Assembly (NCBI RefSeq): GCF_022539405.1
Contig: NZ_CP054394.1
Span: 2,488,501 to 2,552,500, forward strand
Reading direction: 5' to 3'
Source of the DNA: Natranaerofaba carboxydovora
GTDB taxonomy: Bacteria; Bacillota; Natranaerobiia; Natranaerobiales; Natranaerofabaceae
Length of the DNA stretch: 64,000 nucleotides
Part shown: in pieces, positions 1-64,000 of the stretch
Layout of the letters: each line of letters opens with the position of its first letter
How positions within the stretch are numbered: the first letter of the stretch is position 1
The notes under the pieces: generated by a model
The model's database searches: none
Told to the model about the DNA's origin: nothing
Seen by the model: the letters and a program-made list of their open reading frames with translations, nothing else
Position numbers and translations under genes: made by a program

Positions 1-651
1 TTCACCAGTTATAATTGTGTTTCGCCAGGAGATTAGTTTTTTGTCATTATTTTTTGTTTTAAGATAATTATCGTAGTAGTTTGGGAAGTTACTTGCAAGC
101 AGTTCATTAAAGACTCCCTTGACATCTTCTTTTTCCTCATCAGTTATTAGAACTTCCCAGATGGGAGTATCTTTAACATCTTCAAAGCCAAAGCCTGTCA
201 CTTCTTCACAGGCTTTGTTGAAATAAACTATCCTACCTGAAGTATCCATCACAATCACAAGGGCTCCCTGGACATTTAGTATTTTTTCGCTAAACTCCCG
301 TTCTTCTTTAAGCTTTTCTTTTTGTCTTCTGATTATATAGAGTGGTCTACCTATCCCAAAACCTACTATTATATATGTTAAACTACAGCTCAGTACTGCC
401 ATGGTAAGTATAGACCCATAGGTTAGATATGAACCAAGACTAATAGAAAAAATAGCCCACATAGAAGAGGCTACTCCACCGTATAGATATAGCTTATAAG
501 AAGTATACACAACAAAAAACAGTCCAAGAATTCCAGTGATGTAAAGGGGAAATAAAAATACAGATACCAAAACCATAAAAGCTCCAATTGTGATTAAACT
601 CTTCTCTCCTGGTGTTAAAGATGTTATTACAGATGTTAAGCGCTCTTTCAT
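1..651 (-). CDS. Membrane-anchored PAS-domain sensor protein, C-terminus cut by window edge
   Basis: The reading frame is open from an ATG at 651 to base 1, giving 217 residues of an incomplete protein. The start follows a good ribosome site (GGAGGG). Residues about 15-105 are hydrophobic and form several membrane segments. A short charged linker (about 108-122) leads into a PAS domain (about 125-215) with the typical pattern GRIVYFNKACEEVTGF. Proteins of this shape normally continue into a histidine kinase, GGDEF or PAS/PAC output domain, which lies outside the window, so the output is unknown. It is separated from the next operon by a strong hairpin. Confidence 0.8.
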   Translation of the reverse strand, partial: MKERLTSVITSLTPGEKSLITIGAFMVLVSVFLFPLYITGILGLFFVVYTSYKLYLYGGVASSMWAIFSISLGSYLTYGSILTMAVLSCSLTYIIVGFGIGRPLYIIRRQKEKLKEEREFSEKILNVQGALVIVMDTSGRIVYFNKACEEVTGFGFEDVKDTPIWEVLITDEEKEDVKGVFNELLASNFPNYYDNYLKTKNNDKKLISWRNTIITGE

Positions 652-722
652 CAGTACCCTCCGGCTTTAATATTTTTCGGTCACATTTTGATTTTCGACA
701 AAAAATTACAAGAACAATAAAA

Positions 723-765
723 ATTCCCTATTTATGCTAATTTCATTTTAGCATAAATAGGGAAT
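723..765 (-). terminator. Intrinsic terminator of the yedE-tusA-DUF3343 operon
   Basis: An 18-bp perfect inverted repeat (ATTCCCTATTTATGCTAA and its complement) with a 7-base loop. Read on the minus strand it is followed by a T-rich tract (TTTTTATTG). It lies just downstream of the DUF3343 gene. Confidence 0.8.
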
Positions 766-799
766 ATATTTCCATACTTCTATAAGTTTAGAGGGTTGT

Positions 800-1054
800 T
801 TAAATATACACCTCTGGCTTTTTCTTTTTGTCCTCTGGAATTAGATAGATGTTCTCGAACTCTATAGAGTATTTGTCACACATCTCTATAAGTCTATCTA
901 TCTCTTCTTTGTCAGTTACCTTCCCACAAAAACCGCAGGAAGCTCCTACTTTTCTTGGAAGGGGAATAAGCTTAACATCTCTATTCTCTTCTTTTGCCAC
1001 CTGGTCAAACTTTAATGCCAGGTGAGTGGTGGGAAAGGTAAACACCCAGTACAT
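800..1054 (-). CDS. DUF3343 (putative Se/S carrier-like) protein
   Basis: A small protein of about 84 residues matching the DUF3343/Se_S_carrier pattern: an N-terminal YWVFTFPTTHLALKFD segment, then a central GASCGFCGK motif with the cysteines expected to carry sulfur or selenium. The chosen ATG at 1054 sits 8 bases after GAAGG; an ATG at 1060 and a GTG at 1063 are also in frame. This family often lies near yedE/yedF-type selenium genes, as it does here. The biochemical role of the family is not well established; a trans-sulfuration or selenium relay role is inferred. Confidence 0.8.
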   Translation of the reverse strand: MYWVFTFPTTHLALKFDQVAKEENRDVKLIPLPRKVGASCGFCGKVTDKEEIDRLIEMCDKYSIEFENIYLIPEDKKKKPEVYI

Positions 1055-1148
1055 ATACATCACCTTCTCGTATCATGAGATCAAAATATAAAATTAGTGT
1101 CTAAAAGTCTAAATATTAAGTCTGCACATAAAGACCTATTTTGCTATG

Positions 1149-1373
1149 CTATTCTGGTGTAATATTAACAACAAAATCTTCACTATCTTCTTCTACTTCA
1201 ACGTAAAATCCTTTTTGCAGGGCAAACTTCTTTACATTATCTTTTGCCGTGGGGCTATTTACAAGGACTTTGTAGTTTCCACTTCCTTCTGATAAGGCAT
1301 TCTTGGTTAATATGACAGGCTGAGGACAAGACAGCCCTCTTGCATCTATGGTTTTAAATTCTTTTTCTGACAT
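1149..1373 (-). CDS. TusA/SirA/YedF-family sulfur (selenium) carrier
   Basis: 74 residues, the usual length of a single-domain TusA-like protein. The conserved CPxP motif is seen as RGLSCPQP with the carrier cysteine at residue 16. The start is supported by AAAGGAGG upstream. TusA proteins pass persulfide sulfur to acceptors; the YedF branch is associated with selenium metabolism. With a YedE-like membrane protein upstream and DUF3343 downstream, a selenium role is likelier than tRNA thiolation. The gap to yedE is filled by a palindromic repeat, which may separate the transcripts. Confidence 0.85.
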   Translation of the reverse strand: MSEKEFKTIDARGLSCPQPVILTKNALSEGSGNYKVLVNSPTAKDNVKKFALQKGFYVEVEEDSEDFVVNITPE

Positions 1374-1502
1374 TTTAAGATTCCTCCTTTGTTTTAGAAA
1401 AGTAATTAAATTTTCGAATTCCTACATTATATATACTACATATATACTACTATACTCGAAATATTTTAATCTTACCTGACTTACCTGAATACTTCTCTAA
1501 TA

Positions 1503-1787
1503 TTCCAAAAGAGGTCTATGCACCTCTTTTTTACGACTAAAGATTCTGCAGGAATTAATTTGTGCTTTTAGAATTTTCGATTTCTAAAATTCGCTTAGCA
1601 CTTTCCATTATTCACACCCAGGATTCCAGTAGAGGTCTATGTAGCACGATTTAGAATTTTTGATTTCTAAAATTCGCTAAGTGCTACCTCTTTTTACAAC
1701 TAAAGATTCTGCAGGAATTAATTTGTGCTTTTAGAATTTTTGCTTTCTAAAATTCGCTTAGCACATAATTAATCCTGCACGAATCTA
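1503..1787. repeat. Two long repeat units made of nested palindromes
   Basis: Two copies (about 1503-1600 and 1624-1763) share the order: a GAGGTCTATG...ACCTCTTTTT hairpin, then CTAAAGATTCTGCAGGAATT, then a 39-bp palindrome of the form GTGCTTTTAGAATTTT...AAAATTCGCTTAGCAC. In the second copy the loop of the first hairpin carries an extra palindrome of about 45 bp (1641-1686) with the same TTAGAATTTT/AAAATTCG core. The last copy is flanked by a further outer stem reaching about 1786. No ORF is present. It fills the space between yedE and the TusA gene. Confidence 0.75.
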
Positions 1788-2876
1788 CTACATATCCGCC
1801 GATTTAGAACTCCCTACACCTACTCCAAGTCCTTCTGTATTCATAAATGCAGTAGCAAAGACAAAGACAAATCCTACAACAAGGGCAGCTATCCCCGCAG
1901 TAGTCGCCCCTGCAGGGCTTGCCGCTATCCCAAAGTTATGGGCAAGGGCTCCTCCTGTAAGCATACCAAAGACGGCAACACTTGCATCACCATCACCTGA
2001 GCCTGCTAGGATAAGCTGTCTTAGAGGACAACCTCCAAGTAAAATAGCACATATCCCAACAAGGGCCATACTAAGGAAGTTAAATAAATGTTCAGTGTGA
2101 GCTACAGGCTGATCTACGAAACCTAAGTTAAAATTACCTACCACAATGTTGAAGACAAGAGCTACAACGAATATAAAGATAAAGCCTGTAAACAAAGTGA
2201 AATCCCTAATAAGATACACATCTCTTATCCCACCTGCCATGCATAACCTTGACCTTTGGGCAAGAGCACCAACTACTAGGCCGGAGATAAGAGAAACAAT
2301 CAAAGGCGCTGTCATAGAACCAGGACCTTCTTCACTAAAAATCAATATCCCAGGTACTAATAAAAGCAGCGCTAACAATACTAGAGAGAATATAGGCGCA
2401 CTATAACCTTCTAAATTCTTTTGAGAATAGCTTCTTCCAAGGTTGTAGCCTTTTTTTAGAAACTCTGTTCCTACAATAATACCCACTGCAAAACCAAAAA
2501 ACCCAGGCACAGCATTAAGATCTCCCCCGGCTAACCTAAGTACCATCCTTAATGGGCATCCCAAAAATATCAATGCCCCAAACATCATAAAGACAGCAAA
2601 CAAAAACCTAGTTGCCGTGGCAGAGCCTGCCATGGGTCTAAATTCTCCACTTATTTTGGAGATAATGAATGAACCAAGTATTAATCCAATTACCTCAGGT
2701 CGTACATACTGAACTACCTCTGCCCTATGAAGGCCTATTCCTCCTGCGATATCCCTTACAAAGCAGGCTATACAAAAGCCCATGTTCAAAGGATTACCTA
2801 GAAGTACTAGCCCTCCTCCAAGTAGACCTACAATAACTCCTGTGATAATCATTATTCTTTTCTCTTCGATCTCCAT
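1788..2876 (-). CDS. yedE: YedE-like putative selenium transporter
   Basis: 362 residues, almost entirely hydrophobic, with about ten predicted membrane segments. It contains the two half-repeats of the YeeE/YedE fold: GNPLNMGFCIACFVRD near the N-terminus, then LGCPLRMVLRLAGGD and LGGCPLRQLILAGSGDGD, each with the conserved cysteine and glycine-rich turn. This arrangement is that of the YedE family linked with selenium traits. ATG start follows AAAGGGGTGG. It heads a cassette with TusA-like and DUF3343 genes. The window also holds yqeB and xdhC, accessory genes of selenium-dependent molybdenum hydroxylases, which supports selenium use. Transport of selenite or thiosulfate is inferred. Confidence 0.85.
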   Translation of the reverse strand: MEIEEKRIMIITGVIVGLLGGGLVLLGNPLNMGFCIACFVRDIAGGIGLHRAEVVQYVRPEVIGLILGSFIISKISGEFRPMAGSATATRFLFAVFMMFGALIFLGCPLRMVLRLAGGDLNAVPGFFGFAVGIIVGTEFLKKGYNLGRSYSQKNLEGYSAPIFSLVLLALLLLVPGILIFSEEGPGSMTAPLIVSLISGLVVGALAQRSRLCMAGGIRDVYLIRDFTLFTGFIFIFVVALVFNIVVGNFNLGFVDQPVAHTEHLFNFLSMALVGICAILLGGCPLRQLILAGSGDGDASVAVFGMLTGGALAHNFGIAASPAGATTAGIAALVVGFVFVFATAFMNTEGLGVGVGSSKSADM

Positions 2877-3222
2877 CCACCCCTTTATCTGTCTGTAGTT
2901 CGTGAAGTTTTTCGCTTACAATTATATTTTAATATATAAAAAAGGGTTTTAGGATTGGATTTATTTATAGTTGTAATCTTTAGTATAGATGGTATTTATA
3001 ATAGATATCTTTGTCTTAACAGCAAGTTCTAAAATATAGTTGCTCAATCCATTTTCCTAGGAAGCAGCGGACTGCTTCTCTCCTCATACTTCTCATAATA
3101 TAATAAAGGGTGACTTTGATAGCCACCCTTAAAATTTAACCATTTTTTATAACTCTCTAATTTTCCCCTTAATAAGGTCAATTACTCTTTATATTTTAAC
3201 GAGCTTTTAAGTCGAAAGCTGC
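2877..3222. other. Intergenic region with hairpins
   Basis: It holds the likely yedE promoter (ATTATA at 2931-2936, TATAAT on the minus strand), a short perfect hairpin GAAGCAG-cgga-CTGCTTC at 3061-3078, and a GGGTG/CACCC hairpin at about 3108-3127 that could terminate the Rpn pseudogene transcript. No gene is seen. Confidence 0.5.
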
Positions 3223-4070
3223 TTAAAGTTCTTCTATCTCTTCTTTAGAAAGATTTGTTATTTCAATTATCTCTTCAATTTTATAACCTTTTTTAAGCAT
3301 ATTTTTAGCAATTTTTCTTTTACTTTCTTTTTCCGCTTCTTTTTTACCTTCTTTCTTAGCATCTGCAAGAGTTTTCTTAATTACCCTTTCAACGTTAGAG
3401 ATCATTTCTTCCACCTCCTCAGGGTTAGCCTTATCTAAGATTTCAACAACCTTTTCCTTTTGTTTAGGTGACAGGGTACGGGTCAAAATATTTTTCGCCC
3501 AGGTTACAAAGAGCCTAAATTCAACCTTGTTTAATTTGCTGATAATCTTTGCGAGCTTTTTTAAGGCTTTAATTATCTCTAAAAAGTTTTTGCACTGGTC
3601 TAATAAGAATACTGTTCCCAAAAGGTTTTCTAGCTCTAATAGTTCATTTTCATCATATTGGCGAACATTAACCAATGAATATTTAAAATCCAGGACATGT
3701 TCTCCGAAAAGTTCAGAGCCATTTAAGTATTCTTTAAAATTTAATGGTACCGTCCATTTATTTTCTCCATTGTATAATACTATAGGTACTATTACAGGCA
3801 GGCGAAAATCCTTTCTTGCTGCTTTTTGGGGGTCTGTATTTTTTATTATATCTCTCCAGATTTCTGTCATGTACAAAAGCAGGCGGTATGGCATTTGAAA
3901 ATCTACAGTGGATTGAAGCTCTAATAATACATAAAATATTACATCTCTATCTTTTATTTTTGCCTTGTAAACTATATCTGCAATAATTGGATGAAAGCTA
4001 CTTTACTTTTAAAAAGGTATTTATATCCTGTATCATGGGGGTTATTTACCTGGCTGTTGTGCTCTGACAT
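3223..4070 (-). pseudogene. Rpn-family recombination-promoting nuclease/putative transposase, internally deleted
   Basis: The main frame (3223-3894) encodes 223 residues matching the C-terminal two thirds of Rpn (YhgA-like) proteins. The frame continues upstream in recognisable family sequence (ADIVYKAKIKDRDVIFYV, then LELQSTVDFQMPYRLLLYM), where the PD-(D/E)XK core lies, but reaches a stop. The true N-terminus is found in another frame from an ATG at 4070 (MSEHNSQVNNPHDTGYKYLF) and runs into TAG after QLLQI. The two frames meet near 4000; I estimate about 40 residues are missing at the join. This is a deletion with frameshift, so the nuclease is probably dead. The C-terminus has the lysine/glutamate-rich helix and KGYKIEEIIEITNLSKEEIEEL tail typical of the family. 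Confidence 0.8.
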
Positions 4071-4139
4071 TAAAGTAGCCTCTTTTCTATTTTATTTATA
4101 TTATAGCATATGATTGTAGTTTTTAGGAAAAATAAGTTC

Positions 4140-4330
4140 TAGCTTTAGGTGCATATCCTAAGCTGGATTTAATTTGTATAAATAAAAAGTGCACAGAAGT
4201 TTCAGATACGTCCGCGTCAATGTTTGAAGCTAGCTATGCTAGCAAGTTTTGACGCGGCCTGAAAATTCTGTGCACTTATCAATAATTTACCACAAATTCT
4301 TATACAGCCTTAGGATAGCACCTAAAGCTA
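4140..4330. mobile_element. MITE-like nested palindrome with terminal inverted repeats
   Basis: The ends are exact 13-bp inverted repeats (TAGCTTTAGGTGC at 4140-4152; complement at 4318-4330), extended to about 26 bp with one indel (ATATCCTAAGCTG against CAGCCTTAGGATA). Inside are AAGTGCACAGAA (4187-4198) with its complement at 4266-4277, CCGCGTCAA (4212-4220) with its complement at 4249-4257, and a central GCTAGC-TAT-GCTAGC. Almost the whole 191 bp can fold on itself and no ORF is present. The right end overlaps the TAG stop of the response regulator gene. No clear target duplication is visible. Confidence 0.7.
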
Positions 4331-5077
4331 TTTCAACGCCCTCTTAAGTTCCTCTAACTTATACCTGCTTACATAGGCTGTCTTTGTAGTGCCTGCAAGC
4401 TCTACTATATAAGATCTTGGGGTATCACCTTCAGTTACTCTAATGATTTTTTCCTTATTTACTATGAAGGACCTGTGCACTCTGACAAACCTTGAGTCTA
4501 GGTCTTGTTCAAGCTCCTGCAGGGGCTTCTGGGTGGTATAGCTTTTGGTGTAGGTGTGGATTATGGTATTTCTGCCCTGCTTTTCTTTTTCTATCATGGT
4601 TATATCTTCAAAAGGTATTCTAAGAATCTCTTTTTTCTCTTCTATCAGTATGCACGGCTTGTCTGATTTTTCTACCTTTCTATGAAACTTTTCTTTAATA
4701 ATTTTACTTACAAGTTTGTTTAGTGTGCTTTTGAACCTATCTTTGTCAATAGGTTTTAGAATATAGTCAAAAGGATGTACCGCAAAGGAATCAAGAGCAT
4801 ATTCTGAATGGGCTGTGACAAAGATAAAATAAGTCTCACTTAGCTCTATATGGATGTTTTTTGCCACTTCGATACCGTTTAGACAGTTTCTTTGATCCTC
4901 TCCTGAGAGGCCAATGTCTAATATTACTATATCTGGTTGTTCTTTTTTTGCTATTTCGATAGCCTCTTTTCCCCTGCCGGTATCAAATATACTATCTATA
5001 TATGTAACTTCAGATACTAACTTCTTGATAAATTCTCTAATCCTGTCATCGTCTTCTAATATAAGTGCTTTTAGCAT
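4328..5077 (-). CDS. LytTR-family response regulator
   Basis: 249 residues. Residues 1-120 are a receiver domain with the acidic pocket (LEDDD at 8-11), the phospho-acceptor D54 (IVILDIGLSGE), T/S in FVTAHSE and the conserved lysine in YILKPID. Residues about 145-245 are a LytTR DNA-binding domain (ILRIPFEDITMIEKEKQ, RFVRVHRSFIVNKEKI). This is the AgrA/LytR/VirR architecture, normally paired with a membrane histidine kinase, but no kinase gene is adjacent. ATG start follows an AGAGGTG site. The stop codon lies inside the terminal repeat of the palindromic element downstream. Confidence 0.9.
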   Translation of the reverse strand: MLKALILEDDDRIREFIKKLVSEVTYIDSIFDTGRGKEAIEIAKKEQPDIVILDIGLSGEDQRNCLNGIEVAKNIHIELSETYFIFVTAHSEYALDSFAVHPFDYILKPIDKDRFKSTLNKLVSKIIKEKFHRKVEKSDKPCILIEEKKEILRIPFEDITMIEKEKQGRNTIIHTYTKSYTTQKPLQELEQDLDSRFVRVHRSFIVNKEKIIRVTEGDTPRSYIVELAGTTKTAYVSRYKLEELKRALK

Positions 5078-5164
5078 AGTAACACCTCTATCCTAAGTGT
5101 TTGTACATTGATTACATTTAATTTTTGATAAATATCCTTTAGCTACATTATCTAAAAAAACACA

Positions 5165-5193
5165 TAAAAAATAAAGGGTAAATAACCCTTTAT
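5165..5193 (-). terminator. Terminator downstream of the first corrinoid protein gene
   Basis: AAAGGGT-aaata-ACCCTTT hairpin, followed on the minus strand by ATTTTTTA. Confidence 0.6.
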
Positions 5194-5284
5194 TACTATA
5201 TCACCAATATAATCTATATCATACCAATATCATCTAAGCGTCTCAAAAACTATGTATTAATCTTCCTAAAAACTCCTCTAAAAA

Positions 5285-5932
5285 CTATAAAATAAGCTCT
5301 TTTGACATCAGTTTATCTGCTGCTAGTACAGCTTGCTTTGCATTTTTGGCAAAGCCATCTGCCCCGGTCCAGTTAACATGCTCTTCTGAGACTGCACTGC
5401 CGCCAATTAGATACTTGACTTTATCTCTAATGCCTTCTTCTTCAAGGGCGGTGGAAACTTCTCTTAACCTGTAAGATGTGGTTGTAGTATATGCTGATGC
5501 ACCAACTATATCTGCATTCTTTTCCTTTATCTTCTTTGCAAACATATAAGGCGGGATATCCACACCGATGTCATAAACCCTGTAACCTCCACCCTGCAGG
5601 ACATACTTTACTATATTCTTGCCAAGCTCGTGCATATCGCCCTGTACTACACCTAGTACTACCCTACCCCTAACCTTTCCTTCATAATAACCAATCCTTG
5701 GGAGCACTACTTCTAATCCCTGCCTCATGGTATCTCCCGCAAGGATAAAATCATGAATAGGAGATTCTCCCCTGTTGTACTTATCCCCTGCTATTTCAAG
5801 CCCTTTGGTCATCTGGGTTAATATCGTCCATTCATCTATTCCTATGCCTATGAGCTTATTTACCAACCTATCAATAGTATTCATCTCTCCAGAGACGACA
5901 GCATTTTTCAGACTTACTTCTAATTCTAGCAT
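5285..5932 (-). CDS. Corrinoid (B12-binding) methyl-carrier protein, MtbC/MttC family
   Basis: 215 residues, typical of two-domain corrinoid proteins of methyltransferase systems. Residues about 1-85 are the helical cap domain; about 90-210 are the Rossmann-type cobalamin domain. The base-off signature DxHxxG is seen as GDMHELGKN, followed by YRVYDIGVDIPP, an SAYTTTTSYRL segment and the GG loop IGGSA. The glutamate in HELG departs from the commoner HDIG. It carries a methyl group from a substrate methyltransferase to a folate-side methyltransferase. It is transcribed away from the main methyltransferase island and has two cre-like palindromes upstream. No methyltransferase is adjacent on its strand, so its partner is unknown. 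Confidence 0.9.
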   Translation of the reverse strand: MLELEVSLKNAVVSGEMNTIDRLVNKLIGIGIDEWTILTQMTKGLEIAGDKYNRGESPIHDFILAGDTMRQGLEVVLPRIGYYEGKVRGRVVLGVVQGDMHELGKNIVKYVLQGGGYRVYDIGVDIPPYMFAKKIKEKNADIVGASAYTTTTSYRLREVSTALEEEGIRDKVKYLIGGSAVSEEHVNWTGADGFAKNAKQAVLAADKLMSKELIL

Positions 5933-5987
5933 TCTTTTTGGCTCCTCCCCCTAAAGCTATTTTCTACAAGGTCATACGGCTAGACTC

Positions 5988-6001
5988 TGAAAGCGGTTTC
6001 A
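5988..6001. promoter_or_regulatory. cre-like palindrome 1
   Basis: TGAAAGCGGTTTCA fits the CcpA operator consensus TGWAANCGNTNWCA at every position. It lies about 55 bp upstream of the corrinoid gene start. A LacI-family operator would look the same. Confidence 0.5.
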
Positions 6002-6079
6002 CCAAGAGTCTAATTCTACTTTCTAGCCTTAGATACCTCTCCCATTTACTAATAATCTGAAAAAATTTCAACATGTTTG

Positions 6080-6093
6080 TGAAAGCGATTTCA
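6080..6093. promoter_or_regulatory. cre-like palindrome 2
   Basis: TGAAAGCGATTTCA, inside the longer perfect palindrome TGTGAAAGCGATTTCACA, again fits the cre consensus. Two copies 92 bp apart upstream of one gene suggest cooperative binding of a LacI/CcpA-type repressor. Confidence 0.55.
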
Positions 6094-6101
6094 CAAATAG
6101 C

Positions 6102-6149
6102 TAAAAAATAAGGGGGTATCTTAAATCTCTATTTGTTAGATACGCCCTT
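6102..6149 (-). terminator. Hairpin with T-tract upstream of the corrinoid gene
   Basis: AAGGGGGTATC (6110-6120) pairs with GATACGCCCTT (6139-6149). On the minus strand it is followed by ATTTTTTA. It lies upstream of the cre-like sites, so it could be a transcription attenuator in a longer leader or simply insulate the gene. Confidence 0.45.
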
Positions 6150-6481
6150 CTTAAGAAATTCTGACAGCATTACCAATTACAAAAAACAAAAGATGACAAA
6201 ATTTTTAAATTAAAAAGTGTAATTTTTAATTTACTTTTTTCATCTTATTCTAGACTTTAACACTTAGGATAAATACATTCAAGCACTACGTTTGAATAGG
6301 TTATATAGGTGGGTGAATAGCCAATATTCAGGAGTGTATGGTCGCCGAAAAATTAACTACTTTGACATTATGAAACAGATTAAGTATTAAATAAAATTGT
6401 TAATAGTTGTCCATAATATTCTAGTAAGTATATTTTTTGTTATACCTAAAAAACAAATATATTACATTGGAGGGATCCATT
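6150..6481. other. Divergent intergenic region, AT-rich
   Basis: It contains an AT-rich hairpin (AAATTAAAAA-gtgt-aaTTTTTAATTT near 6209-6234) inside an AAGATG/CATCTT outer stem, and a plausible forward promoter (TTGACA near 6363, TATTAA near 6385) for the small ORF that follows. No riboswitch known to me was recognised. Confidence 0.4.
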
Positions 6482-6625
6482 ATGGATAAGAGAAATCATC
6501 TTGACCAGCTTCCTCTAGCTGAGCTTGGTGATGGGGAGCTAAATCAGATCAAAGAGCTTGAGAGATCTTTGACTGAAAAGTATAATCAGGACATCTACCT
6601 TATGGCACTAAAGGAAACTAAATAG
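6482..6625 (+). CDS. Small hypothetical protein (47 aa)
   Basis: ATG at 6482 is preceded by a strong site (TTGGAGGGATCCATT). The 47-residue product is charged, with a helical C-terminal half (QIKELERSLTEKYNQDIYLM). It resembles short unannotated proteins common in anaerobic Firmicutes, but I cannot assign a family. A clear terminator follows, so it is probably its own transcription unit, just upstream of the GntR regulator. Confidence 0.6.
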   Translation: MDKRNHLDQLPLAELGDGELNQIKELERSLTEKYNQDIYLMALKETK

Positions 6626-6691
6626 CTATTTTAGAAGAGAGTTCATCAGTGGGTTCATCAAAAAATTCACCGAGGATTTCGTCAGTGAATT

Positions 6692-6726
6692 TAAGCTCCA
6701 GCAATGTGGCTGGGGCTTAAAATTTT
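6692..6726 (+). terminator. Terminator after the small ORF
   Basis: AAGCTCCAGC-aatgtg-GCTGGGGCTT hairpin followed by AAAATTTTT. Confidence 0.65.
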
Positions 6727-6747
6727 TACCCTATTTTTTACCCGATG

Positions 6748-6780
6748 TTGTATATACAAGTTGGCAGGTATATGATATAC
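6748..6780. promoter_or_regulatory. Operator candidates upstream of the GntR gene
   Basis: A perfect 12-bp palindrome TTGTATATACAA (6748-6759) is followed by GTATATgATATAC (6768-6780). Related TGTMTATACAAG sequences occur at 8412, 14741 and 14875. AT-rich palindromes with a GT...AC core are common GntR/HutC operators, so autoregulation is likely. Confidence 0.55.
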
Positions 6781-6831
6781 TTGTTGTAAGTAAGTTTAAG
6801 TATATGTCCATAAAGAAGGGAAGTTAAGAGA

Positions 6832-7611
6832 ATGGCTACAGAAAAGTTAGACCTAAACCTCAAAAATGAATTTAGTAAGCTTGACAAAACTTCTGTCATC
6901 CCTGTTTATTACCAGGTGGCAAAGATTTTGGAAGGCCTAATCCTAGAGGAGAAGTTTGGCCCGGGTGAGATGCTTCCCTCGGAGACTAAGATCGCTGAGC
7001 TGTGTGATATCAGTAGGATGACAGTTAGAAAGGCAATCTCAGAGCTAGCAGAGAGAGGTTTAGTAATAAGGGAAAAAGGCAAGGGCACCTTTGTCAGCAA
7101 AAAAGATTTTAATTATGCAACTTTTAAACATATAGATCTGCATGATAAAATGAGAAAGAAAGGTTATGAAGTAACCACAAAAATCATCCAGGCAGATATC
7201 TTAAAGACTGAAGATGATAGTGTAGATAATATAGCTAAAAAACTAAACCTATCTCCTGGTGAAAGGGTGCTTCGATATGGTCTATTGAGCTATGTTGAAG
7301 AGAAGCCTTATGTATTCGAAAAAAAATACATACCATATACGAAGCAATCACCGATCTTAGAGAGCGATATTATCGATTCTTCACTTCCTAGATTACTCAC
7401 CCTTCACGATAAGACAAAGACTCCCTATACAAACAGCAGAGTCCTAAAGGCAGTTATTCTAAATGAAGAAGCAAAGCACCTAGAAATAGAAAAAGGCTCG
7501 CCTGGTATATTAATCGAACAATTAATATATGATAAAGATGAAAACCCAATCGGGTATGAAGAATCAATCTATCGCGGTGATGAGTATATGCTTGTAAGCG
7601 AAGATAAGTAA
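6832..7611 (+). CDS. GntR-family regulator, HutC/UTRA subfamily
   Basis: 259 residues. A winged helix lies at about 20-90 (IPVYYQVAKILEGLIL..., LPSETKIAELCDISRMTVRK, ERGLVIREKGKGTFVS). A UTRA ligand-binding domain fills about 105-255 (LSPGERVLRYGLL, KPYVFEKKYIPY, GILIEQLIYDKDENPIGY). These regulators are usually repressors released by a small molecule. The gene precedes corrinoid and methyltransferase genes on the same strand. Palindromes of one type lie before this gene, before the first UroD-type gene and between the two divergent transporter genes, so it probably controls the island. The ligand is not predictable from sequence. Confidence 0.92.
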   Translation: MATEKLDLNLKNEFSKLDKTSVIPVYYQVAKILEGLILEEKFGPGEMLPSETKIAELCDISRMTVRKAISELAERGLVIREKGKGTFVSKKDFNYATFKHIDLHDKMRKKGYEVTTKIIQADILKTEDDSVDNIAKKLNLSPGERVLRYGLLSYVEEKPYVFEKKYIPYTKQSPILESDIIDSSLPRLLTLHDKTKTPYTNSRVLKAVILNEEAKHLEIEKGSPGILIEQLIYDKDENPIGYEESIYRGDEYMLVSEDK

Positions 7612-7642
7612 TTTTGTCACCCTCTATTTTGGAGGTTAATTT

Positions 7643-8302
7643 ATGGTAGATAGTAAAGACCTTACAGAGGATCTTTTAGTCAAAAAAATTGCAGATCTTA
7701 ACGAAAAAGAGACGATTAACCTGGTAAAGATTGAGGTTAATGATAATAACGCACAGGATATCTTTAATAGATGTATGAAAGGTGTTGAACAGGTAGGGAG
7801 AAGATACGAGAAGGGTATCTATTTCCTGTCTGATCTTATTATGGCTGGCGAGATATTTAGGGAGATCATGAAAGTACTTAGTCCATATTTTGCCGAAGAA
7901 AAAGAAAGTACTCCAACGAAATCACCAAGGGTTGTCATCGGTACTATTAAAGGAGATATTCATGATCTTGGCAAAAATCTTATATCTTTCCTGTTGAAAT
8001 CTAGAGGTTATGAGGTCTATGATATTGGTGTAGATGTTTTACCCGAAGAGTTTGTTAAAGAGGCTTATAGGGTTGGGGCTGACTTTGTAGGTATCTGCAC
8101 CCTTTTATCAAGCTGTTTCAAAGATGTTAAAAGAACAGTCGATCTCTTTCACGAAACGGGTCTAAAAGATGAGCTAACGATTGTCATCGGCGGCTATCCA
8201 ATAAACGAAGAAGTTAAAAAATATGTAGGTGCAGACTTTTTTAGCAATGATGCCAAGAATGCAATTGAGATATTTGAGAAGTACAGGTATAAGTATGTTT
8301 GA
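7643..8302 (+). CDS. Corrinoid methyl-carrier protein
   Basis: 219 residues of the MtbC/MtvC-like family. The cap domain is at about 1-90 (GRRYEKGIYFLSDLIMAGEI). The cobalamin domain follows, with DxHxxG seen as GDIHDLGKN, then YEVYDIGVDVLPEEF, CTLLSSCFK and the glycine loop VIGGYPI. It starts 31 bp after the GntR gene behind TTGGAGG, so the two are probably co-transcribed. Likely partner: the UroD-type methyltransferase 250 bp downstream, though hairpins lie between them. Confidence 0.92.
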   Translation: MVDSKDLTEDLLVKKIADLNEKETINLVKIEVNDNNAQDIFNRCMKGVEQVGRRYEKGIYFLSDLIMAGEIFREIMKVLSPYFAEEKESTPTKSPRVVIGTIKGDIHDLGKNLISFLLKSRGYEVYDIGVDVLPEEFVKEAYRVGADFVGICTLLSSCFKDVKRTVDLFHETGLKDELTIVIGGYPINEEVKKYVGADFFSNDAKNAIEIFEKYRYKYV

Positions 8303-8342
8303 GCAAATAGACTTTTGCACAGGAATCATTGATTTAGTTTAC

Positions 8343-8396
8343 AATCCCTGCTTAATCTAGGTTTGATAGATAATATCAAAAAAATCAGCAGGGATT
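8343..8396 (+). terminator. Hairpin between corrinoid and UroD-type genes
   Basis: AATCCCTGCT (8343-8352) pairs with AGCAGGGATT (8387-8396), and an inner TTTGATA-gataa-TATCAAA hairpin lies in the loop. The following T-tract is weak, so it may be a terminator or an mRNA-stabilising structure. Confidence 0.45.
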
Positions 8397-8411
8397 TAAA
8401 AAGATATAACC

Positions 8412-8429
8412 TGTCTATACAAGTATACG
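8412..8429. promoter_or_regulatory. Operator candidate upstream of the UroD-type gene
   Basis: TGTCTATACAAG followed by TATAC. It is one mismatch from the TGTATATACAAG seen at three other sites and lies about 130 bp upstream of the methyltransferase start. Confidence 0.45.
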
Positions 8430-8554
8430 TCTACTCTGGGTATTTTTCTAGGAGGTGATTTCAAGTATATTTATCCAAATGTATTATTTCTTTCATTTAT
8501 TGAGATTCTAAAACTAAAACTGGTTTATGTTAATACCTGAAGGAGGTTTTATTA

Positions 8555-9916
8555 ATGACAGAAGATCTTAAAAAGCTTTATAACGAACGCCTTGGGCGCT
8601 ACCAGAACGCAATCGCACTTAAATCCATTGATAGGATACCTATAGCATCAGGAAGTAATTACTTCGCCGAAGTTTATTCAGGCTGTACTAAACAGGAGAT
8701 AATCTATGACCCAGAAAAGTGGCTTCAGGCTGAAAAGGATTTTATCAAAGATTTCCCGGAAGTCGATGTGCTTAGAAATAACAGACTCTGGGCTCCCCTG
8801 CAGGATACTGTAGGTAGTAAAACATACAAGTTCCCCGGTAGGGAGCTAGATCCGGACATCCAGTTCCAGTTCATTGAAGAAGAATACATGAAGGCAGACG
8901 AGTACGACGACCTTATAAACAACCCTGGAGAATATTTAATAGACAAAGTCCTTCCAAGAATGTTTACGGAGATGGAAGATAGAGGTTCTCCCCGCTCTTA
9001 CATGGCATGGCTAAAGGCAGGTATGGCGCAGATGAAGATGGGCGAAATTATGAAGAACCGCTCCATCACCCTGCAACAAGAGTGCGGGATGCCTCAGCCT
9101 ATGACAGGAGCCTTTTTGGCACCTTTTGATGCACTTTCAGATGCACTTAGAGGGCTTCAAGGAATATCCATCGACATGTACAGACAACCAGAAAAAGTAG
9201 AAAAAGCCTGCGAAGTACTAACAGAAGAGATGGCCGGGTTTGCCCTATCAACAGCAGACCCATTCAAACGCTATCCAATTTTTGTACCAACCCATAAAGC
9301 TTGTTTCTTATCGCCAAAGCAGTTTGAGAGATTCTACTGGCCATCATTCAAGAGAGTGCTAGAGATATTAATAGAAGCAGGCTATACAGTAAGAGCTTAT
9401 CTAGAGGGAGACTGGACCCAGCACTGGCACCACTTAAGAGAACTACCAAAAGGAAAAGTTCTTCTAGATATCGACGATCAAGCAGATATAGTTAAGGCAA
9501 AAGAGGATCTTGCAGGCTATCAGTGTATTGCTGGTGGTATACCAAGCTCCATGTTCATCCTTGGCTCTCCAGATGAGATGAGAGAAAGAGTTAAGTGGCT
9601 CTGTGAGACTGTAGGGCAAGATGGTGGATATATCCTAAATGGAGGCTGTAATATTCCATACGATACAAAACCTGAAAACTACAAGGCAATGATCGAAGCT
9701 GCTATGGAGTACGGCTTCTATGATGAGTCACTAAAGCCTGAACCAATCACTCCACCAGAGGGCAAAAACACCCTTACCAAAAAGCGTATCCTTACCCCGT
9801 GGGAGACCAAAAAAGAAGAACTTGGCGGCATAACTGGTGATGAGGAGCTTATCAAAGAGCCGTGGGAAATGCTTGAAAAAATGGGCTATAACTGGCTTTG
9901 GCAGTGGTTAATGTAA
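8555..9916 (+). CDS. UroD-family corrinoid methyltransferase (O-demethylase MT-I type)
   Basis: 453 residues with the uroporphyrinogen decarboxylase TIM-barrel fold used by methylotrophic methyltransferases (MtaA/MtbA/MtvB-like). Visible family features are RYQNAIALKSIDRIPI near the N-terminus, GMPQPMTGAFLAPFDALSD, LSPKQFERFYWPSFK, YLEGDWTQHWHHLREL, GGIPSSMFILGSPDEM and GGCNIPYDTKPENYKAM. The histidines in HWHH and the cysteine in GGC are candidates for metal or substrate binding. True heme-pathway UroD is about 350 residues and heme genes are absent here. A closely related paralog lies at 16395. With corrinoid proteins, a DHPS-type methyltransferase, an activator and a BenE-like transporter nearby, methyl transfer from methoxylated aromatics is the best inference. 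Confidence 0.85.
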   Translation: MTEDLKKLYNERLGRYQNAIALKSIDRIPIASGSNYFAEVYSGCTKQEIIYDPEKWLQAEKDFIKDFPEVDVLRNNRLWAPLQDTVGSKTYKFPGRELDPDIQFQFIEEEYMKADEYDDLINNPGEYLIDKVLPRMFTEMEDRGSPRSYMAWLKAGMAQMKMGEIMKNRSITLQQECGMPQPMTGAFLAPFDALSDALRGLQGISIDMYRQPEKVEKACEVLTEEMAGFALSTADPFKRYPIFVPTHKACFLSPKQFERFYWPSFKRVLEILIEAGYTVRAYLEGDWTQHWHHLRELPKGKVLLDIDDQADIVKAKEDLAGYQCIAGGIPSSMFILGSPDEMRERVKWLCETVGQDGGYILNGGCNIPYDTKPENYKAMIEAAMEYGFYDESLKPEPITPPEGKNTLTKKRILTPWETKKEELGGITGDEELIKEPWEMLEKMGYNWLWQWLM

Positions 9917-10041
9917 ACATCAGTGTATTACAATTTAGCTGGTACTATTACAAAGTAAGGATTTAGTTTGTTAGTTTAGTAGTTTAGCAGCTTAATTTTA
10001 GTTATATATTTTTCTAATTAAATGATTGGAGGTATTAAGGT

Positions 10042-10686
10042 ATGAGTAAAACTGATCTGGCAAAGGCAGTAGCAGAGTTAGATGAAAAGAAGATTTTTGA
10101 GATAATTGATGAGAAACTTGCAAACAATGAAGACCCAATGGGAATAATAAAAGAGTGTAACGAAGGAATGATCGAAGTAGGTAATCTTTATTCCGAAGGC
10201 AAATATTTCATCAGTGAGCTAATGTTCTCAGGTGAGATTTTCAAGGAAATAATGGCTAAACTTGATGATAAACTTGAAGATACTGCAGAGGAAGAAGAAG
10301 TAACTGGTGAAAACGTAGTAGTAATTGGTACCGTGAAAGACGATATCCACGATATCGGTAAAAACATCGTAATCAACCTATTAAAAGGCAGCGGTTTTGA
10401 TGTAATTGACATGGGAGTAGATGTTCCTCCAGAAAAGTTTGTAGAGAAGGTCAAGGAAACAGGAACCAAGGTATTAGGGCTTAGTGCTCTACTTAACTCC
10501 ACCTTCCCTGAGATGAAAAAGGTAATAGACGCTATAGAAGAAGCAGGACTTAGAGATCAGGTAAAAATTATTATTGGTGGAGCACCAACAGATGAGCAGG
10601 TTAAAGAATACTGCGGAGCAGATTATTACGCACAGGACGCATCATCCGGAGTGGAAATTTGTAGAGAGATTATAACTCAAAGCTAA
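10042..10686 (+). CDS. Corrinoid methyl-carrier protein
   Basis: 214 residues. The cap domain (GNLYSEGKYFISELMFSGEI) is followed by an acidic linker (TAEEEEVTGEN) and the cobalamin domain with DDIHDIGKN, FDVIDMGVDVPPEKF, SALLNSTFPEM and the loop IIGGAPT. ATG follows ATTGGAGG. It sits between the UroD-type and DHPS-type methyltransferases, the expected order for a system passing methyl from substrate to corrinoid to tetrahydrofolate. It is distinct from the copy at 7643, so the island has two possible carriers for its two UroD-type enzymes. Confidence 0.92.
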   Translation: MSKTDLAKAVAELDEKKIFEIIDEKLANNEDPMGIIKECNEGMIEVGNLYSEGKYFISELMFSGEIFKEIMAKLDDKLEDTAEEEEVTGENVVVIGTVKDDIHDIGKNIVINLLKGSGFDVIDMGVDVPPEKFVEKVKETGTKVLGLSALLNSTFPEMKKVIDAIEEAGLRDQVKIIIGGAPTDEQVKEYCGADYYAQDASSGVEICREIITQS

Positions 10687-10729
10687 GTAATTCTTAAACC
10701 CACTTTTAAAGCTAACAGGTTTCATTTTT

Positions 10730-10756
10730 GAGGCGGCCAAGCCTTTTGGCTGCCTC
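10730..10756 (+). terminator. Hairpin downstream of corrinoid gene
   Basis: GAGGCGGCCAA-gcctt-TTGGCTGCCTC, a strong stem without a good T-tract. It may stabilise or partially terminate the upstream transcript. Confidence 0.45.
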
Positions 10757-10846
10757 CTTATTAATTAACATTGTTGTAGAATTGGTAACTGAAAATTTTT
10801 GAGAAGATCCTAAGAAAAAGAAAAGAAGGAGGCTTAATTCGAAAAT

Positions 10847-11698
10847 ATGGTAAAAATGTTAAAAACCAAAATAAGCAGTGAAAAAAAAGAGATAGAAATA
10901 AGTTTTGAAAACCAGACAGCTCTAATAGGAGAAAGAATTAACCCTACGGGTAAGAAAAAGCTAAGCAAAGCTCTGCAGGATAAAGACCTCTCCATAGTAG
11001 AAAAAGAAGCAAAAGAACAAACAGAAGCGGGAGCAGATATTCTTGATGTTAACGTAGGTGCAGCAGGTGTCGATGAGATGGCTATGCTTCCTGAGGCTGT
11101 TAAGCTTGTCCAGGAGACTGTTGATCTTCCTATCTGTATCGATAGCTCTAGCCCTGACGCAATCGCCAAAGCGCTTGAAGTTTACAAAGGAAAAGCCCTT
11201 ATAAACTCTGTAACCGGTGAAGAAAAGTCAATGGATATAATGTTTCCCCTGGTAAAAGAACATAACGCTGCTATAATCGCACTTCCCCATGATGAAGAAG
11301 GAATTCCAGCTAAAGCTGACAAGCGCTTAAAGGTTGTTGATAAGATTTTTGATAGAGCTACCAAAGAAGGAATTCCTCACGAAGATATAATTATAGACTG
11401 CCTTGCCCTTGCTGTAAGTACAGATGATACAGCAGGCCTCGCCGCTCTAGAGACCATTGAAGAGACAAGAAAAAGATATGGGGCAAACATAACCGTAGGA
11501 GCAAGTAACATAGCCTTTGGAATGCCAGAAAACCATCTAATCACAGGTGCTTTCTTATCAACTGCCATCTATGCTGGGCTTACCTGCCCTATTGTTGATG
11601 CCAAAAAGGTTCGCCAGTACGTTCTTGCAACAGATCTTGTCCTCGGTAGGGATAAATTTGGCATGAGGTTTATAAAGGATTATAGAAGCAGAAGCTAA
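10847..11698 (+). CDS. DHPS-type methylcorrinoid:tetrahydrofolate methyltransferase (MtvA/MtgA/AcsE family)
   Basis: 283 residues with the pterin-binding (dihydropteroate synthase-like) TIM barrel: LIGERINPTGKKKL near the N-terminus, AGADILDVNVGA, PICIDSSSPDAI, ALINSVTGEE, IDCLALAVSTD and VGASNIAFGMP. These strands line the folate site. The family moves methyl between methylcobalamin proteins and tetrahydrofolate, feeding the Wood-Ljungdahl methyl branch. It follows a corrinoid gene, completing the MT-I/corrinoid/MT-II set. The ATG is 14 bases after GGAGG, longer than usual, and an in-frame stop just upstream excludes a longer form. A second family member is at 37935. Confidence 0.9.
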   Translation: MVKMLKTKISSEKKEIEISFENQTALIGERINPTGKKKLSKALQDKDLSIVEKEAKEQTEAGADILDVNVGAAGVDEMAMLPEAVKLVQETVDLPICIDSSSPDAIAKALEVYKGKALINSVTGEEKSMDIMFPLVKEHNAAIIALPHDEEGIPAKADKRLKVVDKIFDRATKEGIPHEDIIIDCLALAVSTDDTAGLAALETIEETRKRYGANITVGASNIAFGMPENHLITGAFLSTAIYAGLTCPIVDAKKVRQYVLATDLVLGRDKFGMRFIKDYRSRS

Positions 11699-11778
11699 AG
11701 ATTACAAGATAAGGTGTTATTGAGTACTGTAAGTTTAATTTGTGAAAAAAGTTACGAGATTGTAAAATATTTTACAGC

Positions 11779-11867
11779 AAAAACTCCCCCCTATAGTCTA
11801 AAATGACACCTAAACCAAGCCTAAAGACAAGGTTTTAACCAAAACTAATTCAAAAGGGGGAGTTTTT
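11779..11867 (+). promoter_or_regulatory. Leader with a long-range stem covering the Shine-Dalgarno of the MTH865-like gene
   Basis: AAAAACTCCCCC (11779-11790) is exactly complementary to GGGGGAGTTTTT (11856-11867), whose GGGGGAG is the ribosome site 8 bases before ATG 11869. Folding would hide the ribosome site. The 65-base loop shows no known riboswitch pattern. Confidence 0.5.
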
Positions 11868-11868
11868 T

Positions 11869-12108
11869 ATGACAGTAAAAGAAGAGATCAGAAATCAAAT
11901 TTGTGGTGCTATCAAGGATGCTAACTTCCCGATTAACACCCCAGAAGAGCTCTTAAACGCCTTCCCAGAAGGTGCTGATACTACCTGCAAATGCGGTGAT
12001 GTTGAAGTAACAGCAGGTGAAGCAGGTAAATTATTAACAGAAGATGATTTCCCATTTAATGGACCAGAAGAGGTAGCTGATACAATAGTAGAAAGAGCAA
12101 ACTTTTAA
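11869..12108 (+). CDS. MTH865-like family protein
   Basis: 79 residues, matching the MTH865 family along its full length ([56 protein letters not shown]). The family is a small helical, EF-hand-like fold known mainly from methanogens and some anaerobic bacteria; no function is established. Two cysteines (CKCGD) and many acidic residues are visible. Its place after the methyltransferase set could mean an accessory role in C1 metabolism, which is inference only. It has its own leader hairpin and terminator. Confidence 0.85.
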
Positions 12109-12139
12109 AAAAACTGACCATCAGAACCCTTACCACCTA

Positions 12140-12171
12140 ATACTATAACCTCCTACCTCAGGTTATAGTAT
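12140..12171. repeat. Perfect palindrome
   Basis: ATACTATAACC with its complement GGTTATAGTAT, separated by 10 bases. No T-tract follows. It may be an operator or a 3'-UTR hairpin. Confidence 0.4.
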
Positions 12172-12187
12172 AGTTCCACAACAAGCT

Positions 12188-12231
12188 GCTGCCCAAAATC
12201 ACCTTGTAACTTTTTTGGGCAGCTCTTTTTT
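12188..12231 (+). terminator. Terminator after the MTH865-like gene
   Basis: GCTGCCCAAAA pairs with TTTTGGGCAGC, followed by TCTTTTTT. Confidence 0.8.
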
Positions 12232-12281
12232 GACAAAACTAGTGATCAAGTTATCATATAATTTGTTGTATTTTATTCGAC

Positions 12282-12983
12282 TTATTCTACCATTTCTTCT
12301 AGCCCATCTAACTCACAGGTTAGCACCGATGGATCTTCGATCCAGATGATACCTCCTTTAGCTTCAACACCCGGAAGCTGTTTTAGGATATTGGTTACCA
12401 TCACCCTTGATGAACCGATGAAATCAGCCAGTTCCTGATGGGTCAGTTTTACATCTAATTTTAGCCTATCTCCTTCATAACGCCCATATTCTTCTGATAG
12501 CCTCTCAAGAAGGGAGACAAGCCTGTACTTCACATCACCTGCTGCAAGAGAGCTTACCCAGGAGGTTGTTTCGTGAAGTTTTTTACCCAGGTTAGCTATT
12601 ATTTTCATGGCTAGTTGGGGCGATTTTTGGACTGCTCTTTCAAACTGTTCTTTGGTACAGTAGCAGACAAAAGCATCCTCCACAGCCGTTGCAGTAGCGA
12701 CTTGACTGTTGTCTCTAAACAGTGCGTCCTGTCCTAACACCTCATCTGTACCGGTAAAGCCAATTGCTATCTCTCTTCCATCGGGAAAAATCCTACTTAG
12801 CTTTAGCCTTCCTTTTTTGATCAAGTACAAAGCGTCAGCGTTTTCGTCCTGGTAGAATAACACTTCTCCTTTTTTTAAGTACTTTTTCTCTGCTAGTTGG
12901 CGGATTACGTTTTTTTCTTTTGCAGACAAACCTTCAAACAAAGGTAGGCTTGTCATGCACATTGTAGTAACATTGTTCTCCAT
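12282..12983 (-). CDS. Crp/Fnr-family transcriptional regulator
   Basis: About 233 residues from ATG 12983, which sits 8 bases after GGGGGG; a GTG at 12998 is possible but has no site. A cyclic-nucleotide-type beta barrel lies at about 15-125 (KGEVLFYQDENADALYLIKKGRLKL, RDNSQVATATAVEDAFVC). A long dimer helix and a Crp winged helix follow (LKLTHQELADFIGSSRVMVTNIL). There is no evenly spaced N-terminal cysteine cluster like classic FNR, though scattered cysteines (MCM, CYC) are present. It is transcribed toward the MTH865-like gene. Target and effector are unknown. Confidence 0.9.
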   Translation of the reverse strand: MENNVTTMCMTSLPLFEGLSAKEKNVIRQLAEKKYLKKGEVLFYQDENADALYLIKKGRLKLSRIFPDGREIAIGFTGTDEVLGQDALFRDNSQVATATAVEDAFVCYCTKEQFERAVQKSPQLAMKIIANLGKKLHETTSWVSSLAAGDVKYRLVSLLERLSEEYGRYEGDRLKLDVKLTHQELADFIGSSRVMVTNILKQLPGVEAKGGIIWIEDPSVLTCELDGLEEMVE

Positions 12984-13135
12984 AAATAATCCCCCCACAT
13001 TTTATAAATATTTGTCCCTTCGTATATTATATATTGAAAAAAACACTTGTCCTTTTATTATTTAATGTAATTTCTAATATAATATTTTTAGGTAATAAAA
13101 AATTAGCATAATTATTTGATTTTGACAATAAATAA

Positions 13136-13173
13136 GCCTGCCCCTTTTAGTGAGATTATAAAAAGAAGCAGGC
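13136..13173 (-). terminator. Terminator downstream of the DASS-like transporter
   Basis: GCCTGC (13136-13141) pairs with GCAGGC (13168-13173), with inner TTTT/AAAA pairing. The T-tract on the minus strand is modest (TTATTTA). Confidence 0.5.
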
Positions 13174-13263
13174 AAGATTTGAATACATTTTAATCTAAGG
13201 CATCATTTCCAAAGTTTTAATTGAAATATTAGCAAATCTATGGTTATGGTTAATTGAACTAAA

Positions 13264-14673
13264 TTACTGAATTAATCCCATCAACTGCCAGTAAGGAATT
13301 GTAACCATTGCTGCGATTAGTGCTATTGCTAGATATAAGAATGCAAATGGTCTGGCTTGTTTGTGAGTAAATAGTGTTCCTTCTGATACTGAGTACATAA
13401 TTAGATATCTTGTTGGGTTTAGGTGGGGCATTAGCCAGTGATTACTTACTAGAACGTATACAAGTAGTAGTACGAATGGGCTTATTCCTGCTGATTCTGC
13501 AACTCCACCTAGTGAAGTAATTAATAAGATCCCTGGTACACTTAGTGATGGTATGATTAGTCGTAGTAGTAATGCTACAAAGAAGAATGCAAGTAAAAAT
13601 ACATATGGACTGTATAGTAATGGCTCAAGCAGTGGTATCAAGATTGAAGCAATCCATTCGTCAACTTCTACACTTGCAAGGGTTGGTGAAATACCAAGAA
13701 TAATTGACACCAAGAACCATAGATGAAATGGTACTTTGCTTATAAATTCGGGTGGTTCTAAAACATTAAACACTAGAATTGCTACCATTGCACCGATTGC
13801 AACCATTGCTTCATCTAGTCCTGTAACTATACCTGACAGCCAGGCCAAAACTGTTACAAGGGCAATTATTGCAGCTGTTTTTTCCTTTTTACCCATTGGT
13901 CCCATTTCTTTCAGTTGTTCTTCAACGTATTCTTTAGAAACTTCTGCCTTTGAATCCGGTGAATACATCTTGTTAAGAAGGGGTACCATCGCTGCAAACA
14001 AGATAATCACTAGAGGCAGTGCATATAATGTCCACAGTGCCCATGGCACATCAGCCTGAACATGTTCTGGAAGCATACCGTAGATAGCAACCTGAGAACC
14101 GCAAGCAGTCAAGAAAGCTACGTTTCCAAGTACACTTGCTCCTGTATAGGCGCTCATACCAAGGCCTGTACTTTCTTTGGATTGATCTGCAAAACCAAAG
14201 GCCTTTGAGATACCCATAGTAGGAAGTGTAATAACGGTATTTCTTGGCGCTGATGATGGAACAGCAGCACTTAAGAATATACCACCGATTACAAGGGCTA
14301 AAGATTGTCCAAAATAGTTACCCGGCAGTACCTTCAACATCCATAATGCAAGCCGCTGGGCAAAGTTAGTCACCCTAAGCGCAGTAGCTAGTGTTAAAGC
14401 AGCAATTGTTAACCAACCTACTGGGCTAGAAAATCCATCAAATGCTGTGCCAATCGGTATATCTGCAACTGCAACGAATAAAAAGGCCATTAGTAAAAGC
14501 GAGATCCACTCAGGAAAAACATCTAAAGCCATGAATATGATTGCACCGGCAAAAATACCAAGAACAAGCATACCCTGTTGGTCAAGGCCTTCTGGTGGTG
14601 GTAAAAATGCAATTATTAGTCCGATAATTACACCGATGGCACCAAAAGTCATTCTTTTTTGCTTTTCGTCCAT
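13264..14673 (-). CDS. DASS (SLC13)-like anion permease
   Basis: 469 residues with about 11-12 membrane segments. The two halves of the DASS fold are visible through a substrate-loop motif (SAAVPSSAPRNTVITLP) and the C-terminal half with SLSVPGILLITSLGG. The family moves dicarboxylates, sulfate or other organic anions, often with Na+. The start follows GGAGAG. The gene is divergent from the BenE-like transporter, and the shared promoter region holds three TGTATA-type palindromes, so both are probably controlled by the nearby GntR regulator. It may import an aromatic or carboxylic substrate, or export the demethylated product. Confidence 0.82.
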   Translation of the reverse strand: MDEKQKRMTFGAIGVIIGLIIAFLPPPEGLDQQGMLVLGIFAGAIIFMALDVFPEWISLLLMAFLFVAVADIPIGTAFDGFSSPVGWLTIAALTLATALRVTNFAQRLALWMLKVLPGNYFGQSLALVIGGIFLSAAVPSSAPRNTVITLPTMGISKAFGFADQSKESTGLGMSAYTGASVLGNVAFLTACGSQVAIYGMLPEHVQADVPWALWTLYALPLVIILFAAMVPLLNKMYSPDSKAEVSKEYVEEQLKEMGPMGKKEKTAAIIALVTVLAWLSGIVTGLDEAMVAIGAMVAILVFNVLEPPEFISKVPFHLWFLVSIILGISPTLASVEVDEWIASILIPLLEPLLYSPYVFLLAFFFVALLLRLIIPSLSVPGILLITSLGGVAESAGISPFVLLLVYVLVSNHWLMPHLNPTRYLIMYSVSEGTLFTHKQARPFAFLYLAIALIAAMVTIPYWQLMGLIQ

Positions 14674-14734
14674 AGACTTTAACTCTCCTTTCAGTTTGAA
14701 ATATTACAAAATATTAAAAATCAATGTATAAACA

Positions 14735-14758
14735 GGTACCTGTATATACAAGCATACA
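14735..14758. promoter_or_regulatory. Operator candidate upstream of the DASS-like gene
   Basis: CCTGTATATACAAGCATACA contains the exact TGTATATACAAG core (14741-14752). It lies about 65 bp upstream of the minus-strand start. Confidence 0.5.
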
Positions 14759-14874
14759 GCAGGTTTGGTTATTTGTCAAGAAAGACACTAAGTTAATTAT
14801 ATAGGGGAATAACGTGTTTTCAATATTTTATTTGGTGATTACAGTTGTAATAGTTAAAATAAATGTTGCGTAAA

Positions 14875-14930
14875 TGTATATACAAGTTTCCAGCTATAAG
14901 TTATAATACTGATGTATGCTTGTCTATACT
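14875..14930. promoter_or_regulatory. Operator candidates upstream of the BenE-like gene
   Basis: A second exact TGTATATACAAG (14875-14886), followed by GTATGCTTGTCTATAC (14913-14928), which holds a diverged copy. They lie 60-115 bp upstream of ATG 14990, where they could overlap the promoter. Confidence 0.5.
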
Positions 14931-14989
14931 AAAACACTGCTTACTACATCTTACATGTCCGAAAATTCTAAAGGTGGTGAAAAAGATAA

Positions 14990-16210
14990 ATGATTGAAAA
15001 AGGAGTAGGTTTTAAAAACACTTTAAGGGATTTAAAAAATGATTTTGATAGGCATAATTTAGGAGCAGGTATTGTAGCTGCTATATTTGGGCTTAGTGCA
15101 GGTGTGGTTCATATCAGTGCTGCAAACTCGGTAGGTCTGCCGTCGGATTTTACAATGATATGGGTTACTGCCCTTTATTTTATCAACGGACTATTCGGTG
15201 TATTAGTTGCATCATACTACAGACAACCCTTGCCTATGGCTAACTCATTCCCAGGAGTGTTTCTCTTTGTTGCTTTTGTTGCCAATGCAGGTCTTGCACC
15301 AACTTTGGGCGGGACACTGGTAGCTGGATTTTTAGCATTTTTGATTGGATTTTCTGGGGCTATGGGTAAGATAATGCGTTTTACACCTACGCCAATTGTT
15401 ATGGGAATGATAAGCGGTATACTTTTAAGCTTTGGACTAGACCTTGTGACACCTTTGGAGGATTCTTTTTTACCAGCAGCTTTAATGATAGGAACTTATC
15501 TATTGATACAAAGATTTTATCCAAAATTCCCTGCTATAGTCGGGGCACTAATTACCGGAGTTATTTATATGTTTATAGTTGGTGTTGATTTTACAGGAGT
15601 TAGCTTGATGACTAACTACCCTAGATTCAGTGTACCTGAGTTTGATATATCAGTTATTCTGTCATACGGTATTCCTTTAACAATAATTCTTGTAGGTGTT
15701 GAAACCCCTGCAGGTGTTGGGCTTTTAAAGGCTGCAGGTTACAAAAAATCCCCCGCCAATGGGATCACTGCAGCAAATGGTATCGGCACAATGGTATCGG
15801 CATTTTTCAATCTTCATAACACCTGTATAGCAGCACCGATGACAGCGATAACATCATCACCTGAAGCAGGTAAACTTGATAAACGCTGGGTTTCTGCTGT
15901 TCTTGTCGGTTTGATCTGGATGGCAGCTGCACCTTTCTATGGAAGTTTGGTTACACTATTTGAGATCATGCCTCCATTTTTCATCAATATAATTGCGGGA
16001 CTAGCACTTCTCAAAGTCCTTGTAAGTACTTTTGGCAATGCTTTTGGCACAGGAGGCCATACAATCGGAGCTTTGTTTGCCTTCTTGATCGCCGCTTCAG
16101 AGATAGAGCTGTTAAACATCGGAGCACCTTTATGGTCTCTTGTTATTGGTATTTTGGTATCATTAATCCTTGAAACTAAAGATTTTGACTTTAACTTCGC
16201 TGATGCGTAA
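14990..16210 (+). CDS. benE: BenE-family benzoate/aromatic acid symporter
   Basis: 406 residues with about 12 membrane segments. BenE-type features include AGIVAAIFGLSAGVVHISAA near the start, PTPIVMGMISGILLSFGLD, VETPAGVGLLKAAGYK and SAFFNLHNTCIAAPMTAIT. The family imports benzoate-like acids with H+. It stands directly before a UroD-type methyltransferase and shares a regulatory region with a DASS-like permease. An aromatic-acid importer next to corrinoid methyltransferases is the main argument that the island demethylates methoxylated aromatic acids. The stop codon lies inside the palindromic element downstream. Confidence 0.85.
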   Translation: MIEKGVGFKNTLRDLKNDFDRHNLGAGIVAAIFGLSAGVVHISAANSVGLPSDFTMIWVTALYFINGLFGVLVASYYRQPLPMANSFPGVFLFVAFVANAGLAPTLGGTLVAGFLAFLIGFSGAMGKIMRFTPTPIVMGMISGILLSFGLDLVTPLEDSFLPAALMIGTYLLIQRFYPKFPAIVGALITGVIYMFIVGVDFTGVSLMTNYPRFSVPEFDISVILSYGIPLTIILVGVETPAGVGLLKAAGYKKSPANGITAANGIGTMVSAFFNLHNTCIAAPMTAITSSPEAGKLDKRWVSAVLVGLIWMAAAPFYGSLVTLFEIMPPFFINIIAGLALLKVLVSTFGNAFGTGGHTIGALFAFLIAASEIELLNIGAPLWSLVIGILVSLILETKDFDFNFADA

Positions 16211-16343
16211 GGGGTAAGCAGGGGGACGGTTCTCCTGCTTACCCCTGCTTACCCCTTACGTGTAATATTAAGATAAATATTTTGAAACTCTAAGGAATGA
16301 TAGGAAGTGCATAAAAAGAAACAGGAGCAGGAGAACCGTCCCC
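16206..16343. repeat. REP-like palindromic element
   Basis: CGTAAGGGGTAAGCAGG (16206-16222) is the exact complement of 16244-16260, closing a hairpin. The loop contains GGGGACGGTTCTCCTGC (16222-16238), whose exact complement recurs at 16327-16343. GGGACGGTTCTC-like sequences are scattered in many clostridial genomes (recollection, not searched). It spans the BenE stop and the gap before the next methyltransferase. Confidence 0.65.
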
Positions 16344-16394
16344 ACTGTTTCCCACTGCTTCCACTGCTTCCTGCTTCTAAAGGAGGGAAAAGAA

Positions 16395-17786
16395 ATGAAT
16401 GATTATGAAAAAAGGCTTGCACGCTACCAGGCGACCTGCAGGTTAGAAACTCCAGACAGACTCCCAATAGGGGCAACAGGTTCTAATTATTATGCCGAAA
16501 TTTATGCTGGGTATTCCAAGCAGGAAACAATCTACGAAAGCGATAAGTTAATCGATGCCCAGGTTAAGTTTTGCGAAGATTTCCCCGAGGTAGATGTACT
16601 TAGAGCAGGCGGTAGAGTTTGGGGACCTCTACTTGATTCAGTAGGAGCTAATTTTTACAAGCTTCCAGGCAAAGAACTCTCCCCCAATACTCAATTCCAG
16701 TACATTGAAGAGGAGAGAATGAAGGCTGATGAGTACGATTTTTTCATGGATAATCCTGTAGAGTTTTTCATGGACAGGATTCTTCCAAGAACCCTGGATG
16801 ATTATGACAGAAGCGGTTCTACAAGGAGCTACATAACTTTCTTGAAGGGCGGAATGGCCTTCATGGATAAGTTAAAGTTAAATGCACAAATAGCCCAAAC
16901 CCTTGAAAACAAATGCGGTATGCCACAGCCTTTTAAAGGCGGTTTTTTGGCGCCGTTTGATTTTTTGGCCGATGGTCTTAGAGGGCTTAATGGCATTATG
17001 ATGGACCTATTTCGCCGTCCCGACAAGGTAAAAGAAGCTTGTGACTGGCTTGTCCCCCAGACGGTTAGGACAGCTCTTATGGGTGCAGATCCAGAAAGAA
17101 AATTTCCTATCTTTGTTCCCCTTCATCGGGGCAATACTCCTTTTTTATCGCCTAAGCAGTTTGAGAACTTTTACTGGCCAAGTCTAAAAAAGACACTTCA
17201 AATACTTATTGATGCAGGCTATCAGGTAAGATGTTATCTAGAGGGAGATTGGAGCTATAACTGGCATCATTTCAGAGAACTTCCCAAAGGAAGTGTCATC
17301 TGCGACATTGATAATCAAGGTGATATCTTCAAAGCTTATAAGGACCTTGGCGGCCATCAGTGTATTGCCGGAGGAGTCCATGACAACATTTTCATACTAA
17401 GCTCTCCCGAGGAGGTCAAAGAAAAGGTCAAAACCCTCTGTGAAAAGATTGGTCAAGATGGAGGGCTTCTTATCACAGGTGGCTGTGCTTTTCCTTATGA
17501 TACAAAACCCGAAAACTTCAAGGCTTATATAGATACAATGAAAGCTTATGCTACTATAGATGAGAACAAAAAGTTAGAAGTAAAATCTCCCGCCCCGCCG
17601 TCAAAGGATATTAAATCCATCCTTGCAGATTACGGCTATACTAATCTTGACAAAACCGTCATCACACCCTGGGAAGTAAAGAAAGAAGAGATAGGAGACA
17701 TCCTTGGTGATGAAGAACCTATCAAAAACGCCTGGGAGAAGTATGAGACGATTGCATACCACTGGCTTTGGAGCTGGACCTGGTGA
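16395..17786 (+). CDS. UroD-family corrinoid methyltransferase, paralog of 8555
   Basis: 463 residues, aligning along its length with the 453-residue enzyme at 8555: SNYYAEIYAGYSKQETIY, GMPQPFKGGFLAPFDFLADG, LSPKQFENFYWPSLKKTL, YLEGDWSYNWHHFRELPKG, QCIAGGVHDNIFIL and GGCAFPYDTKPENFKAY. Differences cluster in the N-terminal third and after residue about 395, where this copy has an insert (KDIKSILADYGYTNLD). The two probably act on different methoxylated substrates and share corrinoid proteins. ATG follows AAAGGAGGG. The gene lies between BenE and the RACE activator, 43 bp before the latter, so these two are co-transcribed. Confidence 0.87.
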   Translation: MNDYEKRLARYQATCRLETPDRLPIGATGSNYYAEIYAGYSKQETIYESDKLIDAQVKFCEDFPEVDVLRAGGRVWGPLLDSVGANFYKLPGKELSPNTQFQYIEEERMKADEYDFFMDNPVEFFMDRILPRTLDDYDRSGSTRSYITFLKGGMAFMDKLKLNAQIAQTLENKCGMPQPFKGGFLAPFDFLADGLRGLNGIMMDLFRRPDKVKEACDWLVPQTVRTALMGADPERKFPIFVPLHRGNTPFLSPKQFENFYWPSLKKTLQILIDAGYQVRCYLEGDWSYNWHHFRELPKGSVICDIDNQGDIFKAYKDLGGHQCIAGGVHDNIFILSSPEEVKEKVKTLCEKIGQDGGLLITGGCAFPYDTKPENFKAYIDTMKAYATIDENKKLEVKSPAPPSKDIKSILADYGYTNLDKTVITPWEVKKEEIGDILGDEEPIKNAWEKYETIAYHWLWSWTW

Positions 17787-17829
17787 TAAAATGAGTTCAA
17801 AAAAACATAGTATGAAAGGTTGATAGATC

Positions 17830-19836
17830 ATGGAGGTTGAAACTAACAAAAATAATAAAGCAAAAGTCTATATAGTGCCTATGGAAATCGAAGTAGAGAT
17901 CAACAAAGGAAAAACCATCATTGAAGCCTTAGACAAGGCGGGAGTAATGGTTGAGGCTACCTGCGGCAGAAAAGGCACCTGCGGTAAGTGCCGAGTCAAA
18001 ATATTAAGCCCTCCTCCTACGATAACCCAGCAATTCAACCCGGCAGAGAAAAAGCATCTCACAGACAAAGAACTAGAAGAGGGCATAACTCTATCATGCA
18101 TTAGAAAAGTTCAGGAAGATATGATAATAGAAGTTAAGGATACTATAGATGACAAGGATAACAAAAACAAGACTACCTCAAACAAAATAAATAACAAGTT
18201 AAAAAACCAAATAAAAAAAGAAGTCCAGCACGATCTAGAGATACAAAGGCTTAAAAATCTAGAGCTTGACAGCAATATCCAAAAGCTAAAGGTTAAATTA
18301 AGTGATACAAATGGCCTGCTTGAACTAGAGTCTAAAGAAATTAATTCGTCAGAGTTTGACAGGATAGTTGAACCTCTAAGAGAAAGGGCTGACCTAAAAG
18401 CTGACATAGATGTGGGTTATATTGGGCTTGATGTTTTACAAAAACTACCCGAGACTATATTTACTGAGGATGAAATTACTGCAGTCATAAACACAGAAAA
18501 TAACAATAGGGTGATAAATTTTGAAAAAGGTGATACCACAGGAAAAAAATATGGTATAGTAATAGATATTGGTACAACCGGGGTTAAAGGATACCTTGCT
18601 GATCTGAACAAAAAAGAAATTCTCTCGTACGACTCTATGCTAAACTTCCAGGTAACATACGGCGGAGATATTATTTCAAGGCTTAATTATGCCGTAGAAA
18701 ACAAGGAAAATTCCAAAACCCTACAAGACCTTGTTTTAAAATCTATCAACAAAGTATTAGATAGGTTGATTCATATTAGTGGTGTAAACAAAGAATATAT
18801 ATACGAGACTGTTGTTGTTGGTAACACAACTATGCTTCATTTGTTTTTGGACATTGTGCCGACCCACACTAATTCTCTGGTCTATAAACCTATTATCAAA
18901 CATCAGGTTATATTGAATTCAAGAGAAGTCGGACTAAATATACTACCCTCCCATTCAAGTATTATTGTCCTTCCTTCAATATCTGCAACTGTTGGGGCAG
19001 ATGCTTTAGCAGTTACTATGACTTTATTGATGGACAAGAATGGTCTTAGAAAAGCAGGAAAATGGGCTATCATAGATATTGGTACAAACGGGGAGATAAT
19101 AATTTTTGATAACGAAAAAATCATCACATGTTCAACCGCTGCAGGGCCTGCATTTGAAGGAGGTAAGATAAAACATGGTATGAGGGTCAAAGAAGGTGCA
19201 ATTAGAGAAGTAAAGATTAATAAAAATGCTAATAGCAAAACTAATGCCTTAAAATTAGATGTCATAGGTGAATCTGACCCTGTTGGAATATCTGGTACGG
19301 GGATAGTCTCTGCAATTTCCGAGTTTTTGATAAACGGTATTGTAGAAAAAAACGCTAGAATAAAAAATCCTGAAGAATGGCCGACTAAAATAAGAAAGCT
19401 TTTGGAAGATAGATATGTAAATAATAATGGGGAGGTTTCCTTCGTTCTAAGTATTTCCCCGGAAATCACTATCACTCAACAGGATATCATTGAGATACAG
19501 CTTGCTAAAGGGGCAATTAATGCTGGAATAATGACAGCATTAAAGGAAAGGGATATATCTATAGAGGATTTGGATGGAATCTATGTAGCAGGTGCCCTTG
19601 GCAGTCACATTGACAGAGAATATCTTATAAACACCGGCATCCTCCCCCCTGTTGACATAGAAAAAATAATACCCATTGGCAATGCAGCAGGAGAAGGAGG
19701 GCTTTTGTTTCTTAATTCAAGAAATGAAAGAAAACTTGCGTACAATCTGGCAAATGAAATTGAAGCTATAAACCTTGCTATACACCAAGGGTTCAAAAAA
19801 ACTTTTTCTAGATCACTCTACTTCCCTACTACCTAA
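17830..19836 (+). CDS. Reductive activator of corrinoid proteins (RACE), 2Fe-2S/ASKHA protein
   Basis: 668 residues. The N-terminal about 105 residues are a [2Fe-2S] ferredoxin domain with ATCGRKGTCGKCRVKIL and a fourth cysteine in LSCIRKV. A lysine/asparagine-rich linker (about 110-145) and a middle domain lead to the ASKHA/DUF4445 region from about 245, with GIVIDIGTTGVKGYLAD, VVVGNTTMLHL, AIIDIGTNGEI, CSTAAGPAFEGG and GIYVAGALGSHID. RACE proteins use ATP and a low-potential electron to return oxidised Co(II) corrinoid to Co(I). It directly follows a UroD-type methyltransferase and completes the demethylase set. The asparagine-rich linker is unusual but not a sign of decay. Confidence 0.92.
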   Translation: MEVETNKNNKAKVYIVPMEIEVEINKGKTIIEALDKAGVMVEATCGRKGTCGKCRVKILSPPPTITQQFNPAEKKHLTDKELEEGITLSCIRKVQEDMIIEVKDTIDDKDNKNKTTSNKINNKLKNQIKKEVQHDLEIQRLKNLELDSNIQKLKVKLSDTNGLLELESKEINSSEFDRIVEPLRERADLKADIDVGYIGLDVLQKLPETIFTEDEITAVINTENNNRVINFEKGDTTGKKYGIVIDIGTTGVKGYLADLNKKEILSYDSMLNFQVTYGGDIISRLNYAVENKENSKTLQDLVLKSINKVLDRLIHISGVNKEYIYETVVVGNTTMLHLFLDIVPTHTNSLVYKPIIKHQVILNSREVGLNILPSHSSIIVLPSISATVGADALAVTMTLLMDKNGLRKAGKWAIIDIGTNGEIIIFDNEKIITCSTAAGPAFEGGKIKHGMRVKEGAIREVKINKNANSKTNALKLDVIGESDPVGISGTGIVSAISEFLINGIVEKNARIKNPEEWPTKIRKLLEDRYVNNNGEVSFVLSISPEITITQQDIIEIQLAKGAINAGIMTALKERDISIEDLDGIYVAGALGSHIDREYLINTGILPPVDIEKIIPIGNAAGEGGLLFLNSRNERKLAYNLANEIEAINLAIHQGFKKTFSRSLYFPTT

Positions 19837-19866
19837 GAGCAATGCCTTTGCTAGCTCTATTTTTTC
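19836..19866 (+). terminator. Terminator after the RACE gene
   Basis: AGAGC ... GCTCT stem followed by ATTTTTT, beginning at the stop codon. Confidence 0.55.
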
Positions 19867-19997
19867 TGTAGTTTTCATAGTATTTACATTTTAAGCATTT
19901 AAATTTTACAGAGTTATATATATAATATTCTATATGAGAGAGTACTTCATAGGTATTCTTATGCTGATGATCTTAGCTAATATTGGAGGCATTTATA

Positions 19998-21095
19998 TTG
20001 CAGTCTTTAGGAGAAAGGGTAGAAGTAGTTGATGCTGTTAGGGGATTTGCCCTGCTTGGAGTATTAATAGCTAATGTCGGGGTGTTTACGCATAATATAG
20101 GAGATATTAACAGCTATGCTGTGAGTTTTTATGAGATTTTCGTCTTAAATAATTTCTATGTTATTTTTTCTATGCTCTTTGGGCTTAGCTTTTATATTTT
20201 TATGGCCAAGCCAAAAAATTCTAAAGTCACTTTTTTACGCAGGGTGACTATTTTGCTTTTTTTCGGGTTTATACACCTGACTTTTTTCTGGCATATTGAT
20301 ATTCTTCATGCTTACGCAATAACGGCTTATTTACTGATATTTTTTTACGATATGGATCTTAAAAGTATTAAATTTTGGATTGTAGGATTATTTTTTGTGG
20401 ACATGTTTTTTGAAGCCTATCTATCATCAGAGATCCTTACCAACTATCTGCTGCAGCCAACATCATCATCTCTAATAGACACTTACTACACTGCAACCTA
20501 CGCCGAGAACCTGTCTATAACATTTGAGAACCTTTCAAATGTACTGGCAAACACTGTTGTAGAAGTACCTCATTATCTGTTTTTATTCTTAATTGGTCTT
20601 TATATCGGAAAATCAGGTATCTATGCCAAAACCAGCGAAAGGTTTGATGATATATACAGAACATCTATCTACAGCCTCATTGTAGTTTTATTATCTTCCC
20701 TTTCATGGGGAGTTCTAGCTATTAATGAAACTACTGATGAATACCTTGTTGATCCTGCAACAAATATATTTAACCTTGCTCTTGGCATATTTTATGTAAC
20801 TTTTATAGTTATCCTTTATCAACAGTACAGTCAAAGTTATATTTTTGACAGGTTTAGGGCTGTTGGTAAGATGACTTTGACAAATTACCTTTCCCACAGT
20901 GTTATATATCTAATTTTATTTTATGATTTTAACCTTGGGCTTCATAATGAGTTTCCTAAGTTATTAGTGCCTTTAATTGCCCTGCCAATTTTCTTTTTAC
21001 AGGCGGAATTTAGCAGGTATTGGATCGAAAAACATGGCCATGGCCCTATGGAAAAGATCTGGCGGTATTTGACTTATCTGCGGCGTAAAGCTTAG
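19998..21095 (+). CDS. DUF418-like multi-pass membrane protein
   Basis: The TTG at 19998 is 8 bases after GGAGG and gives 365 residues; an upstream in-frame TTG at 19983 overlaps the ribosome site and is unlikely. The N-terminus ERVEVVDAVRGFALLGVLIANV and about eight to ten membrane segments match the DUF418 family. The C-terminal KMTLTNYLSHSVIY and FSRYWIEKHGHGPMEKIWR motifs are characteristic. The function is unknown; related proteins belong to the acyltransferase-3-like membrane fold. It is in line with the methyltransferase island, but a terminator separates them. Confidence 0.8.
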   Translation: MQSLGERVEVVDAVRGFALLGVLIANVGVFTHNIGDINSYAVSFYEIFVLNNFYVIFSMLFGLSFYIFMAKPKNSKVTFLRRVTILLFFGFIHLTFFWHIDILHAYAITAYLLIFFYDMDLKSIKFWIVGLFFVDMFFEAYLSSEILTNYLLQPTSSSLIDTYYTATYAENLSITFENLSNVLANTVVEVPHYLFLFLIGLYIGKSGIYAKTSERFDDIYRTSIYSLIVVLLSSLSWGVLAINETTDEYLVDPATNIFNLALGIFYVTFIVILYQQYSQSYIFDRFRAVGKMTLTNYLSHSVIYLILFYDFNLGLHNEFPKLLVPLIALPIFFLQAEFSRYWIEKHGHGPMEKIWRYLTYLRRKA

Positions 21096-21212
21096 AACAA
21101 AAAAGTTAAGATTAAAGTCTATTCACATTTTAGTCCAATTAGTTCATAATTTTTTCACGATTACATCATTTATCCAGCGATACAAAAAAATTTAAAATCT
21201 CTTATATGACGG

Positions 21213-21260
21213 AGTGCAAAAGCCCTATTTTTAATTAGTTAAAAGTAGGGCTTTTGCACT
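21213..21260. terminator. Long perfect hairpin downstream of the DUF418 gene
   Basis: AGTGCAAAAGCCCTA (21213-21227) pairs with TAGGGCTTTTGCACT (21246-21260). The loop region is AT-rich. Terminators of this sort work poorly without a T-tract, so processing or bidirectional action is possible. Confidence 0.5.
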
Positions 21261-21330
21261 AATTGTGACTAAAATGTTACACTGTGCATAGTTAACAAAA
21301 GCAATATTTAATATAGTTTTACATAAAATA

Positions 21331-21406
21331 AGGGGCAAACTTGACGAAAGTCAGGGACGCAAAGCCACGGGTCTAAAGCTTTTTTTGCCATGATCGCCGG
21401 GCTGCC
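21331..21406 (+). ncRNA. Cyclic-di-GMP-I (GEMM) riboswitch
   Basis: The conserved GEMM string is plain: GGGGCAAAC, a short stem capped by GAAA, GGGACGCAAAGCCACGGGTC, a variable loop, then GATCGCCGGGCTGCC. GGACGCAAAGCC and GCCGGG are the aptamer core and the tetraloop-receptor side. It is followed by an AAAAGATGAA/TTCATCTTTT hairpin (21407-21437) and a terminator at 21489-21517, then the chemoreceptor gene. Cyclic-di-GMP binding probably switches between termination and read-through; the direction cannot be read safely. Confidence 0.92.
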
Positions 21407-21488
21407 AAAAGATGAAGAGTTTTTATATTCATCTTTTGTAAGATATATTGGTGATAACTGCCAATTTGTATCTTTGCTGCAGTTAATA

Positions 21489-21517
21489 AAGCCCCCTTGC
21501 TATCTTGGGGGCTTTTT
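21489..21517 (+). terminator. Riboswitch-controlled terminator
   Basis: AAGCCCCC-ttgctatctt-GGGGGCTTTTT, a classic intrinsic terminator 45 bp before the chemoreceptor start. A competing pairing AACTGC (21456-21461)/GCAGTT just upstream could act as an alternative structure. Confidence 0.85.
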
Positions 21518-21561
21518 AAATTGGCTAATTTTTTTAATCTATCTACAAGGAGGGTTATTTT

Positions 21562-22872
21562 ATGTCAGGCAATTACACATCTACCAAAGTAAAGCAAGTT
21601 AACAATTTTACCAAAGGGCTTCAGTTTAAGCTAACCCTATCGATTATTGCAGCTTTTATACTAATTACTTTTGCCCGTACATTTTTCATTGAATTTGCCC
21701 GAAGTTTCACTGAAGAGACACTTATAATAAACATTTCTTCTGCCCTTGTCGCACTAATATTAGCTGGGTTTATTGCTTTTTTAATTATCAGATTTTTTTT
21801 AAAAAAACCTTTGGATTCTCTAACAGAGTATGGCAGCAGACTTGGCACTAATGATTTTTCTTATGCTTTGGATATTAATACTAAAGATGAGTTCGGTCAT
21901 TTATGTGAAGTTTTTAACAGTACATCAGCTAACTTGTGTAAAGTTATTACAGAAGTTAAAGAAGCATCCGAAAGAATCTCCACCAGCAGTGAGCAGCTTG
22001 CTGCAAGTACAGACCAGATCGGGGAGTCAAGCGAAGAGATAAACTCAACCATCTATGAACTTGCAAATAACGCTGATGAACAAAGTAGAGAGATCTCCGA
22101 TTCATCCCAGGCTATAACCGAAATCTTCAATAATATTAATACTGTCTATGAAAATTCTTTAGGGCTAAAAGAATCCACTAAAAAAGTAATCGAAACTGCC
22201 CAAAACGGAAGTAGTGTAGTTGATGAAAACTTAGATGCTATAAACAGTATCAAAGATTATACTGAAAGCATTGATAGCGCAGCCAAAAACTTAGAAAAAG
22301 ACTCAGAACAGATTGTTAATATACTTGAGATAATAAGCGATATAGCAGAACAAACTAATCTTCTAGCGCTTAATGCAGCCATTGAAGCAGCAAGGGCAGG
22401 TGAAAGTGGCAAAGGTTTTGCTGTTGTAGCAGAAGAAATACATAATCTCGCTACTCAGTCACAAGAAGCTACCGAAAATGTAAGTAAGCTAATTAACAAC
22501 ACAAGAGAAAATACCAAAAAGACAGTTTCTTTGATTTCAAAAACATCAGAAGAAGTTAAAAAAGGAGTAGATATTGGCAATAAGACTCGAAATGAATTTG
22601 ACGAAATTATTAATGAAAACCAGGACAATTCAAAGCAAGTTGACGAAATAGCCTCATTAATCAATGATATTTACAGCGCTAGCAAAGAAGCCGGTACTAA
22701 ACTAGAAGAAGCGACTAGCAAAGTAGAAGAATTCGCCTCAGGTGCTGAAGAAATATCCAGCAGTGTGGAGGAACAAAACGAAGGGATAAATGAGATTAAA
22801 AACGCAACAAAAGAATTATCGAATCTAACAAAAGAACTAAGTGATTTGGCAGTTCAGTTTAAGACAGAATAG
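21562..22872 (+). CDS. Methyl-accepting chemotaxis protein under c-di-GMP riboswitch
   Basis: 436 residues. Two membrane segments (about 23-45 and 57-80) have almost no extracytoplasmic domain between them. A HAMP linker follows ([31 protein letters not shown]). The signalling hairpin has the conserved tip [20 protein letters not shown] and [13 protein letters not shown]. With so small an external part, it probably senses membrane or cytoplasmic signals such as redox or proton motive force. ATG follows AAGGAGGG. Control by a c-di-GMP riboswitch links receptor supply to the motile/sessile decision. Confidence 0.93.
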
Positions 22873-22938
22873 TCAAGATTTTTATAATAATAATTTAATA
22901 AAACTCCTACCTACACCTACCTGCATATTAGCAAATAA

Positions 22939-22979
22939 TAGCTGGCTATCTAATGAGTTATCTAATAAATAGCCAACTA
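22939..22979 (-). terminator. Hairpin downstream of ftsX
   Basis: TGGCTAT (22943-22949) pairs with ATAGCCA (22969-22975), extended by TAG/CTA. It lies between convergent genes. The T-tract is weak. Confidence 0.45.
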
Positions 22980-23027
22980 TCTGCTAGATGAATGCGGGTA
23001 GTTTTTATGTAGATTTTTTAGATCTTT

Positions 23028-23921
23028 TTAAAGCCTCTCTTCTTTTGTAAAACGCAAAGACAAGAGACTTCCAACCAAACCAAAGACCACCCCTAGTACA
23101 ATTACTAAAAATATTACAGCGGGCAAAATCTCCGCCGTATTAGGTATAGGAACAAAGGGCACAGAAGCAGTAATAATTCCCTGGCCATAACTTAGTACCC
23201 CAAAGCTAAGAACAGAAGCAAAAACACCGCCAAGACCTCCAAGGATTACACCTTCAATAACAAAGGGTAGGGATATGAACCCTTTTCCCGCTCCAAGTAG
23301 TCTAAGCATGTTGATCTCGGATTCTTTTGATAGGATACCGAGGCGAATAATCTGGGATGTGATTATCATGGTTGTAACCCCAACTATCAGTGTCAAAAAG
23401 ACTCCTATATATCTTATCATGTTAGATAAGGACTGAAACTGGCTAATTATCTCTTCATTATCTCTCACATAGTCAACCCCTGATATTTGATAGAGTTCAT
23501 CTGTTAGCTCTGGTAGCCTATCCGGATCAACACTAGTGGAGAAGAAAGGATCAAAAGGATTGTCTCCCATCTGGGCCAAAACTTCTATCTCATCACCCAT
23601 CATAACTTCCATCTGCTGGTATGCTTCTTCACTGTCAACATGACGTGCCCCAAGTACTCCATCTTTGTTCAAAATAACCTCTTCTAAATTAGCGATCTCT
23701 TCATCAGTTAGTTCCTCATCATAAAAGATAGCCATCTCAGCATCCTGCTGTATATGGGTTATAATCTCTTCACTTGACCACCAGCCGACAAATACAACTG
23801 CCAAAATCAAAAGAGAAAGTCCAATGCTTACGATAGATGCCAAGTTAAGCAGAGGGCTTCTTTTAAAACCCGATAAGCTTTCTTTTAGGAAGTAGTTAAT
23901 ATTCATTAATATTATCTTCAT
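23028..23921 (-). CDS. ftsX: Cell-division ABC permease FtsX
   Basis: About 298 residues with four membrane segments: one at about 27-47, then a large external loop (about 50-170), then three near the C-terminus. The external loop is acidic (EELTDEEIANLEEVILNKDGV, DPDRLPELTDELYQISGVDYV), as in FtsX. SQIIRLGILSKESEINMLRLLGAGKGFISLPFVIEG is the conserved coupling region to FtsE. The ATG overlaps the ftsE stop (TGATG), showing translational coupling. FtsEX transmits ATP-driven change to peptidoglycan hydrolases outside the cell; the partner here is probably the coiled-coil protein encoded upstream. Confidence 0.92.
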   Translation of the reverse strand: MKIILMNINYFLKESLSGFKRSPLLNLASIVSIGLSLLILAVVFVGWWSSEEIITHIQQDAEMAIFYDEELTDEEIANLEEVILNKDGVLGARHVDSEEAYQQMEVMMGDEIEVLAQMGDNPFDPFFSTSVDPDRLPELTDELYQISGVDYVRDNEEIISQFQSLSNMIRYIGVFLTLIVGVTTMIITSQIIRLGILSKESEINMLRLLGAGKGFISLPFVIEGVILGGLGGVFASVLSFGVLSYGQGIITASVPFVPIPNTAEILPAVIFLVIVLGVVFGLVGSLLSLRFTKEERL

Positions 23922-24592
23922 CAAGCAGTTACCACACTTTCTTTAGTTAATTTGCCGTTTTCTAGGTAAAGGGTCCTTAGGTTCAGCTCAGAAACCAAAT
24001 GTCTTTCATGGGTTGCGATTATCACTACCCTATCCTCATCTCCCAAGTTAACCAGCAGATTAATTATCCTGCGGGAATTTTCATCATCAAGGTTTCCTGT
24101 TGGTTCATCTGCTAGGATAATCTTTGAATCCCTTGCTATTGCTCTTGCAACAGCTACTCTTTGACGTTCACCATATGAGAGAAACTTGATTGGATTGTTC
24201 AATTTATCACCAAGGCCGACTTTTTCAAGGGCTGATTTACTCTTTTCCTGCATTTTGCCAGGGGTGTGCCCTAGTACTCTAAGGCCAAGGATAACATTTT
24301 CTAAGGCGGACTTATCTTCCAAAAGCTTAAAGTCCTGAAATACAGGTGAAATCATCTGCCTTAATTTTGTGATATCAATCTTTGAGCCAGGTGATATATT
24401 ATGGTCATCAACCATTAATACACCATCCGTAGGAAGCTTAGCCCCCATTAGTAATTTTAGAAGGCTTGACTTCCCCGCACCGCTTGGTCCAAGAAGTAAG
24501 ACTACTTCTCCTTTATCTATGTTTAAGTTTAAGTTTTCAATACCTACTGTTTGATTGTCATATTCTAAAGTCAGGCTTTTGGCTTTTATCAA
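23921..24592 (-). CDS. ftsE: Cell-division ATPase FtsE
   Basis: The TTG at 24592, 8 bases after GGGGAGG, gives 223 residues, close to the usual FtsE length; a GTG at 24661 adds 23 residues without family character or a ribosome site. Walker A is GPSGAGKSS, Q-loop VFQDFKLLEDKSALENV, Walker B KIILADEPTGNLD and H-loop IIATHERHLV. The signature reads LSYGERQRVAVARA rather than LSGGE; the tyrosine for glycine change is unusual. First of the coupled ftsE-ftsX pair. Confidence 0.92.
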   Translation of the reverse strand: MIKAKSLTLEYDNQTVGIENLNLNIDKGEVVLLLGPSGAGKSSLLKLLMGAKLPTDGVLMVDDHNISPGSKIDITKLRQMISPVFQDFKLLEDKSALENVILGLRVLGHTPGKMQEKSKSALEKVGLGDKLNNPIKFLSYGERQRVAVARAIARDSKIILADEPTGNLDDENSRRIINLLVNLGDEDRVVIIATHERHLVSELNLRTLYLENGKLTKESVVTA

Positions 24593-24679
24593 TTTTTCAT
24601 CCTCCCCCAAAATCTCATAATCCTTACTATCACCCAAAAATATATCACAATATAAACTCACTTAGTTGTCATTTTTTTC

Positions 24680-25882
24680 TCATCTAAAAAATGTTGCTTC
24701 AATATCAAGCACTAGCTTACCTTCTTTCATTGTAACTTCTGTAATTTGATAACTTCCCATCTCTGCTGCAAAGTCAAAGCCAAGGTTAATATCTCTGGTT
24801 AGTTCTTCTATCACTTGTTCCCCAAGATATATATCAAAAAATCTTGCTTCCATAATTTCAAAAGACAGCTCTGTATCACCTACAGAGACGATCTCACCTT
24901 TGAAGGTTAAGTTTCCTCCGGGAAGTTCTAAAAACACTTCATCTTCTTTGAATTCAAAAAACAGATCCGGCAGCTCCTCTTCTTCTTCAAAAAAGGAGTT
25001 GAAGTTCTCTTCAGACAGCTCCGCTACCGGGTTAAGAAAAGTACCACTAATATCAATCTTGTCTTCGTCTAGTCTTTGGTCTTCAATAAAGCTCTCAAGA
25101 ACTGCGGCCAGTTCTGTCAAAAAGGGGCGGGTTCTTTCTATCCAAATTGTCTCCAAACGGTTCATCTGCTCTTCAAAATCCTGAAGTTCTGCCTGCACAC
25201 TTTCTAAGATTTCCTGCTGTTCTTCTTTTTTGTCCATGACCTGGGCAATATTTTCTTCTAGCTCTTCTTCTAGCTCATACTGTCTTAATAGCTCTTCGGT
25301 AATATCTTCTTCTATCTCGGCTAGTTGGTTTCTTTCTTCAATATATCCGCCAAACAGGTTATTAATATTTGAAAAAACATCTTTTATCACGTTCAAACGG
25401 CGAAGAAAATCTCTTAAGTCTTCAGCTTCAAGTACCATCTCAAAATATGATAAAGGACCTGTCCTCTGAAAAGACCTAAACACTTCTTTTAGTTCTGCTT
25501 CTAGTTCTTGAAGTTCTTCTTCTTGTTCTTCTTTTTGGGCCCTTGCTTCTTCTAGATCTTCTCTTGTCTTATCTATCTCTTCTTCTATTGTTTTTTGTTC
25601 TTCTTCGAGGCTTTCTATCTCCCTTGAAAGGTTAAATATCTCCGACTGGACCTTTTGTTCTTCTTCTGTCAAATCTGAGAGAAGTTCTTTGTCAACATCG
25701 TCTAATTCTTTTATTTCACCTATTTCCTTGAGGTCTTCTATATCAAAGCTTCTAGCAAGAGGTGAAAAACTAAATAATACAAATAGTATAAGTAGGATAA
25801 TCGGATAATATTTGATTTTATTTGATTTTAATTTGGAGTACAGTTTATATTTATTGAAATTATATTTATGCTCTTTCTTCAT
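24680..25882 (-). CDS. Exported coiled-coil protein, FtsEX partner candidate
   Basis: 400 residues. A signal anchor lies at about 25-46 (YYPIILLILFVLFSFSPLARS). Residues about 65-240 are a long, very acidic coiled coil of the EnvC/PcsB type (LSREIESLEEEQKTIEEEI; SYFEMVLEAEDLRDFLRRL, the conserved break between helices). The C-terminal 150 residues are beta-rich and acidic (LPGGNLTFKGEIVSVGDTEL) and show no LytM, CHAP or NlpC/P60 hydrolase motif. The gene directly precedes ftsE on the same strand. It probably couples FtsEX to a separate hydrolase. The function of the C-terminal domain is unknown. Confidence 0.75.
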   Translation of the reverse strand: MKKEHKYNFNKYKLYSKLKSNKIKYYPIILLILFVLFSFSPLARSFDIEDLKEIGEIKELDDVDKELLSDLTEEEQKVQSEIFNLSREIESLEEEQKTIEEEIDKTREDLEEARAQKEEQEEELQELEAELKEVFRSFQRTGPLSYFEMVLEAEDLRDFLRRLNVIKDVFSNINNLFGGYIEERNQLAEIEEDITEELLRQYELEEELEENIAQVMDKKEEQQEILESVQAELQDFEEQMNRLETIWIERTRPFLTELAAVLESFIEDQRLDEDKIDISGTFLNPVAELSEENFNSFFEEEEELPDLFFEFKEDEVFLELPGGNLTFKGEIVSVGDTELSFEIMEARFFDIYLGEQVIEELTRDINLGFDFAAEMGSYQITEVTMKEGKLVLDIEATFFR

Positions 25883-25971
25883 TTTGATAGACCGCCTACC
25901 TCATTATATTTATTTGTTTGTATTTATTCGGCATTTTGTCATTGTAAACCTTTTATTAGATTTAAAGTTTT

Positions 25972-26004
25972 CAAAAAAAGAAAAGTCACAGCTAAAGCTG
26001 CGAC
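25972..26004 (-). terminator. Terminator after the FMN-binding lipoprotein gene
   Basis: GTCGCAGCT-tt-AGCTGTGAC on the minus strand, followed by TTTTCTTTTTTT. Confidence 0.85.
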
Positions 26005-26083
26005 AAGAATATTATAAATGATATATATATCATTTAACTCATATCTTCTTTATATTATTATGCTGCTAAATCATGCGAACTAT

Positions 26084-26899
26084 CTAAATTTCATCTCCGA
26101 CTGCGTCTTCTACTGCTTCTACAATACCTTCGCTTGCACCAGTCGCTCCTGTCTCTGTATCCACATCTGTGCTTTGTTCTTCGATAATATCATCAATTGT
26201 TTCCACAGCACTTGCTTCGTCTCCATCCCAGAAGTCTTCAGTTTCTTCATGGCTTAGAACTTGAATGTCAACAATTTGTCCCTCTTCCATTGTCACTTCT
26301 AATTCTATGTCATCGTTATAGCCTTCCCCAACTCCTGTATAAGTCTCTTCCTCTTCCTCATCGGCTTCTTCATCGGCTTCTTCGTCATCTTCGTCTTCAT
26401 CTTCTATAGGCTCTGCTCCAAATGCATCTTCAACAGCAAGAGCAACGGCTTCACTTGTCTCAGTTGCTCCTGAAATTCCATCAACACCGTCTGTTCCTCC
26501 GGCATCTACTATTCTTGCAGGCACTTCCTCCGTAGCTTCTTCTACTTCTAACATCTCAGCCGCAGACTCCGAATGAAGCAAGACCTCAACATCTTCAAGG
26601 CCTCCATCCTCAATCACTACCTGAACTTCTAACTCTCCTCCATAACCTTCAGCACTACCTTCATATTCACCATCTTCTAGGTCTTTATCTTCTGCCATAA
26701 GACCTTCAACATTTTCTAGCGCTACATCATCAAATTCATCTACAGCTTCTTCTTCCTCTTCTTCTTTTTCTTCCTCTTCAAGTTTTTCTTCTTCCTCTTT
26801 GGGGTCTTCTTCCTTAGCCGGCTCTTCTTCACAACCTACGGCAAATCCCATGAATGTTGTAACCATCATAGCAAGCATAAGAATCAACAATTTTTTCAT
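26084..26899 (-). CDS. Lipoprotein with two FMN-binding domains
   Basis: 271 residues. A lipoprotein signal peptide ends in FAVGC (Cys23). A very acidic spacer (about 25-60) follows, then two FMN_bind repeats (about 75-165 and 185-270). Each ends in a flavin-attachment motif: DGISGATETSEA and DTETGATGASEG, with the T after GA as the FMN acceptor for ApbE. The repeats share GEYEGSAEGYGGELEVQV / GVGEGYNDDIELEVTM openings. The family tethers flavins outside the membrane for electron transfer. Extreme acidity suits life at high salt. No apbE or NADH dehydrogenase is adjacent. Confidence 0.85.
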   Translation of the reverse strand: MKKLLILMLAMMVTTFMGFAVGCEEEPAKEEDPKEEEEKLEEEEKEEEEEEAVDEFDDVALENVEGLMAEDKDLEDGEYEGSAEGYGGELEVQVVIEDGGLEDVEVLLHSESAAEMLEVEEATEEVPARIVDAGGTDGVDGISGATETSEAVALAVEDAFGAEPIEDEDEDDEEADEEADEEEEETYTGVGEGYNDDIELEVTMEEGQIVDIQVLSHEETEDFWDGDEASAVETIDDIIEEQSTDVDTETGATGASEGIVEAVEDAVGDEI

Positions 26900-26998
26900 G
26901 ATTAAATTTCACTCCTTCTATATAAAATTTTCTTCAATTAAGATTTATACGATAGAATTTATTGTAAACCTTTCTAATATATAAAAGTTTAAAATAAT

Positions 26999-29206
26999 TT
27001 AAATTGTGTTGACAATTTTTTTAAACAACCTTGCAGCGTCCTCTCTAGTAGCTTCTTTGTCTGGATTTTTATATACTTTTTCAAGATCAAAGTCATCTTT
27101 TTCATAGTCTAGCTCGTTCCCATCTATTAATCCTCTTACAACCATCTCAATCAACTCTATCCTGGTAACCTCTCCCTCAGGAGGATCTTCTTCATTTACA
27201 ATCTCGGGCATAATCCCCGGCTCTATATGATCTACGTTGTAACTGTAGTCAATTAGTAGATTTACTAAATTATTTGCTTCATTTCTTGTTAGGTTTTTTT
27301 CTGGTTTTAGTTTATCTGTCTCAGTAGGCACTAAGACCCCTTTGAAAGCTAGCCATTCTAGTTCTTTTTCTAATTCATGACCTTCTATATCTCCTGGGAA
27401 TTTTACTTTTTCTATAAAATTTAATGATTTTTTAGGAGATTTTTCTTTTGCATCAATAGCTTCTACCTGATCGTTATGAAATCTAAACACAGGTTCTTCT
27501 CCTAGATATTCGACACTAATATCCGCATCCTCAAGAAAAAGTTCAAGGGCTTTTTCTTCTGAGATTATATCTTCTGGTTTTTGTATATCATCTTTGAAGA
27601 TTGGCATACTTAGGTCATAGCTCAAAAGATCTCCTGTGTCCTTACACATTTCAAGCCTTATATAACTATTGTCTACAGGTATGTTATAGGCATTGATCTG
27701 ATACATAAAGCTATATATTTCGTTTGTATCATCATTATAACTATCAATTTCGTAAACTTCCGGGGAACTATCTAGTTCTATATATTCATAATACTCAGGA
27801 GCCAAAGCCTTTATATATTCTTTTGAGAGTTCTTTTTTGTCAAAGTCTTCATTTTTGTCTGTCTCATCAATACCTTCTAAACTTTCTAACCAAAAATAAG
27901 ACAGCATGAAGTCTGTAACATAACCGTAGTCGCGATCAAATGAAAGTACTATATCTGTGTTGACTTCTGTCTCAACACTATTAGTACTTTCCTTTATATA
28001 GTGAAGCTGATACTTCTTACTCTCTCTTCCCGTGGCGACATAAGTATGTTCATTAATGTCTGAAAAGCTAACATCCCCCATTCCAAGATCATCTAACAGC
28101 TCTTTTCCCTTCTCTTTTGCATCTTCTTTTGTAAGTAGTTCTTCTAGTTTCTCTGGTGAAGGTGCTCCTTTTTCTACATCTGGAGTGGGCGTTTCTTTTG
28201 TGATTTCGTCTTCTTCAAGGACCTTTCCTTCAATATCTAGTAGCCCTTTTGACTCTCCGTGAAGATAGCCTTTTTCTTCCACTATAGGCTTATAAAGAAG
28301 TTTAGCAGGATAGTTATCTGAGTTTGCCTGTTCTGCATCTATTTCATTTGCATCTACTTGTGCATCTACTTGAAGTTTTTCATCTTGTTGGTTTTCTTTT
28401 TTGTCACCATAGCTAGTATCATGATCTGGTGTATAGGTCAGTGAAGCACCTTTTTTGACAAATTTGTCCTTAGCCTTTTCTTTATCCATGAGATCTTTAG
28501 GCTCTTCAAACTCTAAATCCCGGTCTATACTCAAATTATATGAGACTATATCTCCCGTCCTGCTATCTACTGCTAGATTGATGGCATTATTGGTTGGATA
28601 ATCATATGCATACTGGACGAAGTCTATCTGATGTTTTTCCATGTCTATATACATATGGGAAGTATCACTTATATCTATTAGCCCAGGCTCTAGGACAAAG
28701 TCTTCACTATCTATACCAATGGGAATAAGCTGTTCTTCAAAAACCTGCTCCAAAAAATCTTTTGCGATTTCTTCAGCTTCTTCCCGCATGATATAGCGAG
28801 GCCCTTTTTCTCTTGATTTTTCTTCTTGAAATCTTGGCATATAATTAAAATTAACTACTATTTCCTCTTTGTCATCAACTACCACGAAAAACCTTCCTGG
28901 CGAGATATTCGTTTCTTCTAACAAGTATATAGTCCACTCTTTTCTTTCTTCATCATACTCAAACCCGTCTAACTCATAAGAATCCACACCTGGAATTATC
29001 TCTCTTATGACTTCTATCGCCTCTTCTGGTGTTAGACTGCTTTTTTCTTCTATCTTTTCTTCGTAACCTTCTTTGTCATCTTCCATTTCCACTCCAAGGG
29101 CTGATTTTGGGTGAATGAATAGTAAGATTATAAAGGAAATAAAAAATAACATTGCGAGAAAATAAATACTGTTAGAGTTAACACTAAAAATCTTTCCCAC
29201 CTCCAA
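26999..29206 (-). CDS. Exported YcdB/PepSY-like surface protein with C-terminal SLH-like repeats
   Basis: 735 residues. An N-terminal signal/anchor (about 12-35) is followed by repeated YcdB/YcdC-like domains related to PepSY: LTPEEAIEVIREIIPGVDSY, WTIYLLEETNISPGRFFVVVD, DIVSYNLSIDRDLEFEEPKD, and again near residue 400. The last about 110 residues look like S-layer homology units (LAFKGVLVPTE, NLTRNEANNLVNLLIDY, EVTRIELIEMVVRGLIDG, EATREDAARLFKKI). It probably sits in the cell wall. The start is uncertain: TTG at 29206 lacks a good spacing, and the GGAGG right after it suggests a start slightly downstream. It is acidic like the neighbouring lipoprotein. Confidence 0.72.
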   Translation of the reverse strand: MEVGKIFSVNSNSIYFLAMLFFISFIILLFIHPKSALGVEMEDDKEGYEEKIEEKSSLTPEEAIEVIREIIPGVDSYELDGFEYDEERKEWTIYLLEETNISPGRFFVVVDDKEEIVVNFNYMPRFQEEKSREKGPRYIMREEAEEIAKDFLEQVFEEQLIPIGIDSEDFVLEPGLIDISDTSHMYIDMEKHQIDFVQYAYDYPTNNAINLAVDSRTGDIVSYNLSIDRDLEFEEPKDLMDKEKAKDKFVKKGASLTYTPDHDTSYGDKKENQQDEKLQVDAQVDANEIDAEQANSDNYPAKLLYKPIVEEKGYLHGESKGLLDIEGKVLEEDEITKETPTPDVEKGAPSPEKLEELLTKEDAKEKGKELLDDLGMGDVSFSDINEHTYVATGRESKKYQLHYIKESTNSVETEVNTDIVLSFDRDYGYVTDFMLSYFWLESLEGIDETDKNEDFDKKELSKEYIKALAPEYYEYIELDSSPEVYEIDSYNDDTNEIYSFMYQINAYNIPVDNSYIRLEMCKDTGDLLSYDLSMPIFKDDIQKPEDIISEEKALELFLEDADISVEYLGEEPVFRFHNDQVEAIDAKEKSPKKSLNFIEKVKFPGDIEGHELEKELEWLAFKGVLVPTETDKLKPEKNLTRNEANNLVNLLIDYSYNVDHIEPGIMPEIVNEEDPPEGEVTRIELIEMVVRGLIDGNELDYEKDDFDLEKVYKNPDKEATREDAARLFKKIVNTI

Positions 29207-29601
29207 AATAAATTTTAAAATAACAATTTAAAATAATTTAAAATAATGATTAAATTAATGGGTCAAATTAATAAGTTAAATTAGAAAACTTACATTATAA
29301 ATAAGTTTCATTAGCAAAGTATAAATAAGCCTTCGTTAGTAAAATATTAGAAAAACTTGTTTCTATGACTACAAATAACCTTTGTTTTAAGTAAAGACGC
29401 TTCTAAAAATAATTGGTTACGGGAAAATTTTGTACAAATCCGAAAGATTTTTTCCAAAATTATTTTTCTAGAATATTTTAACAATAAAAAGGCAAAATAT
29501 AAAAGACAGAATTAAAAAGAATATATTCATGAATATTCATGGATGATCAAGGACATTCAAGGATAAAACCAGAGGATTATAAGAAGAGGAGGGCAAAGAA
29601 T
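29207..29601. other. AT-rich divergent intergenic region
   Basis: About 395 bases, very AT-rich, with short direct repeats (TTTAAAATAA; ATTAAATTAA/AAATTAAT; TATAAATAAG twice near 29297 and 29322). It must hold promoters for both flanking genes. No RNA gene or ORF with a ribosome site is seen. Confidence 0.4.
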
Positions 29602-30114
29602 ATGCAGCCTTTTAGATGTCAAATATGCGGTGAAACATACCTTGGAGAGGAGAGGCCAGACAGGTGTCCTTACTGCGGGGTTGCAGGTAAGCACCTTATC
29701 AACGGGGCCGAGTGGATAAATCACGGCCAGGTAGATATGAGTGAACAGAGCTATAATTACTGCCAGGATGCTATAAAACTTGAGCTAAGTAATGCTGCCT
29801 TTTATCTTTGCTGTTCCAAAAGCGCTGAAAACCAGTTCACAGAAGCTATTTTCAAACGCCTACAAAAACAAGAGGCAGAACATGCTGAACTCATCTGTGA
29901 GATGATAGGAATAGAACAGCCAGAACTTCCCGTAGAAAACTGCGCTCCAAGCGATGCAGAGAATTTTAAAGAAGCCCATTCAAGAGAAAAGCGTGCCATG
30001 AATTATTATCTAGAAATAGTTAACAACTCACCTGAACCAAGGATAAAAGAAGTCTTTAAAGCACTGGCTGAAGTAGAGAGCGAGCATCTTCAGGCTTCTA
30101 ATGTTTATGGGTAG
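29602..30114 (+). CDS. Rubrerythrin-like protein with N-terminal rubredoxin domain
   Basis: 170 residues from ATG 29602, which follows GAGGAGGG; the frame extends upstream but without a ribosome site. The N-terminus has two CxxC pairs (FRCQICGETYL, DRCPYCGVAG) forming a rubredoxin iron site. The rest is a ferritin-like four-helix region (AIKLELSNAAFYL, QEAEHAELICEMIG, HSREKRAMNYYLE, EVESEHLQASNVYG) with the E...ExxH ligand pattern of a di-iron site. The rubredoxin-first order is that of reverse rubrerythrin. It would reduce hydrogen peroxide in an anaerobe. Confidence 0.85.
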   Translation: MQPFRCQICGETYLGEERPDRCPYCGVAGKHLINGAEWINHGQVDMSEQSYNYCQDAIKLELSNAAFYLCCSKSAENQFTEAIFKRLQKQEAEHAELICEMIGIEQPELPVENCAPSDAENFKEAHSREKRAMNYYLEIVNNSPEPRIKEVFKALAEVESEHLQASNVYG

Positions 30115-30145
30115 ATAGACCATTAAAAGCGATCATAGTTTACCA

Positions 30146-30173
30146 TAACGGCCGCATTAAATAGCGGCCGTTA
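30146..30173. terminator. Bidirectional hairpin between convergent genes
   Basis: TAACGGCCGC-attaaata-GCGGCCGTTA, a perfect 10-bp stem. A direct repeat TTAATTAGCAAATTTTA follows twice (30178-30210). Confidence 0.7.
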
Positions 30174-30213
30174 CTATATTAATTAGCAAATTTTATTAAT
30201 TAGCAAATTTTAA

Positions 30214-31056
30214 TTAAGTAAGGTTTTTGGCAAAGTCTACAAGGGATTTTGACATATCTTCTAAGTTCTTTATTGTCTCTGAGATGGATTGAAGTTCGTT
30301 TGCCTGCTGGGTTGTTACTTTTTCAATATTGTTGACGCCCTCGTTAACATTATCATCACTTTCTTTTAAGGTAGAGAGTACTTCTTCAATCTTTTTTAGG
30401 GAATCATTTGTATTGTCAGCTAACTTTCGGATCTCTTCAGCAACCACACCAAATCCTCGACCTTCATCACCAAGTCTTGCAGCTTCAATGGCTGCGTTTA
30501 GGCCAAGGAGGTTTGTCTGGTCTGTAACATTTCTAACCACCTGCAGGATGTCATCAGTTTCTTCGACTTTGGTATTAAGTTCTTCTGCATAATTTGAGAG
30601 CTCACTTCCTGTAGATGCTAGCTCTTCTGATTCACCAGATATCGTCTCCACTGCATCCATTATCTTAGAAACTGAATCTGACAGTTCACTTGACATGTTA
30701 TATATTTTCTCTTGCTTTTCTAAGTTTTTGGTGATGGATATACTTCCTATTATTTCGTTGTTTTCATCTTTTATTGGAGAAGCAGAGCTGATATATGGAA
30801 AGCCGAATTTTTCACTGTCGAATTTTTGCATGATATTCTTTCCCTGTTTAATTGCTTGATAAAGTCCAGACTTCTCAGGTACCCCGTCTCCTTTTCTTGT
30901 GCCATGATCAATATTATTTCCCGGAAAATATGCCACAAAGGTCTTCTCCCCTGCTTCAACAACAGCAACTGCAGCATCATCAGGCATGGTATCCCTGATC
31001 AACTCACCGATATTCACCATACAATCTAGCTTATTTTTGCAGTTAATAACTGACAT
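30214..31056 (-). CDS. Soluble methyl-accepting chemotaxis protein
   Basis: 280 residues with no membrane segment. The N-terminal about 115 residues are a small sensory domain ([52 protein letters not shown]) resembling cytosolic chemoreceptor input domains of clostridia. The signalling part is short, with the tip [20 protein letters not shown] and [14 protein letters not shown]. Preceding it at 31162-31177 is a sigma-54 type promoter. Control by the catabolic activator would make the cell follow the gradient of its substrate while using it. Confidence 0.88.
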
Positions 31057-31161
31057 TTTGACAACTTCCCCCCTAAATTTTTAAATTAATATAAACGGAT
31101 CTTATTATTTCGGATATAATTCTAGTTAGTTTTTAAACATAATCATCCAATTTATATCAAG

Positions 31162-31177
31162 TGCAATTTTTATGCCA
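31162..31177 (-). promoter_or_regulatory. Sigma-54 promoter candidate for the soluble chemoreceptor
   Basis: On the minus strand TGGCATAAAAATTGCA has -24 TGGCA and -12 TTGCA with exact sigma-54 spacing. It lies about 106 bp upstream of ATG 31056. Confidence 0.75.
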
Positions 31178-31179
31178 AA

Positions 31180-31222
31180 ATAAAAAGAAGACCCTATCCA
31201 TCCATATATTTCAGGGTCTTCT
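31180..31222 (-). terminator. thiC terminator
   Basis: AGAAGACCCT ... AGGGTCTTCT followed by TTTTTATTTT on the minus strand. Its T-tract runs into the sigma-54 site. Confidence 0.85.
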
Positions 31223-31320
31223 ATAATTTAATTTATATCCAATTCCAAAATTCAAGTATCAAAATTTTTAACATTGTTTAAATATTGTTTAAATAATGAA
31301 CAATATTGTCTGATTCGAAT

Positions 31321-32676
31321 CTATTTCAGAGCTTCATCTGCTATCTTCATGGCACAGTATTGGCCACACATGCTGCATTCTTCGCCTGTGCTTTTATCTT
31401 CTGAATCTTTATCTTCAGTATCTTTATCTTTTTGGGGATTTGTATCTTTTTTAATTTGTTTTGCTCTTTCTGGGTCTAGTGATAGTTCAACCTGCTTTTC
31501 CCAGTTTAGCTCTTTTCTTGCTATACTCATCTGCCTGTCTCTTTCTAAGGAATATTCATTCCCAAGAGATATGTCGGCTGCGTGAGCTGCTATTTTGCTT
31601 GCTACTACTCCTTCTTTAACTTCTTTTTCCCCGGGAAGTCCAAGGTGTTCTGTCGGGGTAACATAGCAGAGAAAATCCGCTCCAGAAACCGCTGCCAGTG
31701 TGCCACCTACTGCTGATGTTATATGATCATAACCCGGAGCAATGTCAGTAACAAGAGGCCCAAGTACATAAAAAGGCGCATCATTGCAGAGTTCTTTTGC
31801 AATCTCCATGTTGGTTCTTATCCTGTTAAACTTCACATGACCAGGCCCTTCTACCATCACCTGAACATCTGCTTCTCGTGCCCTATCAACAAGTTCACCT
31901 AGTACTAAAAGTTCTTGTATCTGCGCCCTATCAGTTGCATCTAGGACTGAACCCGGACGCAGTCCATCACCAAGGCTTAATGTAAGGTCATATTCTCTAG
32001 CTATGTCAAGAAGCTTATCATACTCCTCATAGAGAGGGTTTTCCTTCTGGTTATGAACCATCCAGCCAGTGAGCATTGCACCTCCCCTGCTTACTATGTC
32101 ACAGATTCTTCCCTGCTGTTTTAACCTTTCTATTCCAGACAGTGTAAGACCACAGTGAACTGTGACAAAATCCATCCCATCCTCGGACTGTCTTCTTATA
32201 ACATCAAAGATATCTTCTGTGTTCATCTCTACAAGTGGTTTTTCTTTTCTTCTAAGTTCTGTCGCAGTTTGATAAACTGGCACACCACCAACCGGGATAG
32301 AGCTTTGGGCGATGACTTGTTTTCTTGTTTTGTCTATATCATATCCAGTACTAAGATCCATCACAGCATCTGCCCCACCTTCTACAGCCGCATCAAGCTT
32401 TCTAAGCTCTGTGTCTATACTAGATAGGGCTTCAGAAGTTCCTATATTTGCATTAACTTTGACAGTAAGGCCTTCCCCTATACCCTTTGGTTCTATCTCA
32501 GGTACATTTGTATTTATCTTAGACCCGCGCCTATTATTATATGGGATGACTATCTTTCCTCTGGCGATCCCCTCTCTTAACTTTTCTACATCAACCCTTT
32601 CAATCTTTGCTACCTTCTCCATCTCCTTAGTGATCTCCCCTCGTTTAGCTTTTTCCAACAATAACATACCAAACAT
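31321..32676 (-). CDS. thiC: Phosphomethylpyrimidine synthase ThiC
   Basis: 451 residues. The radical SAM enzyme turns aminoimidazole ribotide into the thiamin pyrimidine. Visible features: LTVKVNANIGTS, DAVMDLSTGYDI, DFVTVHCGL, ERDLTLS-type barrel strands (YDLTLSLGDGLRPG), VMVEGPGHV, CYVTPTEHLGLP, and the C-terminal cluster motif CSMCGQYC. The spacing here is C-x2-C-x3-C, one shorter than the often quoted CX2CX4C. An acidic/lysine insert (KDTNPQKDKDTEDKDSEDK) precedes it. The ATG at 32676 follows AGGAG; another ATG lies at 32667. Upstream are a repeat-rich leader and a TPP riboswitch, so thiamin controls it. Confidence 0.95.
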   Translation of the reverse strand: MFGMLLLEKAKRGEITKEMEKVAKIERVDVEKLREGIARGKIVIPYNNRRGSKINTNVPEIEPKGIGEGLTVKVNANIGTSEALSSIDTELRKLDAAVEGGADAVMDLSTGYDIDKTRKQVIAQSSIPVGGVPVYQTATELRRKEKPLVEMNTEDIFDVIRRQSEDGMDFVTVHCGLTLSGIERLKQQGRICDIVSRGGAMLTGWMVHNQKENPLYEEYDKLLDIAREYDLTLSLGDGLRPGSVLDATDRAQIQELLVLGELVDRAREADVQVMVEGPGHVKFNRIRTNMEIAKELCNDAPFYVLGPLVTDIAPGYDHITSAVGGTLAAVSGADFLCYVTPTEHLGLPGEKEVKEGVVASKIAAHAADISLGNEYSLERDRQMSIARKELNWEKQVELSLDPERAKQIKKDTNPQKDKDTEDKDSEDKSTGEECSMCGQYCAMKIADEALK

Positions 32677-32737
32677 CACTCTCCTATTTGAATTGTTTGT
32701 TCAAATGCATACCACAAGTTATCTGCTCGTGGCATAG

Positions 32738-33000
32738 CTTACATACTATAAAACAACTTTTGATTTAGCGAAACTTTTAGCAAAACTCATTTAGCTTCTC
32801 CCAATTAGTGCTAATTGTTCAGCTGCATGTCATAAACACGGGGTTTGGGCAGTTTAGCATACATACTATAAGATAGCTTTTGATTTGCGAGGGCTTCTTC
32901 CAGTCAGTGCCAATTGTTCGGCTGCATGTCATAAACACGGGGTTTGGGCAGTTTAGCATACATACTATAAGATAGCTTTTGATTTGCGCGGTTTTTAGCA
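32738..33000. repeat. Tandem repeat in the thiC leader
   Basis: Two near-identical 77-bp copies (32813-32889 and 32912-32988) are 99 bp apart, differing by about one base. Their 22-bp spacer and 3' part are also matched by a diverged third copy around 32738-32812 (ACATACTATAA, CTTTTGATTT, TTAGTGCTAATTGTTC). On the minus strand the unit contains GTATGTATGCTAAACTGCCC. The inverse GTATGTATGC occurs at 33019 in opposite orientation, so hairpins with each copy are possible. No protein is encoded convincingly. Confidence 0.7.
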
Positions 33001-33036
33001 AATCCTAGCTATTCGTTAGTATGTATGCTAAACAAA

Positions 33037-33156
33037 TAAAAAAACCACCAATCCCCTTTGGCTAGCCTTCACCTGACGCAGGACTTAATAGCATACACTA
33101 CACTGCATTAAGCCTGCCTAGAAAAGCATAAAAGACAGCCAAAAAAGACTGGTGGT
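33037..33156 (-). terminator. Probable TPP-riboswitch expression platform
   Basis: On the minus strand ACCACCAGTC (33147-33156) can pair with GATTGGTGGT (33044-33053), followed at once by TTTTTTTAT. An inner stem (AGGCAGGCTTAAT ... ATTAAGTCCTGC) fills the gap. This forms a branched terminator directly downstream of the aptamer. Confidence 0.6.
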
Positions 33157-33163
33157 CTATTAA

Positions 33164-33238
33164 ATGCTTCCCTCCGCCGGTACTACCCGGATCAGGTTAA
33201 AGGGTCTACTCTCAGCCCAAATGGGCACCCCTAGCATT
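33164..33238 (-). ncRNA. TPP riboswitch (THI element)
   Basis: Minus-strand sequence shows the THI-box hallmarks: AGGGGTGCCC, GGGCTGAGAG, ACCCTTTAACCTGATCCGGG and TACCGGCGGAGGGAAGCA. Every conserved block is present. thiC is the next gene downstream, about 490 bp away. Confidence 0.95.
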
Positions 33239-33324
33239 GCATTTGATTTTATTTAATTTTTTAAAAAACTTCCATTATATATATTCTAAGCTTTTCTGGA
33301 GAATTAATCAAGCCACAAATTCAG

Positions 33325-34197
33325 CTATTTTGAAGAATTAGCAAGTACTGCCTCTAAGGCTCCACCGGCTACTGCAAGGGCTTTGTCAGAGATTGTATAA
33401 CAGTGGTCTATATTTTTCCTTGGATCAATATCCCCAAGCTTCATGTTTTCTTTTACTCTAAGGCCGTTTTGCAGAAGTCCTCTTATCATCCCATCTATCC
33501 CGGCCTCAACTGGTGTATCATCTACATAACCTACAATTTCGCCTTCTTTTACAATATCTCCTATAATAAGCTTACTTCTAAATTCACCTTTGCAGGGAGC
33601 CCGAAGCAGTCTTTCTGTGGTATATCCATCTATATTCCCCGGCACTCCAGTATTTGGCTTTGCCTGTCCCTCATATATCACCCTACCAAGATAATGGCCT
33701 CTAGAAGTTTCTATCACACAGTCCACATCTTCTCCTGCTTTATAACCAGGTCCAAGGGCTATCACAGTGTTTGCCATATCTTTTGTGATGCCGGTGTTTT
33801 TCTTTGTAATAGTTGCTTCTATTAGTACATCTGGTTTTAGCCCGGTCAAAGATTTTAGCTTAGGATCTATCAGAAGAGGTATTTGACCTCTATCAATTAC
33901 TTGATATACTTCGCCATATATTGAATTATCATACACTGAATCTAAGTCCACCGCATCTGCATCTTTATACGTCGTATCTAGATTTGTGGTTTCTTCATAG
34001 CTGACTTTTTGGCAGGTAATACCTTCTACTTCTGTTATATCATCATATGCCGCCTGGGCAAAAGATACCGTCCTTCTAACTACTGTGGGCCTTTGGGTCT
34101 CAACTAGCACCACCTTCAGTCCGGCCCTAAAAAGCCTGTACGCCACTCCACTAGCAAGGTCTCCCCCGCCTCTTATCAAAATCAACCCATGTGACAT
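33325..34197 (-). CDS. yqeB: YqeB/EF2563-family selenium-dependent molybdenum hydroxylase accessory protein
   Basis: About 290 residues from ATG 34197, 7 bases after AGGTGAG. The N-terminus is a Rossmann-like segment ILIRGGGDLASGVAYRLFRAG, characteristic of YqeB. DALIEATITKKNTGI, VIALGPGYKAGEDVDCVIET, RAPCKGEFRS and the C-terminal AVAGGALEAVL follow. YqeB occurs with XdhC and selenium genes in organisms making the selenium-dependent form of molybdenum hydroxylases; the reaction is not established. It lies next to xdhC and 7 kb from a three-subunit molybdenum hydroxylase. Confidence 0.88.
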   Translation of the reverse strand: MSHGLILIRGGGDLASGVAYRLFRAGLKVVLVETQRPTVVRRTVSFAQAAYDDITEVEGITCQKVSYEETTNLDTTYKDADAVDLDSVYDNSIYGEVYQVIDRGQIPLLIDPKLKSLTGLKPDVLIEATITKKNTGITKDMANTVIALGPGYKAGEDVDCVIETSRGHYLGRVIYEGQAKPNTGVPGNIDGYTTERLLRAPCKGEFRSKLIIGDIVKEGEIVGYVDDTPVEAGIDGMIRGLLQNGLRVKENMKLGDIDPRKNIDHCYTISDKALAVAGGALEAVLANSSK

Positions 34198-34233
34198 TTT
34201 AGTTCTCACCTGCTTTTCTTCTTTTTCCTTTTT

Positions 34234-35028
34234 TTATTCTTTTTCTTCGCCTTTGTATCTAACTTTGATCAGCTGGGCCACTATACTTACTGCAATCTCA
34301 GAAGGTCTATCCCCACCTATATCTAGGCCTATAGGGGCATAGACTTGATCTAGTCTTTCCTGTGGGATTCCTTTTTGCTTTAGGTTATCAAATATTACTT
34401 TTATCTTCCTTTTGCTGCCTATCATCCCGATATACTTGGCATCTTTGTTGATGACTTTTTCTAGAGCTATCTGGTCATGTTTGTGTCCCCTGGTGACAAG
34501 TACTACATAGGTAGCACTGTTTATATTTATCTCTTCAAGGGCTTTTTCGATGTCATCTGCTATTATATTATCCGCATCGGGGAATTTTTCTCTTGAAGCA
34601 AATTCTTTTCTGTCATCTATAACAACCGTTTCAAAATCTAATAGTTTTGTATAGTGGGAGATGCACTGAGAGATATGGCCTGCACCAACTATTACAAGTT
34701 TTGGAGCAGTCAATATAGGCTCAACAAATAAGCTTACTTCGCCGCCACATACCATGCCTAGAGCTTCTGCATCCTTTTCATTTAGATCATAGTGGACAAA
34801 TTTAGCTTCTTTTGTCTCTAATACTTTTTTGGCCTCTTCTATTATCCTTGCCTCAAGAGCACCTCCACCTATCGTGCCTTTTGTGCCACCATCTTCAAAC
34901 ACTATCATTTTGGCCCCTATTCTGGCAGGGGTTGAACCCTTGGAGTGGGTAACAGTAGCCAGGACAGCAGGCTTGTTGTTTTCTAAACAATGATGCAAGT
35001 ACTCAAAGACTACTTTATTATCATCCAA
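34234..35028 (-). CDS. xdhC: XdhC-family molybdenum hydroxylase maturation protein
   Basis: About 264 residues. TTG 35028 is 9 bases after AAGGAG; a GTG at 35049 is in frame but precedes the ribosome site. The XdhC N-terminal domain is seen in PAVLATVTHSKGSTPARIGAKM and GTIGGGALEARII, with MVCGGEVSLFVEP. The C-terminal Rossmann domain has LVIVGAGHISQCI, VIDDRKEFA, VLVTRGHKHDQIALE and YIGMIGSKRKI. XdhC binds the molybdenum cofactor, protects it and helps sulfurate it before insertion. It pairs with YqeB here, pointing to a selenium-requiring variant. Confidence 0.9.
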   Translation of the reverse strand: MDDNKVVFEYLHHCLENNKPAVLATVTHSKGSTPARIGAKMIVFEDGGTKGTIGGGALEARIIEEAKKVLETKEAKFVHYDLNEKDAEALGMVCGGEVSLFVEPILTAPKLVIVGAGHISQCISHYTKLLDFETVVIDDRKEFASREKFPDADNIIADDIEKALEEININSATYVVLVTRGHKHDQIALEKVINKDAKYIGMIGSKRKIKVIFDNLKQKGIPQERLDQVYAPIGLDIGGDRPSEIAVSIVAQLIKVRYKGEEKE

Positions 35029-35094
35029 TTGCAATCGCTCCTTTTTCACATTTCAACTTAATATTATCTTGATATTAATATTACATGCCTTAAG

Positions 35095-35895
35095 CTATTT
35101 TATTATCTCCATTTTGAGATCCAAAGGAGGAGAATCTATAATTTTGTCTTTGATATCAAGGATGTCTATTCCATAGCTAGCATATTTCGATATATCCTTT
35201 ATATTTATACTTCCAGAAAAACCTACTTTTTTGTGGCAACGCATATTAAGTTCATTCAAACAATAAATGACTTTAATTGCATCTTCTACGCTTCCGGTAT
35301 CAACCATCAAGATGTCTGCTCCACCCTCTGATGCTTCTTTTACTTCTTCATATATTTCTTTTATTTCGCCAGTTGTCTGAAAAACTATTTGATAGCCTTT
35401 TTCTTTAAGTGGAGTTACAGATTTAAGAGCAGGGTATATGCCGTCAAAGATTTTGACTAGACTATTATCGACCCATACATAAGGTTTTTTTGATATAGTG
35501 CTAGATATGCCTCCAGTTTCTATAGCATTTTTAAACCTATCTTTTACTTCAATGGGCATCTTCTCCCATGCACTAGATGTTATCTTCACCCTAGAGCTAG
35601 CTTCTAGAGAAGCCTCATACGCCTTAAAAGCAGCACCCGATGGTTTTGATAGGGTAGAAATTATTATTTCTTTAACTTCCATTACAACTGTAGGCTTTGC
35701 AGTAAATGAAACTACAACATCACCTTTTTCTACCTCTTCACCATCTTTTACAAAGTGAGATAATTCTAGGTCCAAATTCTCTAGTTTTTCTTTTATCCCA
35801 TCTGCACCTGCTATCAACCCTTTATTATCTGCTTTTATTTCGGCTTTCACCGTCTCATTTTTTACATTTTCAAAAATGATCTCCCTGACATCCAT
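35095..35895 (-). CDS. NadC/ModD-like protein lacking usual quinolinate-site residues
   Basis: 267 residues from ATG 35895; a longer frame to 35973 lacks a ribosome site, while GGAGG lies 11 bases before this ATG. The fold is that of quinolinate phosphoribosyltransferase: KDGEEVEKGDVVVSF in the N-terminal sandwich, the barrel strands IVFQTTGEIKEIYEEV, GADILMVDTGS, KKVGFSGSINIKDISKYA and the end DSPPLDLKMEI. The regions that hold TRKT and the GG..HR motif in NadC read ITSSAWEKMP and ETGGISSTISKKPY, so catalytic basic residues are missing. ModD, another relative, lies in molybdenum gene clusters. A role in molybdenum hydroxylase maturation is inferred from position. Confidence 0.65.
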   Translation of the reverse strand: MDVREIIFENVKNETVKAEIKADNKGLIAGADGIKEKLENLDLELSHFVKDGEEVEKGDVVVSFTAKPTVVMEVKEIIISTLSKPSGAAFKAYEASLEASSRVKITSSAWEKMPIEVKDRFKNAIETGGISSTISKKPYVWVDNSLVKIFDGIYPALKSVTPLKEKGYQIVFQTTGEIKEIYEEVKEASEGGADILMVDTGSVEDAIKVIYCLNELNMRCHKKVGFSGSINIKDISKYASYGIDILDIKDKIIDSPPLDLKMEIIK

Positions 35896-36108
35896 AAGAT
35901 TAATAACCTCCACTCTAATGCTGTAATAATAGTAACCAAAAATCACATAAGAATCACATATAAGAACTCTCATAATAATTACATAAAAACAATTACTCGA
36001 TATAATTTAAACAATTAAGCCAAAAAACCCTTTAGAAGATTAAAGCTATATTTTTCATTATTTTAGCATTAGAGTTTAATTATGATACTTTTTTATCAAA
36101 CTGTTTTG

Positions 36109-36924
36109 TCATGAAACTGTTTTGTTAATTAGACTAGCAGAATACCCGGCACCAAAGCCGTTATCTATATTTACCACACTAACTCCCGCTGCACAGCTGT
36201 TAAGCATGGTTAGAAGGGCACTTATCCCGCCAAAACTTGCTCCATAACCTACACTTGTGGGACACGCAATGATAGGCGCTTCTACAAGCCCACCTACTAC
36301 ACTTGCAAGGGCACCTTCCATACCTGCAACAACTACTACGACTTTTGCTTCATACAAAAGGTCCTGGTTTGATAATAGCCTGTGAAGCCCTGCCACTCCC
36401 ACGTCATAGAGTTTTTCTACCCTGTTACCCATGATTTTTGCTGTTTCATACGCTTCTTCAGCAACAGGAATATCCGAGGTACCTGCTGCAGTTATTACTA
36501 TCAAGCCTTTATCTTCTTGAGCTTTTTCTTCTTTAACTATATCTTCTTGAACTTTATCTTCATCTTTTTCGTCCAAAGAACCATCCAAAGAACCATCATA
36601 GATAATAGTCTTTGCAAGATCATTGTATCTTACCTCAGGCATCTTTTCTTTTATGGCATGATAAATTTCTTCTGAGGCCCTTGTGGCAAGTACTTTTTTG
36701 TTATTTTGATAAAGCCTCCTAAATATTTCTACCACCTGATCTATTGTCTTTCCTTCGCAGTAAATCACCTCGGGAAAGCCTGTCCTAACGCAGCGGTGAT
36801 GATCAACTTTGGCATATCCAAGGTCTTCAAAATCCAAATTTTTTAAAGCCATAAGAGCTTTTTCGACTTCTGTTTCACCATTTTTTACTTCATTTAGAAG
36901 CTCTTTTAATGATCTCTGATCCAT
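36109..36924 (-). CDS. larB: LarB-like protein (nickel-pincer cofactor, NaAD carboxylase/hydrolase)
   Basis: 271 residues. The N-terminal half contains YAKVDHHRCVRTGFPEVIYCEGK, the LarB hallmark. The C-terminal half is an AIR-carboxylase-like domain (IVITAAGTSDIPVAEEAYE, VAGLHRLLS, VVVAGMEGALASVVGGL, CPTSVGYGASFGGISALLTMLNSCAAGV, VNIDNGFGAGYSA). A repetitive acidic insert (about 128-148) joins the domains. LarB carboxylates nicotinic acid adenine dinucleotide in the first step to the nickel-pincer cofactor. It is divergent from larE, and no larA or larC is present in the window. Confidence 0.88.
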   Translation of the reverse strand: MDQRSLKELLNEVKNGETEVEKALMALKNLDFEDLGYAKVDHHRCVRTGFPEVIYCEGKTIDQVVEIFRRLYQNNKKVLATRASEEIYHAIKEKMPEVRYNDLAKTIIYDGSLDGSLDEKDEDKVQEDIVKEEKAQEDKGLIVITAAGTSDIPVAEEAYETAKIMGNRVEKLYDVGVAGLHRLLSNQDLLYEAKVVVVVAGMEGALASVVGGLVEAPIIACPTSVGYGASFGGISALLTMLNSCAAGVSVVNIDNGFGAGYSASLINKTVS

Positions 36925-37113
36925 ACCAAATCACCTCCAACTCTATTTTGTTCAAAGTGTATTTTCAATAATATCACTATTAGCACTATGAAAGCAATTT
37001 TATCAATAGATAAACAAAACAATATCTGCTATTTAGTCAAAAACTGCTTAAGGTGTTTGTTAATCTATGATAAAATACTCCTATATTGCCTTAGGTTAAA
37101 GGAGGATATAAGG

Positions 37114-37917
37114 TTGGCTGACAAATCATTAAACAAAAAATTCTCACATCTTAAAAATATCATCAAAGATATGACAGACGGCGCTGTTGTTGCTTTTTCT
37201 GGGGGTGTTGACAGCACTTTTCTACTTAAGGTCTGTTTTGATGTATTAGGTACTGGCAAAGTTCTTGCCGTAACCTCTGCTTCAGAGACCATCCCTGAAA
37301 GAGAGCTTAATAAAGCAAAAGACCTGTGCGAAAAAATAGGCAGTAAACATAAGATCATCTATACCAATGAGCTACAGGTAGATGGTTTTAGAAAAAATCC
37401 AAAGGATAGATGTTTCTACTGCAAAAATGAGCTGTTTGAGAGCTTGTGGCAGATAGCTAAAGAAAATAACTTATCTCATGTATTGGACGGCTCTAATTAT
37501 GATGATATAGGTGATCACAGGCCTGGCATGAAAGCTGCCAAAAAACATGGCGTCAAAAGCCCCCTTCAGGAGGCTATGTTAACTAAAGATGATATTAGAA
37601 AAATGTCAAAAACACTGGATCTTCCCACCTGGAACAAGCCCGCCATGGCATGTCTTTCTTCAAGGTTTCCCTACGGGGAAGAGATAACAAAAGATAAGAT
37701 AACCTCAGTCGAAAAAGCAGAAGACTTATTAGAAAGCCTTGGTTACAAGCAGTTCAGGGTTCGCCATCACGACAGTATAGCCAGAATAGAAATTTTATCT
37801 TCTGAATTTGACAAAATCCTTGAAGACAAGGACAAAATAACAAAAAGCCTAAAAGAACTTGGGTTCAAATTTGTCACTTTGGACATGGAGGGCTTTCGCT
37901 CCGGTAGTATGAACTGA
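37114..37917 (+). CDS. larE: LarE-like ATP-dependent sacrificial sulfur transferase
   Basis: 267 residues from TTG 37114, 8 bases after GGAGG; the upstream in-frame ATG adds 42 residues without family character. The PP-loop is AFSGGVDSTFLLKV. FRKNPKDRCFYCKNELF carries the cysteines of the LarE family, followed by LDGSNYDDIGDHRPGMKA, SPLQEAMLTKDDIRKMSK and ACLSSRFPYGE. LarE adenylates its substrate and donates sulfur to build the pincer thiocarboxylates. Divergent from larB. The cofactor's user (a lactate-racemase-type enzyme) is not in the window. Confidence 0.9.
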   Translation: MADKSLNKKFSHLKNIIKDMTDGAVVAFSGGVDSTFLLKVCFDVLGTGKVLAVTSASETIPERELNKAKDLCEKIGSKHKIIYTNELQVDGFRKNPKDRCFYCKNELFESLWQIAKENNLSHVLDGSNYDDIGDHRPGMKAAKKHGVKSPLQEAMLTKDDIRKMSKTLDLPTWNKPAMACLSSRFPYGEEITKDKITSVEKAEDLLESLGYKQFRVRHHDSIARIEILSSEFDKILEDKDKITKSLKELGFKFVTLDMEGFRSGSMN

Positions 37918-37934
37918 TAATTTACATTCGACGC

Positions 37935-38735
37935 TTATACTTCTAAGATCCCTTTTCTGTGGGCTTTTAGATAATCTTTACAGAACTTGTCTTTGTCTAA
38001 TAATGATTTGGCTGAAGTAAACTGTGCCATCATCTTTTTGTCTGTAGGGTCAAGGATTACCCCATCAAGGCCTACCGTCATACACATTATCATAAAGGTC
38101 TGATTTAGAATCTTTCTGTTTGGAAGGCCGTAGGACACATTACTTAGCCCACACATAGTATGAACTTCATCGTAATATTCATGGATGCTAGTAATAGTCT
38201 CAAGTACTGAAGGGCCATTCTTGGTGTCTGTGCTAATAGGCTGAATTAGAGGGTCAATGTAGATGTCATCTTCTTTAACCCCTTCTTCTTTTAGGCCATC
38301 GATAACTGCCTTGGCACAGTCAAATCTTTTTTTAGCATCTTTTGGTATTCCGTCATCATCCATACAAAGAGAAATAATTTTACAGCCGTATTTGGTTACT
38401 AAAGGCTTTATTGCATCATAGCGTTCTTTTTCACCGCTTATTGAATTAACCATAGCCTGTCCGTTCTTGTGATGCTTTAGCCCTGCTTCTATTGCATTTG
38501 GACTTGGGCTGTCAATGCAGAGGGGGTTGTCAACAGCAGTTTGAATCTCTTTTACCATCCACTCCATAATTTCAGGTTCATCATTGATAAAGGTACCACA
38601 GTTTACATCGATGTAATCTGCCCCACTCTCTGCCTGTTCTTTTGCAAGGTTTTTAATGAACTCTGCGTCTCTTTTTTCCACAGCTTCTTTGACGGATTTT
38701 CTACTGGTGTTAATCTTTTCACCAACTATAAGCAC
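37935..38735 (-). CDS. DHPS-type methylcorrinoid:tetrahydrofolate methyltransferase (MtgA-like)
   Basis: 266 residues with GTG start 9 bases after GGAG. The pterin-binding barrel shows LIVGEKINTSRKSV, SGADYIDVNCGT, PLCIDSPSPNAI, AMVNSISGEKE, IYIDPLIQPISTD and CGLSNVSYGLPNR. The NCGT and LSNVSYGLP forms resemble the methyltransferase partner of MttB-type glycine betaine systems (MtgA). It probably takes methyl from the corrinoid protein at 49117 to tetrahydrofolate. A sigma-54 promoter lies 160 bp upstream, as for the corrinoid/MttB operon, which supports that pairing over the GntR-linked island. Confidence 0.88.
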   Translation of the reverse strand: MLIVGEKINTSRKSVKEAVEKRDAEFIKNLAKEQAESGADYIDVNCGTFINDEPEIMEWMVKEIQTAVDNPLCIDSPSPNAIEAGLKHHKNGQAMVNSISGEKERYDAIKPLVTKYGCKIISLCMDDDGIPKDAKKRFDCAKAVIDGLKEEGVKEDDIYIDPLIQPISTDTKNGPSVLETITSIHEYYDEVHTMCGLSNVSYGLPNRKILNQTFMIMCMTVGLDGVILDPTDKKMMAQFTSAKSLLDKDKFCKDYLKAHRKGILEV

Positions 38736-39119
38736 ATCAATCCACTCCTTTTTGAATTTTAAGTTTTTCTTTTCATTTTAAGTTTTTTTAATTAAAGAAA
38801 ATTATTTACCCACTGTCAGCAAATTCCTATTTTCTTAAGTTTTGCTTATCAGTTTTGCTTTTCAGTTACTAAAACTTTTTAATCATCTTAATTTTATGCA
38901 ATATTTATGCCAAAAATATTTTAATGCAAAGGTTGGCATTATGATTATTTTTTTGCTAACCGAGGGATGATTTGATGGTTATATATTTTGTTTTAAAATT
39001 TCACAGATGTTAAAAATTTGAACGGTTAAAAATAAAGAAAAAACTGAAAACTCCTATTTGAAACTTTCTAAATGTGATAAAATGAACTTAGGAGAAAGAA
39101 TAAGAAGGGGGGAGGACCA
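38736..39119. other. Divergent intergenic region with sigma-54 promoter
   Basis: It holds the sigma-54 site at 38897-38912 and an inverted repeat GGTTGGCA ... TTGCTAACC (38931-38961) upstream of it, a position where an enhancer-binding protein could bind. A forward promoter for the radical SAM gene probably lies near 39060-39100. No ORF is seen. Confidence 0.45.
38897..38912 (-). promoter_or_regulatory. Sigma-54 promoter candidate for the MtgA-like gene
   Basis: Minus strand TGGCATAAATATTGCA: -24 TGGCA, -12 TTGCA, exact spacing. About 160 bp upstream of the GTG start. Confidence 0.75.
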
Positions 39120-40265
39120 GTGAAAGTAAATTTTGAACAAGGACCAATCAGACCACCACACGAAACAAAAAGCCTTTTGATCAGAGTTACTAGAAACTGT
39201 CATTGGAACAAATGCCTATTTTGCCCCACCTATAAAGATAAAGAGTTCAATATTAGATCAATAGAAGAAGTGATAGAAGATCTGCACGAGATTAAAGAAG
39301 GGGAAAACAAAATTAGAAACTTTGCAGTTGATAAATTCGGAAGTTCTGAGATCACCATGGAAGTAGTGGAAGAGATCCAAAGAAAACACCCTGGTTTGTC
39401 AAAGCTTGCTTTGTGGCTTTATGGAGGAGCAAAGAGGGTATTCTTGCAGGATAGCGATAATCTTATAATGGATACAGACGACTTGCACCAAATTATCACA
39501 ACTATTAAAGAATTCTTCCCCGGGGTCAAAGGTATATCTACCTACTCAAAATCAAGAACAATTGCAAGTAAGTCCCTAGAAGAGTTGAAAAAACTAAAAA
39601 GCGCTGGACTTACAGAGGTTCACATTGGCCTAGAAACTGGCCACGACAAACTTCTCGAGTATGTCAACAAAGGGGCTACATCAGAAGAACATATTGAAGG
39701 AGGAAAAAAAGCCATAGAAGCAGGTTTGATCCTCTGTGAATACGTTATACTTGGGCTTGGTGGCAGAGAATGGAGTAGAGATCATATCTTAGATACTGCA
39801 AAAGTCCTTAACTCCATTAACCCTCACTTCATCAGAATTAGAACCCTTGGGCTCAGGGATGGTGTGCCTTTATTACAGAAAGTAACTGACGGCAACCTAA
39901 CCCTGCAGGGAGATGATAAGATCCTTCTAGAAGAAAGGCTATTACTTACATCTTTGAATGTAGATAGCTATGTCATAAGCGATCACATACTAAATCTTCT
40001 TGAAGAAGTGGAAGGGAAACTCCCTGAAGACAAGGAAAAAATGATAGCCAAGATCGATGAATATTTTGAGCTGTCAAAGGAAGATAGAGACAATTTCTGT
40101 ATAGGAAGAAGGCTCGGGTTATATGGCTCCCTCAAAGACCTTAAGAACAAAAGCCTCTACAAAAAGGTGGAAATTGTTAAGAACAAACTTGATAACCAGG
40201 GAAGGGTAGAAGAACTTTTCTTAAATAACTATAGAGGAAAATATAACGAGCTTACTGTTTTGTAA
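39120..40265 (+). CDS. Radical SAM protein
   Basis: 381 residues with GTG start after GGGGGGAGG. The cluster motif is TRNCHWNKCLFCPTYK, giving C-x4-C-x2-C instead of the common C-x3-C-x2-C; this variant is typical of one group of B12-unrelated radical SAM proteins with a TRNC motif. LTEVHIGLETGHDKLLEYVNKG and CEYVILGLGGREWSRDH match the elongator/HemN-like barrel. The C-terminal half is charged and helical. The reaction is unknown. It stands alone, divergent from the MtgA-like gene. Confidence 0.8.
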   Translation: MKVNFEQGPIRPPHETKSLLIRVTRNCHWNKCLFCPTYKDKEFNIRSIEEVIEDLHEIKEGENKIRNFAVDKFGSSEITMEVVEEIQRKHPGLSKLALWLYGGAKRVFLQDSDNLIMDTDDLHQIITTIKEFFPGVKGISTYSKSRTIASKSLEELKKLKSAGLTEVHIGLETGHDKLLEYVNKGATSEEHIEGGKKAIEAGLILCEYVILGLGGREWSRDHILDTAKVLNSINPHFIRIRTLGLRDGVPLLQKVTDGNLTLQGDDKILLEERLLLTSLNVDSYVISDHILNLLEEVEGKLPEDKEKMIAKIDEYFELSKEDRDNFCIGRRLGLYGSLKDLKNKSLYKKVEIVKNKLDNQGRVEELFLNNYRGKYNELTVL

Positions 40266-40270
40266 AAAAA

Positions 40271-40320
40271 AGTAGCCTGGTTTAAGGAGCATATTAGACT
40301 CCAAAAATCCAGGCTATCTT
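40271..40320. terminator. Bidirectional terminator between convergent genes
   Basis: TAGCCTGG (40273-40280) pairs with CCAGGCTA (40309-40316), with inner GGAG/CTCC. T-tracts occur on both sides (TCTTTT forward; ACTTTTTTTT reverse). Confidence 0.8.
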
Positions 40321-40350
40321 TTAAACTATTCTTGTTCAGTTGTTCATTTT

Positions 40351-41730
40351 TTAAAATATAAAATTCCACAGTGTAGCAGATATAAATAAAAACACTAAGA
40401 TAGATAGGACTAAGAGAATTGCTCCTGCCTTCATCATGTCTTTTGTCTCGAAGTAACCTGAACTGTACGCTATAGCATTAGGTGGTGTATTAGCCGGCAA
40501 GAAAAATGCAAAAGATGAGGCAACACCTGCTGCTGCAGCTAATATTACCGGGTTAACTCCAAGCTGAAATGCCATACTTATCGCTATAGGAACAAAAGCT
40601 GTTGAGGTAGCAGTAATACTGCAAAATACCAAAAGGCTAAGTCCTGTGATAATAACTATAATTACTCCAATCCAATAAACTGAGAAATCTCCAATAACTC
40701 CCATCAAGATCTCAACAAACCAGTCTATTACACCTGTTGCTTGAAGGCCATTCCCAAGGGAAAGCCCTCCACCTATAAGTATTATAACTCCCCAGTCCAC
40801 ATCTAAGGTGGTTTCTTTCCAGTTGAGTACACCTACTATTGGGAAGTGAAGTAATAATACCCCTAGAAGTGATACTATATAGATCCAGTTGTTTGGCATT
40901 GTCCAGATTGAATCAAGAAGCCACAGGGTAATAATAAGGGCAAAGATAGCCAAAAAATTGTACATACCTTTTGGTTTTTTGCCGTCTCCTTCTTCTTCCA
41001 AAAATCCTACTTCTACTTCTTCAGTCTCAGGCGGGAATAGTTTTAACAAAATAAACCAGGCTCCCGGTATCAGAAGAATTACAAAGGGTAACCCAATAAA
41101 AATCCAATCCAAAAAATTCAAGTGTATATCGGCCATATCCTGTAAAAACCCTATGGTAATAGGGTTAGGAGTTGTTCCTATAGGGGTTGCAATCCCCCCG
41201 ATAGATCCGGCATAAGCTATCCCAATGATAAAAGCCTTGCCTATATTTTCTGCATTACCTTTTATCATCTGCAGCATTTTCACAGCAATAGGTATCATTA
41301 TTGCCGTAGTCGATGTATTAGCAATCCACATCGATAGGACTGCTACAGCTACCATCATACAAAATAAAAGAGTGCTTGTCCTTGTTCCAGCAAGCTTTAT
41401 CATCTTTATACTTAAGTCTCTGTCCAAATCATACTTTTTAAGGGCAGATGCAAGTACAAAACCTACAAGTATCAGTGAGTTAACAGGACTGGCAATATAT
41501 GAAAGGGCTTCTTCCAGTGGCAAAATCCCAAGTGTAGACTGCAAAAATATTATTGTAAGCCCGGTGATTGGGATCGCAATAATCTCGGTACCCCACAACA
41601 GGGCAGCAACTAAAGAAATTGCTATCATCATCATACCCGGCTGATCAAGGCCAGAAAAATTAAACATTGTAGATGAAACCAGTATACCAGCGCATATTGC
41701 CATTATTATAATTTTTTTGTATAGATTCAT
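40351..41730 (-). CDS. DASS/CitT-family Na+-dependent anion transporter
   Basis: 459 residues with about 12 membrane segments. The two SNT-type substrate motifs of the SLC13 family are present: SMWIANTSTTAIMIPIA in the first half and FFLPANTPPNAIAYSSG in the second. The cytoplasmic loop (about 220-235) is acidic. Members move di- and tricarboxylates or sulfate with Na+. It lies downstream of the molybdenum hydroxylase operon but is separated by a strong terminator, and it lacks an obvious sigma-54 site. Import of a carboxylated substrate for the hydroxylase is possible. Confidence 0.88.
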   Translation of the reverse strand: MNLYKKIIIMAICAGILVSSTMFNFSGLDQPGMMMIAISLVAALLWGTEIIAIPITGLTIIFLQSTLGILPLEEALSYIASPVNSLILVGFVLASALKKYDLDRDLSIKMIKLAGTRTSTLLFCMMVAVAVLSMWIANTSTTAIMIPIAVKMLQMIKGNAENIGKAFIIGIAYAGSIGGIATPIGTTPNPITIGFLQDMADIHLNFLDWIFIGLPFVILLIPGAWFILLKLFPPETEEVEVGFLEEEGDGKKPKGMYNFLAIFALIITLWLLDSIWTMPNNWIYIVSLLGVLLLHFPIVGVLNWKETTLDVDWGVIILIGGGLSLGNGLQATGVIDWFVEILMGVIGDFSVYWIGVIIVIITGLSLLVFCSITATSTAFVPIAISMAFQLGVNPVILAAAAGVASSFAFFLPANTPPNAIAYSSGYFETKDMMKAGAILLVLSILVFLFISATLWNFIF

Positions 41731-41769
41731 TTGAAATCACTCTGCCTTTTCGACTGTGTGTAATTAAAA

Positions 41770-41806
41770 GTATTGGACCCCTTGAATCTTCTATAGGGTC
41801 CAATAC
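41770..41806 (-). terminator. Terminator of the molybdenum hydroxylase operon
   Basis: GTATTGGACCC (41770-41780) pairs exactly with GGGTCCAATAC (41796-41806), followed on the minus strand by TTTTAATTA. Confidence 0.8.
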
Positions 41807-41902
41807 TTTACGTTAAATGCTTACTCATTCTCTTCTTTCTCACAAATTCTAATATTTAGATCTGTTTGCTTTTGATTTTGCTTTATAGTTTTCTTTATAT
41901 CT

Positions 41903-44209
41903 TTACTTTTTGTCATTGTTTTTTAACTCAAAGTATAACTGCTCTGGCATGAACGGAATCTCTTTTAACCTTAAACCAGTAGCATTATATATGGCGTTTG
42001 CAATAGCTGGTGCACCGGGGTTTTTGGCAGGTTCTCCAATTCCTTTTGCCCCGAAAGGCCCATTTGGTTCGTTAGTTTCAATTAGATAGGTGTTGATATT
42101 GTAATTAACATCGGCAGATGTTGGCACCTTGTAATCCAAAAGATTGGGGTTTAGGATCTCACCGTCAGACATTCTCATCTTTTCGCTAAGGGTCCAACCC
42201 ATGGCGTTTGCTACTCCACCTTCTATCTGTCCTTCAAGGGATAGGGGGTTAAGAGCTGTTCCCACATCGTGAGCTGCCCAGTAGTTAAGAAGGGCTACTT
42301 TCCCGGTTTCTGTATCTACTTCAACCTCTACTATATGACACCCGAAAGGATAAGCCGGTGAAACATTACCATAGTTAGCCTCATCTGGCATAACAGTATC
42401 AGGAATATAGGTTCCTTTGACGGTTATCGGTACTGCACCACGTTCAAAGAAAGCTTTCTCGCAGACCTCGGCAAAGGATATTATCTCCTTTGAATTGTTC
42501 TTGTCGATAATTTTGCCATCTTTTATATCCATAACTGCTGCTGGAACTTCTGTACACTTTGAGGCATAGTCAAGAATAATCTCCTTAGCTTTTTTGGCAC
42601 CGTCTAGAACAGCGTTACCTCCAAGGGTCGTTGCTCTAGAGGCAAAGGTACCACACCCAAAAGGCCCTACATCTGTATCAATGATTTCTGTTTTGACATC
42701 TTTTAATGGAAGTCCAAGGACCTCTGCTGCAATCTGGGCAAAAGTGGTATTCATACCCTGGCCTATCTCTGCTTCTCCTGTATGAATCTTTACTTTCCCA
42801 CCCGGGGAGATCTTCAGAATTGCTGAAGAACCCTCAAAAGGTGGATAGAAGGGCCTGTTTCCTGATACGTGGTTACATACTGCAAGGCCAATTCCACGTT
42901 TTTTGGTACCTTCAGGTTGATTTTTGTATTCTTCTCTTTTTCTATTAAAGTCACTTTCCTTAACAACTGTATCCACACATTCAGGCAGACCGCAGGTGTT
43001 AACTTTCCAACCGTGCACTGATGTTTCGCCGCTCTCGATAGCGTTTATAAGTCTTATTTGGTCTGGTCCTATATCAAGTTCTTCTGCTGCAACATCCATG
43101 GCCTGTTCAAAGGCAAAGTGCATCTGTGAGTTACCAAAGCCTCTATAACAGCTTGTAGGCACAGTATTTGTATAGACTGAGTAACCTTTGGTTCTTACAT
43201 TCTCTAGCTTGTACATTGAGTCAAGCCTGTAGCAGGCAGTTTTCATAATGGCAGGTGCATATACAGTCCTTGCACCGTTTCCTGCAAATAGTTTGGTTTC
43301 TTTGGCAGTTATCTTGCCATCTTTATTAAATGCTACTTTTAGATAGATTCTCATGGGCACTCTTGGGTTTGAGGCGATAAAATCTTCTTCTCTAGTATTT
43401 ATTATTTTAACGGGTATGCCTAGTTCTCTGGCTGCAAAAGCTGCAATAATGTGGGACTTGTACTCAAATTTGGCCCCAAACCCTCCTCCAACGTGAGGCT
43501 TTACGATTCTAATGTCATCTGGGTCCATGTTAAGGGCTTCTGCATAGCGAAGCCTTGCCATCGATGGCACCTGAATTGATAGATAAAGGGTAATCCTGTT
43601 ATCAACTTCTGGTACAGCGATACCTCTTTGGGTTTCTAGATGTGCATGATATAGTGTTCCCGCATAGAATACGTCTTCATAGATATAATCAGCTTCTTCG
43701 TATGCCCCGTCAACGTCACCTCTTTCAACCTCAAAGGTTGACGTAACATTTCTCTCCTGTTCTTCATGTATAGCTGGAGCATCTTCTTCAAAAGCCTCTT
43801 CCGGGTCAAAAACCGCCGGCAGTTCTTCGTAGTCTACTTTTATCTTTTCTAGGGCTGTATCTGCAGTCTCTTCATCAATTGCTATCACAACTGCTACCTC
43901 ATCACCAATAAATCTTACCCTGTCTTTTGCAAGGATTTCCCAATCTTTTACCATAGGGCCAAACTTGTTATCAGGTACATCTTTTCCTGTGAAGATGCCT
44001 TTGACACCAGGGACTTTTTGGGCTTCTTCTACATCGATTGATTTTATTTTGGCATGAGCTACAGTGCTTCTTAAGATCTTACCGTGATAGACTTTTCCTA
44101 AATTAATGTCATCCACATATTTGGCCTTTCCCATGGCTTTTTCTGCTGCATCATACTGGGGAAGGCTTTTTCCAATGATGTTATAATCCTTTTTGGTATC
44201 TTCAGTCAT
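41903..44209 (-). CDS. Molybdenum hydroxylase, molybdopterin-binding large subunit (xanthine dehydrogenase family)
   Basis: 768 residues, the usual size of a separate large subunit. Features in order: AMGKAKYVDDI (a/b hammerhead), DEVAVVIAIDEETA, LETQRGIA, QVPSMARLRYAEAL, KPHVGGGFGAKFEYK, PTSCYRGFGNSQMHFAFE, TGEAEIGQGMNTTFAQIAAE, ASRATTLGGNAV and the active-site region GPFGAKGIGEPAKNPGAPAIANAI with the catalytic glutamate in GEPA. It hydroxylates carbons next to ring nitrogen or aldehydes. It is last in a three-gene operon with the Fe-S and FAD subunits. YqeB, XdhC and selenium genes in the window suggest a selenium-containing cofactor. The substrate is not determined. Confidence 0.92.
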   Translation of the reverse strand: MTEDTKKDYNIIGKSLPQYDAAEKAMGKAKYVDDINLGKVYHGKILRSTVAHAKIKSIDVEEAQKVPGVKGIFTGKDVPDNKFGPMVKDWEILAKDRVRFIGDEVAVVIAIDEETADTALEKIKVDYEELPAVFDPEEAFEEDAPAIHEEQERNVTSTFEVERGDVDGAYEEADYIYEDVFYAGTLYHAHLETQRGIAVPEVDNRITLYLSIQVPSMARLRYAEALNMDPDDIRIVKPHVGGGFGAKFEYKSHIIAAFAARELGIPVKIINTREEDFIASNPRVPMRIYLKVAFNKDGKITAKETKLFAGNGARTVYAPAIMKTACYRLDSMYKLENVRTKGYSVYTNTVPTSCYRGFGNSQMHFAFEQAMDVAAEELDIGPDQIRLINAIESGETSVHGWKVNTCGLPECVDTVVKESDFNRKREEYKNQPEGTKKRGIGLAVCNHVSGNRPFYPPFEGSSAILKISPGGKVKIHTGEAEIGQGMNTTFAQIAAEVLGLPLKDVKTEIIDTDVGPFGCGTFASRATTLGGNAVLDGAKKAKEIILDYASKCTEVPAAVMDIKDGKIIDKNNSKEIISFAEVCEKAFFERGAVPITVKGTYIPDTVMPDEANYGNVSPAYPFGCHIVEVEVDTETGKVALLNYWAAHDVGTALNPLSLEGQIEGGVANAMGWTLSEKMRMSDGEILNPNLLDYKVPTSADVNYNINTYLIETNEPNGPFGAKGIGEPAKNPGAPAIANAIYNATGLRLKEIPFMPEQLYFELKNNDKK

Positions 44210-44212
44210 TGT

Positions 44213-44719
44213 CTAAACTCCCCTCCCTTCAGGAGTTTCATTTTTGTTCTTGTCTTGAATATAATTATAGATAGCTTCAACTATCTTTTGATATCCGGTA
44301 CAGCGACACAAGTTACCTGACATTTCATCTCTTATATCATCTTTAGTAAAGGAAGAAGCTTCTGGCTTTTCTACTAAGGTTATTGACCTCATTACCACAC
44401 CCGGGGTACAGTACCCGCACTGGATAGCTCCGTGCTCAACAAGAGTCCTTTGAACAGGGTGAAGTTCTTCTTCACTTGTTGCAATTCCTTCAATGGTAGT
44501 GATCTTTCTATTATTAGCCTGAACAGCAAGTACAAGACACGATGTAACCGGTTTACCGTCCAAAAGTACTGTACAAGCACCGCATTCTCCCGTTCCACAT
44601 CCTTCTTTGGTTCCCGTTAAGCCAAGTTCATCTCTCAAAACTTGAAGGAGGGTAGCATTGGGCTTAACATTTAATTCAAAAGTTTTTCCATTAACATGTA
44701 AGGTCACAATTTTAAACAT
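44213..44719 (-). CDS. Molybdenum hydroxylase, [2Fe-2S] small subunit
   Basis: 168 residues from ATG 44719, 6 bases after GGGGAGAG. The plant-type [2Fe-2S] motif is GTKEGCGTGECGACTVLLDG with a fourth cysteine in SCLVLA. The second, helical cluster domain has HGAIQCGYCTPGVVMRS and GNLCRCTGYQKIVEAI. This is the canonical small subunit that passes electrons from the molybdenum site to FAD. The stop is 3 bases before the large-subunit ATG, indicating coupling. Confidence 0.95.
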   Translation of the reverse strand: MFKIVTLHVNGKTFELNVKPNATLLQVLRDELGLTGTKEGCGTGECGACTVLLDGKPVTSCLVLAVQANNRKITTIEGIATSEEELHPVQRTLVEHGAIQCGYCTPGVVMRSITLVEKPEASSFTKDDIRDEMSGNLCRCTGYQKIVEAIYNYIQDKNKNETPEGRGV

Positions 44720-44784
44720 TAAATACTCTCCCCTCATCTGTTATTGCTTATCATCAGATTAAATCGAACTAAAAATTTGTAGAA

Positions 44785-45662
44785 TTAGACTTTCAGGAGC
44801 TTATTTTGCATACCCCTTAGTATTCTAGCTACTAGTACATTTATTATTTGGCGTCTATATTCTACAGGGGTACGCCTACCAGAAGGATTACAGCTTGTGG
44901 CCGCTCGATTGGCTATTTTTTCAATGTTATCTTCTGTTAGTGTTTTACCCTCTAGTTCCTTTTCTAACTCTTCTGGTAGGCACATTGGGGTTGGAGCAAC
45001 TCCTCCTAATGCAATGTTAGCTTTTAATATTTTTTCATTATTTTCATCTAGTTGAAGTAATACTGATGCGCTTGCCAGTGCTATATCCATCTGATTTCTG
45101 GTTGAATATCTTTCATAATCTGTCAAAACATTACCGTTTGTCCATTTTGGAACAATTATAGAGTGCAAAATTTCGTCCTGCTCTATCTGAGTTTTAGATG
45201 GTCCTGTGATAAAATCTTTCAAAAGTACTGTTCTTTTCGTACCGGCTTCATTAATTAGTAAAAGCTCTGCATCTAAAGTGATTAGTGGAGGACTGGTTTC
45301 GTTTGATGGGGCTGCATTACACAAGTTACCCCCTACTGTAGCTAAGTTCCTTACCTGCTCTGAGCCGTGGCAGCTAGCTGCTTTACTTAATGAAGGAAAA
45401 TAATCTCTAATAAGTTTGGTGTCTTTTAGCTGTGTAATGGTCGCTCTAGAACCTATTCTTACTGCGTTTTCTTCTTCTTCGATCTTTTCTAGCTCACTTA
45501 TATTCTTTAGATCAATCAAGTACTGCGGTGTAATTTTATGATCTCTCATCTGTACGAATAGATCAGTCCCACCAGCCAAGAATTTTGCATTTTCTCCGTA
45601 TTCTTTTTTAATTTTAAAGCTTCTTCCAAAGTTGAAGGCTCAAAGTAATCAAAGTTTTTCAA
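44785..45662 (-). CDS. Molybdenum hydroxylase, FAD-binding subunit, with one-base frameshift near the N-terminus
   Basis: The intact frame (44785-45579) starts at TTG coding LAGGTDLFVQMRDHKI, the FAD-binding loop, but family members have about 27 more residues before it. These are present upstream in another frame: TTG 45662, 8 bases after GGAG, encodes KNFDYFEPSTLEEALKLKK, then shifts at an A6 run (45604-45609). Adding one A would join it to EYGENAKFLAGGTD without gaps. Later motifs are VGGNLCNAAPSNETSPP, YERYSTRNQMDIALASASV and IALGGVAPTPM. Either a sequencing slip, a slippage-based switch, or recent inactivation. The other two subunits are intact, which favours a recent or technical cause. 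Confidence 0.85.
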
Positions 45663-45826
45663 GTTATTCACTCCTTCTTGACTATTGATAATAAATTATC
45701 ATAAACTAGCTTATCTAATATAACGAGATCTAATATACCTAATAAAACAAAATCTGCTTAACAAACAATATCTTTACAGTATTACTTCATTACTTCTTAT
45801 TAAAATACATATTGCAATATACATAT

Positions 45827-45842
45827 TGCAATTTATATGCCA
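45827..45842 (-). promoter_or_regulatory. Sigma-54 promoter candidate for the molybdenum hydroxylase operon
   Basis: Minus strand TGGCATATAAATTGCA, exact -24/-12 spacing, 165 bp upstream of the FAD-subunit start. Much of the 45663-46050 gap is AT-rich leader and upstream sequence, with a TCTAATATA direct repeat near 45716 and 45730. Confidence 0.78.
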
Positions 45843-45965
45843 ATTTATCAAATACCACTGTTATCAACATTTTTAATTTAACAAAGGCGTTCTCGTTAAT
45901 TAATTAAACAAGATTGTTTTCTTTTTTAACAACATGTCGATATAATGACAATATAATTTACAAAA

Positions 45966-46001
45966 ACAGCCTGACTATTCAATTTTTAATAGCCAGGCTG
46001 T
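45966..46001 (-). terminator. Terminator of the corrinoid-mttB-BCCT operon
   Basis: ACAGCCTGACTATT pairs with AATAGCCAGGCTGT, followed by TTTTTG on the minus strand. Confidence 0.85.
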
Positions 46002-46050
46002 TTTGTTGAAAAAGAGCTGCTAAATCTTACAGGAGGTGGTAAAGCAATTT

Positions 46051-47667
46051 CTATGCATTTTCTGAACCTGGACTTGCTTCAGTTGTAGGTTCAGCTTTGT
46101 CATCTTCTTCAAGCTCTTCAGGCTTGTACATATGCGGGAACTGCATTTTGTGCATTCTCTTTGCAAGGATTGGGCCTCCCCAAAGCATTGGGATAAGAAG
46201 TAGTGATACAGGTACTGCTGTAAATACAATGAAGTTTTGGAGTGCTTCTATACCACCTTCACCAATCATAATCAAGATGGCAGCTACTGCACCCATAATA
46301 ATTGCCCAGAATATTCTGATTGGAGCGTATGGGTTTTCCTTTCCACTAACAACGATAGACATTGTAAAGGCCATTGAGTCACCAGTTGTTGCTAAGAAAG
46401 ACACCAGTAGTACCATTATTAACGGGACAATTATCATGCTTAGAGGTAGTTCTAGTGCTATATGAAGTAGTGCGGCTGGTAATCCTGCGTCAAAGAGTGG
46501 CTCAGAGATAATTCCTGGATTATTTAGTTCGAAAAAGATTCCGCTTCCGCCTAGAGTTGTAAACCAGAACATTGTTGCTATAGGTGCTATAATTCCTACA
46601 CCTGTTACAAGCTCTCTAATTGTTCTTCCTTTGGAGATTCTTGCAACAAATAGTCCCATCATAGGGCCATAACCTAAGAACCAGGCAAAGAAAAATACTG
46701 TCCACCAGCTAAGCCAGCCCCCGTCCCCACGATAAAGAGTCATTGGAACAAAATCTCTTACATGACTACCAAAAGAACCTAAAAAGCTATCAATTATAAA
46801 TCCGGCTGGTCCAACTAATAGTACTAGACCTACTAAAACAAATGCTGCTATAACATTAAATCTACTTAAAAATCTAATTCCTTTATATAGTCCTGTAACT
46901 GCTGATAGTGTATATATTCCTACTAAGACAACCAAAATGCCTAGCTGAGTTAAAAATACATTTGGCACTCCTAAAGTATGCTCTAACATGTAACTCATCT
47001 GAAGTCCAAGAAAACCAATCGGACCAATTGTACCTGCAGCTACAGCTACGATGGCAACAATGTCAGCCACGCTACCCCAGGGGCCCATAACACCTTTTTC
47101 CCCAAGGACCGGGTATAGCATGGAACGTGGTTTTAGAGGTAAACCTTTTACGTGATAAGCATACATCAAAACAACTGTAGTTAAAGTTGCAAGTATTGCC
47201 CAGGCATTAAATCCCCAGTGCAAAAAGCTTGCTGACAGAGCTGGTTCTACTGCCTCAGCACTTCCTGCCTCAATACCGCTAAAGAATGGAGGCACATCTG
47301 TAAAGTGATAAATAGGCTCTGCCGCCGACCAGAAAATCCCTCCGCCGGCCAGTAGAGTCATCATAATCATACATACCCAGGAAAAAGTCCCTATCTCAGG
47401 TTTTACATTACCCCCAAGCTTTACAGAGCCATATTTGGATATTGCAAGACCAAAAGCAATCACTACTGTTAAGAAACAAAGGGCCTGAAAGATAGCGCCA
47501 AAGTAAGTTGCACTCCAGTCAAAAGTAGTATTTACGAATGCTGAAACTGAATCAATGCTAATTAATGCAGCGATAACAAAAACAACCAAAAAGCCTCCAC
47601 TGGTTATAAAAACCGGCCAATCTACATCTTTTAACATTTCATTCTTAACATTTTTTTCTTCAGCCAT
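46051..47667 (-). CDS. BCCT-family betaine/choline/carnitine transporter
   Basis: 538 residues with 12 membrane segments. The BCCT signature is clear: GGGIFWSAAEPIYHF, SFLHWGFNAWAILA, PLKPRSMLYPVLGEKG and the TM8 stretch WTVFFFAWFLGYGPMMGLFVARISKGRTIRE. The family imports compounds with a trimethylammonium group by Na+ or H+ symport or exchange. It is third in an operon with the corrinoid protein and the MttB-family methyltransferase, so it probably brings in the methylated substrate for catabolism rather than only osmoprotection. The acidic C-terminal tail (ELEEDDKAEP) is disordered. Confidence 0.95.
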   Translation of the reverse strand: MAEEKNVKNEMLKDVDWPVFITSGGFLVVFVIAALISIDSVSAFVNTTFDWSATYFGAIFQALCFLTVVIAFGLAISKYGSVKLGGNVKPEIGTFSWVCMIMMTLLAGGGIFWSAAEPIYHFTDVPPFFSGIEAGSAEAVEPALSASFLHWGFNAWAILATLTTVVLMYAYHVKGLPLKPRSMLYPVLGEKGVMGPWGSVADIVAIVAVAAGTIGPIGFLGLQMSYMLEHTLGVPNVFLTQLGILVVLVGIYTLSAVTGLYKGIRFLSRFNVIAAFVLVGLVLLVGPAGFIIDSFLGSFGSHVRDFVPMTLYRGDGGWLSWWTVFFFAWFLGYGPMMGLFVARISKGRTIRELVTGVGIIAPIATMFWFTTLGGSGIFFELNNPGIISEPLFDAGLPAALLHIALELPLSMIIVPLIMVLLVSFLATTGDSMAFTMSIVVSGKENPYAPIRIFWAIIMGAVAAILIMIGEGGIEALQNFIVFTAVPVSLLLIPMLWGGPILAKRMHKMQFPHMYKPEELEEDDKAEPTTEASPGSENA

Positions 47668-47698
47668 TTTTCTCCCTCCTTAGGGGGAATTAAATTGA

Positions 47699-49117
47699 TT
47701 ACTCTTCTCCACCCTGACGGGCTATTTCTTCCAACTTTTCTCTTGATTCAGAATCTAAAACTGGTTCTACTCCTTCTTCTACCATCTCTTTAGTCTTTTT
47801 GAGAGCTTTCTCCCTAATGGTCATTGCTCCATCATCTTCCCAGGGAGTCCAGGTACGACGTTCAAATAGCTTTGGCATCCAGATCTCTTTTCTAAAGTTT
47901 TTGACAGTATGGGAAGCACGCAGGTAGTTGCCATCCTGGCCATTTTCAAAAACAACATCTTTAGCCAGGGTTTTCTCATTAACATCTACAGGCCTTGCAA
48001 GGCGTTTGACCTGAGCCATACATTCATCACAGTAAACAAAGTCGGCATAGTCTACTACTTTGTCCATATCAAGCTGCATTCCATCCATAATGTCAGCAGC
48101 AAGGCCACTTGCCATCCCGGTGATACCTGTCTCAAATCCTGCTTGAGCATCAACCACTTTGGAGTCTCTTAGCATTGCTGGCATTCTTGTCGGAAGCCCT
48201 AGATAATCTCCCATTTGACCTAAGCAAACCTTAAGGATAGCAAATTCTGGACTGGCCATAGAGATGTTACCCGTCTTCATGTCAAAGCTCCTGGCAAAGC
48301 TTGTATATATTGCCGGAGCACCTGGGTTAACCAGCTGTGAAAGGGTTAAGCAGGATAAGATCTCTGCATGAGCCATAGCAGCACTTCCAGCAATTGTAAC
48401 AGGAGCAGTTACACCTGTTATTGGGCCAGAACTTACAATCAATGGGATTTTGTATTTGCTTGCTTCGATTAACGCTTCAAGGGTTAGCTGTTCTGTTTTC
48501 ATAGGTGGTGTTGTAAGAATCCAAAATGACAAGAATGGACGCTCAAGGAATTCTTCCTCACTTCCAGCAGCAATAGAGGCCATCTTGATTGTGTCCTGGA
48601 CACTCTTTTTCCCCGGGGCAGGCCCTGTAATGTGTTTTGTAGTGTAGCTAAGACTTGTAGCCCAGGTGTACCAGTCAGTAATATCCTGAGGTACATCCTG
48701 AGGAGTTACAGGTGGGCTTGCAAGGGATACATTGTCAAGTCTTTGTAGTATTGATGACATGATTGCAAGGTCTTCATTAGTTGCAGGGCGTTTTTTGCCT
48801 GAATCCATATCTAGTACCTGGGTTGCTTCGACCATTGCTGCAAGGGCTGGGGAATCTTTTTCGAAATTTATATCGTATTTTTCGTCTCTAGCATATAGAG
48901 TTATATTATCTCTACCTGGAAGAGTTTCCAATGCTTTTTTTACAACGTCTCTATTTACATAAACTATATCATCTTCTACTTTGCAGCCAGCATTCTTAAA
49001 ATAATCTTGTGCTACGTCATAAGGCATTCTCATCCCGGTATTTTCTAAGAGGTCAAGAGCTGTTTCGTGGATCTGCTCTACTTCTTCTTGTGATAGATAC
49101 TGGAGCGAAGGTTTCAC
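47699..49117 (-). CDS. MttB-family (non-pyrrolysine) trimethylamine methyltransferase homolog
   Basis: 472 residues, GTG start overlapping the corrinoid stop (TAGTG). Family features are HETALDLLENTGMRMPYDVA, NITLYARDEKYDINF, VEATQVLDMDSGKKRP, SSGPITGVTAPVTIAGSAAMAHAE and GAPAIYTSFARSFDMKTGNI. No in-frame amber codon interrupts it, so it is of the pyrrolysine-free group that includes glycine betaine (MtgB), proline betaine and carnitine demethylases. The adjacent corrinoid protein and BCCT transporter complete a substrate-specific methyl-transfer unit; the DHPS methyltransferase at 37935 is the likely folate-side partner. The quaternary amine used cannot be told from sequence by eye. Confidence 0.92.
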   Translation of the reverse strand: MKPSLQYLSQEEVEQIHETALDLLENTGMRMPYDVAQDYFKNAGCKVEDDIVYVNRDVVKKALETLPGRDNITLYARDEKYDINFEKDSPALAAMVEATQVLDMDSGKKRPATNEDLAIMSSILQRLDNVSLASPPVTPQDVPQDITDWYTWATSLSYTTKHITGPAPGKKSVQDTIKMASIAAGSEEEFLERPFLSFWILTTPPMKTEQLTLEALIEASKYKIPLIVSSGPITGVTAPVTIAGSAAMAHAEILSCLTLSQLVNPGAPAIYTSFARSFDMKTGNISMASPEFAILKVCLGQMGDYLGLPTRMPAMLRDSKVVDAQAGFETGITGMASGLAADIMDGMQLDMDKVVDYADFVYCDECMAQVKRLARPVDVNEKTLAKDVVFENGQDGNYLRASHTVKNFRKEIWMPKLFERRTWTPWEDDGAMTIREKALKKTKEMVEEGVEPVLDSESREKLEEIARQGGEE

Positions 49118-49779
49118 TACTTATCACTCCCTTCCTTTATTTTATTTAGGATAGATACGGCAAGTTCTGCAGCTTCCTGAAGGTCTTCTGCATAACCGTC
49201 AGCACCAATTTCCAAAGCCCAATCTTTTTCTATAGGAGCTCCTCCTACTACAAAGTAAAACTGATCTCTTACACCTCTTTCGCGAAGCTTTTCTTCTAAC
49301 TTAGGTAACTCTGGAGCAGTCATTGTTAGTAGACAGGACGCACCGATAATGTCCACTTCGTTCTCTAGTGCCGCATCTATAAATTTGTCAGGTGGGCAGT
49401 CTACACCAATGTCGATAACTTCAATATCTCTTGTAGAAATCATGGTTGCAACAAGGTCTTTACCTATATCATGGATATCTCCCTCAACTGTTCCAATTAA
49501 AAACTTACCTTTTTTCCTGCCAGAGCTTCCAGAAAGCTGGTCTTCGAGCTTGGTAATTGCAGCTTTGACTATATCACCAGCCAAAATCAGTTCTGGTAGG
49601 AAAAATTCGCCCGATTCATATTTTTCCCCGACAGTTTTGATCCCCGGAGTATAAGCTTTCTCAACTGCTTCGATAATTTCGACTTCATCACTTATTGCTT
49701 GATCAGTAAGTTCATTTAACTTATCCTCATCTAGATCAGCTATCGCCTCATAAATCTCGTTAAAAAGTTTGTCGCTCAT
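49117..49779 (-). CDS. Corrinoid methyl-carrier protein partner of MttB-like enzyme
   Basis: 220 residues from ATG 49779, 8 bases after AAAGGAGG; a longer frame reaches 49818 without a site. The cap domain (LNELTDQAISDEVEIIEAVEK, GEKYESGEFFLPELILAGD) precedes the cobalamin domain with GDIHDIGKD, IEVIDIGVDCPPDKF, CLLTMTAPEL and VVGGAPI. First gene of the operon with mttB and BCCT, behind a sigma-54 promoter. This is the fourth corrinoid protein in the window and the only one paired with MttB. Confidence 0.93.
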   Translation of the reverse strand: MSDKLFNEIYEAIADLDEDKLNELTDQAISDEVEIIEAVEKAYTPGIKTVGEKYESGEFFLPELILAGDIVKAAITKLEDQLSGSSGRKKGKFLIGTVEGDIHDIGKDLVATMISTRDIEVIDIGVDCPPDKFIDAALENEVDIIGASCLLTMTAPELPKLEEKLRERGVRDQFYFVVGGAPIEKDWALEIGADGYAEDLQEAAELAVSILNKIKEGSDK

Positions 49780-49861
49780 TTTTTTTCCTCCTTTAGTTAA
49801 GTTAATTTGAATTTTCAACCCACTAGGCCCGCTATAAATCTTTTAGTTGTTTAATAATACA

Positions 49862-49877
49862 TGCAATTTGTATGCCA
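49862..49877 (-). promoter_or_regulatory. Sigma-54 promoter candidate for the corrinoid-mttB-BCCT operon
   Basis: Minus strand TGGCATACAAATTGCA, exact -24/-12 spacing, 83 bp upstream of ATG 49779. The remaining gap to 50067 holds AT-rich sequence with TTGTTTAGCATGCGTTGTTC near 50009, a possible activator region. Confidence 0.78.
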
Positions 49878-50067
49878 AAACTTCAAAAGCTAGAGTTAAA
49901 TTTAAATTAAATTGTAAGAAAAGTTTTTCAAATCTGACGAAAAGGCGATTTGATAAAGATACAAAGTATCAATAATTACATAATTTAGTACGACCAATAA
50001 CTTTTAACATTGCTTGTTTAGCATGCGTTGTTCAATTTTTTAACGCCTGTTATTATTTTTGACAATT

Positions 50068-50096
50068 AAAGCCCAACTAACAACTAGTCGGGCTTT
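50068..50096 (-). terminator. Terminator of the acyl-CoA dehydrogenase-to-preA operon
   Basis: AAAGCCC-aACTA ... TAGTc-GGGCTTT hairpin with a short TTTAATTG tract on the minus strand. Confidence 0.65.
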
Positions 50097-50120
50097 TTAA
50101 TTTGATTAGAAATAAATCCT

Positions 50121-51350
50121 CTATTCAAAATCACCTAGATATACTGGTGCCTCTCCTTCCATATACATGGCATTCTGCGGACACAATGATACACAAAGAC
50201 CGCAACCGTCACATTTGTTCTGGTCAACATCAGCCTTTTTCTTGCCTGATTCTTCGTCTTTGTCTACAGTTATAGCATCATAGAAGCACCAGCTTGGGCA
50301 CATTCCACACCCTATGCAGTCTTCTTTGTTAACATAAGCATAACTACGGCTATCTCTATCTACATCATCCCACTTCATAATTTGAGGTAGAGTTATCCCT
50401 TTCATCTCATCGATTGAAGCATAACCTTTTTCTACCATGAAGTTTTCGATACCTTCGATAAATTCCTGAACATGACCAAACTGCTTCTTGCCATACATTA
50501 GAGCAGTACAGGTTTGTACATTAGATGCACCAACCATAATACACTTAACCATGTCCTTCCAGGTTTTGATTCCATTAGTCGCAGAAATCGGGATACCTAC
50601 ATCCTGTGCAATCTTGGCTATCCATCTTAGAGTAATAGGCCTCATCCAGGGGCCATTCACTCCGGCATAAGTTCCATGAAGAAGAGGACGGCCACTATCA
50701 ATATCGATTTCTAATGCAGTAAATCTATTAATTGCTGTTACAGCATCGGCTCCTGCCTCTTTAACTTTTTGTGCAACATCAACCGGGTTGACACCATCAG
50801 GAGTTAACTTAATAATCACAGGAATGTCAACTGAATCTGCAACCAGCTTGGCAACTTCTTTTGCCGCATCAGGAGAACTACCAAGAACCTGACCACTCTT
50901 ATATCCAAGATCTCTTGGGTGAGGACAGCCAAAATTTAGCTCAAGCATGTCCACTCCTGTATCCTGCATTTTTTTGGCCATGTCTGACCAGCTATCCATA
51001 TCTGTACCGGATATACTGCCCACAAGCTTTACATCTTCTTTTTCACAGTGTTCTTTGGCAACTTTCATTTCGTCCATCCAGCTATCAACGTCATAAGTCG
51101 CCAAAAATTCACATGAATAGTTAGAATAGTTCTTTGGCCAACTGTCTTTTTGAAGAACTGTAAACCTTGGAGAAACATATTTTTGCAAAAGGGGCTCTGG
51201 GCTCACAGTCTTTGCAATAATTCCACCGGCTCCTGAATCTACACATTTTTTCATATATTCAGCGTTTTTACTTGGTGTCGCTGAAGCTATAACTACAGGG
51301 TTTTTAAATTTAACACCGCAAAAGTCTGAGCTTAAATCAACTTTACTCAT
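50121..51350 (-). CDS. PreA-like flavin/Fe-S reductase (dihydropyrimidine dehydrogenase/DHODH family)
   Basis: 409 residues from ATG 51350, 11 bases after AAGGAG. The barrel (1-320) is of the class I dihydroorotate dehydrogenase/PreA type: FKNPVVIASATPSKNAEYM, GGIIAKTVSPEP, DMLELNFGCPHP, VIIKLTPDGVNPVDVAQ, GADAVTAINRF and ISATNGIKTW. The C-terminus has two [4Fe-4S] motifs (CIGCGMCPSWCFYDAI, CDGCGLCVSLCPQNAM). In dihydropyrimidine dehydrogenase this subunit reduces the ring C=C bond. The NADH-binding PreT partner is missing, so electrons may come from ferredoxin made by the oxidoreductase in the same operon. A non-pyrimidine ring substrate is plausible. Confidence 0.85.
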   Translation of the reverse strand: MSKVDLSSDFCGVKFKNPVVIASATPSKNAEYMKKCVDSGAGGIIAKTVSPEPLLQKYVSPRFTVLQKDSWPKNYSNYSCEFLATYDVDSWMDEMKVAKEHCEKEDVKLVGSISGTDMDSWSDMAKKMQDTGVDMLELNFGCPHPRDLGYKSGQVLGSSPDAAKEVAKLVADSVDIPVIIKLTPDGVNPVDVAQKVKEAGADAVTAINRFTALEIDIDSGRPLLHGTYAGVNGPWMRPITLRWIAKIAQDVGIPISATNGIKTWKDMVKCIMVGASNVQTCTALMYGKKQFGHVQEFIEGIENFMVEKGYASIDEMKGITLPQIMKWDDVDRDSRSYAYVNKEDCIGCGMCPSWCFYDAITVDKDEESGKKKADVDQNKCDGCGLCVSLCPQNAMYMEGEAPVYLGDFE

Positions 51351-51388
51351 TTTACAATTCACTCCTTTTTAATTTTGTAAATCTTTCT

Positions 51389-52114
51389 TTAGTCTAAGTC
51401 CTTTTTGAACCAGCTGCTGATTGGGTTCATTTCGTATTCACAGGTGATTTCTCTGCCTAATTTCTTGTCCACTAATTGAACTTTGAAGTATGATGTGTAA
51501 TTAATCTGTTTGTTTGCGGCAACTGTTCCAGATAGGATCACAAGGCCGTCTAGGCTGTCTATTTCTGCTGTCTTTTTGGCTTCTTCTAATAGATCGTCTG
51601 GTGTTAACATCGCAGATAACAGGGCGTCCTGGAACAAAATAATTTCTCCACTATCAGGGTCTTTTATCCAGCTTTTTAGCTCTATATCATCCCAGTGTTC
51701 TTTGATCTCGGAATACTTCCAGACCTTTTGTCCAACAATATTTGGATAGATTTGCTTTGCTTTTGGGATGCTGTCTTTTTCTAAATCTCTGTCTGTATGG
51801 TCACTTCCCACAGTAATATAAAGATCATCTTGTGTGCATAACATCACAAACTCGGCCTCAGGAGTATGACCACTATCACTAAGGCAATCAATAATACTAT
51901 CCTGGGTAATAAGGTCTCTAAATACCGGGAAAAAGCAGGGTGTTTCATCTGGTGCTCCGATACCTTTTGCTTTTAATTCATCTACGTGTTTTTGGACCTC
52001 TTCCTGATTCCTACCGGTAAAACCACCGTTTAACATTTTTTTAACTTCATATATTAATATTTCTTCATGATTTTCGCCGTAATTATCTTTCATTAAAAAT
52101 TCAAGTGTGCTCAA
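51389..52114 (-). CDS. DUF2848-family protein
   Basis: About 241 residues from TTG 52114, 8 bases after GGGAGGG; the ATG at 52135 has no ribosome site. FFPVFRDLITQDS, EAEFVMLCTQDDLYITVGSDHTDRDLE, IYPNIVGQKVWKY, LLSAMLTPDDLL and LVILSGTVAANKQI match DUF2848, a family of the AraD1/fumarylacetoacetase-like fold. No activity is established; the fold suits decarboxylation, hydrolysis or lyase reactions on oxo acids. It is adjacent to PreA- and amidase-type genes, so it may act on a ring-opened intermediate. Confidence 0.78.
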   Translation of the reverse strand: MSTLEFLMKDNYGENHEEILIYEVKKMLNGGFTGRNQEEVQKHVDELKAKGIGAPDETPCFFPVFRDLITQDSIIDCLSDSGHTPEAEFVMLCTQDDLYITVGSDHTDRDLEKDSIPKAKQIYPNIVGQKVWKYSEIKEHWDDIELKSWIKDPDSGEIILFQDALLSAMLTPDDLLEEAKKTAEIDSLDGLVILSGTVAANKQINYTSYFKVQLVDKKLGREITCEYEMNPISSWFKKDLD

Positions 52115-52149
52115 ATTCTTTTCCCTCCCTCTCATTCAATGCTCACTAA

Positions 52150-52262
52150 AGTCTATAGTAGCGTATATACTACAGTATATAGTAGCATGTTCGCTGCTTT
52201 ATAACTAGCTGTAAATCTTGTAAGTTGTTTTGCTGTATAGTTTGTTTTAGCTATAGTACTAT
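52150..52262. repeat. Short TATAGTA repeats in a gap of the catabolic operon
   Basis: CTATAGTAGC, TATATACTAC, GTATATAGTAGC and CTATAGTACTAT/AGTACTATAT recur as direct and inverted copies over about 110 bp before the DUF2848 gene. TATATACTAC is also seen twice at 1430-1450 upstream of the TusA-like gene. This may be an operator array or slippage-prone low-complexity DNA. Confidence 0.35.
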
Positions 52263-53036
52263 CTAAAGTACTATATCGTTTAACTGGGGAAATTCTTTTC
52301 TTATCTCGTGTACTTTTTCCCTATCTATTTCTATCCTTATGATTCTTTCTCTTTCGTCAGTTGATGCCAGCACTACTCCCCAGGGATCTACCACCATACT
52401 GTGGCCCAAAAATTGCTTTCCTCTGTTAATGCCTGCACAGTTACATGAGAGCATATAGCAAACATTTTCTATAGCTCTTGCCTGGTTTAGGGCAGTCCAG
52501 TTTGCCAAGCGGGGGAAAGGCCAGGCAGATACATTTAAGAAAAATTCTGCACCTTTTCTCATCATTGCTCGAAAAATTTCTGGAAATCTAAGGTCATAGC
52601 AGATGTTAAGACCAAAGTTCCCGATGTCTGTCTCAATTACTTCTACTTTGTCACCGTTTTTTAGGATTTCTGCTTCTTTTGAACCGTAGCTAAATAAGTG
52701 CATTTTGCTGTAATTACCTAAAGGCTTTCCTTCATTGTCAATCATTACGCTGGTATTATAATATCCATCCTGGCGGGCTTCTACTATGCTGCCCGCCAGT
52801 ACATAGGAGTCAATTTCTTTAGCTTTTTTCGAGATTTCACTAATGGTAAAGCCATCAAGCTTTTCACTTTCTTCTTTAAACCTGTCAAAAGCAAAGAAGC
52901 CAATATTCCACATCTCTGGAAGTAGTATTAAGTCGGCGTCTTTGTTTTCGTCCATTTTTTTAAAAGCATATTCTATTCTATCTTCTTTACTCTGCTCATC
53001 GGTAAAACTAAGCTGCAGGGTAGCTACCTTAATCAT
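52263..53036 (-). CDS. Nitrilase-superfamily carbon-nitrogen hydrolase
   Basis: 257 residues. The catalytic triad regions are visible: glutamate in LILLPEMWNIGFF (about 42), lysine in NYSKMHLFSYG (about 114), cysteine in FGLNICYDLRFPE (about 148). HSMVVDPWGVVLAS and the C-terminal length are like omega-amidases (NIT2-type) and related amidases. It hydrolyses an amide to acid and ammonia. Its place after the 2-oxoacid oxidoreductase and cupin genes and before PreA suggests hydrolysis of an amide or ring-opened product in the same pathway; omega-amidase action yielding a 2-oxo acid is one option. Confidence 0.87.
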   Translation of the reverse strand: MIKVATLQLSFTDEQSKEDRIEYAFKKMDENKDADLILLPEMWNIGFFAFDRFKEESEKLDGFTISEISKKAKEIDSYVLAGSIVEARQDGYYNTSVMIDNEGKPLGNYSKMHLFSYGSKEAEILKNGDKVEVIETDIGNFGLNICYDLRFPEIFRAMMRKGAEFFLNVSAWPFPRLANWTALNQARAIENVCYMLSCNCAGINRGKQFLGHSMVVDPWGVVLASTDERERIIRIEIDREKVHEIRKEFPQLNDIVL

Positions 53037-53051
53037 GGTTAACAGCTCCTC

Positions 53052-53393
53052 CTACTTATAATATCTCAACTCTAAAGTCATACATCCTTCAGGAATCTCA
53101 TAAGGACCGTGCTTCATTCCCGGAGGTCTACAAGCATACATTCCTTCTGTATAAACTTCTTTTTTGTTAAGGTCTTTTAGCGAACCTTTTAGAATATAAA
53201 CTTCTTCCCAAAAGTCGTGTACTAATAAGTCACTTGTAACTAGTCCCGGAGGAAATTTAAGAAGTCTGCTGTAGTCTCCTGTTTCTGGGTCATGGCTTAA
53301 GATCTTTTCGATAATGCCTTCTTCTGCACCCTCAACCTGTCTCCAGCCAATACTGATGTCGTGATCAAAAAATTCTAATTCTGGTTTAGCCAT
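53052..53393 (-). CDS. Small cupin-fold protein
   Basis: 113 residues with a cupin barrel: FPPGLVTSDLLVHDFWEEVYILKGSLKD holds the histidine/glutamate positions of motif 1, and YACRPPGMKHGPYEIPEGC those of motif 2. Small cupins of this sort can be metal-dependent isomerases, hydrolases or binding proteins. No specific function is assigned. It lies between the oxidoreductase gamma gene and the amidase, with short gaps. Confidence 0.75.
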   Translation of the reverse strand: MAKPELEFFDHDISIGWRQVEGAEEGIIEKILSHDPETGDYSRLLKFPPGLVTSDLLVHDFWEEVYILKGSLKDLNKKEVYTEGMYACRPPGMKHGPYEIPEGCMTLELRYYK

Positions 53394-53423
53394 TGTAATA
53401 TGCCTCCTTAGTTTTTGGTTAAT

Positions 53424-53969
53424 TTAATTTATTGTTAATTTAACTAATTCCATTCCTAGTTCCACTGCTTTTCTATTCACATCCATTTTCTTGGCAAATC
53501 TACCTTCTAGCGCTTTCTCTAGGGATTCTTTTTTGACAATTCCGCTTTTGGCAATTAAGGCACCAAGGCTCATAACATTTAATGGTAGATTAAGGTTATT
53601 TGCTTTTTCATCTCTTACTTTTTTGGCTAGAGGTAGTCCAAGAACATTTTCTCCTTCATAGGTGTCTTTAACAAAACTGCTATCATAAACTATCAGGCAA
53701 TCTTCTGGTACTTTTTTATAGTATTTTTTCAGCGCTTCTTCTGTTAGGGCCAAAACCAGGTTTGGCTCGTCTACGGCTGGGTACTGGATTTCGTTATCAT
53801 CAACAACTACCTCGGATTTGGTAAAGCCTCCTCTTGAAGCAATTCCGTATGAAGCAGTTTGGGCTGCTTTTTTGCCGTCTTCAATAGCTGCTTCGCCAAG
53901 AAGCACTCCGGCCACAACAAGGCCCTGTCCTCCTTCACCTCCAATTACCACTTGCCAGTTTTGTCCCAT
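53424..53969 (-). CDS. korC: 2-oxoacid:ferredoxin oxidoreductase, gamma subunit
   Basis: 181 residues of the pyruvate/ketoisovalerate oxidoreductase gamma family: VVIGGEGGQGLVVAGVLLGEAA, TASYGIASRGGFTKSEVVVDD, YPAVDEPNLVLALTEEAL and NVMSLGALIAKSG. The glycine-rich start is diagnostic. It forms a complex with the alpha, beta and ferredoxin-like delta subunits encoded just upstream. Gene order delta-alpha-beta-gamma is typical of KorDABC/VorDABC. Confidence 0.9.
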   Translation of the reverse strand: MGQNWQVVIGGEGGQGLVVAGVLLGEAAIEDGKKAAQTASYGIASRGGFTKSEVVVDDNEIQYPAVDEPNLVLALTEEALKKYYKKVPEDCLIVYDSSFVKDTYEGENVLGLPLAKKVRDEKANNLNLPLNVMSLGALIAKSGIVKKESLEKALEGRFAKKMDVNRKAVELGMELVKLTIN

Positions 53970-53981
53970 TTACCATCACCT

Positions 53982-54785
53982 CTAATTAATAGATTCTTTC
54001 ACTTTTTTGTATTTGGTATTGAAATCTTCTTCTTCAACTTGATGAAGCTTGCCAATCGGGAAGCACTCTTTTTTCTTGCTTTCATCAAGCTCGTCGTATT
54101 TACTCTTTTTGACACCCTGATCTTTCATCATTTTCATCATGTCCACAGAATTTGCCCTGTAGTTATATCTACCATAATAGGTAGGGCATAGAGATGTTAC
54201 TTCCACCATAGAAAATCCTTTGTGATCAACAGCTTCTGCGATTAAATTGTCCATCTGTTTAACATGGTAAGGTGTAGAGCGACCTACATAAGTTGCACCT
54301 GAAGTTATAGCTAAGTCGCAGATATCTATGCTCTTTTCTGCTGTTCCATATTTTGATGTGGAGGTTATGCTGCCCTCAGGCGAGGTAGATGAATACTGAC
54401 CTCCAGTCATACCATAGTTAAAGTTATTTGTAACGATAGCTGTCATGTCAATATTTCTTCTTGCAGTATGGAGGAAGTGGTTACCTCCAATAGTAGTTCC
54501 ATCACCATCTCCCATTAAGACAAGGACTTTAAGCTCTTCTTTTGGTATTTTTATCCCTGTCGCAAAGGATAGGGCTCGCCCATGTGTACCATGAAATACG
54601 TGAGTTCTAAAATAATCATCACTTTTTCCCCAGCAGCCGATTCCTGTTACCACGACTGTTTTTTCCGGGTCAAGTTTTAGCGTGTCCATAGCTCTTGCTA
54701 TGGAAGCCAGGGTTATCCCGTGACTACAGCCTTTACACCACATCAAAGGTAGTTTTTCTTCTCTTATATAATCTTTATAACTCAT
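53982..54785 (-). CDS. korB: 2-oxoacid:ferredoxin oxidoreductase, beta (TPP-binding) subunit
   Basis: 267 residues. MWCKGCSHGITLASIARAM is the conserved start. VTGIGCWGKSDDYF, THGRALSFATGIK, VLVLMGDGDGTTIGGNHFLH and AIVTNNFNYGMTGGQYSSTSP include the TPP site with the GDG...N motif. The HGRA and GGQYSSTSP patterns are those of 2-oxoglutarate/2-oxoisovalerate-type enzymes. One base separates its start from the alpha stop. Thiamin pyrophosphate required here could come from the thiC route. Confidence 0.92.
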   Translation of the reverse strand: MSYKDYIREEKLPLMWCKGCSHGITLASIARAMDTLKLDPEKTVVVTGIGCWGKSDDYFRTHVFHGTHGRALSFATGIKIPKEELKVLVLMGDGDGTTIGGNHFLHTARRNIDMTAIVTNNFNYGMTGGQYSSTSPEGSITSTSKYGTAEKSIDICDLAITSGATYVGRSTPYHVKQMDNLIAEAVDHKGFSMVEVTSLCPTYYGRYNYRANSVDMMKMMKDQGVKKSKYDELDESKKKECFPIGKLHQVEEEDFNTKYKKVKESIN

Positions 54786-54786
54786 T

Positions 54787-55917
54787 TTAGGAAGGAACCT
54801 CCTTCAACTTCTCTAGGATCTCACCGGGTAAGATATCTTCACCTGAAAATTTGTTTATCCTTAAGACATCTTTATCCCTAAACACCCTTTCAACTTCTAA
54901 GGCAAGCTGACCCATGTTTAGCTCTACAACAACCAGGTCACTGCAGTCTTTAACTGCTTCTTTTATCTTATCTTCTGGAAATGGCCATAGCGTCTTTAAC
55001 TGAACAAGTCCTATTTTTTGGCCTTCTTTTCTTGCTTTGTCAACTGCCTGAAGAGAGCTTCTAGCAGAGATCCCAAAGGATATTATTGCAGTCTCGGCAT
55101 CGTCCATATGGTATGTCTCAATCATACCGATATCATCGATGTTTTTTTCTATTTTGTCCCATAGTCTTTGAACAACTTTTTGTGAGTTCTCAGGGGACAT
55201 GTCCAAGAAACCTTCTTCCCCGTGCATCGAAGAGTTAACCCTCTGTAGATGTGGGTCTCCATAATTAGATATTGGTGGTATCATATCTGTATCTGGTTTA
55301 TAAGGCTTATACTCCTCAGGGGAGCAAGTTGGTTTCTTTCTATCAACTATTTCAAGTTCTTCTGGTTTTTTGATCTCTACGTCCTCTCTTAGATGACCAA
55401 CTGTTTTGTCAGTTAGTACGATTACTGGAGTTCTGTATTTTTCCGATAAGTTAAATGCCTCAACTGTCAGATCAAAACATTCCTGAACTGATGACGGGGC
55501 AAGTACGATAATAGAATGATCCCCGTGAGTCCCCCAGCGGGTCTGCATCACATCACCCTGAGCTTGCTTTGTCGCAAGTCCTGTACTTGGGCCCCCTCTT
55601 GATACGTTAATAATTACGCAGGGTACTTCCCCTATTACTGCAACGCCAAGGTTTTCCTGCATTAGCGAAAATCCTGGACCACTTGTTGCTGTAAAGGATT
55701 TGGCCCCTGACATTGAGGCACCGATTACTGCAGCAATACTAGCGATCTCGTCTTCTAACTGAAGATAACAGCCGTCTACTTTTGGAAGCTTAGCTGCAGC
55801 AACTGCCGCTATCTCTGAGGATGGGGTTATTGGATACCCTCCAAAAAATCTGCCACCTGCAGCTATTGCTCCTTCTGCACAAGCTTCGTTTCCTTGCAAA
55901 AATTTAACTTCACCCAA
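54787..55917 (-). CDS. korA: 2-oxoacid:ferredoxin oxidoreductase, alpha subunit
   Basis: 376 residues with TTG start after GGAGGG. GNEACAEGAIAAGGRFFGGYPITPSSEIAA is the standard N-terminus. SGAKSFTATSGPGFSLMQENLG, INVSRGGPSTGLATKQAQGDVMQTRWGTHGDH and the pyrimidine-binding domain follow. The C-terminal transketolase-like domain has AIISFGISARSS and KTLWPFPEDKI. Together with beta, gamma and delta it oxidises a 2-oxo acid with CoA to acyl-CoA and reduced ferredoxin. The sequence favours a Kor/Vor type rather than pyruvate, but the exact substrate is not certain. Confidence 0.92.
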   Translation of the reverse strand: MGEVKFLQGNEACAEGAIAAGGRFFGGYPITPSSEIAAVAAAKLPKVDGCYLQLEDEIASIAAVIGASMSGAKSFTATSGPGFSLMQENLGVAVIGEVPCVIINVSRGGPSTGLATKQAQGDVMQTRWGTHGDHSIIVLAPSSVQECFDLTVEAFNLSEKYRTPVIVLTDKTVGHLREDVEIKKPEELEIVDRKKPTCSPEEYKPYKPDTDMIPPISNYGDPHLQRVNSSMHGEEGFLDMSPENSQKVVQRLWDKIEKNIDDIGMIETYHMDDAETAIISFGISARSSLQAVDKARKEGQKIGLVQLKTLWPFPEDKIKEAVKDCSDLVVVELNMGQLALEVERVFRDKDVLRINKFSGEDILPGEILEKLKEVPS

Positions 55918-55920
55918 GTC

Positions 55921-56124
55921 TTATTCCCTCCTTTCTTCTACTTCTATTGCTAAATCTGGACAGCGAAATTGACACATCTTGCACCCTATACAATCATCTG
56001 ATGAAACTTCTGGGGTTTCATCAATGGTAGGCTTTAGTACCTCTTTAGGACAAAATTCAATACAGATACCGCAGCCTTTACACCTATCATTTTTAATGAC
56101 GGGAAGACCTTTCTTTGTAGCCAT
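55921..56124 (-). CDS. korD: 4Fe-4S ferredoxin-like delta subunit of the 2-oxoacid oxidoreductase
   Basis: 67 residues from ATG 56124, preceded by GGAG; a longer frame to 56154 is possible. Two cluster motifs are clear: CKGCGICIEFCPKEVL and CIGCKMCQFRCPDLAI. The LPVIKNDRCKGCGIC opening is typical of KorD. The stop is 3 bases before the alpha start. It takes electrons from the TPP subunit. Confidence 0.9.
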   Translation of the reverse strand: MATKKGLPVIKNDRCKGCGICIEFCPKEVLKPTIDETPEVSSDDCIGCKMCQFRCPDLAIEVEERRE

Positions 56125-56171
56125 CAGATTATTCACTCCTTTATTTGCACCCAATTATTCTTCTAGCCACT

Positions 56172-57389
56172 TTATTCTTCTAACCACTCTGACGGATCAT
56201 ACTTTGGCAGTTCTTTTCTTACGTTACCGTCTTTTCTGTTGCCTAGAGCATAGTCGGCCTGCATAAGCTGCTGTATCTCCCTGGTTCCTTCGTAGATAAC
56301 AGCTCCTTTGCAGTTTCTGTAATATCTTTCTACGGGGTATTCGTTAGAGAATCCATAAGCTCCGTGAAGCTGTACCGCATCTCCGGAAGCTGCTTCTGAA
56401 GCATCGCAGGCTACCCATTTGGCAAGAGAAACTTCTTTTGTATGTCTTAGTCCTTCATTCTTCATCCAGCCTACTTTTAGATAAAGAAGCCTTGATGTCT
56501 CGTAGTCTCTTACCATCTTGGCAATCATCTGCTTAACAAGCTGATAATCTCCGATTGGATTCCCAAAGGTTTCTCTTTCTTTACTGTATTTTAGACAAGC
56601 ATCTCTACAGGCTCTTACAAGACCTGTTGCTCCTGCTGCAACTGTGTATCTTCCGTTATCAAGAGCACTCATGGCAATTTTGAAACCTTCTCCTTCTTCG
56701 CCCATCATGTTCTCTGCCGGAACTTTTACATCGTTCATAGCTATCCAACCAGTGTTACCTGCTCTTACTCCAAGTTTACCGTGGATTGTGCCTGTTTCTA
56801 TTCCCATGTCTCTTGATACAATGAAGCAGCTTATTCCTTTGTAATCTTTTTGTTTTTTCTTTTCCATGTCGGTCCAGGCAAAGATTAAGAAGTGGTCTGC
56901 AACGTCTGCTAGTGAGATCCACATTTTTTCACCATTTAGGACATAATGATCTCCTTCTTTTTTGGCAGTAGTCTGAAGCCCTCTTACGTCACTTCCTGCA
57001 TTTGGTTCTGTAAGTCCAAAGGTAGCGATTTTTTCGCCTCTTGCCTGTGGCGCTAGATATTTTTGTTTTTGTTCTTCGTTTGCCCAGGTAAGCATTGTCA
57101 TGCTGTTAAGTCCAACATGAACAGAAAGAATAACCCTAAGAGATGTGTCTACAGCTTCAAGCTCCTCACATGCAAGTCCAAGGCTGACGTAGTCAAAACC
57201 TGCTCCCCCGTATTTTTCAGGAATACACACTCCTAGTAGATCTAGCTCCTTCATCTTTTCTAAAATTGAATCATCGAATTGTTGCTTCTCATCTAGTTCT
57301 GCTATTTTTGGTTCCACTTCCTTTGTCGCAAAATCCTTTACTGTTTTAGCTAGCATTTCTTGATCTTCATTTAATGTAAAACCCAACAT
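56172..57389 (-). CDS. Acyl-CoA dehydrogenase
   Basis: 405 residues, with all family landmarks: FGLTEPNAGSDVRGLQTTA, WISLADVADHFLIFAWT, GVRAGNTGWIAMNDVKVP, RYTVAAGATGLVRACRDAC, FGNPIGDYQLVKQMIAKM, LHGAYGFSNEYPVERYYRN and the catalytic glutamate in AVIYEGTREIQQLMQADYALG. The shape is that of short-chain or glutaryl-CoA-type dehydrogenases. No electron-transfer flavoprotein genes are adjacent. First gene of a long operon behind a sigma-54 promoter, so acyl-CoA oxidation is a late step of the inferred pathway. Confidence 0.93.
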   Translation of the reverse strand: MLGFTLNEDQEMLAKTVKDFATKEVEPKIAELDEKQQFDDSILEKMKELDLLGVCIPEKYGGAGFDYVSLGLACEELEAVDTSLRVILSVHVGLNSMTMLTWANEEQKQKYLAPQARGEKIATFGLTEPNAGSDVRGLQTTAKKEGDHYVLNGEKMWISLADVADHFLIFAWTDMEKKKQKDYKGISCFIVSRDMGIETGTIHGKLGVRAGNTGWIAMNDVKVPAENMMGEEGEGFKIAMSALDNGRYTVAAGATGLVRACRDACLKYSKERETFGNPIGDYQLVKQMIAKMVRDYETSRLLYLKVGWMKNEGLRHTKEVSLAKWVACDASEAASGDAVQLHGAYGFSNEYPVERYYRNCKGAVIYEGTREIQQLMQADYALGNRKDGNVRKELPKYDPSEWLEE

Positions 57390-57465
57390 TTTTAAAAACC
57401 TCCCCTTAGTTTTTAATAGTTTTTTAATTTAGTTCACCCCAAGTTAACCTTCTGCCATTTAATAT

Positions 57466-57481
57466 TGCAATTTTCATACCA
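57466..57481 (-). promoter_or_regulatory. Sigma-54 promoter candidate for the acyl-CoA dehydrogenase operon
   Basis: Minus strand TGGTATGAAAATTGCA. The -24 GG and -12 TTGCA are at exact spacing, with one departure (TGGTA for TGGCA). It is 77 bp upstream of ATG 57389. Confidence 0.7.
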
Positions 57482-57502
57482 ACTTAATTAGCGCTAAGAA
57501 AT

Positions 57503-57549
57503 AAAAAAAGGAGAAAACCGTACTATAAGGGGTTACGGCCTTCTCCTTT
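57503..57549 (-). terminator. Terminator of the PrpR-type activator gene
   Basis: AAAGGAGAA with its complement TTCTCCTTT, inner CCGT/ACGG pairing, and a TTTTTTTAT tract on the minus strand. Confidence 0.85.
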
Positions 57550-57595
57550 AAATTTATATTTTTCATTATTATAATTTTCGTTCAATTTCTTAACG

Positions 57596-59563
57596 TCAAC
57601 TGTTTAGTTTTTTCCAAAGGGTTGTTCTACTAACTCCAAGCAGCGAGGCTAGCTCCTCTTTACTGCTGGTATGGTGCTTAGCCACCTGCCTTATTATTTC
57701 TTCTTCCATTTCCTTTAGCGTGCCAAGTTTAACTGTTATCCTGGTATTGTTATCATCGTCAAAATCTAATCCGTCCTCATCTTCGCAAGAACTCATTTCG
57801 TAATCGTCTTGATACAACTCCTCAATTAGTTCATCCAAATTTCTAAATGATTCAAGCTCATCCTGGTCTTTACTTAAAAGGACATACTTTTCTACAAAGT
57901 TTTTAAGTTCTCTTATATTTCCAAGCCATTTAAAACTCTTTAATCTGTTTAGATGTTTTGCCTTAATCTCCTCAACAGTTACATTTTCTTGTTCACAGAT
58001 TTCTTTGACAAATAAGTTTATCAGATAAGGTATATCTTCAGGCCTCTTTCTAAGGGGAGGGATGTTAAGATTTAGAACATTTAAACGATAGAAGAGATCA
58101 TTTCTGAACTCTTTGTTTTTGACCCTCTCTTTTATATTGTCATTACAGGCTGCAACCACTCTTACATCCACTGGTATTATCTCTTCTCCGCCAACTCTTC
58201 TAACAACTTTTTCCTCAAGTACTCTTAATAATCTTGCCTGAAGAGAAGGTGGAGTTTCTGTTATTTCATCAAGAAAAATAGTACCATTATGAGCAAGCTC
58301 CAACAGGCCTAGTTTTCCGCCTTTTTTGGCCCCTGTGAAAGCACCGTCCTCATACCCAAAGAGCTCACTCTCAAGTAAATTGTCCGGCAGGGTAGCGCAG
58401 TTTATAGCTACAAATGGACCATTTTTTCTTTTGCTCTCATTATGAATGCTTTGGGCGAACATTTCTTTACCGGTACCGCTCTCGCCCGTTATTAGGATAG
58501 TTGCATCATTTTTACTGTATCTTTTGGCCTTTTCAATGACTTTTTCCATTTTGGGCGAATTAGTATGAATTTGCGAAAACTCAAATCTAGCAACAAATCC
58601 CTTACTGTGAAGCTTTTTCCTAATTTTGTTTTCTAGTTTTTGTATTCTAGAGATCTCAGTAAAGTTAATAAAGATGCCTTCGTTCTGCGTTTCAAATCTT
58701 ACCGGTATTCTATTAATCAGGCATTTTTTGTTTTTTAATGTTTGTACATCATTTATAACTATATCGCCATTACCTAGAATTTTGTTAAAGACATTCTTAT
58801 CTTTTTTTAGCTCTTCGATATCCCTTCCTATTATCGGTTCACTCGCAGGTATTTTTAAAAGCTCTTTTCCTTTTTCATTTATATAAGTTACTTTGCCGGT
58901 GTTTTCGACTTCCATTACTCCACCATAGGAGTGGGTAAGAATTTTCTTAAACCTTTCGTTTCGTATCAGATCATTTTTCCTGACTCTCATGAGCTCATCA
59001 GCTCTTTTGAAGGCTTCGTACACTGCTTCCCAGTTAGAATAAACCATGGCACCTTTCATGCCTTTTTTGTTGGCCTTCTCAAGAATACACATACCCGAGG
59101 CAACCACAACTTCAGTCCCGTCTTCAAAAGCTTTGTCTATCTGGCTATCCAACTCATCTTGGTCTTTATAATAATAGAATTCAAGGTTTTTATTTTTTAG
59201 GTTTATTATATTTTTCATGTTATCAAAATCATATCTATTTTTTCTTTTGAAGTATTCGAAATATGCAATATTATCACCGAGGCTTTTGGCTTCGTTTAGA
59301 GCCTGTAAGATATCAAAGGAATTAATCTCTACAGGTATCATAGGCACGTCCACTTTACTTTTAATTAAAGCTCCTGTAGCGCCTCTGCTGATAATTACAG
59401 TTTTTTTATCATTTTCGTATCTTTTTGCAATTTCTACTCCTTCATCTAAGACCGCATTATAAACCTCCACTTCTTTATTTTCTTCTCTGGCTATTTTGCG
59501 CGCAAGGTCAGCAAAGTTTTTGTAGGGCGAAATTACGACTAATTTTTCATTTTGACTTTCCAT
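57596..59563 (-). CDS. Sigma-54-dependent transcriptional activator with PrpR-type sensory domain
   Basis: 655 residues. Residues about 1-195 match the PrpR_N sensor domain (VVISPYKNFADLARKIA, TVIISRGATGALIKSK, VVVASGMCILEKANKKG). A PAS domain follows at about 215-320 (GVMEVENTGKVTYINEKGKELL). The AAA+ domain at about 340-575 has Walker A ITGESGTGKEM, the sigma-54 contact loop DGAFTGAKKG, Walker B GTIFLDEI and RNDLFYRLNVLNL. The C-terminus is a Fis-type helix-turn-helix (ELASLLGVSRTTLWKKL). PrpR_N proteins sense acids or CoA-related metabolites. As the only sigma-54 activator here, lying among six matching promoters, it is the obvious regulator. Confidence 0.95.
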   Translation of the reverse strand: MESQNEKLVVISPYKNFADLARKIAREENKEVEVYNAVLDEGVEIAKRYENDKKTVIISRGATGALIKSKVDVPMIPVEINSFDILQALNEAKSLGDNIAYFEYFKRKNRYDFDNMKNIINLKNKNLEFYYYKDQDELDSQIDKAFEDGTEVVVASGMCILEKANKKGMKGAMVYSNWEAVYEAFKRADELMRVRKNDLIRNERFKKILTHSYGGVMEVENTGKVTYINEKGKELLKIPASEPIIGRDIEELKKDKNVFNKILGNGDIVINDVQTLKNKKCLINRIPVRFETQNEGIFINFTEISRIQKLENKIRKKLHSKGFVARFEFSQIHTNSPKMEKVIEKAKRYSKNDATILITGESGTGKEMFAQSIHNESKRKNGPFVAINCATLPDNLLESELFGYEDGAFTGAKKGGKLGLLELAHNGTIFLDEITETPPSLQARLLRVLEEKVVRRVGGEEIIPVDVRVVAACNDNIKERVKNKEFRNDLFYRLNVLNLNIPPLRKRPEDIPYLINLFVKEICEQENVTVEEIKAKHLNRLKSFKWLGNIRELKNFVEKYVLLSKDQDELESFRNLDELIEELYQDDYEMSSCEDEDGLDFDDDNNTRITVKLGTLKEMEEEIIRQVAKHHTSSKEELASLLGVSRTTLWKKLNS

Positions 59564-59879
59564 TATTTTTCACCCTTTCTTTTCTTAATACTATCAGTTG
59601 TAATAGTTGTAGCGATTATAACAATTATATCACTATTATACAATACTTTTGTTGATAAGTCCCTGGAAAATATCGTTTTATGTTAAATTACAAAACTATG
59701 TATGTTTAAGTTTTGAACGTACATTGTTCATATAAGTTTTAAATTATGATTCCGGTGCAAAAAGTCTATTCACCTAACTTTGTTTCATTTGACTTTTTGC
59801 ACCAGAATCAATTATTAATTTGTCTCACATGCCAATAGTAGTTATTAAGATGGTATGTGAGGCAAATATTGAAATCATA
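59564..59879. other. Region upstream of the activator, with two large hairpins
   Basis: It holds GATTCCGGTGCAAAAAGT with a distant complement (about 59747-59810), and CTCACATGCC with GGTATGTGAG (about 59823-59861). The latter probably ends the acyl-CoA synthetase transcript. Close to the activator start lies AGTTGTAATAGTTGTAG with a partial inverse ATAACAATTA, a possible autoregulatory site. Confidence 0.45.
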
Positions 59880-62021
59880 CTATCTCTTTATGAGTAGCGC
59901 GTCTAAGGCTTTAACCCCTTTTCCTTCGTCTAGTACTACAAGGGGGTTGATGTCTAGTTCTTCTATATATTCTTCATACAATGAGGCAAGTTTACTTACT
60001 TTAACTATCTGATCTGCCAAGGCATCAATATCTTTTTTGTTCTTACCTCTTGTTCCTTCAAGGATTTTAAAGCTCTTAATCTCCTTTATCATCTCCAAAG
60101 CTTCAGAGTGGGTAAGGGGTGCAAATCTAAATGCCACATCTTTTAGTACTTCTACATATACTCCCCCTAGACCAAACATTACCATAGGACCAAATTTCGG
60201 GTCTCTTTTGACCCCTATAATAACCTCTTCTTTTTCTCCTGTTTCCATCTCTTCTAACAATACTCCGTTGACTTTTGCATCAGGGGAGTTTTCTTTCACT
60301 GCTTTCATTATTTCGTTGTAGGCTTTTTCTACTTCTTCAGGCGAATCAAGGTTTAGCTTAACTGCCCCTATATCACTCTTGTGCAGTACATCCGGGGAGT
60401 CGATCTTCATAACCTGAGGAGACTTAAGTGATGAAGATAGCTTTATGGCTTCATCTTTGTCACGGCATAAGCCACCTTCTGGAACTGTCAGGCCACAGGT
60501 TTTTAGAATCTTTTTCCCTTCTGACTCACCCAAGTTTTTGTCACTGTTGTTGTTTGAAAAAGCCTTTTTGAGGGATTCTTTGATATCAGGGTCAAAGTCA
60601 TTAGATTCATCTTTTTTGGCATTTAATATTTTGTTTTTGGCTTTGCTGTATTTCATCAGTTTGGATAGGGATTCAAGACCCCTCACAGGGCATTTGTACC
60701 AGGGAACATCTCCCTCATCTAGCACTTCAAAGTTATCAGACATCAATCTATCTCCCGCTGGCCAGGTAACTGTTAACGGTTTATCTATTTTGTCAAAGAC
60801 CTCTACAGTATCTTTTGCCATCTGTTTACCTGCTTCACCATAGATCATACTGATAACTACAATGATGCCATCTATCTCTGGTGCGTCTGCCAGGGAATTT
60901 AAGACTCCTTTAAAGTTTTCTGCTTCATTAATCACCTGGGCTGTTACATCAACAGGGTTAAGGGCTGAGCCAAAAGCGGGGATATATTTTTCTACTTCTT
61001 CTTGAGCTTTGTCCCCAAGAGAAGGAACATTGATATCTTTGTCGCTAGCCCTATCGGCAAGAAGGATACCTGCACCTCCGGAAGTAGTAACTATAGCTAA
61101 ATTATCGCCTTTTGGCATTTTGTTAATCTTCTCAAGTAAATATGCAATATCTATCATCTCTTCCACACTATATACTCTTATAACTCCTGTTTGTTTGAAA
61201 AGGGTATCATAAGAAGTATCTGAGCTAACCATTGAGGCAGTATGAGAAGCTGCAGCTTTTTGGCCAACTTCTGAGCTTCCAACTTTAAGGCATATTACAG
61301 GCTTATTTGCCTTAAGTGCCCGCTCCAAAAGTTCTCTAAAGCGCTTTCCATCATTTACTTCTTCAAGATAAGTCATGATTGCACTGGTGTTTTCATCTTC
61401 AATGAAATATTCTAGAAAGTCCAGAGATTCAAGGTCTGCTTCGTTACCAGTGCTAACAACTGCACTAAAACCAACACCTTTTTCCTGGGCTGAATTAAAG
61501 ATTGAATAACCAAGGGCCCCACTCTGGGTAACAAAACCAATATTGCCCTGTTTTAGCGGTCTTATCTCCATAGATGCACTAAAAGTAGAAGTATTGCCTG
61601 TTCTAAGATTCACAACACCCTGACAGTTAGGACCCAAAATACCCATCCCAGATTCTTTGGCGAGCTCCTGAATTTGATCTTGAATCTTTTTACCTTCTTC
61701 TCCCGCTTCAGAAAATCCAGAACTATAAACGATGGCATGTTTTACTCCTTTTTGGACACATTCCTGAAGTACCGGCAAAACAAGCTTATAGTTAACTATA
61801 ATAAGAGCTACGTCTACCTGATCTTCAATATCGCTTATACTTTTATAGCATTTAACCCCGTGCATCTCATCATATTTAGGATTAACCGGATATACCTTTC
61901 CCTCAAAGTTGTGTTCCTTAAAGTATCTTAAAGGTCTTCCTCCAATGGAATCTAAGTTTTGCGAAGCACCTACAACAGCAATAGATTTTGGATTAAATAA
62001 AGCTGTTAAATCCTTTTTCAT
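59880..62021 (-). CDS. ADP-forming acetate/acyl-CoA synthetase (fused alpha-beta)
   Basis: 713 residues, the size of the fused form. Domain order: CoA-binding (1-130; FNPKSIAVVGASQNLDSIGG), two succinyl-CoA-ligase-like domains with FVTQSGALGYSIF, GNEADLESLDFLEYF and KAAASHTASMVSS (the phosphohistidine loop), then an ATP-grasp part from about 480 (LKSPQVMKIDSPDVLHKSDIGAVKLNL, PMVMFGLGGVYVEVLKDVAFRFAPL). It converts acyl-CoA, ADP and phosphate to acid, CoA and ATP, the ATP-yielding last step of fermentation in many anaerobes. Its sigma-54 promoter ties it to the catabolic regulon. Confidence 0.93.
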   Translation of the reverse strand: MKKDLTALFNPKSIAVVGASQNLDSIGGRPLRYFKEHNFEGKVYPVNPKYDEMHGVKCYKSISDIEDQVDVALIIVNYKLVLPVLQECVQKGVKHAIVYSSGFSEAGEEGKKIQDQIQELAKESGMGILGPNCQGVVNLRTGNTSTFSASMEIRPLKQGNIGFVTQSGALGYSIFNSAQEKGVGFSAVVSTGNEADLESLDFLEYFIEDENTSAIMTYLEEVNDGKRFRELLERALKANKPVICLKVGSSEVGQKAAASHTASMVSSDTSYDTLFKQTGVIRVYSVEEMIDIAYLLEKINKMPKGDNLAIVTTSGGAGILLADRASDKDINVPSLGDKAQEEVEKYIPAFGSALNPVDVTAQVINEAENFKGVLNSLADAPEIDGIIVVISMIYGEAGKQMAKDTVEVFDKIDKPLTVTWPAGDRLMSDNFEVLDEGDVPWYKCPVRGLESLSKLMKYSKAKNKILNAKKDESNDFDPDIKESLKKAFSNNNSDKNLGESEGKKILKTCGLTVPEGGLCRDKDEAIKLSSSLKSPQVMKIDSPDVLHKSDIGAVKLNLDSPEEVEKAYNEIMKAVKENSPDAKVNGVLLEEMETGEKEEVIIGVKRDPKFGPMVMFGLGGVYVEVLKDVAFRFAPLTHSEALEMIKEIKSFKILEGTRGKNKKDIDALADQIVKVSKLASLYEEYIEELDINPLVVLDEGKGVKALDALLIKR

Positions 62022-62095
62022 AAAACAAAACCTCCTATTTTGTGTTTAATTTGTTAACATATCTGTGGTTTATTTAGTACTACATGTAATATAGA

Positions 62096-62111
62096 TGCAA
62101 TTTTTGTGCCA
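62096..62111 (-). promoter_or_regulatory. Sigma-54 promoter candidate for the ADP-forming synthetase
   Basis: Minus strand TGGCACAAAAATTGCA, a near-ideal match with the consensus TGGCAC and exact spacing, 75 bp upstream of ATG 62021. Confidence 0.8.
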
Positions 62112-62143
62112 AAAAAAAAGACCCCCGAAAATCCCGAGGATCT
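62111..62143 (-). terminator. Terminator of the bactofilin-like gene
   Basis: AGATCCTCGGGATTTTCGGGGGTCT on the minus strand forms an imperfect hairpin, followed by nine T. Its T-tract touches the sigma-54 promoter. Confidence 0.75.
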
Positions 62144-62173
62144 ATTAAAGGAATAAGATGAATGAAAAGTACA

Positions 62174-63094
62174 TTACCCGGTTTTTTTGAACCAGGGGTT
62201 CATAGTGCCAAACTTCGTATCTATGACAAGGCCTAAGGAGATAATCACAATAGCTATATAAATAAAGGCACTAATTAAAGGTAACTGCTGTATTAACCAC
62301 AGAGACACATAGCCTACAATTAACTCAATTGCAATAGTCTGAGATGTTTTGAATAGATTAAGAATATATCTACCTACTAGCACTGCAAGGGCTACATAGC
62401 CATAAAATACCACTGCAAAAAATCCTATAATCAAAAATGGCACCAGAGGAAGACCTATTATTGTCAGTGCTACAGCAAGAAGAAGCACTGGAAAAACTGC
62501 CAGCCCTATAAGTCCTATAAGAAGAATCCTGCCAATATTTCTCTCCAAATAATCAGACATGTTATCAATGTATTTTTTAGTTAGAGATACCACAAGAAAA
62601 GCTATCACCAAAAACCCAAGTAAAGACACTATCCTAATAGCCATTCCAAAAACATTACCAAGAGCCATCATACCCGGGGCATGCACACCAATTGCACTCA
62701 ATCTGTCAATCACACCTCCTGCCTGTATCGATATCTCACCGCCTCTAAGGGTGCCATCATTAGAGACTGTCAAAGCTCCTCCCATTGTAATAGCATCCCC
62801 ATGAACCACACCATTTATCTTGACATCACCGGCAAAAGCTATTACGTCTCCTTCTACTTCTCCATCAACCACCACATTACCACTAAAGGCAACTACATCG
62901 CCCTCAATTATCTGCCCCGCTTCAACATGTACATCTCCACTAAATTTGACTATTTCGCCTCTTCTTTCCAATTCTTGACTCTGTTCATTTCCTTCAACTG
63001 CATTAACATAACTGTTTTCTATTATCCCAGCACCCTGAAATATTAAAGCAAAAAACATCACAATAAATACTGAAATTACTAATCTTTTTCTCAT
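62174..63094 (-). CDS. Exported bactofilin-like repeat protein with C-terminal membrane segments
   Basis: 306 residues. A signal peptide (1-33) is followed by a beta-helical repeat region (about 45-135): IVKFSGDVHVEAGQIIEGDV, VVAFSGNVVVDGEVEGDVI, AFAGDVKINGVVHGDAI and MGGALTVSNDGTLRGG. This is the pattern of polymer-forming bactofilin-like proteins. Four to five membrane segments fill about 150-290. The arrangement is common near ECF sigma factors and anti-sigma factors in Firmicutes and may form an envelope-stress output. No enzyme motif is seen. Confidence 0.8.
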   Translation of the reverse strand: MRKRLVISVFIVMFFALIFQGAGIIENSYVNAVEGNEQSQELERRGEIVKFSGDVHVEAGQIIEGDVVAFSGNVVVDGEVEGDVIAFAGDVKINGVVHGDAITMGGALTVSNDGTLRGGEISIQAGGVIDRLSAIGVHAPGMMALGNVFGMAIRIVSLLGFLVIAFLVVSLTKKYIDNMSDYLERNIGRILLIGLIGLAVFPVLLLAVALTIIGLPLVPFLIIGFFAVVFYGYVALAVLVGRYILNLFKTSQTIAIELIVGYVSLWLIQQLPLISAFIYIAIVIISLGLVIDTKFGTMNPWFKKTG

Positions 63095-63180
63095 TAATCT
63101 TCCTCCTTATAAAAGTTAAAATAGATGCAATTTAACTGCAAAACATATGATCAAAGTAAAGTTTTGTTTTTAATCGTAAT

Positions 63181-63774
63181 TCAGTTTGATACAATTCTTG
63201 CAAGGGTTCGGTATAATAACAACAAGACAGCCAAGGACAATATAAATAATGTAAAGTATATCTCGAAAATCGAACTATATATCCCAAAAAATATTTCAAA
63301 AGTAACCTGGGCAAATGCCAGCAGAGCTTCTAAGAGCGAAAGAATATATATTCCAAAAGATAGAACTTGACTTATTATCCAACTGCTAACACTCGAAAAA
63401 GCAGCTAGCATCGAACTAACCTCTGTAATAATCTGCTCCCTAAACAATGCCCCCTGTAGTATTATTAATGCCGCAATGAAAATAATTTTTACCCCAACTA
63501 AAATTCTATTTTTATAAATAGATTTATCTAACTCTGGGATAGGTTTGCTATTTATCTCTTCCATCACTTGAGCTTCAAAATTTACCGGTACTGCTGCTTT
63601 TTTAACATCATCAAAGCTAGAATAAAGATTTTTTAGCTCTTCTAGCCGCCTTTCGCACTTAGGGCAGTTTTCTATATGGGAACTAAGCTTTTCTTTTTCT
63701 TCACTACCTAGCATGCCATCTAGATATAGATTTATAGCACTTTCATCGCATCTTTGATATCTTTTAATCATCAT
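63181..63774 (-). CDS. Zinc-finger anti-sigma factor
   Basis: 197 residues. The N-terminal zf-HC2 anti-sigma domain has LYLDGMLGSEEKEKLSSHIENCPKCERRL, with the HxxxCxxC zinc pattern. A membrane segment at about 93-112 and further hydrophobic stretches near the C-terminus anchor it. It overlaps the end of the sigma gene by 11 bases. It would hold the ECF sigma at the membrane until stress. The C-terminal part is unusually hydrophobic, with two or three extra segments. Confidence 0.88.
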   Translation of the reverse strand: MMIKRYQRCDESAINLYLDGMLGSEEKEKLSSHIENCPKCERRLEELKNLYSSFDDVKKAAVPVNFEAQVMEEINSKPIPELDKSIYKNRILVGVKIIFIAALIILQGALFREQIITEVSSMLAAFSSVSSWIISQVLSFGIYILSLLEALLAFAQVTFEIFFGIYSSIFEIYFTLFILSLAVLLLLYRTLARIVSN

Positions 63775-64000
63775 CGACCTCCTTCAAAAAAACAAGCTCT
63801 TTTTGGAGAAGTTTTCTCCCTTTGAATAACCTGTTCTTTACTTTTGATTGATTTATATCAAGAATCTCTGCTATTTCTTTGTAGTTAAAGCCATTAATGT
63901 GATAGAGAACCACTACAGCCCTGAATTCGTGGGGGAGCTTTTTTATTGCTTTTTCCATGTAGTTTAGCTGTTCTTTTTGGATCAAATTCTCTTCTGGCCC
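63764..64000 (-). CDS. ECF-type RNA polymerase sigma factor, N-terminus beyond window
   Basis: 79 residues of sigma region 4 are visible, open to the window edge. AIKKLPHEFRAVVVLYHING, YKEIAEILDINQSKVKNRLFKGRKLL is the helix-turn-helix that reads the -35 element. The upstream GPEENLIQKEQL continues the frame to base 64000, so an apparent TTG start at 63985 is not real. It is coupled to the anti-sigma gene. Its targets may include the bactofilin-like gene. Confidence 0.9.
   Translation of the reverse strand, partial: GPEENLIQKEQLNYMEKAIKKLPHEFRAVVVLYHINGFNYKEIAEILDINQSKVKNRLFKGRKLLQKELVFLKEVDDD

Follow-up and report, generated by a model that had tools for sequence, protein, structure and literature searches.

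The question raised by this locus is whether six sigma-54 promoters, spread around the gene of one activator, serve a single physiological programme, as a preliminary description had proposed, and what that programme may be. The window, meaning the whole analyzed stretch of 64,000 nucleotides from Natranaerofaba carboxydovora, contains six exact matches to TGGYA-N6-TTGCA, all on the minus strand, with identical spacing and precisely where they had been described, and no further exact match. These precede the genes or operons for a chemoreceptor (31162..31177), an MtgA-like methyltransferase (38897..38912), a molybdenum hydroxylase (45827..45842), a corrinoid protein, MttB homologue and BCCT transporter (49862..49877), an acyl-CoA dehydrogenase (ACAD), KOR, cupin, amidase, DUF2848 and PreA-like protein (57466..57481), and an ADP-forming acyl-CoA synthetase (62096..62111). 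With GG at -24, GC at -12, a fixed spacing and a position near a gene start, all six have the features of sigma-54 promoters, and all are intergenic and correctly oriented relative to the gene. In coordinate order they lie 106, 162, ∼165, 44–81, 77 and 75 bp from the start codon. At 45827 an N-terminal frameshift in the gene places the mechanical ORF start 248 bp from the promoter; at ∼165 bp there is a TTG start codon with its Shine-Dalgarno sequence.

Only 0.27 exact matches are expected by chance in the window, and the maximum in 100 shuffles was two. Across the genome (3.26 Mb, one contig) there are 33, with ∼12 expected in all from base composition by our own estimate. Twenty of the 33 fall within ORFs and are probably due to chance; the 13 others are intergenic and correctly oriented upstream of a gene, six of them being the window set. 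The preliminary description had named frequent hits before unrelated genes as a reason for doubt, but the seven intergenic sites beyond this locus each lie within a few kb of another sigma-54 activator (bEBP). A reversed-pattern control gave no matches and was discarded as an estimate of chance, because reversal creates the rare CpG.

The genome encodes 11 bEBPs, and the one at 57596..59563 (minus strand, 655 aa) is, as noted before, the only one in the window. Its AAA+ sigma-54 interaction domain (PF00158) and Fis HTH (PF02954) place it in this class, and it also possesses PrpR_N (PF06506) and the recognition helix LLGVSRTTLWKKL; scanning genome contigs for the activator returned distant AAA+ matches only. 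The promoter type shared by the six operons serves the ten other activators too, and is not what links them. What ties the operons together is a palindrome, (C)GTTNAA-N3-TTNAAC(G), which precedes five of the six promoters as well as the activator gene itself, so that the single programme proposed earlier stands on this and on the comparative evidence below.

The palindrome was found de novo with a composition-weighted score (best score 11.1; the highest among 200 shuffles was 10.3); this weighting was needed since plain mismatch scoring was swamped by AT-rich words and gave nothing significant. Putative activator-binding sites without mismatches lie ∼105 bp upstream of promoter 38897 (39009..39023) and ∼160 bp upstream of 49862 (50030..50044), one with a single mismatch lies ∼105 bp upstream of 57466 (57580..57594), and those with two mismatches lie ∼115 bp upstream of 31162 (31287..31301) and ∼60 bp upstream of 45827 (45895..45909). 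Promoter 31162 has a weaker second copy (31258-31272) that, when left out of training, scored no better than background. The copy that precedes the activator gene by ∼140 bp (59704..59718, PWM score 15.3) was outside the training set and ranks sixth among all 17-mers of the window, making autoregulation possible. Over 324 kb of the organism's own DNA, the six best PWM matches all fall at promoters of the set in the window or at the activator gene, and leave-one-out scoring for four promoters yielded 0–1 background matches in 260 kb. The plain consensus with up to one mismatch has 64 matches genome-wide, and the motif alone is therefore not decisive for defining the regulon.

The gene families named in the preliminary description all hold, although it missed a 113-aa cupin in the ACAD operon. 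All genes are on the minus strand, and their products fall short of most equivalog cut-offs. Beyond the chemoreceptor with its MCP signalling domain (30214..31056, PF00015), the MtgA-like enzyme, a methyl-corrinoid:tetrahydrofolate methyltransferase (37935..38735, PF00809), scores 368.7 bits against NF005719 (cut-off 259). The MttB-superfamily protein (47699..49117, PF06253) has no in-frame stop; the Pyl trimethylamine methyltransferase MttB was rejected as its identity (TIGR02369 352, cut-off 525; uninterrupted 472-aa frame). Together with the cognate corrinoid protein (49117..49818, PF02310/PF02607) and the nearby PF00809 enzyme, it is instead typical of a non-Pyl quaternary amine methyltransferase, its nearest PDB match being the glycine betaine methyltransferase 9yce (E 1e-63, a moderate match). 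The operon also encodes a BCCT betaine-type transporter (46051..47667, PF02028).

The molybdenum hydroxylase comprises a large subunit (41903..44209, PF20256/PF02738/PF01315), a [2Fe-2S] subunit (44213..44737, PF01799) and an FAD subunit (44785..45660, start ∼45660) whose N-terminal part is out of frame at a TTA AAA AAG run. A DASS anion symporter (40351..41730; TIGR00785 282.9 bits, cut-off 198.6) is probably the end of this operon. Nicotinate dehydrogenase (3hrd) is among the PDB matches of the hydroxylase, which scores below every Se-specific equivalog cut-off; next door is a YqeB equivalog for selenium-dependent molybdenum hydroxylases (339, cut-off 220), with XdhC nearby.

In the ACAD operon, the acyl-CoA dehydrogenase (56172..57389, PF00441) scores 339 bits against NF042972 and 324 bits against NF045552 (glutaryl-CoA dehydrogenase), both below cut-off. 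An arginine (R85) is typical of glutaryl-CoA dehydrogenase, and a search on this residue turned up no such enzyme for comparison. The three subunits at 53424..55917 (PF01558, PF02775, PF01855) form a 2-oxoacid:ferredoxin oxidoreductase (KOR), with the alpha subunit at 540.8 bits against NF006412 (cut-off 411) and beta and gamma present. The cupin (53052..53393, PF12973) is of the metal-binding type with conserved H/E residues; its predicted model (pLDDT 64) was too poor for a structure search. The amidase (52263..53036, PF00795) is an omega-amidase-like member of the nitrilase superfamily, matching 3p8k, 1f89 and 2w1v (Nit2) in the PDB and having Nit2 and Nit3 homologues among its closest relatives. 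The model of the DUF2848 protein (51389..52135, PF11010; pLDDT 86) matched 26 FAH-family chains in Foldseek (E 1e-9 to 5e-4, TM ∼0.5–0.6), including Cg1458 (E 1e-9) and YisK (2e-8), and its predicted fold is thus that of FAH enzymes acting on 2-oxo acids. The last product is a PreA-like FMN/4Fe-4S ring reductase (50121..51362); PreA proper, the NAD-dependent dihydropyrimidine dehydrogenase, was rejected (NF006183 288.9 bits, cut-off 335). The ADP-forming acyl-CoA synthetase (59880..62021, PF13607, PF13549) matches 8wzu at E 1e-137.

Two comparisons with other genomes bear on the regulon. In two distant genomes, PrpR-type orthologues whose recognition helix is nearly identical lie beside sigma-54 promoters of their own, with the palindrome positioned at -79 in one case and -133 in the other, two occurrences versus 0.12 expected. 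None of the activator orthologues in five genomes adjoins this gene set, and in the sampled genomes no orthologue was found controlling the same genes. The gene set itself recurs in the distant bacterium G321 as a demethylation block ([bEBP]-sigma54-MttB-BCCT-corrinoid-MtgA) and a ring block (sigma54-DASS-kinase-PTA/PTB-KOR-Mo hydroxylase-PreA-cupin-amidase-DUF2848), with a kinase and phosphotransacylase where the window has the ADP-forming synthetase. The G321 activator is not orthologous to that of the window and the palindrome there, ATCCCATTATGGGAT, is also different; its five copies in 80 kb all lie upstream of three sigma-54 promoters, including those of both operons. The DASS symporter shares 56% identity with the product of the gene that opens the G321 operon, the MttB homologue 53–56% with counterparts in G321 and G299, the PreA-like protein 59–66% with those in G125, G034 and G321, and the cupin 58–77% with proteins in three other genomes. 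G034 and G125 possess the ring-degrading block in part (KOR/PreA/amidase/cupin).

We consider it probable that the six operons form one regulon of the activator at 57596-59563 with a general role in N-methyl-heterocycle catabolism, and see three independent grounds for a single regulon: the palindrome was found de novo and confirmed by leave-one-out scoring, it also lies beside orthologues with a near-identical recognition helix, and the same two blocks recur in G321 with another activator and with another palindrome that both of them share. That the sites are chance or sigma-54-like AT-rich sequence without function is scarcely credible: most exact matches in the genome are intragenic, but all six are intergenic, correctly oriented and 44–165 bp from a start, in a window expected to hold 0.27 and a genome with 11 bEBPs. 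Two or more neighboring programmes, i.e., generic betaine demethylation and an N-heterocycle module under sigma-54 promoters with different inducers, would suit the presence of other activators, the ring block of G034 without adjacent MttB/BCCT, and G299, where MttB/BCCT stand at a contig end with the ring block out of reach and no cupin match in the genome. One palindrome marks both blocks in the window, however, as a different one does in G321, and separate programmes are quite improbable. A regulon of five operons, with the synthetase promoter under another activator, is doubtful but the strongest of these alternatives. Promoter 62096 has no upstream palindrome, its sole match (62044..62058, PWM score 13.3) lying downstream in the leader, which makes the synthetase operon the weakest member. 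Yet this match, outside the training set, scores among the nine best when 17-mers from the window and from another 260 kb of the organism's DNA are ranked together, and a synthetase suits the last step of the pathway, where G321 has kinase and phosphotransacylase.

Under the single regulon, the activator would bind the palindrome 60–160 bp upstream of the promoters. With its PrpR_N region sensing the substrate or an intermediate, it would use ATP to turn on no fewer than five of the operons, and probably the sixth as well. From gene content, we infer that the operons are catabolic, with reactions in the following order. The chemoreceptor would direct chemotaxis and BCCT would import a quaternary N-methyl compound, from which the MttB-type enzyme and corrinoid protein would remove the methyl group for transfer to tetrahydrofolate by the MtgA-like enzyme. 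The (seleno)molybdenum hydroxylase may then hydroxylate the demethylated N-heteroaromatic acid, the PreA-like enzyme reduce the ring, and the cupin and FAH-fold DUF2848 protein open it. The resulting 2-oxo-acid amide would be hydrolyzed by the omega-amidase-like enzyme and the 2-oxo acid oxidized by KOR to an acyl-CoA, which the synthetase would use to yield ATP and the acyl-CoA dehydrogenase would oxidize further.

The positions of the chemistry suggest the marine betaine homarine (N-methylpicolinate) as the best fit, by way of picolinate, 6-hydroxypicolinate, 2-oxoadipamate and 2-oxoadipate to glutaryl-CoA, and trigonelline as a less good one; homarine is nevertheless a tentative assignment. 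Trigonelline (N-methylnicotinate), entering the same regulon and demethylation and passing through nicotinate and 6-hydroxynicotinate to tetrahydro-6-oxonicotinate as in nicotinate fermentation, is unlikely. Nicotinate dehydrogenase is a molybdenum hydroxylase, PreA-like reduction would suit 6-hydroxynicotinate, and YqeB is next door, but by chemical reasoning ring opening would yield 2-formylglutaramate. As this is not a 2-oxo acid, the omega-amidase-like enzyme, FAH-fold protein and KOR would have no obvious role, and the operons showed neither the enamidase nor the 2-methyleneglutarate mutase of the described pathway.

With homarine as substrate, the regulon may, equally tentatively, be a complete undescribed anaerobic fermentation in which the acetogenic C1 pathway takes up the methyl group while glutaryl-CoA and ATP come from the ring, shared with a distant bacterium that uses a different activator. 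To our knowledge, no set of genes has been described that breaks down an N-methylated aromatic betaine anaerobically; searching the literature for homarine and 6-hydroxypicolinate revealed no such set, and searches on DUF2848 and anaerobic homarine/picolinate pathways found nothing on point. The pathway is probably new. If correct, this would name a regulator, its DNA site and the full gene set for such breakdown, provide functions for DUF2848 and a small cupin, and place the same catabolic genes in two lineages under sigma-54 control by unrelated activators with different enhancer sites.

Known routes share parts of this system. Aerobic PicA-type picolinate degradation and nicotinate fermentation in Eubacterium barkeri have a molybdenum hydroxylase entry step beside the ring nitrogen, as proposed here, but the window has no oxygenase and its downstream steps differ from both, with ring reduction and opening to a 2-oxo-acid amide predicted. 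The activator resembles PrpR, which governs propionate catabolism, in its PrpR_N sensor, AAA+ domain and Fis-type HTH; PrpR proper was rejected, however, as TIGR02329 gives 402.6 (equivalog cut-off 499.2) and there are no propionate genes. The non-stop MttB homologue, corrinoid protein, MtgA-like enzyme and BCCT are like those of Mtg/Mtc-type demethylation in the MttB superfamily, such as Eubacterium limosum MtyB (PMC8604678), although the 9yce match is moderate, the MtgC cut-off is missed and the module is coupled to ring degradation. None of 39 listed clostridial EBP regulons combines corrinoid demethylation with a molybdenum hydroxylase/PreA/KOR pathway (PMC6615313), but these regulons likewise have a local bEBP with sites upstream of -24/-12 promoters, mostly by 100–250 bp, compared with less than 100 bp for some in the window. 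The DioR regulon (yqeB, xdhC, pbuX and related operons) similarly links molybdenum hydroxylase maturation genes. With larger clostridial regulons covering two to six operons (PMC6615313), the six here are at the upper end reported, and the regulatory kind is therefore a known one.

The six minus-strand sigma-54 promoter sites reported in the preliminary description are real: all are present, at 31162, 38897, 45827, 49862, 57466 and 62096, and they are the sole exact matches to TGGYA-N6-TTGCA in the window, where 0.27 would be expected and no shuffle held more than two. Each is intergenic and directed into a minus-strand gene 44–165 bp away. The genome, a single 3.26-Mb contig, contains 33 exact matches, with 20 situated within ORFs and 13 upstream of genes, namely these six and seven elsewhere. 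The latter each lie a few kb at most from other sigma-54 activators (bEBPs). The genes behind five of them encode two Fe-alcohol dehydrogenases, an aldehyde dehydrogenase, a [2Fe-2S] subunit and an HMG-CoA reductase, while those behind the other two have no Pfam match. Similar sites are not frequent before unrelated genes. The PrpR_N/AAA+/Fis-HTH activator at 57596–59563 (-) is indeed the only one of the genome's 11 true bEBPs in the window. Elsewhere (L085, genome positions 1327943 and 1334131), one near-consensus sigma-54 site (TGGCACGATATTTGCG) occurs twice in identical form, 6.2 kb apart and with another bEBP adjoining, each time before an ORF that begins with the same sequence, probably as a result of a recent tandem duplication.

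In a de novo search of the DNA preceding the six promoters, the top palindrome family was (C)GTTNAA-N3-TTNAAC(G), whose score none of 200 dinucleotide shuffles reached; its copies at 31258, 31287, 39009, 45895, 50030 and 57580 are 60–160 bp upstream of the promoters. A 17-bp matrix built from these six copies was run against the window plus a further 260 kb of the same genome, and ranks 1–6 were taken by the sites of five promoters and an untrained site at 59704. Under leave-one-out testing, four promoters and the better 31162 copy retained 0–1 background matches in the 260 kb, whereas the second 31162 copy failed against this background. No copy was found upstream of promoter 62096, its only one (62044, untrained, score 13.3) being downstream. 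The proposal of a single regulon is therefore well supported by sequence for five operons, but only probable for the sixth, which encodes the ADP-forming synthetase. Another copy of the palindrome, just as oddly placed, follows the sigma-54 promoter of an Fe-alcohol dehydrogenase at a distance of 47 bp (L090:11160, genome position 1038159).

The strong copy at 59704–59718, outside the training set, precedes the start of the activator gene by about 140 bp and has no sigma-54 site beside it. A similar palindrome occurs 144 bp before the PrpR-type gene of another genome (G039, L097:2371), and the two point to possible autoregulation. PrpR-type orthologues in other families are about 40–44% identical, and their recognition helices (SRTTLWKKL or SRTTVWKK) differ little from that of the activator. 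In two genomes, G006 and G036, the sigma-54 promoter next to the orthologue is preceded by this palindrome, at distances of 79 and 133 bp, two occurrences where 0.12 would be expected. The palindrome was not found upstream of the sigma-54 promoters of orthologues with helix SKTTLWRR, SRSTLWRK or SRTTLWRK. Since the operons under these orthologues differ from the present gene set, this bears on the DNA-binding assignment and not on the regulon.

The gene content described for the 57466 operon (acyl-CoA dehydrogenase, oxidoreductase, amidase and PreA) holds, but omitted a 113-aa cupin (53052–53393, -) with conserved His/Glu residues, which is 58–77% identical across genomes and so one of the most highly conserved proteins encoded here. 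The hydroxylase FAD subunit gene (44785–45660, -) is split by a frame change, with a TTG-started frame extending to a TTA AAA AAG run and the remainder in the -1 frame. A AAA AAG is a classic -1 slippery heptamer; folding directly after it is unremarkable (z -1.6), and the homologues in G321 and G034 are intact. An indel in the A run, a sequencing error or programmed frameshifting might each account for the change.

A quaternary N-methyl substrate is suggested by the BCCT transporter and MttB-type enzyme, and an N-heteroaromatic ring by the molybdenum hydroxylase and the PreA-like protein; in dihydropyrimidine dehydrogenase it is the pyrimidine-reducing half that the PreA-like protein matches. 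DUF2848 has a predicted FAH fold, its nearest solved members being Cg1458, YisK and 4-oxalocrotonate decarboxylase, which act on 2-oxo acids; the amidase is nearest to Nit2/Nit3-type enzymes, which act on 2-oxo-acid amides, and a 2-oxo acid is what the 2-oxoacid:ferredoxin oxidoreductase (KOR) consumes. Picolinate, with its carboxylate adjoining the ring nitrogen, would give just such an amide, 2-oxoadipamate, once hydroxylated at position 6, reduced at one double bond and hydrolysed, and the products of the remaining genes would take this through 2-oxoadipate to glutaryl-CoA, with formation of ATP. A nicotinate route would not form a 2-oxo acid, and on this chemistry homarine (N-methylpicolinate) is preferred over trigonelline (N-methylnicotinate) as the candidate substrate. 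An aromatic acid would be in keeping with the BenE-type gene of G321 and the BenE-like gene of G299.

In G321, from another class, the bEBP has a SpoVT_C-like and a PAS domain and lacks PrpR_N. Behind it come a sigma-54 site and genes for MttB (53% identical), BCCT (55%), a corrinoid protein and an MtgA-like enzyme. A second block about 10 kb on comprises a sigma-54 site, a DASS symporter (56%), an acetate/butyrate-type kinase, a phosphotransacylase, KOR alpha-beta-gamma, three hydroxylase subunits, PreA (66%), cupin (59%), amidase (60%) and DUF2848 (54%), with the BenE-type transporter, XdhC and YqeB downstream. A palindrome unlike that of the window, ATCCCATTATGGGAT, has five copies in 80 kb (up to 3 mismatches), all upstream of three sigma-54 promoters including those of both catabolic operons, and the same blocks therefore appear to be coordinated in G321 by another activator with another enhancer. 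The same promoter type and palindrome are shared by L119:3930-6857 of G321, which encodes a pfkB kinase, a small protein (CBS-domain-like by eye) and a Na+/H+ exchanger. The KOR/PreA/amidase/cupin part is also present in G034, with hydroxylase and bEBP, and in G125, with DUF2848, and G299 has MttB-BCCT-corrinoid-MtgA next to its BenE-like gene. Of the 399 genomes of the phylum that were sampled, only 5 have the cupin and 3 the present MttB subfamily, so that the gene set is, on this sampling, a rare and patchy trait.

Two other clusters of the window are without exact sigma-54 sites. A maturation cluster adjoining the regulon (33325–37917) encodes YqeB, XdhC, a NadC/ModD-like phosphoribosyltransferase and LarB, with LarE on the opposite strand; LarB and LarE are nickel-pincer cofactor genes. 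On the left of the window, a second methyl-transfer block (5285–19836), identified mostly from sequence starts, holds corrinoid proteins, two UroD-like proteins, a pterin methyltransferase, a corrinoid-activation-like protein and a BenE-like transporter (14990–16210).

Local bEBP regulons with upstream activator sites and up to six operons are already known: of 263 clostridial EBPs, 65% control a single operon and the others between two and six (PMC6615313). The present gene content is absent from all 39 regulons tabulated there, and the regulator, although a PrpR-like bEBP, is not PrpR by the PrpR equivalog cut-off. Within the literature searched, corrinoid demethylation appears not to have been described before in combination with reductive ring degradation.
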